Positions 1 through 64,000 of a stretch of DNA of 64,000 bases are shown here, piece by piece. Each line of letters starts with the position of its first letter. The first letter of the stretch is position 1. Under the pieces are notes generated by a model that was not told the origin of the DNA, made no database searches, and saw only the letters and a program-made list of their open reading frames with translations. Made by a program: the position numbers and the translations under genes. Source of the stretch: Dysidea avara (Eukaryota > Porifera > Demospongiae > Dictyoceratida > Dysideidae); the NCBI RefSeq assembly GCF_963678975.1, contig NC_089274.1, forward strand, positions 48,018,075 through 48,082,074, read 5' to 3'.

Positions 1-1027
1 AAGTCTGTTGTATGTTTCATACTCCGCCTCCTAGCTCCCTGATAATATATCAGAAGAAGCAAGCATAAGCAGCCTAATCCATGTTTAAAATATCAGCTTT
101 AAAGATTTTGGTGAAAATTATGACTCAATCTCAAATTTTCTTAGGGAGTATGCCCCCATACCCCTAAGACAGCAACAAAGTTGGAAATCTGTCACCAAAA
201 TTCTGGTTTTGACTTGTCAATACAATGGTGTATGCCCATAGACAAGTAACTTTCTCAAGTAAGCAAAAAGATTAAAAGTTAGCAACTTACAGAGGTAAAC
301 AACTAAAGTGGAGGTGTCACAATAATGCAACAATACCTAAGGTAGAGTTGTGGTTTCAATTATGGCATTGCTATGCTAACTTTGAAGTGGTTTATACTTT
401 TGAGTTGGTGACACAACCATCAGAAATTGTTGCATAGCTGAAAATTGCTAAGTAACTGCACACTTTAAAGCACCTAAATACCTTCCATATGACAGCATGA
501 TTTTTAAAGTTTCAAAGTATTCTTCATAGCTACATTACAAGGCTCAAATAAAGGATTGCAAAATGACACAAAACTACATAGTAATGCACACAATAAAAAT
601 ACGATTTCCAAACACCATGTTGCTTTTCATCCCCACAGGAGCTCAGATGACAGAGCAATCCCAAGTTAAACACACGTTGTTATTTTGTACCAAGGTTCTA
701 TTGAAGGACTCTTAATATACGGAGAATTTTTTAATTGAAAATCTCAGTTACTGAAATGCTTATTATAAGGTTGTCACACCCATATTGTGTTTGCAACTAG
801 ACTGACCACTCAAACCCATCAGATAACGTGCTTTACTCTTTAGCACACCTGAGTCAAACACTGATCATGCTGTTAGCTAGTGGCTACTTTTAGTAACCAT
901 CCCTAATGGCACTCCCTTCCACCCACACATCTCTATTAATGTTTAACTGAAACTGTTAGCTTAAAAGGGATAGCTATATGCCTGCAGAAAAGGATAAGAC
1001 CTACTGCAGTGGGGGAAGGGTCACAAT
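1..1027. other. Intergenic stretch, no gene seen
   Basis: AT-rich sequence with no convincing exon on either strand. The short reading frames lack recognisable domains and splice context. Confidence 0.5.
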
Positions 1028-1491
1028 AGTCTCGCGTGGGCAGACCGCTTTTTTTTTCCCACCCAATATACGGAAAAAAGCGGTCTGGCCACGCGAGACT
1101 AGTGCCCAGACCGCTTTTTTTTCTTTTTGTGTGGGGGCGGCGAAAAAAAAGGGTCTGGTGGATCTCCAATACATTTTTTGTGCAGCCGGATCTACAACTT
1201 TTGGGATCGTTGATTAGTGGTGATGAATAGCAAAGGCTTGTTAACGAAGCAACAATAGGAAATACGGCGCGCGTTTGCTTGGCAAGGCTGCATCCTTGGG
1301 TACGCGCGCCGTGTTTCCTATTGTTGCTTCGTTAAGAAGCCTTTGCTATTCATCACCACTAATCACCACTAATCAACGATCCCCAAAAGTTGTAGATCCG
1401 GCTGCACAAAAAATGTATTGGAGATCCACCAGACCCTTTTTTTTCGCCGCCCCCACACAAAAAGGAAAAAAAGCGGTCTGGGCACGAGACT
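1028..1491. repeat. Large palindromic foldback element
   Basis: Two arms, about 1104-1273 and 1303-1483, are near-perfect reverse complements around a loop of about 29 bases. A smaller hairpin (1028-1054 with 1074-1100) uses the same end sequence, which contains GCAGACCGC. The outermost ends, about 21 bases, are also inverted copies of each other, so the whole block looks like a foldback transposon or MITE. All reading frames here are mirror shadows of the palindrome. No transposase is present. Confidence 0.75.
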
Positions 1492-2689
1492 AAGACTAGG
1501 ATCACAGCGGCTACTGATAAAAGGCAAAAAGCGAGCAAGACCCGCCCAAAGATTACGGAATTAAGTTCCAAAAAGTGAATTCGTCTAACAAGCTAGGCTG
1601 TATTGATCTTAGAGACTGGCCTTCGGATTGATCTAAAACTGACTCGGCTATGCAGTCTAGCTAGTTTCATGTTCCGCCCCCATTTTACTGTGCGTTCGTT
1701 TACATGTGGTAAAGCCTCGGGTATAATGCCATCATCTAATATTATACTTAACGTACCAGAACAACTGCCGCGGTTAGTTGATAATCCGACTATGACTGAT
1801 CGGCTCAGGGTGCAGTAGCGTTCTGTAAGGCGTACCATATCGCAACACTGTACGCCTCAGGTATTATGAATACTATACATGACTAGCATAGCCTTAATAT
1901 GGCATGGACGCTATGCCAGGTGGATAAACAATGGAAAATTAGGGCGTTGCTCTGTCCGTATATGCATCTGTAAACCATTCCGTATACTTATAAATTATTA
2001 TTATTAATTAAAGTTTTCTCGATTTAAAAACTATAACTAGCTACACAAATATGGCAGGAGATGCTGGGGTATAGCTATCCCTTCACTATGATGATACACT
2101 GTTAAATTTGCATGCTGATGATATGGAAATGCATGCACTGTTAGCAATGTTGATCATTGAGTCTATCTTGTGTGGAACATAACAGGGGTGGATCCAGGCG
2201 CTGGCAAGGGGAGGGGCACAAACAGGTTAAGTTGTAAGGGGTTGGGGAAAGCCAGAGATCCTCTTGTTGGTTGCTGCGTTTTTGCAGCAGTAAACCATCA
2301 CGGCATCACCTCAGTCTTTAATAAAGTGTTAATAATAACGAAGTGGATATGTAGCCGGTCACCGTGCAAATATTTATTTAGCCGGTCGTTTGTTGGGAAG
2401 TGTCACCTATAACTCTAATATCAAACACACTAGTTGTATGAAGGAGCTAGGGTTGGAGCGAGCGAAGCGAGCGTCCCGGCGAAGCTCGCTTCGAACTCAC
2501 CCAAAAACTTACCTTCATACAGACAGTGAAAGTGATCATTACGTTTAACAGGCAAACGTCAGGTTAGCGTTAGGGTTAGGGTCAGGTGCAGCTTTGGCTC
2601 TTCTTCACTGGTATGGGTTAGAGCCGTTAGACTATATAGTATTTTATATTTGTAACATTTAAATAGTACAAAAACAAGAGGAGTATCCA
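1492..2689. other. Intergenic stretch, no gene seen
   Basis: No exon can be supported. There is a short GC-rich hairpin at about 2456-2502 (GAGCGAAGCGAGC paired with GCTCGCTTCG) and two TTAGGG units near 2570. Confidence 0.4.
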
Positions 2690-2765
2690 GCAAGCACCAG
2701 TGGTAGAGTGTTGGTACTCCAAACCTGGATGTGTGGGTTCGAGTCTAGGTCACGTCGCACTCAAG
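2690..2765 (+). repeat. tRNA-like sequence (possible SINE head or tRNA relic)
   Basis: AGTGGTAGAGTG resembles a Pol III box A, and GGTTCGAGTCT about 45 bases later is a good box B. The stretch between could hold an anticodon arm with CCA. A clean acceptor stem and anticodon stem cannot be folded by eye, so a functional tRNA is not claimed. A tRNA-derived SINE or decayed tRNA is more likely. Confidence 0.4.
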
Positions 2766-4165
2766 GTCGCACTATTTTTCTTCGTTTCTTAAACCTTTTT
2801 GTGTCACGATTTTTTCCAAGTTTTTTTTTAATTGCAATGACTGGCTAAATCAGTATCAACAGCCTAATAATAAATAAATAAATAGTAGTATCACTGTTGA
2901 TTTTTGCCATTTTGGCCTTTGCGCAGTCTTAAAAAAATTGTTTAAAAGACTACACCTGTATGAATCTCTTCAAAAGCAGCAACACAATAATTTGGTGCTA
3001 TAAGCACGAAACTGCTGGGTGGCAATTTCACAGTTAGTTTGACTCATTTTAGGTGATTTTGTAATTAATGCTGGTAAAACATGCGTATTTTCATGAGTTA
3101 TAAACTAATTTTGGTCTTGACAAAGTTTAGTATTTTTAATATTCAAAAGAATTAACTATGGCTATTCCATAAAGGGGGGGGGGGGGGGGGGGGGATTTGG
3201 CCCAAATCCCCTATCCTGGATCCGCCATTGCATGCATAACCTCGAACATAACCTACAGGAAGATTTTAATCATGGCTTTGTGAAAACCTCTTGAGCCTTA
3301 GTATCATGTATGTAATGTTAGTTGGCTCACGTCAAAAGTTTCAAAATCATGACTGAGTGTTACTGTTGATGGCAAGCCACTATTTCTTGTGTCCTTGGAC
3401 TATTTTATATATTATTATATTAACAAGAATTTAACATGGTATAAACATACCGCAGAGACTTTTATCCACTTTTATCATTTACATCCCATACCTAATGACC
3501 TTCTTAGTAGGCTATATCGTGTGGCCAATATTAATTTGATTATCATGATGTAGTGTGAAGACCTTCATCTACCATGCATACACTTCAAGCAACTTGAGAG
3601 ACTGCATGCACTCGAATTTTCCAGTTCCAATGTCAGTAGTTCTATGAGTATATTACTCTGACTGAGCAACAACATTATCATGCATGCAAAATTACAGAAT
3701 TTTACATAAGATCTCACTGTCATACACATGACACTTTTCACTATGCAGTTGACATCACTTCTCATTTTACTTGTAACATTCATTGTTTAGCTATTTGTAC
3801 CAAGGGTTAAAACTACTTTAGCAGATAACAGCTGCAGGTTTTATTTTCAAGGCATACAAATTTGGAACTCCTACACTGTGTGTAGCAAGGAAACTGGCAG
3901 ATTTTAAATCTTTATATAGCTAAGTTATTTTATGTATGCATATAAGTATATGTGTATGTAATAACTGTATGCTTGTCAGGGCACTGCTAAAAAGCAGTAT
4001 TGTTTAATATACAAAGCAGTATTTCCTTTAAAAAACAAAATTCAGTGCTGTATAGTCAAAACTTAGCACTTTTAGGTGTTATACCATAGCATTTTTAGGT
4101 GCTACCATAGCACATCAGTTTTATCAGTGATATACAACATATAGGTAGCTATACCAAAGACAGTG
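2766..4165. other. Intergenic stretch with a poly-G tract
   Basis: No supported exon. A run of about 21 G lies at 3174-3194, next to CTGGATCCGCC, a phrase also seen beside G/C tracts at 8046 and 8830. This suggests a decayed transposon end. Confidence 0.35.
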
Positions 4166-4208
4166 ATCAAGATACATGGTAGTGTGTCGTGCGGCCCAAG
4201 AAGCCTGG
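4166..4208 (-). repeat. Inverted terminus of the composite satellite element
   Basis: Reverse complement of the conserved end seen at 44,190-44,231 and 51,720-51,763. It contains the near-palindrome GGTAGTGTGTC preceded by ATCAAGA and followed by GTGCGGCCCAAGAAGC. With the inverted satellite at 4990-6750 it indicates a rearranged minus-strand copy of that element family. Confidence 0.55.
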
Positions 4209-4372
4209 AGTAGTATAGAAGAATTGGAGTAAAAGCCGCAGAGTTATAATGCGAGATCCAACTATGTGTAGCAAGTGGGCGATCGTGTAGCAAGTAAAGC
4301 ATTCAGTCCATATGCAGTTCGGCTTACTTACAAAGCTATTTCATCGTGTTCTATTATTACAATAACAATAAA

Positions 4373-4912
4373 CATGTTCCAAACTAAATAAGAAGCCAAA
4401 ACTTTAAGATGTGGCAAGTTTTTCCTCAAACCACAGCAAATTTTCTGTGATGTACCTAATTTTACCCTTGTGTAAGAAGCATGGTTCCTACATGTGTAGG
4501 GCAACATTAAGAAATTTTGTAGGAAATATTCCCATAATGTTGAATTTTGTAAGAAAAATTCCTACACATGACATATTGTGTAGGAATAATTCCTGCAAGT
4601 GTAGAAATTATTCTTACATTTGTAAGAACAATTCCTACACTTGTGGGAATGATTCTACACTTGTGGGAATTATTCCTACACTTGAAGGAATTATTCCTAC
4701 ACTGCAAGAAGATGTCTTACAGTTTGTGCCATGTGTAGGAATCTTTCTTACAAAATTAAACAGTGTGGAAATATTTCCTACAAAATTCTGCAAAAACTGA
4801 TTCTCAATAAAGCTCTACACATGTAGGAATCATGCTTCCTACACAAGTGTAAAATTCCTTCCAGCACTTTACCTCAAAATTATGATTTCTTATTTAATTT
4901 GGAATATGTTGA
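4373..4912. repeat. Foldback with internal mini-palindromes
   Basis: Arms at about 4373-4515 and 4803-4912 are imperfect reverse complements, sharing TTCCTACATGTGTAG and AAATAAGAA among others. The centre is packed with short inverted units of the type GTAGGAATTATTCCTAC. The 129-codon plus frame here is a by-product of these repeats. Confidence 0.65.
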
Positions 4913-4989
4913 TAGTTTGATGCTGTTTTTGTTGTTGAAGAAAAATCGTAGGACTTCATAGCTACCAGTAACTGTACACAGTGTAGATA

Positions 4990-5745
4990 ACTAGATGCTA
5001 TCTAAATGGAGAGTTTAGCTACAAACAAGTCACACTGTCAGGAGTTCATTAAATCCACAAGAGTTCAGTTACATAACAATTATCTGGTTAGACAAGCAAG
5101 TCACCCAGTAGAGAGTTCTGCTACAAACAACTTACCTGTAGAGAGTTCAGCTACAAACAAGTCATCCAGTAGAGAATTCGGCCACAAAATGTCATACTGT
5201 AGAAAATTTAGCTACAATTACAAACCAATCACCCTGTGGAAATTCAATTACAAATAAGCAACCCTGTAGAGAGTTCAGCACATGTATCTTGTATTATAGA
5301 GAAACCAGCTAGAAATAAGTTACCTACAGAGAGTTCAGTTACAAACAAGTAATACAGTAGTAAGAGAGTTCGACTACAGAAAGTACGCTGTAGAGAGTTC
5401 AGCTACCAATAAGTCACCTGTATGGAGTTCAGCTACAAACGAGTCCTCCTCTAGAGAGTTCAGCTACAAAAATGTTATCTATAGAGTCAGAGTTCAATTA
5501 CAAACAAGTCATCCAATACAGAGTTCAGCTAACATGTAGAGAGCTCAGCTGCGAACAGGTCACCCAGTAGAAAATTCAGCTTCAAACAAGTCACCACATA
5601 GAGAGTTCAGCTACAAGCTAGTCACCCGGTAGAGAATTCAGCTACAAACAAGTCACCTGTAGAGAGTTCAGCTACAAACAGGTCACCCAATAGAGAGTTC
5701 AGCTACAAACAAGTTACCAGTTCAGCTACAAACAAATCACCCTTA
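4990..5745 (-). repeat. Satellite array, inverted, about 31-bp units
   Basis: Tandem copies of GTAGAGAGTTCAGCTACAAA with spacer, the reverse complement of the unit in the arrays at 39.6-43.4 and 48.8-50.9 kb. Units vary from about 25 to 32 bases and are more diverged than in those arrays. Confidence 0.8.
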
Positions 5746-6470
5746 AGGTTACGGAATAGTTTAAAATGCGTGGGCGGAACAAATTACAAAACCTGCTTTA
5801 AACCAAGCAGGGATAAATAATTTCAACAACTGTGTTGTGTTAGCAATACAACTAATTGTGCTTGTTTGTTTTTACTACAGAACAACGACTGTTCTTGGGT
5901 GTGTGGTCTACAATAGAGCGATGTTTTATAAAAACGCGCCGCCAAAAACCAGACTAACAGATTACTGAATCCTTATAATTTCAACACAAGTGGCTAAACA
6001 ACTAAAATATCTAGATCCTGTGGAAGCGATTTTTTAAGTTACTGGTAGTAGACGTTTTATTGAACTTTTAGTAGTTTTTTCGGGTGAAACAAACTCTTTG
6101 AAGGCTTGTATCCGAGTCACTGGGGAGAAACATGCCAAAAACGCTTCCACAGGACCTAACAAATTTAATATACAGTATCACTATGCCCCAGAAAAGCCAA
6201 TAGAGCCTACAGCTTTTGCTGTATTTGGCGGCGGAAAAACATGGTAGTGACAGCTGGAGCTGAGCGATGTACGGGCTGGCTTACTTGTGTTACTACAACA
6301 AATTGTAGTGTTCCACCTGCCTCAAACTACACTGTAGCTACATAAAAACATTAAATATGAAGGGCTTCACCTTCATTTAAAACTTCACACTGCTAGACTG
6401 GTTTTATGGGCTTCTCAAAAAGTATCGATAGGCATTCAAATTTTTTAATGATTGCCCGTGACTATACCGT
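5746..6470. mobile_element. Unclassified insertion inside the satellite array
   Basis: About 725 non-satellite bases separate two parts of one array. The ends carry short inverted similarity (TACGGAATAGT at the left, ACTATACCGTA at the right). An internal inverted pair, TCCTGTGGAAGCG and CGCTTCCACAGGA, lies at about 6013 and 6145. There is no coding sequence. A non-autonomous DNA transposon is the likely explanation, but a target duplication cannot be proved in repetitive flanks. Confidence 0.45.
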
Positions 6471-6474
6471 AGCT

Positions 6475-6750
6475 ACAAACAAATCACCTGTAGAGAGTTC
6501 AACTATGAACAAGTAACCAGTAGAGGTACAAACCACCTTGTGGAGAGTTCACTCAGTTCAGCTACCAACAAATCACCTTGTAAAGAGTTCACCTACAAAC
6601 AAATTGCCCCATATATGGAGAATCAATCTACAAAAACAAACCATCATGTAGAGAGATCAACTACAAACAAATCACCTTGTGAAGAGTTCAGCTACAAACA
6701 AATCACCTGTATGGAGTTCATTCACAAAAACATTCACTAGAGAGTTCACT
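6475..6750 (-). repeat. Continuation of the inverted satellite array
   Basis: The same units as at 4990-5745 resume after the insertion (CACCTGTAGAGAGTTCA and variants), about nine copies. Confidence 0.7.
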
Positions 6751-7456
6751 TGTACATCCTATATAGCCTGTGATGAACTAAAATTAGCCAGTATGCCTAT
6801 CAGCATCATAAAAACTGACAGCCACAGTTCACTGAGTGATGTGGACAAAGACACATACAGACTGACAATCTTAAGGGTGGCCATAGAAAGCTCACATTTT
6901 GCACGGTAACATGTCATATCCCTATAATGATGGATCGCTACTTTTGACTGGATGGCTAAAAGAATAGCTCTGTAAGATGCAATACATTGATATGCATGAA
7001 ATTTTGTGCATTCAAATACTTTATTAATATTGATACTGGTGTAGAGTTTGAATGGGTTCAACTTTATTTTGAGATTACAAGATGCTTCATGATACATTGC
7101 CAATTGCAATTAACCCTATCTGTAACCAAGTATAAATTTGCATGCTGATGGTTTTATTTGACACTACACTATAAGCCTACCACATGTCTAAGTATACTAG
7201 CTATATATACCATGCAAACATGATGTATGCATGTTTGTTAATACCTAGTGCATTTTTATTTGATAAATCTGTGTAACACAAAGTAGTAGTAAACTGTGCT
7301 AAGTATCAACATTCACCAAAGTGAAGAATAACTATAAGTAATTGTATCATCTTTAAAAAGTAAGTGGAATTTTTAGAACATTATGGTTGTCTTACTGCTC
7401 AGTTCTGACTAACAGTATGTAAATAAATAGAAAGAGTGTTAGCAAGTGTGTTAAGT
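6751..7456. other. Non-coding stretch, probable 3' flank of gene C
   Basis: No supported exon. The region lies downstream of the minus-strand stop at 7457 and probably includes its 3' UTR. Reading frames here have no recognisable domain. Confidence 0.4.
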
Positions 7457-7884
7457 TTACAACATCCCTTGATAAGAAGGATTATCATCCAATACATTAT
7501 CCCCCACTGATATTGGTACATATGATGGATTAGTGTCTGTTTTAATCATCTCCTCTGTACTCACAACATAATCATGATCATCATCAAATTCTTTCTTTTT
7601 CTTCTTTATCTCTGGGGCTGACCCATAAGCTGGATTATGATCAATTACAACTTCATAATTGAGATCATCGTGCATAAGTAATGAATCTTTATCTGATACA
7701 CCAAATAGTGGGTTATGTTTTACTGGATCTTTAACCATGGCTGCTAAAGGAGTCATGGTTCTACTTGTCACTTCACGAGATTTCCTCTTACAATACACAA
7801 CAGCCACTACTATCACTATGAGAATCACTGTCAGTAGTAGGACAGCCAGGACAACAATTCCAATGATCAATGCAGAACCTGGAG
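7457..7884 (-). CDS. Receptor-like membrane protein, last exon (gene C): TM helix plus NPxY tail
   Basis: The minus-strand exon starts after a good acceptor (CACACAG at 7885-7891) and ends at the stop at 7457. It encodes a strongly hydrophobic helix with the core LIIGIVVLAVLLLTVILIVI, then the basic stop-transfer YCKRKSR and a cytoplasmic tail. The tail has one NPLF, one NPAY and two NPSY motifs plus YVPI and YVVSTEE. NPxY motifs bind PTB-domain adaptors or clathrin adaptors in known receptors, so a signalling or endocytic role is inferred. The exon starts in phase 1, exactly like its paralogue at 53,893-54,326, with which it shares almost the whole last 40 residues. No ectodomain exon was found upstream. 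It may be a partial or decayed gene, or the 5' exons may lie in unrecognised sequence. Confidence 0.65.
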
Positions 7885-8045
7885 CTGTGTGAATACCACA
7901 TGTGGTTTTTGCACATAATATTAATAGCACCACCCAGTTCAAACTAGGTACACTACATAAGGAACATGAAATTGCTTAAACCATAGTAAACTGGCACTAA
8001 ACTGTCTTTACAGTTTTGTTTAATCATATCACCAACATATACACA
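7885..8045. other. Probable intron upstream of the gene C tail exon
   Basis: Sequence 5' of the acceptor on the minus strand. No further exon can be recognised. Confidence 0.3.
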
Positions 8046-8845
8046 GCAGGAACGGATCTGGGGGGGAGGAGCTTTGGGGGCTGAAGCCCCCCCACTTTTA
8101 CTTAGGCTTTGCTTGATCAGTATGCTAAGATTTACAATGAAATTTTGTCTTAGAATAATTATATGATCACTAATAGTACTCATAAACCCACCTTATAAAC
8201 ATCTTTCCAAGACATTATCAGTGGATTTATGCTAAAGGTTATACAAGGACCCGGATCAGCATTGGAGGTGTACAAGATCGAGATACTCTGATAGAACAGT
8301 CACTTAACCTCTAATAAAACATTCAGTGTAAGCATATTTTTTGGAATTTTTCCAAATCTGCCTGCACCTATACATACAATGAAGTGCATTGGTCTGTTTA
8401 AAAGGTTTGTTCATCTACTTGTGTAGTTATTACCAGTACCAGTACACTTAATTCAGGTACACAATTCCATTGAAAATGCTCTCAGATACAATCTCGTATC
8501 ATTCAAATTTCACAATTTTCCAGTTTCAACATTATTATTCTGTCATGCAAGCAACTGTGAGAGGGTGCATCATGTACTTGGTTGTCTGAACCTACCCAAA
8601 CCTTTCCATTAGCAAATGCTGCAGAGAGCCATATATATAAAGGCAGTATATAAAATATCCACAGGCAGAAATATGCATTTTATGTAGAAATCTCTCCAAA
8701 TTGCAGTATTTTAACATCTATCTTTCAAAACTTTCTTGGGGGGGATGCCAGCATGCTTCGCATTCTGGAAGGTGTGCTTTCACCCAAGAGACTAGTACCT
8801 TGAGTTAGCCCCCCTCCCCTTTTATAAATCCTAGATCCGCCTGAC
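8046..8845. mobile_element. Possible hAT-like or MITE element
   Basis: The left end CAGGAACGGATCTGGGGG and the right end CTAGATCCGCCTG are partly inverted copies. G- and C-tracts lie just inside each end, as in the element at 21,314. The shared TE motif occurs in reverse orientation at 8276-8303. No clean target duplication was found. Confidence 0.35.
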
Positions 8846-9544
8846 ACAGTGCCATTTATTTAGAGATCTGTGGGTAATAACTTCAAGTGTTATAGGTTTT
8901 AGAAGGGTTTACCATACTCAAGTGCTGTAGTACTACAATTGTCTGACTCTTGTTCTTTTAGTTGGTTTTGCTTTTTAAAATTTGCAATAGCTTTAAATGT
9001 GTGAGTGCGCACACAGGGAAATATTGTCTCATGAATTGTAAACTTAACAGTGGGGAGATAATAACAACAGTCTTTCACCCTACTTTAAGCAGTTTTACTC
9101 CCTCTATTAATACATAAAATTAAAGGGTGTAATCAATTAAAATAAGTGAAAGGAAATAATTTAAAATAGAGTAGGGACACCAATAAAAAGTACTGAGAAA
9201 CAAATATCCCAACTCAGCTACATAAATTGAAATGCACAGTTCAGTTTTACAGAGCACCATCCATTATAAGTATTTATGAATGTTAATACCATACAATAAG
9301 GTTGTTTATTTGGGATCATGGAGGTTTGCTCCTCTTCACAAAAAAATATTGACCAGAAATCAGCCTCACAAGTTAGTCAGGGAATATTGTGTTAAAATCT
9401 GGGAATAAATTCCTTAAGGTTTCCACCAATGTGTTTGTAAAGATCTCTACTAACATAATATTATATGAAAAAGTTTAAACTCAACTCCTATGGGGAATCT
9501 GTGACAGTTGCTGGAACATGAGCTACTCAAAACCATATCAGGGA
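8846..9544. other. Non-coding stretch
   Basis: No supported exon. About 9165-9215 (AGTAGGGAC, AAAAAGTACTGA) resembles the repeat at 56.1 kb. About 9330-9390 resembles 35,310-35,400. Confidence 0.35.
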
Positions 9545-10316
9545 AAATTGAAGGGTTGTATACAATCACTGGACTGGACTAGTGGACTGGACTGGTGGAC
9601 TGGACTACTGGACTCAGGTGTTTTCCCTTTTTAAACAAATATTTGGGAAACTGGTTGTAAGTATGTTAGTCTCATGTAGTTAGACCACTCCCCCACACAC
9701 AAAGAAACCCACACACAAACAAAAGAAAGGTGTGATCATGCCAGACTTGTCAACATTGCCCAGTTTCAGCTATGTACAGAGGTTATAATAGTTATTACAC
9801 GTCAACAAATCTAAAACAGAAGTCACATGCGGTAATATAATTTAAAGTTCAAAATGAATCAATTTGATTGGTTGAAATCTTGTGCATGTGATTTCGCTTG
9901 TTATTGCTGTTGTGCAAAAACTATATAGAACCTTTGTATCAGCTATAGAATAACAAGACAATTAACTGTCACCACTTAATTTAGCTGACTCCATGACTAT
10001 AACTTGTAGGATACATGGTTACTACAACACTACATACACATGTACAGTATGGTTTGTACTTCATGATAAGACAAATGGTAGTCGTACAATAGAGATTATG
10101 CCAAGAGAGAGAATTGCACACAATCCTAAGATAACAGACAGTGCCAAGTAGACGGGTTCACCTGCATATTTTACATTCAATGTAGCAATAGCTACAACCA
10201 GTTGTCCAAATATGTGCCAAAATGAAAAAAAACAAAAAAAAACTGAGTCCAGTAGTCCAGTCCACCAGTCCAGTCCACTAGTCCAGTCCAGTGATTGTAT
10301 ACAACCAAATTGAAGC
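9545..10316. repeat. Inverted-repeat element with GGACT-rich arms
   Basis: Arms at about 9545-9665 and 10,190-10,316 are reverse complements. Both carry TTGTATACAATCACTGGACT followed by a short run of GGACTGGACTRGT units, then TTTTT and AACTGGTTGTA. About 525 bases separate them. A 98-codon minus frame (10,061-10,357) with a hydrophobic C-terminal stretch lies partly in the right arm and has no recognisable domain, so it is not called as a gene. Confidence 0.65.
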
Positions 10317-10367
10317 CTAATTTTGCCTTGTGTGGAGTTAAAATATGAATTGTTCATGTTTCTGAAT

Positions 10368-10775
10368 TTTTACCCATGTTTACTCATGTTTACCCGTGTT
10401 TACCCATGTTTACCCATATTTACTCGTGTTTATCCATATTTACCCATGTTTACCTGTGTTTACCCCTGTTTACCATGTGTTTACCCATGTTTATTTATGT
10501 TTACCCGTGTTTACCTGTATTTATCCATGTTTACATGTGTTTACCCATGTTCACCTGTGTTTACCCGTGTTCACCTGTGTTTACCACTGTTTACCCGTGT
10601 TTATCCAAGTTTACATGTGTTTACCCATGTTCACCCGTGTTTACCTGTATTTACCCATGTTTACCCGTGTTCAGATGTGTTTACCCGTGTTTACCTGTGT
10701 TTACCTATGTTTACCCGTGTTTACCCGTGTTTACCCATGTTTACCTGTGTTTACCCATGTTTACCCATGTTTGTG
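10368..10775. repeat. 10-bp minisatellite TTTACCCRTG
   Basis: About 40 tandem copies of TTTACCCATG or TTTACCCGTG, with occasional TTTACCTGTG and TTCACC variants. All three plus frames stay open because the unit contains no stop, which creates false proteins rich in Tyr-Pro-Cys-Leu. Confidence 0.95.
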
Positions 10776-12000
10776 GCTGAACTTTTTAATAAATCGTTAC
10801 AGGATGCTGTTTTACCTTTGGATTGGGCGAGTGCTAATGTGTGACAAGCAGTGTGCTTCTAATTATCACCCCACTAGCTTAACTTGTTTATTAGCTAAAG
10901 TTCTAGAGAGGATTTTTCATTCCAGATTATATCATATGCTTGAACAGAACAATATCTTGTGTGACAATCAATTTGGGTTTCATCAACGTAGATCTACTAC
11001 CTCTCTTTTGTTAACTGCTGTTGATGATTGCATGGGCTAAGATTTTAAACTCACTTCATAGTGTTCATTGTCTGTTTTTGGATTTCACCAAAGCTTTCGA
11101 TTCTGTACCCCATGAGAGACTCCTACTGAAATTACAGCTGTATGGGGTAGGTGGAGCCTTATTGAACTGGTTCAGATGTTTTTTGACTACTCGTAGACAG
11201 TGTGTGATTTTGAATGGTTCATTTTCTTCTTGGCTACCTGTGGTTTCTGGGGTGCCTCAAGGAACTATTCTTGGTCCCCTGCTATTCATTTTGTATCTTA
11301 ATGACTTGGCACAGTTTGTTAAATGTAAGTTCAAGCTTTTTGCTGATGATCTCACATTGTACCATCAGATTATTTCAAATGCTGACTGTTTATATCTGCA
11401 AGAAAATCTATACGCTTTCCTTAAATGGTGCCAAAGGTGGTTAATGCATTTGCAACTTCCAAAGTGTGAAGCTCTTTGTATCTCAAACAAGCATTATCCT
11501 CCTACTTTCACATATCTCTGTGATGGTCAATCCCTTTGGTGGGGTAGTGTGGTGAAATATTTGGGAGTTTACATCAATCAACATTTGACATGGACAGATC
11601 ACCCTAAGTCTGTTTGCAGTTAGGCTACTAAAATTTTGAACCTGCTACGTCATTTGCTATATTGCTGTTCACGAACTGCTAAAAGCCACTCATATTGTGC
11701 TCTTGTTCTTCCGCTAATCCAATATGGCTGTCCAGTTTGGTTGCATGCCTCATTACAGTAAGGACCTCAAACAACTTGCAGAATCGAGCTGCTCGCTGGA
11801 TTTGTGACAGTCACTTTAACCCTTCTACGTTTACATGGTCACCATCATCAGGATCCTGCCTTTCTGAACTTACTTGGCCTTCCATTTACACACAGCTCAT
11901 CACCGTATCATTGTTATTTTTGTATGACTTGATGCATCACCGAACTTCGATTACTTTTGATAATCACTTCAAATTTAATTATAACAACACAAGATCTTAG
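10772..12000 (+). pseudogene. Reverse transcriptase ORF remnant (LINE ORF2)
   Basis: Fragments in different plus frames line up into one RT. FNKSLQDAVLPLDWASANV (about 10,786-10,842) is followed, after a small deletion, by NYHPTSLTCLLAKVLERIF (about 10,861). The block at 11,021-11,623 has FLDFTKAFDSVPHERLL, GVPQGTILGPLLFILYLND and the catalytic FADD (near 11,340). A stop near 11,623 and a shift follow, then YGCPVW and LQNRAARWICDS (about 11,720-11,810). These are RT domains of a jockey/CR1-type element. Known function of the family: target-primed reverse transcription. This copy cannot make the full protein. Confidence 0.85.
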
Positions 12001-12315
12001 TCTAGGACACTTATGACTAAATCATCGGTGATTAATGCATATCATTACTCTTTTTTTGTATATATAGTTTTCTTGTGGAATAAAGTACTAGCTTTTGTAT
12101 GTAATGTAAATTCACGTAAGGCTTTCATTCTGCTGTACTTAATCATTTTGCATGTATCTAACTTCTTGTTTGTTTTTGTTTTTTGCGTTACGTAAATATT
12201 TTTGTAGTTTGTGTTGAGTGTCATTATTATTTGTTTGGGGGTGTTCTTATAGACTCTTTAACCTTTTACTCTCCCCTGCAAATTTTCACAAATTAATAAA
12301 AATCAAAAATCAAAT
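10776..12315 (+). mobile_element. 5'-truncated non-LTR retrotransposon, CR1/jockey-like
   Basis: The LINE begins abruptly at the end of the minisatellite and ends with an A-rich tail of AAAAATCAAAAATCAAATCA type near 12,298-12,315. It lacks the endonuclease region and the start of the RT domain. Several frameshifts show that it is dead. The short tandem 3' tail fits the CR1/L2/jockey group better than the poly(A)-tailed L1 group. Confidence 0.75.
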
Positions 12316-12335
12316 CAACTTTATACAGGGTGACT

Positions 12336-13814
12336 GAATCGCTAGAGCAATTTATTTGTAGCTGCATGGTGACTGTTCTATTAAAGTATCTCGGCAGCTG
12401 AATGCTCTATTAGGTTGACTGTTCTAGAGTATCTCAATCTTGCTTTTGCTGCACACAGTTCGCTTTCGAATCATAACTAAGTGGTTTGTATTCCGATTCG
12501 TCTGTACTACTGCAAGAACTTTGTATGATGATTATTCCAGCTACATATCTATTTTCAACTCATTGCTCTAGGTGGTTTGCCTGGTAGGCGTAAACACTAA
12601 TAATTTTTTTAATTCATAAAATTCGATCGCGTAATTGTGACACATGTTGGGTTCTGTGTTATATCTCCATGATCTTTATCTCTACTTCTTTCAAACCACA
12701 AAAAGGCACTCCATGTTAATAGCAAATTTCAGCTCATTCCTCCAAGGAGTTTACCCTGTGGGCGTGACAGAAGTTCGACCTTATTTTACATGAATAATTT
12801 TACGATAAACGGACAAGCAGAAAAGGTACTGAAACATATACACATCACATAATTAGCTAGCTATTCAGGTTCCAAACTGCTAATCAGAATAATTATGTCA
12901 TGTCTCAATGAATGATCAGTCATGTCTCCGCGAATAATCAATCATGTCTCCGTGAATGTTCATCGGATTCCTACCAAATTTGGTAATAAGATCCGCTTTA
13001 ATAAGCCCTTTAAGTGTGCCAAAGTTCAGCCCGATTGGAACACACATTGGTGCTTTATGGCATGCAGATTTTGCAAGTGTGCGAAAAGTAGAAGAAAAAA
13101 ACCGAAGAAATTAAAACACTTGTGGTTTTTGAGGGCAGTGGCAAAGTGCCTTTTGATGTAACGGTTTTTCACCCAAACGCACAGAGCTACTGCAATACAT
13201 CAATACCATCTGTCTATAGACGCCACGTTAGCTTCTTTAACTCCATTGGTTTTCGCAACAACTAGGGGCATGAGAAAGAAAGCAATCACATTTTATCGCC
13301 GGCTTGCTTAGCTCCTCTCAAAACGAAGTACCTTATCTTACAGCAGCATGTTAGCATGGCTTCGCTGCACCCTATCTTTTTCTCTATTGCGATCAGTGAC
13401 CATGGGGAAGCCACTCCATATGCTGCAGATCATTAGATGCTTCCCCAGAAATGGGCCTAATGAGTGGTCCTAGGGACACTTAGTTGTCCCTTTTTCAGCG
13501 TTCTTTAAAAGTATATCTATTATTGTTGTTGTCTTTATTATGTTATTGGTCATTTATGCTAAAAATTTTAAAACAAATTAGAACAAAATTTTGGCCACTC
13601 GTATCTTGGAAATGTCTGGAACAATTTTTTTCAAATTTTGTATGTAGATTTCCCATCCTGGCCGGCACTTCTGTAGCAAATTTGGTTCCAATCGGATAAG
13701 GAATCACAAAGCTACATATGTGTGAAAATCGTGTTTTCTTTCTTCCTGTCAATATACTCATGGTGTGGCGCGCTGGATTCTTGGGCTGCACGACACACTA
13801 CCATGTGTCTTGAT
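12336..13814 (+). mobile_element. Tail part of the composite satellite element, split by a LINE fragment
   Basis: Matches the conserved tails at 43,390-44,231 and 50,925-51,763 in the same order: shared TE motif copies (12,369-12,440), GGTTTGCCTGGTAGGCGT, TTCAAACCACAAAA, TTTACCCTGTGGGCGTGAC, GCAAGTGTGCGAAAAG, TTCCTGTCAATATACTCA, and the terminal hairpin ending GTGTCTTGAT at 13,814. It lacks the palindromic head and satellite array. About 440 unrelated bases (13,129-13,570) interrupt it. Confidence 0.7.
13129..13570 (+). pseudogene. 3' fragment of the 21.6-kb-type LINE nested in the composite tail
   Basis: The translated pieces FHPNA(Q)SYCNTSIPSVYRRH, a shifted piece corresponding to LVFATT and FYRRLA, and the end MGLMS-like region correspond to the last about 110 residues of the ORF at 21,689-23,176. 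Internal deletions and stops are present. It is a 5'-truncated, decayed copy in plus orientation. Its insertion splits an otherwise continuous composite tail. Confidence 0.7.
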
Positions 13815-15005
13815 TGAGGTCTTGATCCTTGATGATCATGGCACATGGCAATTCTACATTTTCTAGCAGTGACAACTTAGATGCACAATCACCATATATA
13901 TTGAGCATCGTTTGTCATGTTGACATTTCAAAATTTGGTTCTACAATGACCATTTTCATGTTTCTATTATTTTTATATCAAGACTCACGGTAGTGAGTCG
14001 CGCGGCCAGTAAAGCAGAAACGCACGCCACAGACAATAAATGACGCGACCACTACGTGAGGATTTTACAGGAACGAACGTTGTCAAATTCAGCCTTCCTG
14101 TAACTCACCCGCCACTTACGCTATCCCTCTGAAACTCTAGAGTTGAACTCATCATGTCACTAGTAACTACCACACAAGCAGTGAAGCAAATCCATGCTGA
14201 TTGTTTCGTGATCGAGATTGCCGACATCAAAGGGGAAGTTTCATTTTTTTTTTTTTTATTGCATGCGGTTAGACGCAACCGCATGTGTATGCCTTGCGTT
14301 CCTTTGTGCATTCCAAACATTGATTGCCCTGCTATCGCTTCAGTATTCACTCAATCGCCTCAAGATTCACATCATTGATTTCACCATACATGATTACCCT
14401 ACAGTCTTAATTTCAGCACCAAACGAAGTTTCAGTCATCCTCAGTCGACCTAGAGGCCAAATACAAATCCCAGATTGTTGTTTTCCACAATACTCGCTTG
14501 GCATGTAGGGCAATGTATCTTTAAACTGTTCTAAAAGTTTCGTTCAGATTGAAACATGTTTTCGGGAATGGCTAGTTTGAAATTAGTCGCCCCCAAGTAA
14601 TTTGCTCTCTAAGAATTTTACTCGGAATTTAAAGAATGACGCAAAGCACAACTGCGGTCACTGGGTATTGATGAACTGGCGCTCTATGTAGTTAATCAGT
14701 GCATATAGCCAAAGAAGTGTGCTGCCATGGATTATAGTCCACAGATATAATCTACGGTGCTTCATACCATTGTTCGTTTTTAAATTTGAATTCAGTCGCC
14801 CCCACCGTGACGTAATTTGTCCTCTAAGGGCGCGGCTTAAAGAATGACACAGAGTACAACTGTGGTTACCAGTTGTTGACACAAGCTGCGAGTAATTAGC
14901 ACATGTAGCTAGCCAATTGTCACCATGCATTATTGCATTTTACAGCACCCCCACACAAAAATTACACATGTAATTACAACATACAGAGGACACATGAATA
15001 CCTAT
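13815..15005. other. Non-coding repeat-derived stretch
   Basis: No supported exon. An inverted element terminus (ATCAAGACTCACGGTAGTGA) lies at 13,977-14,007. A diverged direct duplication of about 90 bases (CAGTCGCCCCCA, AAAGAATGAC, ACAACTG) lies at about 14,570-14,670 and 14,785-14,880. Confidence 0.4.
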
Positions 15006-15499
15006 TTAGTGTCGTTTGATAGTGATGCAATGGAGACTATGTATTGTTGCATTTAAATACTATACTATTATATTGCAACTCTAGCACGTATTTATAACAG
15101 GAATGTTTGTTAACTGTTTAGACATACTGGAGCAACACACACTCATCTGGATTCTACAAATGGAGTCATATCAATATTACCAAACACTTTTCACAACAAT
15201 AATGTAAGAATTGTACAATAATGACTGTAATATAACTACTATGAAAATGTTTTCCAGTGGCCCGCCATGGTAGCAAGTCTCATATGACGGCATGTATATT
15301 CATCCAAACACAATGGGAGTAACAAGTAAGTATGATGACAAGTTGATATGACTCCATTTGTAGAATCCAGATGAGTGGGTGTTGCTCCAGTATGTCTAAA
15401 CAGTTAACAAACATTCCTGTTATAAATACGTGCTAGAGTTGCAATATAATAGTATAGTATTTAAATAGTCTCCATTGCATCACTATCAAACGACACTAA
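15006..15499. repeat. Foldback element, about 160-bp arms
   Basis: 15,006-15,174 is the reverse complement of 15,343-15,499 (for example TTAGTGTCGTTTGATAGTG at the outer end and GGAGTCATATCAA at the inner end). The spacer is about 168 bases. The left arm has a short extra insertion (GTATTGTTGC) that also occurs just outside the right arm. No coding sequence. Confidence 0.85.
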
Positions 15500-16007
15500 G
15501 TGGAGGATATTGTTGCATCTCTAGTATGTACACTCTATCAGTACAACCTGTCTTAATGGCCACCAGTATAGAAAGACAACCTCTCTTGAAAAGCCAATTC
15601 CAATTGAGAATTTATACACTGTTACCTGTTTATTGAGTGAAGGTGGCAATAAACAAGTTCCACCGTAATTTATACACGAGATGTGATCCTGTATATTCCG
15701 TCAGTGGATGAGATCCACTTGGCCAGGACAAAATGTGACTCAAATGTCCTGGATGATCCATACTCAACCAACTTATGACCCAGTGGCACAATGGAACTGA
15801 GTATAGAGAATACAATTATATTTATTTCTAAGATGTGTGGATGTGTGGACACATTACAACACATTACATGTACATACAAGACATGCTACGTACTGTTTTA
15901 GCAATTCAAGTCACCAAATTATGTACGGACCAGTCAACAATGCTTCATAGTGCCCATCAGTAAACCTGAAGAAAAGTTACGAAAAATAAAAATTCACATC
16001 ATAAGTA
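15500..16007. other. Non-coding stretch
   Basis: No supported exon. Phrases such as CCTGTCTTAATGGCCACCAG near 15,549 resemble internal parts of the two elements that follow. Confidence 0.35.
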
Positions 16008-16184
16008 CAATGAAGCCTCATTAATATGGCCAGCTGTAGAACCAAAAAATTTGGCCTGAATAACAAGGTGGCCTTATTAATGGGGTCATAAAGTACTGCT
16101 TAGCTATATTTGGGATCTACTAGAGGTGGCCAATATAATGAGGTGGTCTTATTAAAGAGGTGGCCACTAAGTGAGGTTTCACTG
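16008..16184. mobile_element. MITE with TA target, pogo/Tc1-like ends
   Basis: Starts CAATGAAGCCTCATTAA after TA and ends with the complement of CAGTGAAACCTCACTTA before TA. It is 177 bases, non-coding, with inverted ends and a TA duplication typical of Tc1/mariner/pogo derivatives. Confidence 0.6.
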
Positions 16185-16236
16185 TACATACAGTTCACAA
16201 TTACAATGGTGAACAATATTAATGGTTAACAATATA

Positions 16237-17053
16237 CACTGAAACCTGCAGGTCACTTCTTGTGGAAGATTGCTCTCTACACTAAATGACACATTCAGAG
16301 ATTGTATTTAGATGGATGATGCAGTAACACATTGTGACTTCAATACTCGTGATGTGTCAATGCTAGGCAGCAACCATATACACGGCACTGCCAATGCACA
16401 ACATCACACTTGCTCGCACACACAATTTTGCTCAAGATTTTTCAAATTGATAATTAAGAGGTGTGGAAACTAACTGTTCGCTCGAAAGACTGTGTCGCAG
16501 CTGTTTTCCTTCTGTACAAGTGGCCACCAAGACAGGTCCACTGTGGATGAAAGCCAGGCATTAGATATTTGGTATTTCATGTGTTGAAGGCATTCCGGGG
16601 CTTCTGGTAGTCTCAAATCTCACCACAGTTTACCTCAGGCAGTGTTGTGGTCACCACTAAACCACCGGAATGCTGTGCTATGTTCATCTTATGCTTGGCT
16701 ACTGTATTGTAGAACTGAAATGGATACTCTGAAAAATATATCCTATGGATAATGACTTCATCACTTTCTTCATCAGGAGCTTATAAGGACCAATAGTGAA
16801 ACTTTTACACTTTGGGCTGACAGCCAACTGCCTAAGTCTTAAGCAGTGCCTTTGGTGCTCTAACAGATTGGCTGCCCCCTTGCTGCCAGCACTCACTGTC
16901 TCATACGCTGTCACACACTAAATCCATCTCTATAGCCAGTTAGAACAGCACGCTTCTTACCTTTTTTAAGGCTGCAAAATGCAGCCACCTCTTTAAAAAG
17001 CTAGGTCAGAATTTTTTTGTCCCTACGGCCTGAATAATGACCAGTTTTCACTG
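16237..17053. mobile_element. Possible longer non-autonomous pogo-like element
   Basis: TA then CACTGAAACCTGCAGGTCA at the left. The right end reads as CAGTGAAAACTGGTCATTA on the complement, followed by TA. The end similarity is weaker than in the neighbouring MITE. No transposase frame is visible. Confidence 0.4.
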
Positions 17054-17535
17054 TACTATTAGTGATTAGTGATCATGGAGGATTATTTATTAAGATACTA
17101 AGATATACAAATGCTACAACCTCTAAATATAGCAGTAAATTTTTTACCCTGGTTCAATGTCTCGTAATAATTGTGAGAGACTCTACTGTGACAAATACAT
17201 GTTTATCATGATATGTGCTAATCACCTTTTTACAATTAAGTTTTACAACACAAATACATGTATAGTTAAACTCACCAATTGTGACTAAATCCCTTCAACA
17301 CGAAAAGACAAGTAATGAAACAACCTTGGAGACAACAGCTTCACAAGCCTATTCTTGTGCGCTTATTTAGTAGTAATATAAATTTTAAAGGCATTTATTT
17401 ACAACAGGACATAATTACGCGCCCTTCAATTGTCTCTGTACATACTTGCCTTTTCTTTACTATTCTCATTTCATTTCACAAGATCTCTTGGCAGGGGCGT
17501 AGCTTCTTCACTTGAATTAGTCAATGCTTGAAGTA
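17054..17535. other. Non-coding stretch
   Basis: No supported exon or repeat recognised. Confidence 0.35.
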
Positions 17536-17717
17536 GATCGAGATACTCTAATAGAACAGTCACATTTCTACAAGTGCCATATTTTTATATTGTAAAGTCT
17601 GTAAGTAGCTAGTAATTTAAACCAATCTGATGCTAAGCAGAAGTTGTAACTATGCTAAATATTGATTGCTGCGTTACAGCTGTTTTGTGACTGCTCTAAT
17701 AGAGTATCTTGATCGTT
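17536..17717. repeat. Inverted pair of the shared TE motif
   Basis: A reverse copy (GATCGAGATACTCTAATAGA at 17,536) and a forward copy (CTCTAATAGAGTATCTTGAT at about 17,696) face each other about 150 bases apart. The motif thus forms both ends of a small block with no other recognisable terminus. Confidence 0.6.
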
Positions 17718-17805
17718 TTAATGCAGTACAAGATGAAAGGCAAAGTGTTATTAAGGGTTTACTAGTCAAAATGGGTGGTAGTTGACTGCAGTTGCATGCC
17801 ACTAA

Positions 17806-18009
17806 CAGGGCCGTCCAGAGAAATTAGAGAGCCCAGGGAAAAGCGTTAAAGAGGGGCCCAGGGGCAAGGAAGAGTCTAGATCCTGACTGCTCTATTAGAG
17901 TATATCAATCTTTCTTTAAACAGGTATTCAAGGGGCCCCTTTCGGGCTGGGGCAGGGGGGAAATACCCCAGTTACCCCCCCCCCCCCCCCCCCCATGTGG
18001 GTGGCCCTG
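17806..18009. mobile_element. hAT-type MITE with 8-bp target duplication
   Basis: The ends are CAGGGCCGTCC and GGGTGGCCCTG (inverted). The flanking 8 bases GCCACTAA are identical at 17,798-17,805 and 18,010-18,017. It is 204 bases, non-coding, and contains a long C tract and a copy of the shared TE motif (17,884-17,911). Terminal CAGGG and an 8-bp duplication are hAT hallmarks. Confidence 0.85.
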
Positions 18010-18130
18010 GCCACTAAAATTACAGTTATATTTTAATATTCTGTCACTGTAATCTGGGGTTTATGTCAAAACCATGGAAACTCACCTACTGTTATCAACA
18101 GTGCATTGCTTATTCTAACAAAAAGTATTG

Positions 18131-18763
18131 AAATCCCATCCAAAAACAGCTTATAGCTGTAAAAAAAGTGCGCGTCCAAGTAAAGCAGAGTTAACTGCGA
18201 CAAAAAGTAATGATATCATAATGCGGCCATGTGCGAGGTGTGCAAGTTGTAAAATTAATATTAGCTAATCAGATAATACAATGTTATTGTTAAAGTGTTA
18301 ATGAGAACTATGTGATGCTGCTACTTTTAAGTGTGTGAGCATCTTCATAAATGCCACACATTTAATTCTCAATAAAGCCAATGTGTATAGATTCTCTGAT
18401 AGCAATAAATAGTTTGAGTTTGGCCACCTTTCCTTTGTTCATAGCATTGCCGTATACAGTAAAGACGGCCAAACTCAAACTATTTATTGCTATCAGAGAA
18501 TCTATACACATTGCTTTATTGAGAATTAAATTTGTGTGGCATTTATGAAGATGCTCACACACTTAAAAGTAGCAGCATCACATAGTTCTCATTAACACTT
18601 TAACAATCACATTGTATTATCTGATTAGCTAATATTAATTTTACAACTTGCACACCTCGCACATGGCCGCATTATGATATCATTACTTCTTGTCGCAGTT
18701 AACTCTGCTTTACTTGGACGCGCACTTTTTTTACAGCTATAAGCTGTTTTTGGATGGGATATA
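18131..18763. repeat. Long foldback element, about 290-bp arms
   Basis: 18,131-18,424 and 18,467-18,763 are near-perfect reverse complements around a loop of about 42 bases. The outer ends (TCCAAAAACAGCTTATAGCT, then GTAAAAAAAGTGCGCG) closely resemble the outer ends of the palindromic heads at 39,043 and 48,286, so they belong to one superfamily. It is non-coding, and the low arm divergence suggests a recent or homogenised copy. Confidence 0.9.
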
Positions 18764-18769
18764 TTTTAC

Positions 18770-19012
18770 AGTAACAAGCCTCACCATATTTATACATATA
18801 AAAATGACAGTTACACACAAAATGCTGAATGTCTTTTAGCACAGTGCGCCAGCCTGGAGCTTCTCCTTGCAAAATCATGTCAGCTGGTAGGCTATTCCAG
18901 ATATCCGCAGCTGTAGCCAGCCAACTACGTTTGAATTTATCTAGCGTTCTAAAATTACGGGGGTTGATAAAGTATAAATGTTCAGCTGGGCTGCAGGAGT
19001 AATTATTATTAA
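18770..19012 (-). pseudogene. C-terminal remnant of a LINE reverse transcriptase
   Basis: A minus frame stays open for about 75 codons and reads FINPRNFRTLDKFKRSWLAT followed by AADIWNSLPADMIL. This resembles the conserved C terminus of jockey/CR1-type ORF2 proteins (the arginine-rich, then W-N-S-L-P motif). There is no start, and the element is truncated by the neighbouring foldback. Confidence 0.5.
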
Positions 19013-19415
19013 CACTTTACAGTGACTAGCACTGAAGGTCTGACAGCAACATGTGCTGCAGCCTTAGGATTACCTAACCTAATTTCAAGGACTTAGCAAT
19101 GAGATCTGAATGTTATCTGACTGTCCCTACACACTAGTGGACATACTATCCCAGATAGTTGGGGAGTTAATCAACTAACTATGTATATAACACAATTAAC
19201 TAAAAGTATATTTTACTTACTTTGCACTCCTAAGGAAGCGTAACTCAAATAAGCCACTTAAAACTACAAAGTACAGGACATTTTGGAAGTAACCACATAC
19301 CTGCTTAATAAGGTCACCAGTTTCACCATGGTGGAATCATAATAGAGGCAATTTCATTAATATTGGCAGACTATTATATAGGTATACTAGCATAGGTACC
19401 TGCCCTACGTGCAGG
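19013..19415. other. Non-coding stretch
   Basis: No supported exon. Confidence 0.35.
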
Positions 19416-20260
19416 ACCATTTCACATTTTCACATTAGCAAGCCTAATAATGTGAACATGGGGCTAACTAAACAGCAGAATTACATGTAAGTTAGCTAAA
19501 CCAATAATTATCAAGACATGTGCAAATTATGTGGCGCTATCCTACTGTAATAACATAGATAGTCAATAGTATTTAAAGCACTTGTAGCTATACTGCAAGC
19601 AACTGAAGGATTGAGCAAAATTAACTTAATACACAGGTACACATGTACACTTCCTCGCTATAATTTAGGCATTAACATCACAAAGAATTGGAGTTACAAA
19701 GAGAAGGCACTTACTGTGTGTGGGATAAACAAATAGACAAACCAATTGGCCTGCCCATGCCTGTATATTCATGGTACCTGCCCTATGTGCACATTTTCAC
19801 ATTAACTACAGTAACATGAATCAATGCTTTAGGAATGAAGCATGCCCTAAATTGAGTGGCATGCATGGTGATATCATCATGAACTTATTTCGCTATTATT
19901 CAAGCCTAATAGTTAAGGTGATGTGAACATGGAGTTAACTAAACAGCAGAATTGCATGTAAGCTACCAATAATTATCACAACATGTGCAAATTATGTGGT
20001 GCTATCCTATCGTGCAGGCACTGTAATAACATGGTCAACAGTATTTAAAGCACTTGTAGCTATACTGCAAGCAACTGAAAGTTTGAGTAAAATTAACATA
20101 ATACACAGGTACACACTACATCACATCACAAAGAATTGGAGTTACAAAGAGAAGGTACTTACTAGAACACACAGGAGAAACACACAGACAAATGTACATG
20201 CACCCAATTGGCTTGCCCATGCCTGCCCTATACCTATCAAATGTGCTACTGTATACTTTT
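19416..20260. repeat. Diverged tandem duplication of a dispersed repeat
   Basis: About 19,440-19,740 and 19,925-20,190 share long blocks in the same order (AACTAAACAGCAGAATT, ATGTGCAAATTATGTGG, AGCACTTGTAGCTATACTGC, CACAAAGAATTGGAGTTACA). A third, more diverged copy is at about 59,760-60,300. The repeat family is not identified and no coding potential is consistent between copies. Confidence 0.65.
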
Positions 20261-20354
20261 CCAACAGTCTGTATGCTGTGAGCAAGCTATGAACTTACTA
20301 TAAGCAAAAAAAGTTAAGTTAGAAGAAGTAGTTATACACCAAAAGGTAGACAAA

Positions 20355-21145
20355 ATGAAAAAAAAGTTATGTCACAGGCGGGATTCAAACCCACACCCTA
20401 CAAAGCAGCCACCGCAACAACTTCAGGGAGGGTAGTTGGAAAAGGCGGATACAGTTGGACGCGGACATGGATACGGACATTTTCAAAAAGCATTTTTACA
20501 TTTATATAAGAGTTATTTTTCATACCTAACGCTGTTTTTACAGCAGTCTTCGCTTCTGGATCCAGGCGTCGATCTTGTCATAGCGCTTATCCATTTATAA
20601 GCGCACATGCGAAGGACTAACCAGCACTCCACAGCATGCCAAAGACCATATAGTGTTGTACACATACTCTAAAGTCTAATACAGAGTTATATAGTTGTAG
20701 AGATTAGCTTGTATGCCCCATGCAACTTAGCTTAGCAGGGCAAATCCACAATCTTACACCTTTTAGTATAAGGAGTAGGCGCTTATACCAAGTGTGGAGG
20801 GTTTCAAGGACCTGGTCTACGAGATTAGGTTAAGACATGCTAGATTAATCTCTGTGACTCTGAATTAGATTTCTAGAACACATGTACAACACCATATGGT
20901 CTTTAGAGTGCTAGTGTATCCTTCGCAGATGCGCTTATATACGGATAAGCACTATGACAAGATCGACTCCTGGGTCTGGAAGCGAATACTGCTGTAAAAA
21001 CAGTGTTAGGTATGAAAAATTACTGTTATATAAATGTAAAAATGCCTTTAGAAAATGTCCGTGTCCGCATCAGTGTCCGCATCCGACCGTATCCGCCCTT
21101 TCCAACTACCCTTCAGGGAGGTGCTTTACCAGCTGAGCTGTTTAT
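20355..21145 (-). repeat. tRNA-like Pol III element split by an insertion
   Basis: On the minus strand, AGCTCAGCTGGTAAAGC (box A, complement of 21,123-21,139) is followed, after removal of 20,431-21,120, by GGTTTGAATCC (box B, complement of 20,381-20,391) and a T run at 20,358-20,365 that could end Pol III transcription. This is the layout of a tRNA gene or tRNA-derived SINE. The anticodon stem is not convincing, so a SINE head is favoured. Confidence 0.6.
20431..21110. mobile_element. Long-TIR transposon inside the tRNA-like element
   Basis: The ends GGTAGTTGGAAAAGGCGGAT and the complement of the right end (GGTAGTTGGAAAGGGCGGAT) match, and similarity continues for about 180 bases on each side (20,431-20,615 against 20,930-21,110). 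CTTCAGGGAG is present once on each side (20,421-20,430 and 21,111-21,120), a perfect 10-bp target duplication. Long TIRs with a 9-10 bp duplication suggest a Mutator-like non-autonomous element. There is no coding sequence. Confidence 0.8.
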
Positions 21146-21500
21146 CGTGTGGTTAGCAATGGAATGCAGCTGAAGTTTTCTCTACATCATGTTTCTCTAC
21201 ATCATGGCCTTCAACATGCTGTCATACGTACAGGACTGTTGATCTCAAACATTGTGTTGAAGGGTATATATGCACCCTACTACAGTTGTATGATATCTAT
21301 GTATACTGCAACTCAGCGGCGGAGGAAATAGTTGATATGAGGGGGGGGGCTGGGCTGACCCAGACTTATTTCTATAGTTTGGTAAGGTGAAGCCAAAAAA
21401 AAAAAAAAAAAAAGGTCACAACCAACTGACAAGAGCTTTCCACCTCACCAGCTACCATTTATAGACTACATAAAAATCCTTTCATAACTCGCTACACACT

Positions 21501-21545
21501 GACTACTTTATTAGAGTGACTGCTCTATTAGAGTATCTCGATCTT
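21501..21545 (+). repeat. Shared TE motif, representative double copy
   Basis: Core CTCTATTAGAGTATCTCGAT, often preceded by GTGACTG and a degenerate half copy (CTTTATTAGAGTGACTG). CTCTATTAGAG is itself a palindrome. Other copies: 8276-8303 (reverse), 12,369-12,394, 12,404-12,440, 17,536-17,563 (reverse), 17,689-17,717, 17,884-17,911, 25,935-25,984, 43,403-43,443, 44,701-44,723 (reverse), 47,756-47,806 (both), 47,884-47,930 (reverse), 50,929-50,973, 63,424-63,469 and 63,948-64,000. Confidence 0.85.
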
Positions 21546-21578
21546 TATCACGGTTTTCAGCCCCACTCCAAGAAAGAT

Positions 21579-23176
21579 TTTTTTATTTTTTTTTCCCCGG
21601 GCTGGATGGACTGCCCTTGCCTACCACCCCCAGCACAAAGAAAGCACGTGCTGGACAACTGAATAAAAAGGACCAGATTGCTAAAAGTTTAAAAGTCCCT
21701 GTGCTCATCAATGCGGCCCATCTCAGGAGAGGCATCAGAGGAGCGATGCGAGATGGACCTACTTCCACATATGCACATTGTAGCTGACCGAAGTAGAGAA
21801 AAAGACAATGTGCATCGGATAAAAGCCAGAGTCTGACTGTAACTAGTAGAGCCGCGGCGAGATAGATGGTCAGCCAAACGACGGTAGAAAACTATTGCCT
21901 CCCTTCCCATACCTCCAGTGGTCGCAAACACAAGGGGAGTGAAGGAGGCCTGCTCAACCTCTCTGACACGGTCACCATACTCACGTTTCTTCTGTGCCTC
22001 GTGACGTCGATACAAAGAGGGGACACTGGTGTTGCAGTAGCTCGGTGCATTAGGATGAAACACCCTTACGTCAAAAAAGGCACTTTGCCGCTGCCCCCAG
22101 AATCCCCTAGCATGTATGTCTGCCCTAGCCTCATCCTGACGGTTGGCAGTCTTAGATGCAATGATCTCCCCAGTAAGTGGCTGTAAAGGTGGCTCAAGGG
22201 CCACACCATGACATGTCTTGGAAAGCCACTCTGCAGTGATGTTTCGCAAAGCATTGTGGCGAACAAATGTGAGGCCTCCATATCTGCAAATCATAGCATG
22301 ATCCACAGAAAATGGGACCCCACAAACACAGTGACTGGGTATGTTCAGGAGCTTCCAGCCATATCTAAGATGCAAGGCATCCCAAAATTCTTGCTTCATC
22401 AGATGGAATCCCTGCTCTGCTAAAGGCAATGCTGTCAGCCAGGCAGAAGCACCCAGTTCACTGTTCAGGTCTAAAACTCTTTGGGATTGTGACGAAAGAT
22501 TAGATTTGATCGTAGAAGCCCTCCCCCTCAAAGTAGAGCGACAATCCTGATGAATCTGAGCCTTGATAGAACTAACGTCGGGTAGAGGGGCTAGTAGATT
22601 CTGAGCAACAATCAAAGATCTCAGAGAGTGTGTGATTTTGATAGATGCAGTAAACTGAGAATCAGCAATTTCTACAGGATTGACAATACCCAAGCCACCT
22701 AGGCGGTAGGGTAGAGAGAGCGCATCACGCTCTAAGGCAGAACAAGCACCATGGCCAGTGAGAGCAGGGATCAACTTCAAACGGATGGCATCCTCTAGAG
22801 GCTGAAACAGGGACCCGACATTGGGGATGGTCCTCATGATGTATACCCACCGGCCTATCATCCCATGAGTGAAAGCACAAAAAGCCGCATGAGGACGATT
22901 TGTAGCAATCTCAGCCAAAGCAAGCACTTCACTAGACCAAGAACAAACCTTCTTGGCCACAAACCCCTCTGCAAATTCTCGAGAGCCCAATGCAGCCCCA
23001 AGATGGCGCTGGCCCTGATCAGTAATCTGCATACCAGTGTCAGCAAAGATAGATTTTGCAATAGTTAACAAATGAGGCTTTACAATCAACACTGTCTTAG
23101 ATGCATTAGAAAAATATCCGAAATTAGGTCCCAAAGAGGATAGTATCTGCCACCATTTATGCAAAAGTTTCAGTTT
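21579..23176 (-). mobile_element. 5'-truncated LINE insertion with poly(A) and 13-bp target duplication
   Basis: CTCCAAGAAAGAT flanks both sides (21,566-21,578 and 23,177-23,189). The left boundary begins with a T-rich run, the complement of a poly(A) tail. The right boundary cuts directly into the ORF, as expected for incomplete target-primed reverse transcription. The 63.2-kb sister MITE shows the uninterrupted target site. It is about 1.6 kb long. Confidence 0.9.
21689..23176 (-). CDS. LINE ORF2 C-terminal half with PD-(D/E)XK-like endonuclease region (497-codon frame)
   Basis: Open without stops from the 5' truncation to codon 497. The N-terminal piece (WWQILSSLGPNFGYF) follows the RT catalytic region in the related copy at 32.0-33.0 kb, where YADD is still visible. 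So this copy has lost the RT active site but keeps the thumb and downstream region. CVCGVPFSVDHAMICRYGG at about residue 290 is a Cys/His knuckle. Then LTGEIIASKTANRQDEARAD and FFDVRVFHPNA look like the restriction-like endonuclease of early-branching LINEs (inferred from the spacing of D, D and nearby residues). The apparent start lies in the target duplication, so it has no real initiator. An intact frame implies a young insertion. Confidence 0.75.
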   Translation of the reverse strand, partial: KLKLLHKWWQILSSLGPNFGYFSNASKTVLIVKPHLLTIAKSIFADTGMQITDQGQRHLGAALGSREFAEGFVAKKVCSWSSEVLALAEIATNRPHAAFCAFTHGMIGRWVYIMRTIPNVGSLFQPLEDAIRLKLIPALTGHGACSALERDALSLPYRLGGLGIVNPVEIADSQFTASIKITHSLRSLIVAQNLLAPLPDVSSIKAQIHQDCRSTLRGRASTIKSNLSSQSQRVLDLNSELGASAWLTALPLAEQGFHLMKQEFWDALHLRYGWKLLNIPSHCVCGVPFSVDHAMICRYGGLTFVRHNALRNITAEWLSKTCHGVALEPPLQPLTGEIIASKTANRQDEARADIHARGFWGQRQSAFFDVRVFHPNAPSYCNTSVPSLYRRHEAQKKREYGDRVREVEQASFTPLVFATTGGMGREAIVFYRRLADHLSRRGSTSYSQTLAFIRCTLSFSLLRSATMCICGSRSISHRSSDASPEMGRIDEHRDF

Positions 23177-23255
23177 CTCCAAGAAAGATAATTTCAGTGT
23201 GATATCATTCTGAGGGGGGCTAAGCCCCCCCCTTTCCGCCGCCTATGCTGCAACT

Positions 23256-23742
23256 GGCCTTGTATACATAGCATCAATGTATACAAGGCCATGCGCTGTC
23301 TCAGTAACAATAAGGACTCTATGTAATTTGAATAAAGATAATTTAGTAAAATATTTCTAATAGAGCAGTCAGAAATTAAATATTCATGCTACTCTTGTCT
23401 CTAATACAGCAGCTCCTTGCCATCTAAAATTTTCTAGATCCTCTTTGTCTTAATGCCTACAAGATCCTAGTATAAGAATTCTAGGCATTTATTTTGCATG
23501 CACCATTTTTCTGTTGTGAACTATATATACTGTAACCTGATGTACTGTACAAACCTTGGACATGCTCTTACTGGCTCTTAATGCACACATTATTTCATAC
23601 ACGTATAATGGCAAGTTTGGCACATACATACCTTGTAGCAAGTTTACATGTAATAGTTGTATATATAACCTTTTTTGTAATATAGCAGTACTGTTAACAT
23701 TTACTGTGTGTAAGTATAATACAGTAATTATCTGCATTATAG
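23256..23742. other. Non-coding stretch, probable intron
   Basis: No exon recognised. It precedes the acceptor of the exon at 23,743. Confidence 0.35.
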
Positions 23743-23871
23743 CAAGTTGGTGGTGCTGGTGCTACACCTGGTGATAATGTCTGCAGAGGTGGTGCCGATA
23801 CAGCAACAGCTGTCAGTACTCTTGCTCTACTGATGATGGCTATTGTAGCCATAATGATCCTTGTGGAGTGA
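23743..23871 (+). CDS. Last exon of an unknown membrane or GPI-anchored protein
   Basis: A good acceptor (TGCATTATAG) is followed by 42 sense codons and TGA. The peptide starts QVGGAGATPGDNVCRGGADT and ends in a hydrophobic run (STLALLMMAIVAIMILVE) right at the C terminus. Small residues before a terminal hydrophobic stretch suggest a GPI-attachment signal or a tail anchor. Upstream exons were not found, as transposons occupy the preceding 2 kb. It is convergent with gene A, the two stops lying about 380 bases apart. No family is recognised. Confidence 0.45.
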   Translation, partial: QVGGAGATPGDNVCRGGADTATAVSTLALLMMAIVAIMILVE

Positions 23872-24254
23872 TCCACAGTGTTTGTCAAACCACTTTGTCA
23901 TTTTATGTATACGTATTTTATACACTAGCAACTTTCTAGGCTTTAGATGTAGTTCTGTGTGTTCAGCACACATTTCATGCCTTTATGCTGAAAACATTGA
24001 CTGTTTTTGTTGTGTTATATCAATGTTATGCAATTTACGTAACTTAAAAATTAGCAGAATGAGCCTGAGATCGCTGTGTTATACTAACTAGATGATTTCT
24101 GTGTGAAAGGGTACAAAATTTTCACATAATGGTTATACATGTTTGGGAATTGCTTACAGTTAGTGGATCATGGCTAACTATTACAAATGCAAAAACCAGT
24201 ATATTAAATGACTCTATTTTTATAATGCATATAGTGTTTGTCCCAATAGTTAAA

Positions 24255-27200
24255 CTACTTTGGTAAATAAGTGTTCTGGAGGTCAGTGAAGATGTGACTG
24301 CTTGTATCAAGGGATGCTCCCAATGTTGTAAACATTTCTTCTGAATCTTTCAGTGTTGCCCTGCTAGGTAGTAATGTCCTGTCTGATTTCTGTAGTGCCC
24401 TTGATATTTCACTTGGATGTACACGTTGGCTGGCTACCGGATTCCTACATTATAACAAACTGCTGAATAAAGAAAGACTAGTATGATGCCAAAAACTTTA
24501 GCATAGAATTTGATGGTGTTTAAAGTAATCAAACAAAATTGATGTATTCACCCAAGCAAATATGCAACAGAATACAAATATAATTTTGAGCTAAAGCTTA
24601 GTGTGCATTTCTGTGCAAAACAATCTACATATGTGACCAGATTTGTAAAAAGGGATTTTTCACACACATCCTATTTATCAAACTTTGACAACTTATAACT
24701 TCAGCTGAGAAGAAGTTATTGACTTGAAGTTTGGTTGGTAGTGAGCTCCAACATAGCCTAATGGATGGAGCTGTTGTTTGCACACTCTGTTAGTTTATAA
24801 AATTTGATGTGTGTGGAAAACGCCTTTTCACAAATCCGGTCACATATATAGTAATTTAATTTTAAGTGGCAGCATGAATTTTGTATAAACCTACCCTCTG
24901 TCTCTCACATCTCACTCTCTCTCTGTATATATAGTTACATACTCCTGCTCCCTATACTACCCTATAGCTATTACTTTGGTAGTGAGAGAACAGTAAAAAT
25001 TGCAGCACCAAAAAAGTTCAGAGTTAGAGAAACAAAATTTGAAGCTAAAAAAGTTTACTAAACCAAAACACCAGACGATCAAGGAATCAAAAGCTCTCGC
25101 TCTGACTACTTATATGTCACACACAATTTAGAAATTAGTGAAACCTGCTTATAAAGGCATGCGTAAGTTGCCATAGGTATTTACCTGTGGTTTTGTAATT
25201 TTCTTTGATTTCTGCACAGTAATAAAATTAATAATAAGCCAGGTGATGAGTGCTTCATTTATAACACAAAAATACTCAATATATGTGGTAGCCAGCAAAA
25301 TAACTGTCTCATGTCATGGAATGTAGGTGATTGGATGACTTTTCAGCTTTATTTATATACTTACCAACACTGAATCATCAACTGATACATGGCTCTAGGA
25401 CATCCAGGAGGTGGTGAGAGTCTGTATCCATTAGTGATCTTTGTCAAATACTACACAGAACAAATGAATTATAATGTACACAATGTTCCATTACATCATG
25501 CATGTACGTACCTCCTTTCCATCACAGTCCTCAAATGGCTTGTGACCCAAACTCCATATCTCATACATTACACATCCAAAACTCCACACATCACTTTGAG
25601 TAGTGTATTTCTTGTAAAATATTGCCTACAAAACGTTTCGACAGTAAAAAAAAACATTCATGTATAGCTAATACATGCTATAAAGCATATGTGAAGCTAT
25701 ATTCACACATGAGTTCCTAAACTACTGTATGCATGGAGCCCATGACTACCATTAAGGCAGACTTCACATTGGCGGTTCCAGGATTTTTGGTGACTGGTTA
25801 GTTAGCTAGATTTTTGGGTGAAGACCAAAAAAATAAAAAGGTCGCCACCTGCTGAGAATAACTACCCTCCACTAACTATATAAAATATCACTTATAAAGT
25901 GCATAAAGATTGCTACACTGCTACTCTGAATACTGTGACTGCTTTATTAGAGTGATTGACTGCTCTATTAGAGTATCTTGATCTAAACGTAACTGGTTTC
26001 CAGAACCCCCCCCCCCCCTCCCCTGGAGCCCCCCTACTTCATGTAAGGTTAGTAAAAGATTCTGGTTGAGCACACACTGATACGATGTTAATGCTTAACT
26101 TAGAAGAGATACTCTAAGGGTAGAATGGCTAGATACAACAAAAGCTGTCAGTATACCCTCCACAGCTATATTCAATGTCAAAACTAACGTAGAAGACCAT
26201 GGGTAGCGATAGATGAAGGTCATTGCCAGTAGTTACTCTCACAATCAAAAGGTGGTGGATTTGCACAATTATAAAACAATAGTAGACCTCACAATAGCTT
26301 TCCATTGTATATAAACTCATACAGCTGGTTAAGAATTTGTACCTCTATTTACATACACCTGTACATACAAATACTGTGACAGTATCAATGTGCTCACTTC
26401 GGGTGCAGTCCATTTTAATGGTATCTTTCCTCCACTGGACATATAGTAAGTGTCATCAGACACATCACGTGCCATCCCAAAGTCAGCAATCTGATTGAAA
26501 GTATTTAACAAGTCAAGTGTAGTGGTATGCGGCTTCAACACACCTTACACACATCATCACTTGATACTAGTATATTCCTAGCAGCCAGGTCTCTGTGTAC
26601 AAACTTTTTACCAGCCAGATAGCAGAGACCTGCAGCTATATGTCTGCAGAAGCTTAATAGGTCATGTCTTAACTCATCATAAGCTTCAGGAGGTGTCCTA
26701 CATCATGTCATAAATATTAAGCATTACATCATTATGTTGACTTACGCATTTTTCAATTCAGATAAAAATTCATGGAGATCTCCTTTAGGCATATATTCCA
26801 ATACAATCATCGTGTTCTCCTTTTCAGTCACCACTCCATACAACTCCACTATGTGGTTGTCCTTGAACTGGCCCATAATGGCTGCCTCTCTCAGAAATTT
26901 CACCTTGTCAGATGCTGTACACTGTGTATTGAGTATCTTCACAGCTACTTGCTTGGGATCTGTAGAACCATCAACCCATGTGCCTAAATGAACTACTCCA
27001 AATTCACCAGATCCAAGTGTTAGGACAATCCTGTAAAAATATGCCTACATGTGCAGCAACAACAGTTTGGTGGCTACTACAACTACGTAGCTACACAAGT
27101 ATTAAATATGTACTACTGCACTTCACAAATATTATAAATACAGTTTAAAACTTACTTTATATCATCTGATTTAATAGTTTGAAACATCTTCCTTTCAAAA

Positions 27201-29857
27201 CAAGCATAGATAGCTTCCTCAGAATGTCCTGGATCTGAAAAAGCCTCTGAATCACTACCTTCATTTATCACATCAGTATACGTTGGTGGCTTTATATCAT
27301 CAGGGACATCATCATAAATGACAGGAGATGCTTGAAGATCATTTACATTGGTAGAGTAGACATGTAGTGCTGTTGAATAATCATCAGTTTTTTGACAGGT
27401 CTCATAATCACTATATGCAATCTTTGGATATTCACTCTCTATAGCATCATCAGGAGCTATATAAGGTATTGGCTCAAAAGATGTGAATACATCATCTCTC
27501 CATGTCTCAGGTGTCTCGTAATCATACGTGGGATTCTGTTGAACATGTAACAAAATTGAAACGAAGATGGTTATAAATGTTATACAATAAACACTCAAAC
27601 AAGTACTGAGTGAATATAAGTTACGATGAAAAAGCCTCTACTACAGGCAATACTAGTACAAAAACTGATGTCAGTTTGAGCATTAGAGTATGAATTTTTG
27701 TGTGTGTGTGTGTGTAGCTAAATACAATTTTTATATTAATATACTTGCTTCAGCACTTACCTTAATTATTCTGCTGCAATGCGTATTATTTACCTTGTAT
27801 ACAAACGTTCCATCAATAGCGCAACTTCCATGGCTATCTGTTTCATATTTTGCTAATATACGGAGAGGTTTAAATTACTTATTAGCTAATTAAAATGAGT
27901 TTACCTTGCCAGACATTAAATCTTTCTCTCTTGTGTCTTATGCACCAGAAGAACAATAGGAGTAATAGAGTGCACAGGACTACACCAGCTACAGTACCAG
28001 CAATTATCCCGATAGCATTAGCCATTGTTGATCCTTTATCATTGCCACCAACAGTACCATTAGTAGGTATAATTGATGAAGACATAGCTAATGCTATAGT
28101 AGTTGACATATTTGCTGCTGTACTACTAGAAATAACCGGTGTTAAACTGTTATACATTACTGATGTTAAGGATGTAGGTGTCAAAGTACTAGACATAACA
28201 GCAATAGAAGACAAGTTGGTAGGCACAACTGATGTCACATTTGTAGACAACAAAGTGACAGACTTGTTTGATGACAAAGTAGTAGACGCAAATGATGACA
28301 AAGGGGTAGACATATTTGACGTTGAAGTAGTAGATGTAATTGATGTTGAAGTGATAGACATGTTTAATGACAATGTACTAGACACAATTGATGACAAAGT
28401 AGTGGACATATATGATGCCAAATTTGCAGACACAATGGATGACAAAGTGGTAGCCATAACTGGTGTTGAAGTGGTAGCCATAACTGGTGTTGAAGTGGTA
28501 GCCATAACTGGTGTAGAAGTGGTAGCCATAACTGGTGTCGAAGTGGTAGCCATAACTGGTGTCGAAGTGGTAGCCATAACTGGTGTCGAAGTGGTAGCCA
28601 TAACTGGTGTCGAAGTGGTAGCCATAACTGGTGTTGAAGTGGTAGCCATAACTGGTGTAGAAGTGGTAGCCATAACTGGTGTTGAAGTGGTAGCCATAAC
28701 TGGTGTTGTAGTGTTAGACATAACTGGTGTCAAAGTGGTAGCCATAACTGGTGTTGAAGTGGTAGCCATAACTGGTGTTGAAGCATTAGACGTAAGTGGT
28801 GGTGAAATAGTAGATGATGTAGTAGGCAATGCTATAGCTAAAGTCAGAGTAACAGACATGTGTACAATAAAATAGCTACTGAACATACTATTGAATACAT
28901 TATACACTTGAGAGGAAAGACCTTGTCTGTACTTACAGAACTTTCCTGAGAGATGGAAAATTAATTGTTGAATTGATAGGAAATACAGTTAAATCACAAC
29001 ATTAATGAAGGTCTTCTTGGAAAGTTTCATGCTGCTTAGTGTATACAACCTGCAGCTGCCTTTTTATTATTATAGTTTCATAATTTTGCCAACTTTCTAC
29101 ATGCGCTTGAATAATTACTAAGACCGAATTCCTGTTGCAGTAATGATTGCCCATATATGCACTCTCTATTTCCCTTATTGATGCTTTTCTCATTAAAAAG
29201 AGTGGTTTCAACATTTGGCTTTATACATACACACGTATACAAATCAGTAAAGTAGTACAACTTACCAACATGTACCCTAATAGCAACATTATAGCCAGCC
29301 TTCTTTGTGTTTCCATTAATTGTAACATCACTCTGATTTCCATCAAACTGGTATGTTGGCATTTGCTGATTGGTATCATTGGTACGTAACAACTGTACAT
29401 TAAAGTTAGAATACAATCCCACAACTGATCCTGATGGTACAGTAAATCGTTCTGCTTCTGGGATGGTGTAGTTCTCACATGAGTTAATATTGGTACCATT
29501 AGGAGTGAATGTGACTGTGTTTGATTGTATATGTGTATAAAAAACCTTCCCAGTCTTATTCCAAATACCAGGGTAAAATGTTGCTGATGGAACACTGGAA
29601 TTCATGTGATAACAGAACTCCCAGGTAGTCACAATTCCTTCACACTGAACTGTATATCCATTTAGTATGTAAGTTGTATTTCTGTTGTAAGATATGTTGC
29701 TATGATTTAGTGACCCAGGAGTTGTACATGCTTGACAACTGACTGCTATGGTGTGCAATAATAACAATGCTGCCTCAATACATTCTTTTAAATGACATCA
29801 CTAACCAGATATCAGGAATAGGAAAGAGACTGCATGAATAAGTAAACTTCTTCCCAT
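24255..29857 (-). CDS. Receptor tyrosine kinase with mucin-like stalk (gene A), complete 944-aa model
   Basis: Exons, 5' to 3': 29806-29857, 29266-29745, 28937-28945 (microexon), 27905-28837, 27794-27852, 27156-27535, 26746-27030, 26544-26697, 26398-26490, 25512-25625, 25365-25450, 24255-24444. All junctions are GT/AG and the phases agree. Layout: signal peptide (1-17); ectodomain with many N-glycosylation sites (to about 177); Thr/Ser/Pro octads; TM helix (about 453-478); juxtamembrane segment with NPTYDYE and PPTY (possible PTB and WW ligands); kinase with GSGEFG (644-649), VAVK (Lys669), HRDLAARN (767-774), DFG (787-789), activation-loop TYY, APE and SDVWSFG; short tail. All catalytic residues are present, so an active kinase is expected at the plasma membrane. 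The ectodomain is paralogous to gene B; no known ligand-binding family is recognised. Confidence 0.87.
25767..26035. mobile_element. MITE in an intron of gene A
   Basis: It lies in the intron between the DFG exon and the SDVW exon. The ends contain GGCGGTTCCAGG and CCTGGAGCC, and ACTTCA occurs on both sides. A reverse-oriented relative is at 47,842-48,112. It carries the shared TE motif at 25,935-25,984. Confidence 0.55.
28430..28800 (-). repeat. 24-bp coding repeats (octad STPVMATT), gene A
   Basis: About 14 near-identical 24-bp units encode the octad STPVMATT on the minus strand. They form an O-glycosylation-type stalk between ectodomain and membrane. Other frames, including the plus-strand VEVVAITG frame, are open only because the unit lacks stops. 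Confidence 0.9.
28937..28945 (-). other. Candidate 9-nt microexon or alternative acceptor of gene A
   Basis: CATCTCTCAG, then GAAAGTTCT, then GTAAGTACAG: strong acceptor and donor 9 bases apart, phase 1 to phase 1. If the donor is ignored, the frame reads straight through 99 bases into the stalk exon, also in frame. Both forms are possible. Confidence 0.5.
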
Positions 29858-32006
29858 TGCCACATCCAATACTACTGTATAAAACAAATTTGTATATTAG
29901 TGCAAAGCTAAACAGAATTTAATTTATTTAATGCCAATACAACTATGTGTAAACCTGACAGGTCCTCACTTAGCTAATTGTGGCATTGGTCACATGTATA
30001 AGTACTAACTAATGATAATGTTACAACACCCACACACAGTATCACTTCGTGGCACATGACACATCACAGTAACATTCCACATATTATCATTAGTCAATCT
30101 TAGTCATTAAAGGATCACAAGTAAACAACACATATGTACTGACTAGCAATGACTTATCATTTTAAACTTAAATATTTAGTACAACTGAACACTTTAAGTG
30201 GTGCTCTCATGTGTATCAGCCAAATTTAATAAAGATGCTTCTAGAACTGTGTCGTGTGTGCATATATCTATGTTTGAAAGGCACCAGCTGGGTTTCAAAA
30301 TATAGCTACAAAAGTTGTATTGACCTCCTGTGACAAGATCATGAATTACAATTAGAAAGCATCCATGACCCTATTAGGACATTAAAGCTGTATATATCTG
30401 GCCCACAGTGTGCCTTTGATTCTTTTTGAATATCATAAACTTGTTATGTGATGCAGAAACCATCTTCTCCTATTACTGCTGGATAGTGGCTATCGTTTAG
30501 TTATGACCAGACTTTCACAAATAATGTGAACCTGTTGTAGGGGCAGATAGTGACTGGGAAGAGTAAAGGGGTGTTAACTGCAAACACAAAGCTTTAAGAT
30601 GGCATTTTAAAATGTTTCAGTGTACCATAAATATAGCTTCTGAATGTATATTGTAATTATTGACATAAAGATTTACTGACTGACTGACTGACTGACTGGT
30701 TGGCTGACTGACTGACTGACTGATTACTCTTAGACTAATAAACATTTCAAAGCATTTAAATGGAATATATTAATTGATTTATGTGGACTTTATTATTATT
30801 TGATAGCTGTGCCTAACTGGTGCTACAGGCATGCATGCTGCTGAAATGAAATGAAATTATTAGAGTAGTTTAAAACTGTCTACAGTACTGAACTAGCTAC
30901 TATAGAAAAGAGGTCTGCCACTGTCCAATAGCTATTGCTAATAAACTTACAGTGATGTGGCTATCCTCATGCATTACATATGCTGTTGCACATGTTTACC
31001 TATGCAATAGACCACCACACAATTTACAATTAGGTGGCAAATAACTACAAACTTATTGAGTGTGTAAATTACTCCCATTACACTCTACTGTATAATCACA
31101 CTGGAATTCTGACTGTGTTAGCTATATACTTAGTAGCTAAGACAATAGACTTAGATAATATTCCGTGCATGTCAGTACTGTAGTTATCCACTGAATTAGC
31201 TAGTAGACTAATTATATTCATTACAAAGATCCGCCAGCCAGTTCCTTTTTTTTCAGGGGTTAGATGGAATACCCCTGTAGTTAAAATATTTTCAGCTGTT
31301 TAACCGCCACTGTGTACACCACAAGTCACAAAACTAGCTTGTTACGTACGTGTAGTTTCGTACGTGTACGTACTTATATGGTATACCTATCATTTCAACT
31401 GCGCTGGCATTTTTTCTCAAAATGTGTTACGTTAAAATAACCAAATCCAACCTGTCTTGTTTAACCTGCAAAGATAGTCTAATATCCAAAATAATTTTTA
31501 TTTTAAATCGACCTGTTGAAGAGAATTTTTATAGACTACTTACTATAGTTAATGATTGGTTATATAGCTACATAAGTAGTTTGAAAATTTCACCCGATAG
31601 CTAACTTCGAGGTGCCTCTCGTTTTACGCGTTGGTTGCGCCACTATATGCACATCTATGCTACCACTACATGCTGCATGCATAGCTATGCCATAGCTAGC
31701 TATATTAAACTGTATACTGTAACTACACAATAAATTAAACATACCTGAACTTGAAAAACAGCAGTGCATTTTTTAAGCTGAAGACAACTAGTTTATACGC
31801 GTAATCAGAAATCTAATTGCCAAATGTGACGAAAGTGAATATTTAAAACAAAGTCGATCTGACAATCACGTGTAGTCTGTCGGCGCCCGCCTTTGGGATG
31901 GAGACATTAATGTGTAATTACACATGTGTAGTTTATAGCTAAGTATAGTTATTTACTTTTATAGCTAAGAACAAACTATATGGCACATATACTCTATACT
32001 CTCCAG
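29858..32006. other. 5' flank of gene A and intergenic DNA
   Basis: No supported exon. It contains a GACT microsatellite at about 30,674-30,722 and a short G/C-rich patch near 31,875-31,900. The promoter of gene A is expected here, but no TATA box or initiator can be assigned with confidence. Confidence 0.4.
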
Positions 32007-32008
32007 AC

Positions 32009-32039
<31 letters not shown>

Positions 32040-32045
32040 ATAATA
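32007..32045. repeat. TTA microsatellite
   Basis: About 12 TTA/TAA units directly at the 5' junction of the LINE remnant. Confidence 0.9.
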
Positions 32046-33040
32046 TTCATTACTGGAGAGGGAGAGATAGCTTTGACAGAAGGCACAACACAAGGTGATC
32101 CTCTTGCTTATGGCTATGTATGCTCTGGCCATTACCCCCTTAATATATTCTCTTCGTCAGTCTCAGCCGGATATTTCACAGATGTGGTATGCTGATGATG
32201 CCACTGCGGGTGGACAACTTGCCTCGTTATTGTATTGGTGGAAACATCTTTTGGCTTATGAACCTATGTATGGCTACTTTCCAAATGCTACTAAAACATG
32301 CCTCATAGTAGAGTCAGATCAACTCAATTTTGCTCAAATACTGTTTAATGGCACTAATATACAGATTTCTTGCGACACTTGGGTGCTGCTATTGGAACTA
32401 GATCATTTGCAGAAAGCTATGTCTCTAACAAAGTAAAAATGTGGTCTGAGGAGATTTTAACTTTATCAAACATTGCTGAAACTCATCCTCATAGTGCGTA
32501 CAGTGCTTTTATCAAGCATCACTGGAATTATGTAATGCATACCATCGAATCAGTGGGTGCATTCTTTCAACCACTTGAAGAAGCTATTCACCAACACTTC
32601 TTTCCTGCTTTAACAGGTCGAATGCCCAGTTCTGAGGCACAGAGAGAACTACTTTCACTTCCTTGTCACTTTGGTGGATTGAACTTTACCAACCCTACCT
32701 GCAGTAGTGATTCCCAGTTTTCATCATCTAGGTTGCTGAGTGCTGGTTTAGTTGCTATGATACAACAGCAAACTGAGAACTTTCGTGTCCCTTGCCTTCA
32801 ACAGGCTCGCTCTACCATCCGTCAGTCCAGACAACAAATAATGACTTCTAGCTTAGCTAATATCAAGTCTCGTGTAGATCCTCAGCTTCAACGAACCATT
32901 GAATTAATCAGTGTTAAATGCTCTTCACTTTGGTTACCTGCTCTTCCACTTCAAGAGCAGAGATTTCATTTGAACAAACAAGAATTTAGAGATGCACTGT
33001 GTCTGAGGTATGGCTGGCAACTAGGTGTAAAAAAAACATA
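32046..33040 (+). pseudogene. LINE reverse transcriptase remnant, same family as 21.6 kb
   Basis: Plus-strand pieces in different frames: EGTTQGDPLA (about 32,075-32,106), MAMYALAITPLIYSL and the catalytic YADDATAGG (about 32,190), then RHLGAAIGTRSFAESYVSNK (from 32,373) through RYGWQL (about 33,025). The order and wording match the frame at 21,689-23,176 residue block by residue block (RHLGAALGSREFAEGF, LPYRLGGLGIVNP, LPLAEQGFHLMKQEF). This copy supplies the RT active-site region missing there, but has frameshifts and lacks the endonuclease end. Confidence 0.85.
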
Positions 33041-33198
33041 CTCTCTTAGAGTCCTGCAATTAATATTCTGTTATTGGTTACAATTGGCCTTGCAAACACT
33101 CCTTTATAGCTGCTATACAGGATGCATGTACATGTATATTGAAATGTACAAGCTTTAATCAACAATATACCACTTTGACACCTCAGATCTAAGGAAAC

Positions 33199-33288
33199 CA
33201 CAGGGTGATATCACATATTGCTCTGACCACAGGGCGATATCTAGATATCGCCCTGTGGTTAGGGCGATATCATGATATAGCCCTGACC
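33199..33288. repeat. Nested palindrome, GGGCGATATC units
   Basis: GACCACAGGGCGATATC and GATATCGCCCTGTGGTT form a perfect 36-base palindrome at 33,225-33,260. It is flanked by diverged copies of the same unit on both sides. Confidence 0.8.
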
Positions 33289-33825
33289 ATAATTGCCTTT
33301 GATGCTGAGGCAGCTACAAAATATCAGTTCCCTTTGATTATTTATATAGAGATGCTTAAAGTTTTGCATTGTGGGTTTGAATTAGAGTTGCTTAAAATTT
33401 TGCATTGTGGGTTTGAGTTAAACATGTTGATTTAGTTAGGGGCATTGTTGTGAAGTAAAAAGAACTGAGTGAGTCAGCATTGCATAGTTCAGTTACTAAG
33501 CATCACTAAATAATCATTTTTGCAATGTGGGGATTGTTTTTCTACAAAGTACATTTCAACTGCATGAAAGATGCCTCAAACATTCACAACCTATATGTCT
33601 AAGTGTTTATTTTAGCACCTTAGGTAACTTTATTCATCCACAAAGTGGTTATTTGGTTTAAAATGGTATCACTACAACCAGTGAAACCCACAATCATTTC
33701 TTTTTTGTGCCCACAATTTTAACCCACAATCGATTTTTGCAAACCTCTGTATAAAAGTAATGTGGTGAATGCAGGTTTGTCTTCTTTCACCTATTAGGTA
33801 AGCATCCCAGAGTGGTATATTACTT

Positions 33826-33932
33826 ATACCATGGTCACTCGGGATTTACCTGATATATATGCCCTTGCCCTCGGGCCTGTGGCCCTCGGGCTTGGGCATA
33901 TATATCAGGCAAATCCCTTGTGGCCATTGTAT
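33826..33932. repeat. 107-bp palindrome
   Basis: The arms share GATATATATGCCC and CCCTCGGGCC with their complements around a 3-base centre. The flanking TTATACCATGG and CCATTGTATAA also pair. It is non-coding. Confidence 0.8.
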
Positions 33933-34570
33933 AACTATTAAATATCATGCCTGTAGCTTGCCAGATTTATGTCTGTGTAGGTTCGTTAAATGAAAAAGTG
34001 GACCTATTTGTGTGATGTAATGAAGGTATACAGCACACCCAGCATGCTGAAGCTAGGGGGCCTGTGGACACACCCCAAAGAAAACTTAATTTTAAAATAA
34101 TAATTACTAAAAGGTGGCATTTAAGTCACTACAAAGTTTAGGTTGGGCTAAAATGTTGGGCTTTTATAATAAATTTGTCAAAGAGTCTGCAACTTGGAAA
34201 TTGAAATTTCATAAAGATTGTAAGGTTAATTATAAATGTAATTATAATACAATAATTCGATAAAATATTAAAATTAATATGTAACCTCAAGTCGCACTGT
34301 ATAATAGTGGCTGGTTGTGCATGCATATAAATACCATGTGTATTATGGCATCTCATATCAGTTACCACAAAAGCAGACAATTGGTAAATCCTTGAGGATG
34401 AGACTGCTGTGAAGGCGGGCAGCTTTTTGGGCCACATGACACACTACCATGTGTCTTGATCACAACAGACAGGGTTCTCTGTGGATTATTAATAAAGGAA
34501 GTATTATGTACATGTGCAGTTTACAAATGGAAGGATGACATGAATTCATGGAATTGTTTATGGTTAATCT
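33933..34570. other. 3' flank of gene D
   Basis: No exon. A composite-element terminus (CACTACCATGTGTCTTGAT) ends at 34,460, an isolated end about 110 bases downstream of the gene D stop. Confidence 0.4.
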
Positions 34571-37500
34571 CTATAAATCATTGTCATTACTCAATTGTTG
34601 TCCAATTCTCTCAACTAGTGCAGTAAATATTGGTCTGTCCTCTGGTGTAAAGCTCCAACAGCTTTGCATTACTTTATACCTGTGAAGAAGACTTGATATC
34701 TGTCACATAAACAGACATCACTGCTTACATTTCATCTGAGCTTAAAGGTGGTTTGTCCAGCACTTTACCACTCTTCAAGTATGTTGTCATCTCAGAAGCA
34801 TCAACTGATGGATATGGTTGCAGTCCAAGAGTAAATACTTCCCAACAAGTTACCCCAAGGGACCACTACATGAAAACATGTACACAATCAACAAAAGTAG
34901 CTGCTACACTTCACATAGCATACTACATAGCACATGTATACACATTCAATTGGTACAATATGAGTTTTCACTATTTCAGAATGACTCTACTAATAAAAGC
35001 ATATGCATGCCTAAATATATTTGGAAGATATACATAGCTGATTGTTGGTAAATTTACTACAAACAAGCATAAACGTAGTTTTGCAATCTATAGGGATCAT
35101 TACTCTAAAGTGATCAGTTTTCAGACTTTTCCTGTGGGGTATACCCACACTTCCTCCCCCTTGATATGTTACACCTTTAATTATGCTACAAAAGTTAGCA
35201 AATAAACTGGAAGCCAGCTAATCAGTCTTATTGTGCAATTTAATTACTACTAGCTTGTAATCATAATTATAATACAGCCGTACTGTATAGTAGGGATTAG
35301 GAAGATTTGCACTTTTCTATGAAAATACATTGACCAGAAGCCAGCATTCTAATACCTTCACAGTGCCTTGGTAGTATTGGTTATAGGTACAATTAAGCCA
35401 GAAAATGCTTCCTGTGCATCCCAGAACATTTCAATAAATTGCTATGAATTTTTAACTCCCAAATACATATAATGCACTGTACTGGCTTGATTTTATACTG
35501 ATAGAAGCCAATTCAGCTCAACAGGTGCCTTTTGGCATATTGCAATTTATACAATGCATGTGTCATCATCTACTTGGCCTTGTCCTCCTTTGTGTCCCAT
35601 TTCTTATCGGTGATATATAGTCAAGTTGTCAATTCACTGTAGTGTATCATGGATATAATTATGCATCCTACTATAATGGATATAATTTGCAATTTTTACA
35701 CCACACCTCCAACAGTCAAAGTAAGCATGTTGGTTGCAGGCTAGATTCGTGTATCTGTCTCCATGTCTTGGACTGTGGATTGAGCAACAGGCAGAACATA
35801 GCTGAAAACTACGTAAAACAGCTAAATAAAGGGATCATCACCTGAAGTGCAAATTTTTATTCCATAGTCCATACTGTAGCCATGTTGGTTTATTATTAAT
35901 AATGTGAGCTACAATTCAAATCAGATTTGCACTACACATGGTAATTACTCTTACTTAAGCACCGTTTATTGTAAAGATACCTACAAGCTTGTAAAAATAT
36001 CAATATTTCCTTAAACTTTTTTATTCTAACAGTTGCACGGATGTAGCGTACAGTGATGCATAATTTAATTGGCCCTGGTTCATGTACATACATGATGGGA
36101 ACAAAAAAATGCACTTAAAGAAGAACATTTAATTTGCAGCATATGATGAAGAATTGTATTATATTATACTTACTACATCGGTTTTTGTAGTAAATATTCT
36201 GTCCAACAGTGCCTCAGGTGCTAGCCATTTCACTGGCAAAAGAGCAGGAGGATCCAGCCTGTAGTAGTCTGATACATAAATGTCACAAGAGAACCCAAAA
36301 TCTGCAACTTTAGCTACCATATGTTCATCCAACGTACAAAAATAAAATGCACTAACATACAAGGTCCATCCCCCCCCCCCCCCCCCATAAGGGAGCTAAG
36401 TGTGAGCCCAGCCTGCTTGCTCATATGCCACTTAACCACCCCCGAGTTCTTACTGCAGGCATGCCGGGCTCCTTGCACCTGACCCTAAAGGAGGGAAGGG
36501 GATATTTGTTCTTCCATCACAAGCACATGTACATTTATATCTACATTACATACATACCATACATTTATTTGTGTATTTGCATGGAGTAATTAATTATTAA
36601 TTACCAGCATGCTTACTCACACTCATGTGGTGCTGTCTGGTGTTTGCTAGCCTGCTATGCTAACTTTGGGGGGGGTGACAAAGAGCAACTGAGGAATCAT
36701 TGGGCAGGATCACTTAATTCATTTGGCTGTGCAGTTGACCACATGTGTTATGGATTATAAATAAAATTCAATTAATTTTATTGTTTAGCAAGCAGCAAGA
36801 ACCTACATGTGTATGTCAGCATATACAGGATTCATAAAACAGACATGCAGAGCAATGATAGCAGCTGCAGTGGGAACCCACAAGTGTACAACAGTTATGT
36901 GGTGTAGGTAAAGCAATCATGCAAAGAGCAATAGTTACAGAAGCAGCAGCAATGGGAACCCTCAAGTGTACAACAGCATATGTGGGATAGGTAACACAGT
37001 GATGCAAAACAATAATAGCAGTGGTAGCAGTGATGGAAATGTGGAAATGTACAGTAAGTACAAAACTAAGCAGAGAAGCAGCCATGCGGTGAAATTTATT
37101 GCAGAGCCCAACTGTGATACATGCTCACATGATATTGCATTCTTAGTTAATTATGGTAACATAGACCACGGCATCTTTAAAGTAGGTACCGAACTTAATT
37201 TAATGCCTTAGTAAGCAATAGTTTGCACCCAATTTTCCCCCAGATTTTTAGTTAATTATTGAGTTTGTCACTGCCCCTTGTCAATGTGATACATATCAAA
37301 GGTTTAATGTCAGTGCGGACATATACATACTAATTGGCACACTACTATATTACCCAACCATTTATATTAGCGTAATGTTGAACAACGTGTAATCATACAC
37401 ATAATAATTATTATTTGTAGTATTTGTTCTGGGTACCATTTGTTGATGGCCCAACATGCAAGGCTCTTAGTTCTGTAAGAAGGCAATTCTATTGTAGCAG

Positions 37501-40500
37501 TGGCTAAAGCAGCAGTTGCAGAAGTGATGAGTTGTGAATAGTCCTGTCCTAGCCAAAGAGGAGGGTTATAACAGATTATGTAGGATTACTACATTGCTTG
37601 GGTGGGTGCTGTGTACATAGCTGAAACGCATAGTGTATTATACAGTAAGTACATGGTTTTACACCTGCAGTAATTGTTGCCCAAATTTTTGAAGTACATC
37701 GTACTAAAACATAACTAAAGTAACTAAAGATAGGTGACACAGTCAGCAGCAGTGTCTCAACAAATTTTTACGACACAAAGCTATTAATGCCATTATGTCA
37801 TGCCATGCAAGTATTAGCCATAACTGAATGTTTAAATAATTGACTTTGTAATCCAAGTTACAGAATGCAGATATTCTATTCTTGTACAGAATGCTTGAAC
37901 TGTCCTCCCCAGAATATCATCCAAAACCAGTCTAGCATCATGACAGCTTCGCATTAGTTAGGCATAAACATACTTCCAAAAAGTATCATTGGTATAAAAC
38001 TGTAATGACTAACTGATGCCTTCACCCAATCATAATTCAACTATAGTTATGGCTATAAGCTTGAATTCCTCACTGTTCAAAGTCACTTAGGCATGAGATA
38101 TGCCTTTTCATCAACTACAGTGTATGCATCATTTTTGTCCTCCTTTGTGTCCCATTTCTTTCTCTACTACAGTGTAGGTGTTGATTCACTTGGAATGTAT
38201 TATGGCTTCTATCAATTATCTGTAATTTCTGTAGTGAGTTTATTGATCACAGAGGTACTTTTGGTACTGTTCTTTGTTTATATAAAATGGTTATGTCATA
38301 TTTCTGTGCATAGGTTTCATCATATCAAGGTTATAATGTCTGCTGGCACCATTCTTTCCCTTGCTGCAGCATCGCCAGTAATATGTTGTTATAAAAAGTA
38401 CAATAAACAAACAAATGTAAGGAAAAAGTTTGCATTTGAGTATGAATAAAAAGCAATGAAACGAAGAGGTCATCTGCACCTGCAACTATACTAATGGACA
38501 TTTAATCCCCACTTCAGACTATTCTTAGATAGGCTGAAGTAGATTGAATATCCACTAGTATTGCTGCAGATGTAAATGAGCTCCTTGTTTCATTGCTTTT
38601 TATTTCTACTATCCCAACACTTTTTAAAAATTTTTCCTTACACTTATATTTACACAATACTAAGTTATATAACATACACACAGTTCCCAGCAGCTAGATC
38701 TCGATGTACATAGTATAGTGATGAAAGGTATTGCATTCCTTTAGCAACATCCAGACACATTTGAGTAAGTTGATGCTGGCTGAGATCCTAATAAAAATAA
38801 AATAAATTGTCACAGCTTTTATCATATTCCACCATACAAAAGACTAAGAATTCTACCCTACAATTAATCAGAATTAATTGTGCTTAGTTGACAAACCATA
38901 ACATTGCATACCCTATAATTAGATCTTAACTGTTGATGTTGTTGGTTTCTTGAAGGATGTCGCAAAGTGTTGTACCATAAACAGCAAAAGTTTAGCATGG
39001 CTAATCAAAGGAAATTTGCCAAACTTTACTAGCTAGTTTATATCTAATCAAAAACAGCCAAGCTGTAAAAAAAGGTGCGGCCCCCAAAAAGGCCATGGTG
39101 AAAAAAGATGTGAAATCCAAGGTGGCGGCCAAGAAATGGCTGTGATGGTAGGTTAATGGTTACATTTTAATAACGACAATTCAGGTGAATTTGGTGCCAA
39201 GACCAAGCGGCACAAAATTCACCTGAATTGTCGTTATTAAAATGTAACCATTAACCTACCATCACAGCCATTTCTTGGCCGCCACCTTGGATTTCACATC
39301 TTTTTTCACCATGGCCTTTTTGGGGGCCGCACCTTTTTTTACAGCTTGGCTGTTTTTGATTAGATATCACTTCTTTTTGTATTTGTATACTGCAAAGCCG
39401 GCCTATGGCTGGCTTTGGGGCTTTTTTAACCCATGTGTTTTTTTCTTTACCACAGGAAGAAGAAAAGAACTTAAAGAAGATTTTTAATGCTTCAATTGTT
39501 TTTGATTTTATTAGTAATTATACAAATTATATACATATGTTTATTACATGCCCATTATTCCCCACAGGATATTTTTTTGCAGTTGATCTCTCTACTGGGT
39601 GACTTGAAATGTAGCTGAACTATATACAGGATGGTTTCTTTGTAGCTGAACTCTCTACAAGGTGACCTCTTCTAGCTGGTCTCTCTACAGGGTGATTTGT
39701 TTCTAGCTGAACTCTCTACAGGTGATTTGTTTGCAGCTAAACTCTCTACATGGTGGTTTGTTTGTAGCAGAACTCTCTACATGATGGTTTCTTTGTAGCT
39801 GAACTCTCCATAAGGTGACTTCGTCTAGCTGAACTCTCTACAGGGTGATTTGTTTGCAGCTGAACTCTCTACATGATGGTTCCTTTGTAGCTGAACTCTC
39901 TACAAGGTGACTTTGTCCAGCTGATCTCTCTACGGGGTGATTTGTTTCTAGCTGAACTCTCTGCAGGTGATTTGTTTGCAGCTGAACTCTCTACATGATG
40001 GTTCCTTTGTAGCTGAACTCTCTACAAGGTGACTTTGTCCAGCTGATCTCTCTACGGGGTGATTTGTTTCTAGCTGAACTCTCTGCAGGTGATTTGTTTG
40101 CAGCTAAATTCTCTACATGGTGGTTTCTTTGTAGCTGAACTCCCTACATGATGGTTTCTTTGTAGCTGAACTCTCTACAAGGTAACTTCTTCTCTACAGG
40201 GTGATTTGTTGTAGTTGAATTCTCTACAAGGTGGTTTGTTTGAGGCTGAACTCTCTACATGGCGGTTTCTTTGTAGCTGAACTCTCTACAGAGTGATTTG
40301 TTTGCAGCTGAACTCTCTACATAATGGTTTCTTTGTAACTGAACACTCTACAAGGTGACTTCTTCTAGCTGATCTTTCTACAGGGTGAATTGTTGTAGCT
40401 GAACTATCTATAAGGTAACTTCTTCTAGCTGATCTCTCTACAGGGTGATTTGTTTGTAACTGAACTCTCTGCATGATGGTTTCTTTGTAGCTGAACTCTC

Positions 40501-43500
40501 TTCAAGGTGACTTCTTCTAGCTGATCCCTCTACAGGGGGATTTACTTGTAGCTGAACTCTCTACAAGTGATTTATTTGCAGCTGAACTCTTTATGTGGTG
40601 GTTTCTTTGTAGCTGAACTCTCTACAAGGTGACCTCTTTTAGCTGATCTCTCTACAGGGTGATTTGTTTCTAGCTGAACTCTCTACAGGTAATTTTTTGC
40701 AGCTAAACACTCTACATGGTGGTTTCTTTGTAGCTGAACTCTGTACATGATGGTTTCTTTGTAGCTGAACTCTTTACAAGGTGACTTCTTCTAGATGAAC
40801 TCTCTATGGGGTAATTTCTTTGTAGCTGAACTCTCTATATGATGGTTTCTTTGTAACTGAACTCTCTACAAGGTAACTTCTTCTAGCTGATCTTTCTACT
40901 GGGTGATTTGTTTGCAGCTGAAATCTCTACATGGTGGTTTCTTTGTTGCTGAACTCTCTACAAGGTGAATTCTTCTACCTGATCTCTCTACAGGGTAATT
41001 TGTTTGTAACTGAACTCTGTACAAGTGCATTTTTGTGGGTGATCTCACTGCAGGTTGATTTGTTTGCAGCTGAACTCACTAAAGGGTGATTTTGCTTGTA
41101 GCTGAACTCCTTGCATTGTGTCTAGTTTCTAGCTGATCTCTCTACAGGGTGATTTGTTTGTAGCTGATCTCTCTACAAGTTTAATTGTGTGTAGCTGATC
41201 TCTCTGCAGGTTGATTAATTTGTAGCCGATCTCTCTACAAGGTAATTTGTTTGTAACTGAACTGTCTATAAGGTGATTTATTTGTAGCTGATCTCTCTGC
41301 AGGTTGATTTGTTTTAGCTGAACTCTCTACAGGGTGATTTACTTGTAGCTGAACCCCTTACATTGTGTCTAGTTTCTAGCTGATCTCTCTACAGGGTGAT
41401 TTGTGTGTGGCTGATCTTTCTACAGGTTGATTTGTTTGTAGACGATCTCTCTACAAGGTAATTTGTTTGTAGCTGAACTCTGTACAAGGTGCTTTTTTGT
41501 AGGTGATCTCACTGCAGGTTGATTGTTTTGTAGCTGAACTCACTAAAGGGTGATTTGCTTGTAGCTGAACTCCTTACATTGTGTCTAGTTTCTAGCTGAT
41601 CTCTCTACAGGGTGATTTGTTTGTAGCTAATCTCTCTACAAGTTGATTTGAGTGTAGCTGATCTCTCTGCAGGTTGATTAATTTGTAGCCGATCTCTCTA
41701 CAAGGTAATTTGTTTGTAGCTGAACTCTCTATAAGGTGATTCGTTTGCAGCTGAACTCTCTACATGGTGGTTTCTTTGTTGCTGAACTCTCTACAGGGTG
41801 TTTTGCTTGTAGCTGAACTCTCTACAGGGTGATTTGTTTCTAGCTGATCTCTCTACAGGGTGATTTTTGTAGCTGACCTCTCTTCAGGGTGATTTTTTTC
41901 TAGCTGATTGCTCTACAGGTTGATTTGTTTGTAGATGAACTCTCTAAAGGGTAATTTGCTTGTAGCTGAACTCCTTACTTTGTGTCTAGTTTGTAGCTGA
42001 TCTCTCTACAGGGTGATTTGTTTGTAGCTGATCTCTATACAAGTTGATTTGTGTGTAGCTGATCTCTCTGCAGGGTTATTTGTTTGTAGTTGATCTCTCT
42101 ACAAGGTAATTTGTTTGTAGCTGAGCTATCTATATGGTGATTTGTATGTAGCTGATCTCTCTGCAGATTGATTTGTTTTAGCTGAACTCTCTACAGGGTG
42201 ATTTGTTTCTAGCTTATCTCTCTACAGGTTGATTTGTGTGTAACTGATCTCTCTACAAGCTGATTTGTTTGTAGCTGATCACTCTGCAGGTTGATTTGTT
42301 TCTAGATGATCTCTCTACAGGTTGATTTGTTTGTAGCTGAGCTCTCTGCAAAGTGTTTTGTTTGTAGTTGATCTCTCTACAAGGTGATTTTTTGTAACTG
42401 ACCTCTCTTCAGGGTGATTTGTTTCTAGCTGATATCTCTACAGGGTGATTTTTTGTAACTGACCTCTCTTCAGGGTGATTTGTTTCTAGCTGATTGCTCT
42501 ACAGGTTGGTTTGTTTGTAGCTGAACTCTCTACAGGGTGATTTGCTTGTAGTTGAACTCCTTACATTGTGTCTAGTTTGTAGCTGATCTCTCTACAGGGT
42601 GATTTGTTTGTAGCTGATCTCTATACAAGTTGAATTGTGTATAGCTGATCTCTCTGCAGGTTGATTTGTTTGTAGCCGATCTCTCTACAAGGTAATTTGT
42701 TTGTAGCTGAACTATCTAAAAGGTGATTTGTTTGTAGCTGATCTCTCTGCAGGTTGATTTGTTTTAGCTGAACTCTCTACAGGGTGATTTATTTGTAGCT
42801 GAACTCCTTACATTGTGTGTAGTTTGTAGCTGATGTCTCTACAGGGTGATTTTTTTGTAGCTGAACTCTCTACAGGGTGATTGCTTGTAGCTGAACTCCT
42901 TACATTGTGTCTAGTTTCTAGCTGATGTCTCTACAGGGTGATTTTTTGTAGCTGAATTCTCTACAGGGTGATTTGTTTCTAGCTTATCTCTCTACAGGTA
43001 GATTTGTTCATTGCTGATTGCTCTAAAGGTTGATTTGTTGCAGCTGAACACCCTGCAAAGTGTTTTGTTTGTAGCTGATCACTCTAAAGGGTACTTTGTT
43101 TGTAGCTGAACTCTCTCCACAGTGACTTGTGTGTAGCTGAATTCTGTGTAACTGAATTCTCTAGAGAGTGACTTAATTGTAGCTGAATTCTCTACACAGT
43201 GCATGACTTGTTTATAGCTGAACTTTCTTCAGTGTGACTTGTAATGTTCTGAATCTCTATAGTGATATATTTGCATAACTCTCCACATGGTGACTGTCTT
43301 CTTGCTGAACTGTCTATAAGATTAACTGTTTGCAGCTGAACTCCCTACAGAATAACTTGTGATGTAATAAAATTCTATAATGGAATAAATAAATTAGCCG
43401 AATGCTCTATTAGGGTGACTGTTCTATTAGAGTATCTCGATCTCGCATTTGCTACACGGAGTTGGCTTTCGAATCATAACTCAGTGGTTTGTAATCCGAT

Positions 43501-46500
43501 TCTTCTGTACTACTGCAAGGACTTTCTATGAAGATTATTCCAGCTATACACCGATTTTCAGCTCATTGCTCTAAGCGGTTTGCCTAGTAGGCGTGAAAAC
43601 TAATACTTTTTTATTCATAAAAATCGATCGCGTAATTGTGACACAGATTGGGTTTTGTGTCATATCTCCGTGGTCTTTATCTCGATTCCTTTCAAACCAC
43701 CAAAAGGCACTCCTACGATGGTTACTCCATCTACATAGCAATTTTCAGCTCATTCCATGAAGCGGTTTACCCTGTAGGCGTGACAACAAATCGATCTTGT
43801 TTTACGCGAATAATCGGTCATAACTCCTGAACCATTCATCGGATTTGTACCAAATTTGATGCTAGGATTCGCCTTTGGACTCCCTTTCTGTGTGCCAAAT
43901 TTCAAGGCGATCGGAGTACGCGTTTGCTTGTTATAGCAATTTTTGCAAGTGTGCGAAAAGACGAAGAAGAAGAAGTAGAAAAAAACGAAGAAAAAAAAAC
44001 GAAACTTTGGCAGCTCGTATCTCGGAAATGGCTGGAGCGATTTCCTTCAAATTTGGAATGTAGACTCCCTTGGCTGGCGGGCAACTGTGTAGCAAATTTG
44101 GTTCCAATCAGATAAGTGATCACCGAGATACAAATGTGTGAAAATGACGTTTTCGTTCTTCCTGTCAATATACTCACGGGTGTGGCGCGCCAGCTTCTTG
44201 GGCCGCACGACACACTACCGTGTGTCTTGATGGTTTAATATTAGTTGTGTATAGAATTCGCCAAACTTCTATCTGCCAACTTACTTGGTATACTGATTCA
44301 GCAAACTTTATAGTCACATTAAACTTTTGTTATTTACACACAGTAACAGAATGTTAAAACTAAGCTTTCTCATTTGTTGTGTGCGTGCGCGTGCGCGTGC
44401 GTGCGTGCGAGTGAGCGTGTGCGTGCGTGCGTGCGTGCGTGCGTTCGCGTGAGCGTGTGCGTGTGCGTATGTGTGTGTGTGCGTGTGTGTGGAGGAAGGA
44501 GGTGGGGGGTGAATATCAGGCGTGGTTCTAAAGGAGTTTCACCGGTTTCTGGAAAATACAGTGGATCCTCACTAATCCGAACAGCTCTGTTCTCAAGTTG
44601 AGAAAAGTCTGTTCAGATTAGTGAATTCGTTCGGATTAGTGAACCATTGATTATATACAAAGCAGCTCAACTACTCTAATATAACACACACTAGTTGACA
44701 AAATACTCTAATAGAACAGTCACTTCTACTGTTCGGATTAGTGAGCATTCGGATTACTGGAGTTCAGATTAGTGAGGATCCACTGTAGTCAGCTTTTTTA
44801 AATCAAAAAAATAATTAAAACAGCAAGTGAAATTTAAATCTAAAACGATGTGTATATTACTAATTTCTAATCATCAAACTACATGAGCTGCTTCTCTCCA
44901 GCACAAGATTACTTTTTCCGAGCCTTGAATGTGTTCAGTGTCTCTAAAAATTAAGCTATGTGACTTCTGCAACTCTTCAATAGTGCATCAAATCTTTTTG
45001 TATAGACTCAGAGTGGTAAGACTTAACTGTGAAACGATTTATTAGTGTGTTTTTGTTCTACTTAGCTAAAAGAGCTGTAATCAAAATGTCTCAGAATGGC
45101 CCCACCCCTGATTGGCTTTTCTGCTTTTGAGATGGAAAACTGTCAGCAAATTGTCTAGAACAGCTCATAGTGAACATTCACCAACAAGGTGAGTACTGTA
45201 CAAGGAACAAAAATGAATGATCATACAACTGTAAAATGGGGTCACAAATACTCATATTGCAGAGAGTGCACATACTAATTAGTATCATATAATACAGTAG
45301 TTGCTCAAGAAGCCAGTTCAGATACTGCTCAAACAATGCAATAATCATGTATACATAATATTAATGCTTAATGTTTCCATGATGTTTTCATAATAAGGAT
45401 GGAATTACATGCCAGGTAAGGCTGTCTACATAACAAGTTTGAGCAAAATAATTACAGTCAGTTCCAATGACTAAAAGCTTTCTTCACTTTGTCACCTACA
45501 CACTTTACAAAAATGTAACATAGTCAAATTATCACTCTCAAGAGCATATGTATAGTTTGCTACCAATATTGGTGAAAACTTGGTAACTGAAGCTTAACAA
45601 CTGCATGTATTTAGCATCTTAGAGATAGCACAACAACACACACTTGGTCTGAGTGCATACACTCTGTACCAGTTTCCTTTAACTAATAGCACCATTATAT
45701 TTTGCACTCCCTAGAAATAATCCAATTGCTTGATCAAATACTTTACGGCAATGAATTGATTGTGCCAACTTGCTAGTGGAAGGCTCACGATGCAAAATAT
45801 ATGGAATCCAGAAAACACTGCTTGGTGTGGGTTTAGAGCATGAACCAACTTGCAATTTATATATAACAAAATCAATCTACTGGGTGTAGGTGTAGAATAT
45901 GAACCAGTGTGCTTATAGAATGAACTATATGTAGTGACATCAAATTAATCATTTCACAGTTCATTAAAGAGCTTGCCAGGTTTAAGACCTTGCAAGACTA
46001 TATAGTTATTCCCCCTCAATTGCTTTATCCAGTTATTCACTGTACCATGATACAATGTTTATTGCCCCTCAATTGCTTTATCCAGTTATTCACTGTACCA
46101 TGATACAATGTTTATTACCTTCCCAACTATTTTGCCCGTTCCATACCCACAACAGTAATGTCCAGTAGATATTTGCATGAGTGTTTAATATTTTGATTTT
46201 GTGGGAAATGTTAGTATTTTTAAAGTAGACAATGATATGTGTACAGAAAGGATGGGGTGTCTATATAGCTGAGCAACTATTATGTGGGAAATGTTATGTG
46301 GTTAGCATTTTTAAAGTAGACAATGATAAGTGTTCAAGAAGGATGGAGTGTCTGAGCAACTATTAGGCATCCTGTGCTTGTACATTATACTAAGCATCCT
46401 GTACTTGTACATTATACAGATCGGTATAATATTTTGTAGTACGCAGGTGATAGCGTGGTCCATTACATCCTGGGTGTGTGCACTGTACTACAGCCACTGT

Positions 46501-47618
46501 GTGAATCTACCAAGTGCACACCACCCAAGCAGAGACAAATATAACAGTCAGTCACTGGACATTTACCATCCAAATAGTCTGCATATCTGACCATAACTCA
46601 GTGTGCTCAGACATAATGTCCAAAAGAAAAAAGATGGTGCCTAAGGAATACAAGTTTGGTTTATGGCTTGTACTGCTAATCATAACTACGTACCACTTGG
46701 TTGCTAGGAGACACTATATTCTTACAACCCAAAGGGGGTGGCCATGAATGTACTAGGCCTACTCACATTCAATTAGCAACAGTTGTTAGCTCACAACAAT
46801 CACCAATTGATACAAGTGTTAATGGAATTGATTTAACAAGTACATTCTGACTTTAATTGATTGAAATGTCCTACCTTGTCCTACCACGACCGATCAAGCC
46901 TGCACATTATAGGACATTGTAGTGGGTCTACTGCTGAACATTATATTTGTCTCTGCACCCAATTCAAGGTGTTGCCATACTAATTAGAATATTAGCATAT
47001 GGTGAACATTTATTTACTTCAGGAAATTCAGTAACTTCAATCTTGTTTCCTCGTTTTGATTTCAGATATGATTTTACATCACCATGGCACATGTATGGTA
47101 ACACCATCAATAGTATGGCTTCTTCTGGTACTACACTAACACCAATAAGACTCATGACATTTGGATGGTTGAACTTTTGAGCTATAGTACACTCCTTAAT
47201 AAATTCTTTAGTTTTACTTGATGACAGATCTGTGTTAAATAAAACAGGTAAAAGTGCATAACCTCCATTCATAACTGTAACTAACCAGCCACATATCAGT
47301 CAAGGATCTGATTATTGACTCACAGTAATTCATGACCAATTCAATTATTGGCAAGTGCTTGCTTTTCAGTAACTCACTGGTGCATACCTTTGTTGCATTT
47401 CTACAGATTATATGACAGTTGAAGAAAGATGTGGAGTCATTTTAAATTAGAGGTTAAAAGCCTGAAAGTATTTACAGTTACTTTAGACACTTTAGAGAAT
47501 TATATATTGGCAGTGGTGTCCATTCTTGACAAATAAACAATACACTGTAAGTACATATATAAACTTTGATGGCTACAGATATAGGGGTATGTGTTACGTA
47601 GTTAAGTAGTTTTGGTTT
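34571..47618 (-). CDS. Met-like tyrosine kinase (gene D), 5' incomplete
   Basis: Exons, 5' to 3': 47555-47618 (tentative, holds VAIK), 47018-47229, 38678-38787, 36174-36351, 34729-34865, 34571-34679. The phases agree, giving 269 codons plus stop. Features: VAIK; FIKECTIAQKFNHPNVMSLI (C-helix, then the Met/TAM-like HPNV); LPYMCHGD at the hinge; HRDLAAGN; VADFG; LPVKWLAPE; TDVWSLGV; CWSFTPEDRP. The catalytic-loop Arg of HRDLAARN is Gly here. Residues VAFYFCT replace the single residue usual between NC and LDE, if the only AG acceptor is used. The protein ends soon after the C-lobe, so it lacks the docking tail of Met. The P-loop, TM and ectodomain exons were not found. Activity is possible, since Lys, Asp and DFG are kept, but altered function or a decaying gene cannot be excluded. 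Confidence 0.75.
34866..36173. other. Intron of gene D
   Basis: No exon recognised. About 35,300-35,400 and 35,560-35,620 contain phrases repeated near 9330 and 38,110-38,165. Confidence 0.45.
36352..38677. other. Intron of gene D
   Basis: Holds a C tract (36,370-36,386) and a short tandem repeat (36,850-37,060). A hydrophobic 118-codon plus frame (38,093-38,449) has no domain or splice support and is left uncalled. Confidence 0.45.
36850..37060. repeat. Three diverged tandem copies of about 80 bp
   Basis: The units share AAGTGTACAACAG, TATGTGGGATAGGTAA, ATGCAAA and GCAGCAATGGGAACCC. The copies at about 36,867, 36,963 and (partial) 37,046 are diverged. Confidence 0.55.
39043..39366. repeat. 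Palindromic head of composite copy 1
   Basis: Arms 39,043-39,196 and 39,210-39,366 are near-perfect complements. The outer ends AAAACAGCCAAGCTGTAAAA relate to the foldback at 18,131. Confidence 0.9.
39590..43390 (+). repeat. Satellite array, about 31-bp unit, about 120 copies
   Basis: Consensus GTAGCTGAACTCTCTACAGG then GTGATTTGTTT, with length variants of 27-32 bases. TGTAG and CTACA inside the unit are inverted. Units alternate between types (GAACTCTC against GATCTCTC; GGTGACTTCTT against GGTGATTTGTT), giving two-unit and longer higher-order patterns. Confidence 0.95.
44374..44498. repeat. GTGC/GT microsatellite
   Basis: Imperfect GTGCGTGC and GTGTGT repeats over about 125 bases. Confidence 0.95.
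44559..44785. mobile_element. pogo/Tigger-like MITE, TA target
   Basis: TA, then CAGTGGATCCTCACTAATCC at the left; the complement of the right end reads CAGTGGATCCTCACTAATCT, then TA. It is 227 bases, non-coding. It carries a reverse copy of the shared TE motif (44,701-44,723). A second copy starts at 63,887. Confidence 0.8.
44786..47017. other. Intron of gene D
   Basis: No exon recognised. It contains a perfect 54-bp tandem duplication at about 46,012-46,118 (CCCTCAATTGCTTTATCCAG) and a diverged duplication at about 46,200-46,350 (GTGGGAAATGTT, AAAGTAGACAATGATA). Confidence 0.45.
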
Positions 47619-47841
47619 CTGTTGTTTTGAATTTAGCTTTTTATTATTACTGTGTTGAATCTGTTTTACAGCAGTATGCATGCATGCAATAATATCTAGT
47701 ATAGCTATTAATCCCCCAGCAACACTTTACTTTTCACCTCCCACCACATTAAAACGATCAAGATACTCTAATAGAACAGTCAAGTAACTACTCTATTAGA
47801 GTAATCAAGCTGAAAACTTTTGCCTATTATATTATTCATTT

Positions 47842-48112
47842 CAGGAGCGGCTCCAGGGGAGTTTCTGAGGTTTATGGAACCAGTCGATATATTCTAATAG
47901 TGCAGTCAATCACTCTAATAAAGTAGTCACAGTATTCAGAGCACCAGTGTAGCAAGCTATGTAACTAAATAAGGATTTTATGTACTTTATCAGTGATATT
48001 AATTAGTAGAGGGCAGTTATTCTCAACAGGCAGTTGCTTTTTTTTTGTCTTCACCAAAAATCTAGCTATGCTTTTGATTAGAAACCAGTCATCAAAAATC
48101 CTGGAGCTACTT
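47842..48112 (-). mobile_element. MITE related to the one at 25,767, reverse orientation
   Basis: Starts CAGGAGCGGCTCCAGG and ends TCCTGGAGCTACTT. The flanks ATTCATTT and ATGCATTT agree at 7 of 8 bases, consistent with a hAT-type 8-bp duplication. It carries the shared TE motif (47,884-47,930). Confidence 0.55.
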
Positions 48113-48285
48113 ATGCATTTTTATATATACTTTATTATTACACATTTTAGTTCTTATATCTGGATACAATAAATAAAATCCCTGTATAAACCAGACAAAT
48201 AACGTCTCAGGATGTGACAAGTACTCAAGAGCAACACAGGAATTGACCACTTCTGTACTCACAGTTCTTGTAAGTTTATTTCTAA

Positions 48286-51200
48286 TCTAATCCAAAACAG
48301 CCAAGCTGTAAAAAAAAGTGTGCGGCCCTCAAAAAGGCTATGATGAAAAAAGATGTGAAATCCAAGGTGGTGGCCAAGAAATGGCTGTGATGGTAGGTTA
48401 ATGGTAAAAATTTTAATAACAACAATTCAGGTTAATTTGGTGCCGCTTGGTCTTGGCACAAAATTCACCTGAATTGTCATTATTAAACTTTTTACCATTA
48501 ACCTACCATCACAGCCATTTCTTGGCCGCCACCTTGGATTTCACATCATTTTTCATCATAGCCTTTTTGAGAGCCGCACATTTTTTTTACAGCTTGGCTG
48601 TTTTGGATTAGATTTCATTTCTTTTTGTATTTGTATACCCCAAAGCCGGCCTATGGCCGGCTTTGGGACTTTTTTAACCTACTTTTTTTTCTTTACCACA
48701 GGAAGAAGAAAAGGTGAAGTAGATGTGCTTTAAATATTTTATCAATAAATGTACAAATTATATATATAATACATATATTGATTACAGAAATCTCCATGGT
48801 GGTTTCTTTGTAACTGAACACTCTACAAGGTGACTTCTTCTAGATGCTCTCTCTACAGGGTGAATCGTTTGTAGCTGAATGATCTACAAGGTAACTTCTT
48901 CTAGCTGATCTCCCTACAGGGTGATTTGTTTGTAGCTGAATTCTGTACAGGTGATTTGTTTGCAGCTGAGCTCTTTACAGAATGATTTCTTTGTAGCTGA
49001 ACTCTCTACAAGGTAACTTCTTCTAACTGATCTTTCTACATGGCAATTTGTTTGTGGCTGAATTTTCTACAGGGTGATTTCTTTGCAGCTGAACTCTCTA
49101 CATGGTGGTTTCTTTGTAGCTGAACTCTCTACAAGGTAACTTCTTCTAGCTGATCTCTCTACAGGGTATATTTGTTTGTAGCTGAATGATTTACAAGGTA
49201 ACTTCTTCTAGCTGATCTCTCTACAGGGTGATTTGTTTGTAGCTGAACGATCTACAAGGTAACTTCTTCTAGCTGATCTCTCTACAGGGTGATTTGTTCG
49301 TAGCTGAATTCTGTACAGGTGATTTGTTTGCAGCTGAGCTCTTTACAGAATGGTTTCTTTGTAGCTGAACTCTCTAAAAGGTAACTTCTTCTAACTGATC
49401 TTTCTACGGGGCAATTTGTTTGTGGCTGAATTTTCTACAGGGTGATTTCTTTGCAGCTAAACTCTCTACATGGTGGTTTCTTTGTAGCTGAACTCTCGAC
49501 AAGGTAATTTCTTCTCTCTACAGGGTGATTTATTGGTAGCTGAATTCTGTACAGGTGATTTGTTTGCAGCTGAGCCCTTTACAGAATGGTTTCTTTGTAG
49601 CTGAACTCTCTACAAGGTAACTTTTCTAGTTGATGTCTCTACAAGGTCACTAGTTTGTAGCTGAACTCTCTACATGGTGGTTTCTTTGTAACTAAACTTT
49701 CTACAAGGTGACTTCTTCTAGCTGATCTTTCTACAGGGTGATTTGTTTGTAGCTGAACTCTCTACAAAGTAACTTCTTCTAGCTGATCTCTCTACAGGGA
49801 GATTTGTTTGTAGCTGAACTCTCTACAGGTGATTTGTTTGAAGCTGAACTCTCTAAAATGATGGTTTCTTTGTAGCTGAACTCTCTACAAGGTAACTTCT
49901 TCTAGCTGATGTCTCTACAAGGTCACTAGTTTGTAGCTGAGCTCTCTACATGGTGGTTTCTTTATAACTGAACTCTCTACAATGTAACTTCTTCTAGCTG
50001 ATCTCTCTACAGGGTGATTTGTTCGTAGCTGAATTCTGTACAGGTGATTTATTTGCAGCTGAGTTCTTTACCAAATGGTTTCTTTGTAGCTGAACTCTCT
50101 ACAGGGTAACTTCTTCTAACTGATCTTTCTACAGGGTGATTTGTTTGTAGCTGAACTATCTACAAGGTAATTTCTTCTAGCTGATTTCTCTACAGGGTGA
50201 TATATTTGTAGCTGAATTCTGTACAGGTGATTTGTTTGAAGCTGAGCCCTTTACAGAATGGTTTCTTTGTAGCTGAACTCTCTTCAAGGTAACTTTTCTA
50301 GCTGATGTCTCTGCAAGGTCACTAGCCTGTAGCTGAACTCTCTACATGGTGGTTTCTTTGTAACTGAACTTTCTACAAGGTGACTTCTTCTAGCTGATCT
50401 TTCTACAGGGTGATTTGTTTGAAGCTGAACTCTCTACAAGGAAACTTCTTCTAGCTGATCTCTCTACAGGGAGATTTGTTTGTAGCTGAACTCTCTACAG
50501 GTGATTTGTTTGCAGGTGAACTCTCTACATGATGGTTTCTTTGTAGCTGAACTCTCTACAAGGTAACTTCTGATAGCTGATCTATCTACAGGGAGATTTA
50601 TTTGTAGCTGAACTCTCTACATGATGGTTTCTTTGTAGCTGAACTCTCTACAAGGTAACTTCTTCTATTGATCTCTCTACAGGGCAATTTATTTGTAGCT
50701 GAACTCTCTACATGGTGGTTTCTTTGTAGCTGAACTCTACAAGGTGATTTCTTCTAGCTGAACTATCTCTTTCAATAGTTGCATGAACTCCCTACAAGGT
50801 AACTTCTTCTAGCTGATCTCTCTACAGGGTGAATTGTTTGTAGCTGATCTCTCTACAGGGTGACTTGTTTGTAACTGATCTCTAAACAGGTTCCTTGTTT
50901 GTAGCTGATCTCTTGAATTCTCTTCAGGGTGACTGCTCTATTAGGATGACTGCTCTACTAGAGTATCTCGATCTCGCACTTGCTGCACCAAGTTGGATTT
51001 CGTGTTATAACTCCGTGACTTTAAGTCTGATTCTTCTACACCATTGATGAGCCTTACTAAGATGATTACTTCATCTGTACAAAGATTTTCAAAGCATTAC
51101 CCTAAGTGGTTTGTCTGGTAGGCGTGGCAAGCAGTAGTTTTTTATTAGCTAATCTCGATTGCATAATTGTTACACACTGTTGGTTTTTTCGTTGTATTTT

Positions 51201-51763
51201 CCTGGTTTTTAGCTCGATTTCTTTCAAACCACAAAAGGTTTCAGGTTCAATAGTTAACCTAGTCACCCACCGATTTTCAGCTTCTTCCCATACGCGGTTT
51301 ACCCTGTAGGCGTGACAACATATTGGTGTTATTTTTCGTGAATAATCGCTCATAACTCTTTGCCTGTTTATCGTATTCCAGCCAAAGTTGGTACAGAGAT
51401 GCGCCTTTATACCCCCCTTCTGTGTGCCAAATTTCAAGGCGATCGGATATGGAGTTCGCGTTTTATAGCAGTTTTTGTAAGTGTGCGAAAAGAGGAAGAA
51501 AAATAAGAAGAAAAAAAACGAAGAAACTAAGCCAATTTTTGAAGTCGCATATCTCGGGAACGCTTGAAGCGATTTCGCTCAAATTTGGAATGTGGAGTAC
51601 TGAAGGTGGAGGGAGTGTCCACAGCAAAAATCGTCTTGTTTCATCAAGGCAGCACAGAGCTACAGAGGTGCGAAAATTGCATTTTCGTTCTTCCTGTCAA
51701 TATACTCACGGGTGTTACGCGCCGGCTTCTTGGGCCGCACGACACACTACCGTGTGTCTTGAT
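48286..51763 (+). mobile_element. Composite satellite element, copy 2 (3.5 kb)
   Basis: The same three parts as copy 1: palindromic head (48,286-48,613, then AAGCCGGCCTATGGCCGGCT), satellite array (about 48,786-50,925) and conserved tail (50,925-51,763) ending GTGTGTCTTGAT. The arrays differ in length (about 2.1 against 3.8 kb), while head and tail remain similar. It lies upstream of the known gene D exons on that gene's strand, so it may be in an intron. Confidence 0.7.
48786..50925 (+). repeat. Satellite array of copy 2, about 70 units
   Basis: The same unit as at 39.6 kb, with a prominent alternation of GGTAACTTCTTCTAGCTGAT and GGGTGATTTGTTTGTAGCTG. A longer period of several units is visible (49,160-49,600 resembles 48,900-49,150). 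Confidence 0.95.
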
Positions 51764-51863
51764 TCCTTGTGGGTAGATCCAAGTGCTCCTATGATGTAGG
51801 TACCACTGAAACAGAGGTTTTCCACACTCTCTTAGTTTTTATCTAAAGGTCTGCATACTTGTC

Positions 51864-52545
51864 TCACTTTTCAACAGCCTTTTGCTGGATACAACTATCC
51901 CCAGGAATTGCTACATCAATTAACTTAGTAACATTATGTTGCTTATCCACTAACGTGGGTAAGTCAAAAGTAACAGTAAAATCCCACATTAATCTGCAGG
52001 CAGTCTGGCTTATGAACCCACCACTGACCAACAACATCAAACCATAAAACCCACCCAATTTCCAATTAATAAAGTGTACAACCTGGTCATGCCATTTCTT
52101 GTACTCAGTTTGGGCTATGCAAGAACATAACTAATAAGGTGATCAATTGTCTCATCTGCAGAATTACATAGGTGGTAAAATGGAGAATAGTCTAAGGGAA
52201 AGTTTTTTAGCCTTCATCACATTGGTAGCTAGTGCCTGTTCCTGAGCAGCAAATATCAGCCCTTCAGGTTCCTTTATAAACTTGACATGCTGTAACCAAT
52301 GCCATGATTAACTTGGGGCAACACATCAGAACAAAACTGACTATTCAATGCTTTTCCCAGCCATGCAGACAGGTGGCGGTCTTCAGACTGAGACTTAAGC
52401 AACTGAGGTTTCTCAGTGGAAAACCACTCTCATGATGAAACCTGTTGAAGGTGTGGCTCCACTGACTTGCTCACATAATATCCCAAGTTGGTACACTTCT
52501 TCACCATTTAGTCTGAAACAGAAAGGAGTCCCCTACCTCCATAGG
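51864..52545 (-). pseudogene. Retroelement RT-protein remnant (third LINE type)
   Basis: Minus-strand pieces include DSDIDRLYVHRTYGGRGLLS (near 52,570-52,510) and, nearer the 3' end, FTVTFDLPTLVDKQHNVTKL followed by IDVAIPGDSCIQQKAVEK and a stop at 51,864. The IDVAIPGD phrase is a conserved C-terminal block of many animal LINE-derived reverse transcriptase proteins. Several stops and shifts lie between the pieces, and no catalytic RT motif is left. Confidence 0.7.
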
Positions 52546-52604
52546 TCCTGTGGACATAAAGTCTATCAATGTCACTATCTATAATGAATGCTCTGCGTAT
52601 ATGT

Positions 52605-52759
52605 TAAAGCATAGCCGCGAGTGCTATATGAAAAATAAAGTACGAGGCGCGCGGCCGAGATGCTAATAAAGCACGAGGCGACGCCGAGTGCTTTATTAGC
52701 ATCGAGGCCAAGCGCCGAGTACTTTATTTTTCGTATAGAACGAGCAAGGCTATGCTTTA
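52605..52759. repeat. 155-bp palindrome, AATAAAGYACGAGGCG type
   Basis: TAAAGCATAGCC pairs with GGCTATGCTTTA at the ends, and GCTAATAAAGCACGAGGCG pairs with CGCCGAGTGCTTTATTAGC at the centre. It is non-coding. Confidence 0.85.
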
Positions 52760-53224
52760 AATGATTTATGGAACTTTCTAGTCGTGTAGCTTCACCATAC
52801 ACTAGGACTCGTAATTAACAAGCGTTGCACGAACTATTAGCAGCCTGAACGCACACAAACTAGTTTAACAAAGTAACTCACGCGTATTTCACCATAGTTT
52901 GGCATAGTAGACGTTCATCGCGTCTTTTGGCAGGTTTTGCTCACAACCCACAATCGATTCTATTGCGAGTCACATGGTGAAGTATTTCCGTGATATCTCC
53001 AGGAGTTGTCCGTTTACATTAACAAACGTAACAGCAACGTTACCTTCTCCCACCCATCATCGAAGCATTTAGGTATGTCTATAAAAGTAATCCAGTGGTA
53101 GAACTTGTATTGGCTGGGATGATTGATCACTCAGCGCGGCGAGACTATCAGCCTTCACTGGCTTGGGTGATTAGTCGTACTGGCGCGAGCCCCGTAGGCC
53201 ATTAGCCTACACTAAGGCACGTGG

Positions 53225-53300
53225 GCAACTGTGCTTTATTGCCCACAAAGAGTGTTTTATTGTGAATAAAGCACTCTTTGTGGTCGATGAAACAGTTGGC
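53225..53300. repeat. Small palindrome with AATAAAGCAC
   Basis: Arms 53,225-53,259 and 53,266-53,300 (CAACTGTGCTTTATTGCCCA; complement of the right arm similar). It shares the AATAAAGCAC phrase with the palindrome at 52,605. Confidence 0.65.
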
Positions 53301-53892
53301 CGGCTGAGGCTGAGAGTGTACACTTTTCCCTTTGATCTCGCCCACGCAAAGTTCTATAAACATGGTTAAGAGCTTTATCCAGCTTGTATATCTCTGCCTG
53401 AATCTAATTTCTCAACAAAGGTATTGCATATAAGAATTTATAGTTTGCATTATATTCTTGTTGTTTAAATGGCTATGGAGGATCTTACGTACTTGTTGGC
53501 TTATAAGCAGTAGCAAGAGTAAATAATGGAAGAGAGAGTATCCAACTGCCATACACTGCATCGAAATGCAGGGAAAAACTCTCATTAGTAACGTTGCATT
53601 TTACAGTTTGTGACACTTTAAAACAGATAGTATACTCCTTGTGATCATGTGAACACCGTCTTAACTATTATACACATTCCGGCAATTTTACATGTGTACC
53701 TGGAGCCACAGTGCCTGCTGGTCTTTATTTAATTTGAATTAGCAATAAATTAATTGGGATATGTAATAAAAACTATGTGTAATATGTTTTGCACGTGTGT
53801 GACAAAAACTCTCAACAACTGAGTCATACAAAAATACAAATACATAAAAGAAGTTACAGCATTTACAAGTGTACAAAGTTTACATCATTCAA
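53301..53892. other. 3' flank of gene B
   Basis: No exon seen. Probable 3' UTR of gene B in the last few hundred bases. Confidence 0.4.
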
Positions 53893-56800
53893 CTACACAG
53901 TTTGATAAGAAGGATTATCATCCAATACATTATCCCCTACTGATATTGGTACATATGATGGATTAGTGTCTGTTTTAATCATCTCCTCTGTACACACAAC
54001 ATAATCATAATCTTCTTTCTTTTTCTTTATCTCTGGGGTTGTTCCATATGATGGATTACAATCAACTACAACCTCATACTTGAGGTCATCATGCATGTTT
54101 AATGTGTTTCTGTTTGACTGATCAATTACATCATAAGCTGGGTTAGGAATGATTGCAACTCCACCAGTCACTGCTTTAGTACTAGTAGCTATACTGCCTC
54201 TAGTTGTACTATAAGTAGCTGATTTCTTTCTACAATACAACACAACTACTATTAGTAGTATAAGAGTGACTATCAATAGTAGAGTACACATGACTGCAAT
54301 TCCAATGATCAGTCCAGTACTTGAGGCTGTACAAATACAAAAAAAACACATTACAATTCATTTAGCTACACAAGTGCAAACAACAAAGCCTAAAAGCCAA
54401 TTATTGGCACAACACAGTAACAATGGTAGGTCAAATTTAATAGAATAGTTTTTAACCTCATGGTACTAAAATATACCATACATGTAAAAAGTTTTAAGGC
54501 AGAAAACATTCGTAGATGAGCAACTGTGGAAAGATTCAGAAGAAAATGTTTGTAGCTAGGCAGTTATCATAGCTAAATATTTGTAGCTGAAAGGTGATCT
54601 AGGAATTTTTTCCATCTCAAAATGTATTATACATATGGTATGTGATGTTAGGACAAAAATCACAATGCATATCATTTGCTGACTATAAGTCAAGAATTCT
54701 GTTACTGACAAACTGTACAATCGTGACCAACTAGTAACTCGCTGCTGCATTAGTATAGTATTTCTATAGGGTATACAACACACATGTGAAGCTGTTTTAA
54801 AATTAGATGTTACTCTAAAAGACTTGAAAGCATTCAAGAAAATTGCTTTATAAATGACATGCTACTTTAGAACATGTAAAGCACTTATACACTTGTAGTA
54901 GATGTCTTTAAGGGCTGAGATGACATAAAAAATTAACAAGGTACAGCCAACATAATTATTGACATCACTTCAGGTTTTTAAATCCTTGAAGATGCCATAT
55001 TACGAGTGTCTAAGTGTCTTCAACAATGGTGTAGAAGCAGTGAGTTAGTACAGAAAGCTCCTATGGTAACTACAAAGGGTATTTCAGCAAGACCCTTCTT
55101 CAAAGATTAGAGAGGTCATGAGAAGCATGATAACAGTTAGTAATCTCGATTAATATATATTCGAGGCTTCACAGATGTGTGATAATTGCAGCAAATTTGT
55201 AGAGCCAATGTCAACGTAGCTGTCTAGGTCTGCAGAGCAAAAGCTACAAATATGCTCCTTTAGCTACTACGATGGTTATATTCCTTAAAGAGCTACAGAA
55301 AACAGGTGTAAAGAATTACCTGAAAGCAATTTCTTCATTACAAATGCATCACTTCGCTTGTGTTTACTGATGTGTTAAATAATTATTATTAATTTTCCAC
55401 AAGAGGCTAATTGCAGTACTATGGATCTTAAGGTGGTTGTAAACAAGGTGTCCTATCAAGCCCAGCTGTCTTACCAATAAGACACCTGCTATCATGTCTC
55501 TTCATAAATAAGAGACCTCCATACATCAAAGCAAGTTCTACGTACCATCTAAAGCAACTATATATATACAAATTCCTAAACTTTCAGATAATTGATAAGA
55601 ATGCAAATGAATTTTTGATATCATACAGTACGATAGTACTGTAAATCGTATTGAATAGTAGGGACCACAAAGGAGTAGGCTTGGCCCACAAAATAACATC
55701 ACCCAAAAACCAGCCTCAATTTTCCCTGATGACGATGAGGCAGCATTGGTTAGGTATCACACAGTACAATAGTACTGTATAGTAGGGACCACAAAGGAGT
55801 ACGCATGGTCCACAAAATAACATCACCCAAAAACCAGCCTCAATTTTCCCCAATGACAATGAGGCAGTAATAGTTAGGTAGAGCTAAGCCCAAACAAGCT
55901 TTCAGATCGACCCGAAATGCTTTCAACAAGTTGCAACAGAATTTTAAAAATACTTTATTTAACGGAATTTTCTACTGACTGACTGATGCCTTCAGACAAG
56001 CGTAACTCAATAACAGCTTCAAACGATAATTGATATAGATGGGGCGCAGCACCATTTCAGACGTGGTATGTGTGGGTTCACCAGTCATAATAATTATTTA
56101 CAAAAAAAAAATAACAAACAAGTACACAGAAATTTTGGAATTTTCAACTAGAGTAGGGACCATAGCACATCGATAAAAAGTACTGAAACAAGCTGGAGTA
56201 GTGCACGATATTAAATCACAGTAAAACAATAAGAAGTGTATATCCCTACTGTGCTCAAGTAGGGATATAATACTTCTTATTGTTTTACTGTGATTTAATA
56301 TCGTGCACTACTCCAATAGATGGGGCGCAGCACCATTTCAGACGCGGTATGTGTGGGTTCACCAGTCATAATAATTATTTACAAAAAAAAATTAACAAAC
56401 AAGTACACAGAAATTTTGGAATTTTCAACTAGAGTAGGGACCATAGCACATCGATAAAAAGTACTGAAACAAGCTGGAGTAGTGCACGATATTAAATCAC
56501 AGTAAAACAATAAGAAGTGTATATCCCTACTGTGCTCAAGTAGGGATATAATACTTCTTATTGTTTTACTGTGATTTAATATCGTGCACTACTCCAGCTT
56601 GTTTCAGTACTTTGTATCGATGTGCTATGGTTCCTACTCTAGTTGAAAATTCCAAATTTTTCTGTGAATTAAGGGAATATATATCACATAGTTAAGTGAA
56701 CGATAGTCAAGAATGCAATAAATTATACTGTGCTAGCCTGAGACAATTGATTTAAAAAAAGAAAATTGGATAATTGATGAATTTCTTTATATTATTTTGT

Positions 56801-59800
56801 ATTGCAATACAGAGATTTTCCTGAAAATGTGTTTTATCAGGTTTTGTTGGTACCAAAATCCTTATCCTTATTTAGGTGAAGTGAGTCTCTAATCCACAAA
56901 GTTGTTAAGAGAAATTGTGACTGGATTTTGAAAAATCAGCCTTAATGCCACATTTTCCAACTCAAATATTTATGATGAAAATAAAGCTACCAATCAGCCT
57001 TACAGTGATTAGAAACATTAGTCAGTATCCTGAATTACACAACCAATTCCGTGAAACAGTTTACAGATACATATGTGCTTAGCAAAGTGTAGATTTGTAC
57101 ACATGACATTAAGACTGAATTTCCAAATCTAGTCACAGCTTTTGCAACGTATTTCTAAATGTAACATATGTTCCACATCACACTATAAAGACAAGAACAT
57201 GCACATCTGTCAGGAAATACCACAATGTTACTTAGACTATTGTAATACATGATGAACCATTAATGGAGCAAGTTTATAAGCCTTTAGTCCATCTAAAGCT
57301 TAACTTGTTCATAAGGTGTTTACAGTTGTAATAAAACCAACGTGACAGTGTCTTACATGAATTTGATTGAGAAACAGCACCACCTGCTGTTGAAGTGTTA
57401 ACCATAACTGATGACAAAGTGGTAGCCATAACTGGTGTAGAAGTGGTAGTCATAACTGGTGTTGAAGTGGTAGTCATAACTGGTGTTGAAGTAGTAGTCA
57501 TATCTGGTGTTGAAGTGGTAGCCATAACTGGTGTTGAAGTGGTAGTCATAATTGATGTTGAAGTGGTAGCCATAACTGGTGATGAAGTGGTAGTCATAAC
57601 TGGTAATGAAGTGGTAGCCATAACTGGTGTTGAAGTGGTAGCCATAACTGGTGTTGAAGTGATAGCCATAACTGGTGTTGAAGTGGTAGTCATAATTGAT
57701 GTTGAAGTGGTAGCCATAACTGGTGATGAAGTGGTAGTCATAACTGGTAATGAAGTGGTAGCCATAACTGGTGTTGAAGTGGTAGCCATAACTGGTGTTG
57801 AAGTGATAGCCATAACTGGTGTTGATGTAGTAGTCATATCTGGTGTTGAAGTGGTAGCCATAACTGGTGTTGAAGTGGTAGTCATAATTGATGTTGAAGT
57901 GGTAGCCATAACTGGTGATGAAGTGGTAGTCATAACTGGTAATGAAGTGGTAGCCATAACTGGTGTTGAAGTGGTAGCCATAACTGGTGTTGAAGTGATA
58001 GCCATAACTGGTGTTGAAGTGGTAGCCATAACTGGTGTTGAAGTGGTAGTCATAATTGATGTTGAAGTGGTAGCCATAACTGGTGATGAAGTGGTAGTCA
58101 TAACTGGTAATGAAGTGGTAGCCATAACTGGTGTTGAAGTGGTAGCCATAACTGGTGTTGAAGTGATAGCCATAACTGGTGTTGAAGTGGTAGCCATCAC
58201 TGGTGATGAAGTGGTAGTCATAATTGATGTTGAAGTGGTAGTCATAACTGGTGATGAAGTGGTAGCCATAATTGATGTTGAAGTGGTAGTCATAACTGGT
58301 GTTGAAGTGGTAGCCATAACTGGTATTGAAGTGGTAGCCATAAATGGTGTTGAAGTGGTAGACATAATTGGTGTCAAAATGGTAGACATTGTTGTTGACA
58401 AAGTGGTAGTCATAGCCGGAGTTGAACTGAAAGATGGAACTAAGAGAGTGCATGATTACACAGTGACAACAAATCATTACTGATTTTACATATACACATA
58501 CTTCAGATAATCTACATTTGTACAGGAAATAGCATGAGCTGCAGTGAAATTTGTCATATGTACATGATGAGTGTTTTAATGGAAACTTACAATTTTCATG
58601 ATATTTATCACTGCTACATCCATGCATGTTAATACCATATAGGGTACTGTACACATAGTCTATATGTAGAAAACTATGGAGTCAATACGTGTACCTATTA
58701 GGATGGTACATAGATGATACAAGGAGCATCTGTGTATAAATAAGGAAATTGAACTTTTATAACCTGGTTTAAAATAATTTTAAACAAAGTACTAAAACAA
58801 GAAATCATCAATAATATATTAGACTTTTAATTCCTTATTCACAGTGAAAAACTAATGTGGCTAAAGTTGGGATTAACTCCCTTCATTCCAGTGTAATGAC
58901 CCCTATTTGGTTATAAATTTTGTTCGTAAAGATACATAAATAGTAGCCGCAAATGAATTGAAAAGGAGTTGTCAGAAAAAACTCAAGAGCAGTTACCTGA
59001 CAAATTACCATTTGAAGGATTTTCAAAGTGCAGTTATCAACAACACATTTGGAGAGCTACACTAAAGCAAACAATACTATTTTGTACATCAGCTCTTCAT
59101 AGCTGTATCTACAGGCTCTTTTGTATGGTAATTAGTGCAATACTATAGATCCATAGGTGTAGCAACAGAGAAGCTATGAGGGCTACAGTCCTTTTGAAAG
59201 GGGGCTTACCCCTCCACTTTATAAGATTGAGATTCTCTAATACAGCATCAGCTACTCTTAGCAGTCGTGTACTCAAAGATACGTACCTTTTCAAAATATT
59301 CAGTCAAAATTGCTACCAAATTGAAGTGTAGGCAATAGACCTCACTAAGTGGACAGTAAAGTCAAAGCACACAGTCACATTCTGTTGCTACACCAGTGCT
59401 ATTGTAATAGCACGGAAAATACTCTGACATTGTTTACACAAAGTTTGTTGCATGGTTAGGCCTAGAAATTAGTGGATTCTATATATCACAAAAACAGCCA
59501 ATATGTGGGGAAAGGTGTGCCTTCACTATTTTAAAAAAGCTGTAAAATCAAAGATACATCAATGAAACATTTTTGACCACATTAACCCAGGTGCTTTGAA
59601 GGCCACATCCTTTTCACAGTTTAGTTGGATTTCATTTCCTTTTGTATTTTATATGGCTCCAAAGCCAGCCATAGGCCAGCTTTAGGACCCACATTTCGTT
59701 TCATCTGCGGACACGATGATGGCTATCGAAAACAAAAGTTACAATTGCATATCTTATTGTTAACTAGAATTGGTACCTGTCCTACATGCAGGACAATTTT

Positions 59801-62437
59801 AGATTCCATACCAACCACAATAACATAATTCAATGGATTAGGGAAATGAAGCATTTAATATCAGCCCTAAAGCTATGTGATATGCATGGTGATGTAACTT
59901 TTCCTGCACTGATGTGAATATGGTTGGTTAACTAACTGCATGTAAGGTAAACATGTACAAACTATATGGTGCTATAGTACTACTTGTCCTACCATGCAGG
60001 CACATGTAATATGTGTGGCTTCAGTTTCTAATAGTAAAAAGAAATAAATTTGTATATTAATTGGCTAAGGCCGTCACTATTTGCAGAAGCATTACTGCAA
60101 GCACTGCATGGCTTGAGTAAAATAAAATAACACACATGTGCATGCTTTCTGGCACCTAGGTTAACTTTTTGTTATGTATAGTTTGTATGATTGAGAAGGC
60201 ACTTATTCTAAAAGAGCACACAGGACAGATAAACCAACATGTATCCAATTGGCTTGACCGTGCCTGTCCTATACCTCTCAAATGTGCTATACACGCTTGT
60301 GTTTACTTGCAGTTTGCATGCAAGTTTGCTCTACTAACATGCTGTAAACGACGAATGACTACAGTTAGAAGCTTCATTTAAAAATGATATAATTCTTAGA
60401 TGATGAGCACTCTGTTTGGCACAAACCTCACTTCAATACGTGCATTGGGTGGCGAAAGATTGTTGGATTCCAGGATGATCAGATGGACAGACGACATTTT
60501 AGCTTTATATATAGATAATAGGCCATGAGAAATTAATTATATTATATATTTTTTTTTGCTGAATGAATTTATTATTTATTTATTAATTTATAATGCTTTT
60601 TGATGCAGGAGAACCTACATCAAAGGCCTGTGGGCAACCTGTGCCCACAGCCAGAAATGTACAGCTATACATTAATTAACTACATTACAATTACTTTTTA
60701 CTTAACTATGTAGAGTAACTATGTACTTATTACTAGTTTGCAGATCAGTGTCAATAATTAAAGCGGGAAAAAATTGGTAGAGACTGGTTGCCTTGAGCAT
60801 CGGTAGCATGGACACATAAGAGATGAAATGAACAGGATTGATCAGAGTTGAAGTTATCCGTAAAAAGGTCCCATAGAAATTTTTATAAGTTTTTGTTTGA
60901 TGACATAAGGTGGTGAGTGGTGAATTGCACAACCACCATACAATAATTTATAATATTTAATATCTGCAAAAGTTTTCATGGCTTGTACGCACTCTTTTCT
61001 TATAAAGATGCACTAACTTCTTACCTAACTCTATAATTCCATGTACTTCTTTGTCAAATGTAGTGTACCACATCAAAAAGTTGCAAAAAAAACAAACAAA
61101 CCTGGTCACCTGGATAATTTTGGGGAATTTGTAAGACCAGAACCATATAAATTTGCACGGCCTTATATTACTCTAATATAACACACATTTTAGAGGGCTT
61201 TTAATGCAATGCACATAGATATCCATTGGTAGATCTATGAAGTATTAGATAGATTAAATCTAGAACCTCCAATTTTAAGGTGGAAATTAAGTGAGGCAAA
61301 CAGCTCAGTGGTGAAAGGTTTGATGTTAGGTGTGGAGGTCCCTGGTTTGAACCCTTGATAGCTTTTTTTGATGCACTTATATTGCCATGGTCTTATGGTA
61401 TCTCAGCTCCATAATCTTACCTGTTTCACTTGTTTTAAACCACAAAAGTACTGCACAACGTAAGACGGTTCCCATAAGCAGTTTGCTCTGTAGCCTTGAC
61501 AGAAAATTAAGCTTTTTATGTAAACAATCTTACATTACATTATAAGCATACATCGGATCAGCTTCAAGCTTGGTATGTGAATTCATCTTCATGCACAGAA
61601 AACATGCAGGTAGCATGGAAAGCACATTCAGCTAGAATTAAGATTTCAATTTCTATTTGTTGGTTAGGAGCAACTATTTACAGATAACTTTCAAACAATG
61701 TTTTTCAAACTGATGTGACACTACTCAATTGCAGTTACTATTGAAAGAGCAGCATTTAACCAGGGACATACGGTATAATACATATAAGTACGTAAAATAT
61801 ACACACAGGATTTAACAACAAGGTCAAGTAACTTACCAAGGTGTACTCTAATAGCAATGTTGTAGTTAACATCATTAGTACTTCTACCAACAACACTGTT
61901 TTGATTACCAGTAACTTGATAAGTTGTTATTTGACTGTTATCAGTAGTATGTAATAACAGTACATTAATGCTAGAATACAATCCCACAACTGATCCTGAT
62001 GGTGCAGTGAACTGTTCTGTTACTGGGAGGGTGTAGTTCTGACATGAAAATATACTAGTACCATTAGGAGTAAATGTGACTGTGTTTGATTGGATGAGTG
62101 AATAAGTAGTGCCTCCAGTCCTCTCCCAAATACCAGGATTAAATGTCACTGATGGTACACCTAGTAACTGATAACAGAACTCCCAGGTAGTCACAATTCC
62201 TTCACACTGAACTGTATATCCAGTTAGTATGTATGTTTGACCTTGATCAATAACAGCTGCCCCAGTCTGAAACACTGATCCAACAGTATCAGGAGCTGTA
62301 CACACTTGACCACTCACTGCTGCTGTAATGTACACCACAACAGTAATCAACTTGTAGTAGTTATAATACTTACCAGACATTAACACTATGTAAATAGCTA
62401 CAATCCTGATACAAGTAGTTGCTATTAAAATAAGCAC
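53893..62437 (-). CDS. Receptor-like protein without kinase (gene B): ectodomain, mucin stalk, TM, NPxY tail
   Basis: Exons identified, 5' to 3': end of the signal-peptide exon (62,374 to about 62,437), ectodomain 61837-62319, stalk 57357-58426, TM plus tail 53893-54326. The stalk exon ends in phase 1 and joins the tail exon perfectly (donor TTCAT/GTAAGA). The ectodomain exon ends in phase 1 while the stalk exon begins in phase 2, so one small exon between 58,427 and 61,836 is still missing. No in-frame ATG precedes the signal sequence, so the first exon is incomplete. The ectodomain is clearly paralogous to gene A ([30 protein letters not shown]). The tail is paralogous to gene C (TNPSYVPISVGDNVLDDNPS). 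It has one NPAY and three NPSY motifs and DYVV but no kinase. A surface receptor acting through PTB adaptors or endocytosis is inferred. Confidence 0.72.
54327..57356. other. Intron of gene B
   Basis: No exon recognised. It holds a direct duplication of about 130 bases (55,619-55,755 and 55,758-55,880; shared phrase CACCCAAAAACCAGCCTCAA) and the hairpin repeat at 56,034-56,666. Confidence 0.45.
56034..56666. repeat. Tandem pair of long hairpins, 282-bp period
   Basis: ATAGATGGGGCGCAGCACCA begins each unit (56,034 and 56,316). Unit 1 contains a 123-base hairpin (56,193-56,315). Unit 2 contains the longer version (56,406-56,666, arms about 120-125 bases). Unit 1 stops exactly inside the right arm, where unit 2 begins. 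Confidence 0.9.
57400..58400 (-). repeat. 24-bp coding repeats with 168-bp higher-order unit, gene B stalk
   Basis: About 40 octads ([32 protein letters not shown] and variants). Seven octads form a 56-residue super-unit repeated about four times. The composition suggests dense O-glycosylation. Two minus frames and one plus frame are open over more than 1 kb; phase and homology to gene A select the Thr/Ser frame. Confidence 0.9.
60545..60660 (-). pseudogene. 3' end of a LINE ORF (fragment)
   Basis: On the minus strand the frame reads CPQAFDVGSPASKSIINL and then an AATAAATAAATAATAAA-like tail. This wording matches the common extreme C terminus of animal CR1/jockey LINE proteins from general knowledge of the family. 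Nothing upstream is convincingly coding. Confidence 0.4.
61300..61570 (+). repeat. tRNA-headed SINE-like element sharing the composite tail body
   Basis: Box A AGCTCAGTGGTGAAAGG (61,302), box B GGTTTGAACCC (61,344) and a T7 run (61,363). The following 200 bases contain TTTTAAACCACAAAAGTACT, CAGTTTGCTCTGTAGCCTTG and CATCGGATCAGCTTCAAGCT, diverged versions of the body seen at 43.6-43.9 kb. Confidence 0.5.
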
Positions 62438-63205
62438 ATAACTTTTATAACAATAGTTGTAAATGTAGTAAATGAGATAGCATAATAACAGGGTTGTATA
62501 TAACAGATGAAAATTTTAAACAAGTAACTAATGTTATGTACCATAACAGTTCCATGGATTAAAACTGGATGAATTAGACTTGTAGTTTTTTTACAAATAA
62601 TAGTAAAAAATTGGTACAGTGAAATGTACTTGCACTTCACTTAAGTGCTCCCTTGATTTCAGCTAGAATATTTGTACTTGTTTATTTATTAGCTTTACAG
62701 CATCTGTTTGTAAATCACAGTCAAATGGTATGCATGCTGAAGACATGCCAGCAACTGGAGCTGGCATCCAGAGGTAATTAATTACAGTCACATCACTAGA
62801 AATTATTAAAATTAGTGGGAATGGTTCACTGGAACAGCAGTAGAATGGGCCCACAGAATGTGACATGTGCAGGTTCCATCAGAATAAAAATTGTTAGCAA
62901 AGTGATTCCACAAGTACCCAAATAATTGGTGTTTGATTGTGTTGGTAACTAATAAGTACTTTTAAATGAGTACTTTTAAACATAGATGATGGTGGGAGCA
63001 AACACCACACACACCTGTTAGCTGAAGGAGAGCATTATCTAGAAAAAGAGCATAATTTGGAGTAACAACATATGCGCAGCAAGTAACATGCAGTCAGTCA
63101 ATAGGTAATCACGTTATTTAATTTTCCCCTGTTTACTGTACCTGAAGCCTCAGACGTTTTGGTTGTGATCGTTAGTTCCATGTCAAGTATCCAAACTTCC
63201 ATCAT
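62438..63205. other. 5' region of gene B, start exon not identified
   Basis: No in-frame start was found for the signal-peptide exon. A possible minus frame near 63,130-63,200 starting MEVWILDMELTITTKTSEAS before a GTACAG donor is too weak to call. Confidence 0.3.
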
Positions 63206-63570
63206 CAGGGGCGGAGGAAGTAGTTGATATGAGGGGGGGCTGAGCTGACCCAGATTTATGGAAATGAGGCACTACATTGTCTCTGGTTTGGTAAGGTGAG
63301 ACCAAAAAAAAAACAAAGGTCACAGCCAGCTTACAATAGCTGCCCACCTCACCAGCTACGCATTTATAGTTGATAAACTACATAAAAATCCTTACATAGC
63401 TCACTACACACTACTCTAATACTGTGACTGCTTTATTAGAGTGACTGCTCTATTAGAGTATCTCAGTCTTTATCACAGTTTTCAGCCCCACTCCAAGGAT
63501 CATTTCAGTGTGATATCATTCTGAGGAAGGCTTCAGCCCCCTAGACCCCCCCCCCTTTCCACCACCTATG
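63206..63570. mobile_element. hAT-like MITE, empty sister of the 21.3-kb element
   Basis: Starts CAGGGGCGGAGGAAGTAG, ends TTTCCACCACCTATG. The flanks TCCATCAT and GCCATCAT agree at 7 of 8 bases. The interior matches 21,314-21,565 and 23,190-23,247 without the LINE, and includes the shared TE motif at 63,424-63,469. Confidence 0.8.
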
Positions 63571-63886
63571 GCCATCATCACCAGTCCTGACACACTCTAC
63601 TGCTATTTTACAGCTAAGTGCCTCTGGCCATAGTAAACCTTGTTCAGAGTCTTCAGACACAACTATTTAGCTCACCTCTATGACAATTAGTACTCATAGT
63701 AATTATAGCTGCTTGGTTGCTAGGTCACAATATTCAACCAGAAGAATCTGACCTTATAATATAATTACTAAATCCTTACAAGCTAATATTATAATGATTG
63801 TAAGGATTTAGTACTCTTACCCAAAAAAGAAGGTTTGGTGATACGATGCTAAGTCAAAATCTTCCATACCTATCATAGTTATCATA

Positions 63887-64000
63887 CAGTGGATCCTCAC
63901 TAATCTGAACTCCAGTAATCTGAACACTTGCTAATTCGAATAGAAGAAATGACTGTTCTATTAGGGCATTTTGGGAATAAGTGTATTTTCTATTAGAGTA
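63887..64000 (+). mobile_element. pogo-like MITE, cut by the window end
   Basis: TA, then CAGTGGATCCTCACTAATCT, the same end as the element at 44,559. The shared TE motif (TGACTGTTCTATTAG) follows at 63,948 and continues to the edge. Confidence 0.7.

Follow-up and report, generated by a model that had tools for sequence, protein, structure and literature searches.

Results

The window examined here, a stretch of 64,000 nucleotides from the sponge Dysidea avara, contains repeated copies of one short motif inside hAT-like, pogo-like and composite elements. The unit is a 19-bp core, TGACTGYTCTATTAGAGTA, often followed by a looser 8-bp 3' extension, TCTCGATC, so that the whole word measures roughly 19 to 27 bp. 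Units lie in both orientations and are used singly or in head-to-tail clusters. Among the hAT-like carriers, a non-autonomous element of family F33 (about 8047-8841) holds one unit at 8276-8302 on the minus strand, and two members of family F22 (from about 21314, and about 63206-63577) each hold a plus-strand doublet with a spacing of 17 (21500-21543 and 63425-63468). The MITE beginning at 25767 and its relative at 47842-48105 carry doublets with a spacing of 21, at 25936-25983 on the plus strand and at 47882-47929 on the minus strand, respectively. A further hAT-like MITE on the plus strand (17806-18009), with GCCACTAA on both sides, contains a plus-strand unit at 17884-17910 and has relatives at L118-L121 and L123. 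This MITE is nested in a repeated block with an inverted pair of units, the left partner at 17536-17562 (minus strand) and the right partner, with an A in the palindrome centre, at 17688-17714 (plus strand), whose TGACTG edges point toward each other. The pair had been described as isolated (17536-17717), which it is not, since the block also contains the 17884 unit and about 20 or more relatives of it were listed. The 17806-18009 element was verified as a carrier by direct reading and through its relatives, and the pogo-like MITE at 44559-44785 through its copies; the remaining hAT-like carriers we take to be such from their CAGGGGCGG-type ends.

The pogo-like MITE at 44559-44785 (minus strand), with the terminal inverted repeat CAGTGGATCCTCACTAATCCGAAC and TA on both sides, has two minus-strand units inside it at a spacing of 32 (44664-44722), and a second pogo-like MITE, from 63887, shows one plus-strand unit and the start of another (63950-64000) before it is cut at the window end. 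In the composite elements A and B a plus-strand doublet with a spacing of 17 lies between array and tail (43399-43442 and 50930-50973), and in composite element C two plus-strand units lie ahead of the tail (12370-12425). The 31-bp arrays of these composites were considered as expanded copies of the motif and rejected, as their monomer scored no better than shuffles, 41% of which reach its score. Further units are a minus-strand pair with a spacing of 25 at 47756-47811, whose palindromic core is also read on the plus strand (47785-47811), and a single minus-strand unit at 23345-23371 that stood alone among the flank-search matches listed. Three weak minus-strand units, at 59225-59251 (doubtful, 6 of 18 core positions mismatched), 60196-60222 (4 of 18) and 61161-61187 (3 of 18, the lowest score), complete the map. 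By position matrix, the sites named as carriers in the original prediction do hold the motif (8276, 12370, 17536/17688, 17884, 21500-21517, 25936-25957, 43399-43416, 44664-44696, 47756-47903, 50930-50947, 63425-63442 and 63950).

The controls for these counts were shuffles and reversed patterns, which control for composition, not for evolution. With up to 3 mismatches the window holds 11 motif matches against 0.02 expected, and the position matrix finds 28 units at a score of at least 11 and 17 clusters at a score of at least 14; the reversed matrix at score 11 gave no match in 288 kb. The count of genomic copies that had been proposed as a check yielded 101,329 cores with at most 1 mismatch in the 551-Mb genome, against none for the reversed pattern, and 4,496 exact doublets; the roughly 100,000 copies lie in mobile elements and other sequences that differ from one another in every other respect. 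The initial observation is therefore confirmed, on a larger scale than first stated. Its description of a motif preceded by GTGACTG and joined by a degenerate partner holds in that the motif is real, but the conserved unit begins at TGACTG, where the conservation profile rises abruptly before fading about 27 bp further on, and its 3' part is less conserved than its 5' part. The idea that the central palindrome indicates a dimeric protein is weak, since TGACTG is conserved on one flank only and the palindrome arms vary unequally. No exact match was found in collections of prokaryote genomes and viral contigs, and a literature search with the motif letters returned, judged by titles, nothing on transposons or sponges. 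Similarity to the CENP-B box was rejected, with 7 of the 17 positions of its consensus matching against a shuffle average of 8.2.

To describe its surroundings, 115 clusters were collected. Sixty of them come from L001-L008 and L029-L068, stretches of contig C1 that were picked because they match the motif exactly; the other 55 comprise the 17 of the window, which is where the finding was made and no random sample either, and 38 from L009-L028, 7 of which belong to one array in L017. These 55 clusters, from 264 kb (the window plus 200 kb from preset places), fall into 29 to 32 unlike contexts when contexts alike on either side are merged, a number based on 130-bp flanks that may miss distant kinship; when all 115 are grouped, the L007/L017 group is joined to hAT-like carriers by single linkage. 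Among the carriers are MITEs of hAT-like type and a pogo-like one, as well as composite elements and an array with an 82-bp period. Of 328 distinct complex 12-mers that were repeated, 20 occur in at least 5 unlike contexts; each of these 20 is part of the motif, none from outside it being so widely shared. Repetitive flanks were seen at 22 of 55 clusters and at 27% of random places, a weak difference in a small sample. Doublet spacings across 35 contexts were 17, 20, 21, 25, 27-29, 31-32 and 36. Copy numbers from the genome search for relatives are lower bounds, because only the best candidates were scored.

A unit with 0 or 1 mismatch was present in all 21 copies examined of the pogo-like MITE, found with a query that itself contained the motif, so that copies lacking it would score lower; 19 of the 21 had TA on both sides. 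Within this family 25% and 48% of 20-bp windows are equal to or less variable than the two units, respectively. TATA-like boxes lie 8 bp past the second unit of the pogo-like MITE, 36 bp past the cluster in the hAT-group member L002 and 40-42 bp past that in L016:1662; over all contexts there are 13 outward and 8 inward against about 9 expected each, which is no clear enrichment. In the 5' regions of elements with open transposase frames the motif occurred in 0 of 20 hAT and 0 of 5 pogo elements, where chance would give about 2 of 20, and these elements are not established parents of the carriers.

Discussion

The abundance of the motif, its sharp edges, its unlike carriers and its presence in every examined copy of one pogo-like family are direct observations. 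Among the explanations proposed with the original prediction, a captured host protein site is the best. We tentatively favor, at somewhat below even chances, that the motif is a long site recognised by a single host protein that binds DNA sequence-specifically, and that many unlike non-autonomous elements came to carry it. Conserved information that covers some 27 bp and sets in abruptly on the 5' side resembles the profile of a binding site, and the excess of 101,329 copies over 0 for the reversed pattern, the sharing of 12-mers, the use of both orientations, the variable doublet spacing, the unit in each of the 21 pogo-like copies and the TATA-like boxes near some clusters point the same way. 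The same short motif also lies inside high-copy transposon families, as a host factor site dispersed by transposons should. On the other hand, 27 bp exceeds the usual site length of most single transcription factors, TATA-like boxes show no clear enrichment over all contexts, the motif-less transposase 5' regions (20 hAT, 5 pogo), which chance could also give, count against this reading, and so does the finding that the two units of the pogo-like family are not unusually conserved, since single copies thus show no host constraint. For such a history we infer a protein, its binding, a benefit to founders and a route for the first copy into each family: unlike non-autonomous elements would have taken up the putative site, perhaps through capture of short filler during break repair, and founders with the site would have risen to high copy number, possibly because the bound protein keeps the chromatin of the element open or drives its transcription in cells with active transposases.

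An alternative that we consider rather unlikely is that the motif lacks a dedicated protein partner and acts as a junction, offering abundant homology for recombination or template switching by which modules are shuffled around it. Starting at the first T of TGACTG, L025:4877 has its right flank in common with L110-L114, but on the left the flanks are unlike, and unit number varies between copies at one site, from 2 to 4 in L110-L114 (counting a degenerate first unit) and with 2 in L122 against 1 in the other copies. The single array that bears on sharing between divergent satellite monomers (L017:5434-5952) also fits, as 7 motifs recur there at an exact 82-bp period and the 55-bp spacers between them alternate between two unlike kinds that agree at 20 of 55 positions. 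Alignments ended at motif clusters in 223 of 366 cases and at random places in 2,663 of 5,738, and those at the motif favoured the TGACTG side (166 versus 57), but this apparent excess is modest and may rest on few families. We likewise make no claim that the motif is a hotspot of indels or breakage. It is touched by 13 of 37 indels, but several relatives were picked for odd lengths, which biases the count. Moreover, recombination between motif copies makes no new flanks that share the motif alone. Descent of all carriers from one old element, with ends and interiors swapped and the motif as the last conserved part, appears improbable. The claim that the shared interior does not come from common descent stands insofar as carriers differ in ends and target duplications and have only the short motif in common, but it fails for several hAT-like carriers, whose left half is common by descent. 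F22, F24, the 25767 and 47842 elements and L022:7025 share left-half stretches of 70-92% identity, some of them short and including the motif, while their right ends differ; over their terminal 44-51 bp, copies of F24 are 97.7-100% identical to a hAT-like element that lacks the motif, the right 51 bp of F24 (L040) being 100% identical to L009:9459-9948. End swapping explains part of the hAT group, and interior sequence seems, by eye only, to be common to two families of pogo-like elements whose ends differ. Against one ancestor for all stand the 29-32 contexts that remain unlike after merging by likeness on either side, in the 55 clusters collected without selection for the motif (17 of them from the window), and the lack of any non-motif 12-mer in at least 5 contexts.

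That the 27-bp unit is itself mobile, copied to new places by some enzyme or by RNA-templated repair, was suggested as a tiny self-spreading insert and found no support; we give it a low probability. Its sharp 5' edge with a looser 3' end and its presence in many unlike contexts would suit such an insert, as would single units in contexts with only their own site among the matches listed, although a context listed alone need not be low-copy, given that the composite L010:4440 also appeared alone and L020:2228 was missing altogether from the matches listed. Target duplications around the unit were rejected, because flanking duplications in 35 contexts had lengths as in random placements and none exceeded chance. 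Joined-flank searches in 18 contexts, 11 of them with relatives among the matches listed, gave no examined relative that was cleanly without the motif, and relatives mostly retained at least part of its 5' side; the proposed check on empty sites did list one candidate, C5:3255264-3255341, where 13 bases align gap-free across the joint in the listed alignment. Slightly less probable still is a target or source of small RNA, in which a 27-nt unit starting with T would correspond to an abundant piRNA-like RNA against many elements. The leading T and the length are piRNA-like, and the 5' part is the better conserved, but elements would be expected to lose such a target rather than gain it. An RNA family was rejected, Rfam giving no match in the window at gathering scores.

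Bacterial REP sequences and DNA uptake sequences are likewise very short words that occur densely in unlike contexts, but they are bacterial and their mobilising or uptake machinery is known. In Caenorhabditis, the CERP2/CELE2 MITEs carry m1m2 motif pairs bound by HIM-17, many copies of which lie in closed chromatin, and as here short motif pairs of variable orientation and spacing are dispersed by elements; these are two related MITE families in which the protein is known and the pairs number some thousands, whereas the present motif has about 30 unlike contexts (hAT-like, pogo-like, composite and array), about 100,000 units and a putative protein (PMC9757741). In Meloidogyne, divergent satellites have CENP-B box-like motifs in common, which resemble our motif in being short, conserved among otherwise divergent repeats and located at monomer junctions, and a role as recombination junctions has been proposed for such conserved boxes in nematode satellites; many carriers here, in contrast, are dispersed transposons (PMC3694981, PMC9673304). 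A review reports that MITEs of Brassicaceae captured E2F-binding sites and amplified them, a similar multiplication of a host factor site, but there the site of a known factor lies in MITEs and here a 19-27-bp word with a putative factor lies in several kinds of carrier (PMC13317346). The oyster Cg_HINE Helentron elements carry satellite-like arrays and resemble our composites in having flanks around a central tandem array and in modular reuse; what they share is arrays or flanks, unlike the one short word described here, to which the 31-bp arrays are unrelated (PMC7492417).

It is doubtful, though less so than common descent, that selection acts on the 19-27-bp word as a unit in its own right, with unlike transposon superfamilies and tandem arrays as vehicles for its roughly 100,000 copies. 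If this were true, such a word would be, to our knowledge, the smallest cis module of any animal, whether selfish or maintained by the host. If it spreads by itself or via recombination, the lower size limit known for DNA units that spread in animals would have to be revised downward. Should a host protein bind it, that one protein would touch as many as about 100,000 places and may have influenced which transposon families succeed, and it would become directly testable in a simple animal why unlike non-autonomous elements have cis sequence in common. Under either reading, a bait of 27 bp would suffice for a search for the protein.

Results

The window contains 11 matches to the originally proposed 20-bp core at no more than three mismatches, against 0.02 expected, and 28 units by a position matrix whose training set comprised the window, 200 kb of preset stretches of the genome (L009-L028) and eight motif-selected loci (L001-L008), which bears out the claim of a short shared core at many sites. 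In this matrix the unit consists of TGACTGYTCTATTAGAGTA followed by a looser TCTCGATC, and the preset stretches hold 53 units. The separation was clean: 107 sites score at least 14, and the reversed matrix gives no hit scoring 11 or above. In the whole genome (550.8 Mb), 51,287 sites match the 20-mer with two mismatches or fewer (reversed pattern, 19), and 101,329 sites match the 18-bp core with at most one mismatch, or about one per 5.4 kb (reversed pattern, 0).

Grouping by flanks sorts the 55 clusters found in the window and preset stretches into contexts that have no common flank on either side, of which there are 29, 30 or 32 according to the cut-off; 115 clusters, including the loci on contig C1, fall into 35. 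These counts are conservative because the hAT-like group and other families were pooled into one context. When one member per context is aligned, information exceeds 1 bit from the T of TGACTG and declines past base 27, and every position outside the motif carries at most 0.31 bit. Of the complex 12-mers that appear 10 times or more in 264 kb (656 words, or 328 with reverse complements joined), 20 occur in at least five unlike contexts and all 20 are words of the motif. The proposal that the motif is common to otherwise unlike elements is thus upheld.

The carriers include hAT-like, pogo-like and composite elements, as had been proposed. Doublets of the unit occur in three hAT-like families, F22, F24 and F33, named by their ends. 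The hAT-like element at 17806-18009 has GCCACTAA on both sides and is nested in a larger repeated block together with the inverted pair at 17536-17717, so that this pair is not isolated as first described. Copies of a pogo-like MITE, a non-autonomous element of about 229 bp, were sought with a query that included the motif (44 matches listed from the best 40 of 1,480 candidates). Of 21 copies (the window copy and 20 fetched), 19 are bordered by TA at both ends, and every one contains a unit with at most one mismatch; copies lacking the motif would have scored lower in this search. Composite elements carry at least two units between array and tail. The window's composites at 39564-44231 and 48791-51763 consist of long 31-bp tandem arrays and then a conserved tail; the former stops close to GACACACTACCGTGTGTC, whose hairpin-like form may resemble the termini of Helitron-type elements. 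The tandem array at L017:5434-5952 holds seven motifs with an exact 82-bp period, alternating with two dissimilar spacers, each 55 bp long (20 of 55 positions equal), and resembles a higher-order satellite repeat. In one of two joined-flank searches, six contexts had themselves as the sole match among those listed; as a composite did too, this need not mean that they are rare in the genome.

Genome-wide, 4,496 exact doublets run head to tail with their cores separated by 0-30 bp, and inverted pairs have their TGACTG edges facing at 1,062 places versus 4 with the other edges facing (each place counted once); these totals include multiple copies of each family and so do not count independent events. 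In the 35 contexts, doublet spacings are 17 (six contexts), 20 (one), 21 (five), 25 (two), 27 (two), 28, 29 and 31 (one each), 32 (two) and 36 (one). The number of units also differs among same-family copies at one place.

Several other features were observed. At least 19 copies (self included) of the context at L016:2027 are gathered on a few megabases of one chromosome (C2:16.1-19.7 Mb), as in an expanded cluster, where there are also many hAT-dimer domain hits. In one motif copy (L121:1-701), a 174-bp insertion separates GAGTA from TATCGATC. Long inverted repeats in the window at 18133-18760, 39040-39367 and 48311-48588 are 93-99% complementary, and the matrix scan found no motif units in them. 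Two similar reading frames built of 24-bp tandem repeats (27882-28988 and 57274-58455) encode a threonine-rich, mucin-like stretch, and the former likely has a membrane segment near its end, as judged by eye.

Discussion

How one word came to lie in so many carriers may be considered from several sides. In the hAT-like carriers the left halves are partly related and the right ends unlike. Among the matches listed, the terminal 51 bp of four F24 copies (L040 at C1:3086720-3087720, L059, L049 and L002) are 98-100% identical to a motif-less hAT-like element at L009:9459-9948, and two further copies (L008 and L068) match it over 44-45 bp with 97.7-97.8% identity. An exchange of the right end seems to have taken place in F24. 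Because of these related left halves and this swapped end, the original prediction that the sharing is not explained by common descent fails within the hAT-like group, but it stands over the 29-32 contexts. The suggestion of a tiny self-spreading insert is not supported. Flanking direct repeats at the motif in the 35 contexts are no longer than at random placements, and joined-flank searches for 18 contexts, which listed relatives besides the site itself for 11, gave no exact flank-to-flank joint at the motif edges among the fetched relatives. Several shorter-looking relatives retain the motif's 5' part and are missing sequence farther on: 20 bp in L109, 13 bp in L116, 8 bp in L115 and, past the first core, 55 bp in L132 and L133. 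The gap falls outside the motif in L134 and begins at the motif 3' edge in L135. The exceptions are L120, in which 5 bp are missing from within the 5' part, and L122, in which a 12-bp gap spans the 5' edge of one unit. Since these relatives were mostly picked for odd length, their breakpoints say little on breakage rates. For one listed relative of L026:6345 (C5:3254979-3255341), the alignment to the joined flanks, motif omitted, crosses the joint by 13 bases with no gap at C5:3255264-3255341, and the right flank appears again about 220 bases on; this place is possibly an empty or a rearranged site.

The motif may alternatively play a role in recombination or template switching. L025:4877 and L110-L114 have a common right flank, beginning with the initial T of TGACTG, and unlike left flanks. 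Of alignments of at least 90 bp, with composite arrays left out and families counted repeatedly, 223 of 366 stop at a motif cluster versus 2,663 of 5,738 at random places (mean per motif site 0.578 over 77 sites), and alignment is lost 166 times on the TGACTG side versus 57 on the other. The conserved boxes of nematode satellites (PMC3694981) offer a parallel for this junction behaviour.

Autonomous relatives were also considered. For 20 open hAT frames (at least 590 aa without stops, from the best 150 of 1,875 candidates), the 5' regions hold no unit better than five mismatches; because random pieces of equal size hold a unit at up to three mismatches in 15 of 140 cases, about 2 of 20 would be expected by chance, and the lack of units here does not settle the matter. 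Five pogo elements from the best 150 of 835 candidates are without the motif (best, four mismatches), four of them read at least partly between the MITE-like start and the coding frame; four have a start similar to the MITE inverted repeat at up to nine mismatches, and the fifth has no such start. Among copies of the pogo-like MITE, variability at the two units is no lower than in 25% and 48% of all 20-bp windows. The copies therefore show no special constraint after insertion, and the likeness between families thus lies in their founders.

Judged from sequence, the motif has the look expected of a long protein-binding site, the most likely reading here: its edges are sharp, it occurs in either orientation and in variably spaced clusters, its 3' part is looser, and the founders of unlike families retain it. 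An element would capture such a putative site by chance, founders with it would amplify better, and the unit would double locally through slippage or unequal exchange. Among the parallels considered, the best documented is HIM-17 with the m1m2 pairs in two nematode MITEs (PMC9757741). Searches of open-licence paper listings turned up neither this word nor a similar one common to hAT-like elements, pogo-like elements and arrays. Dispersal of motifs by mobile elements is known; what stands out here is its unusual breadth and number.
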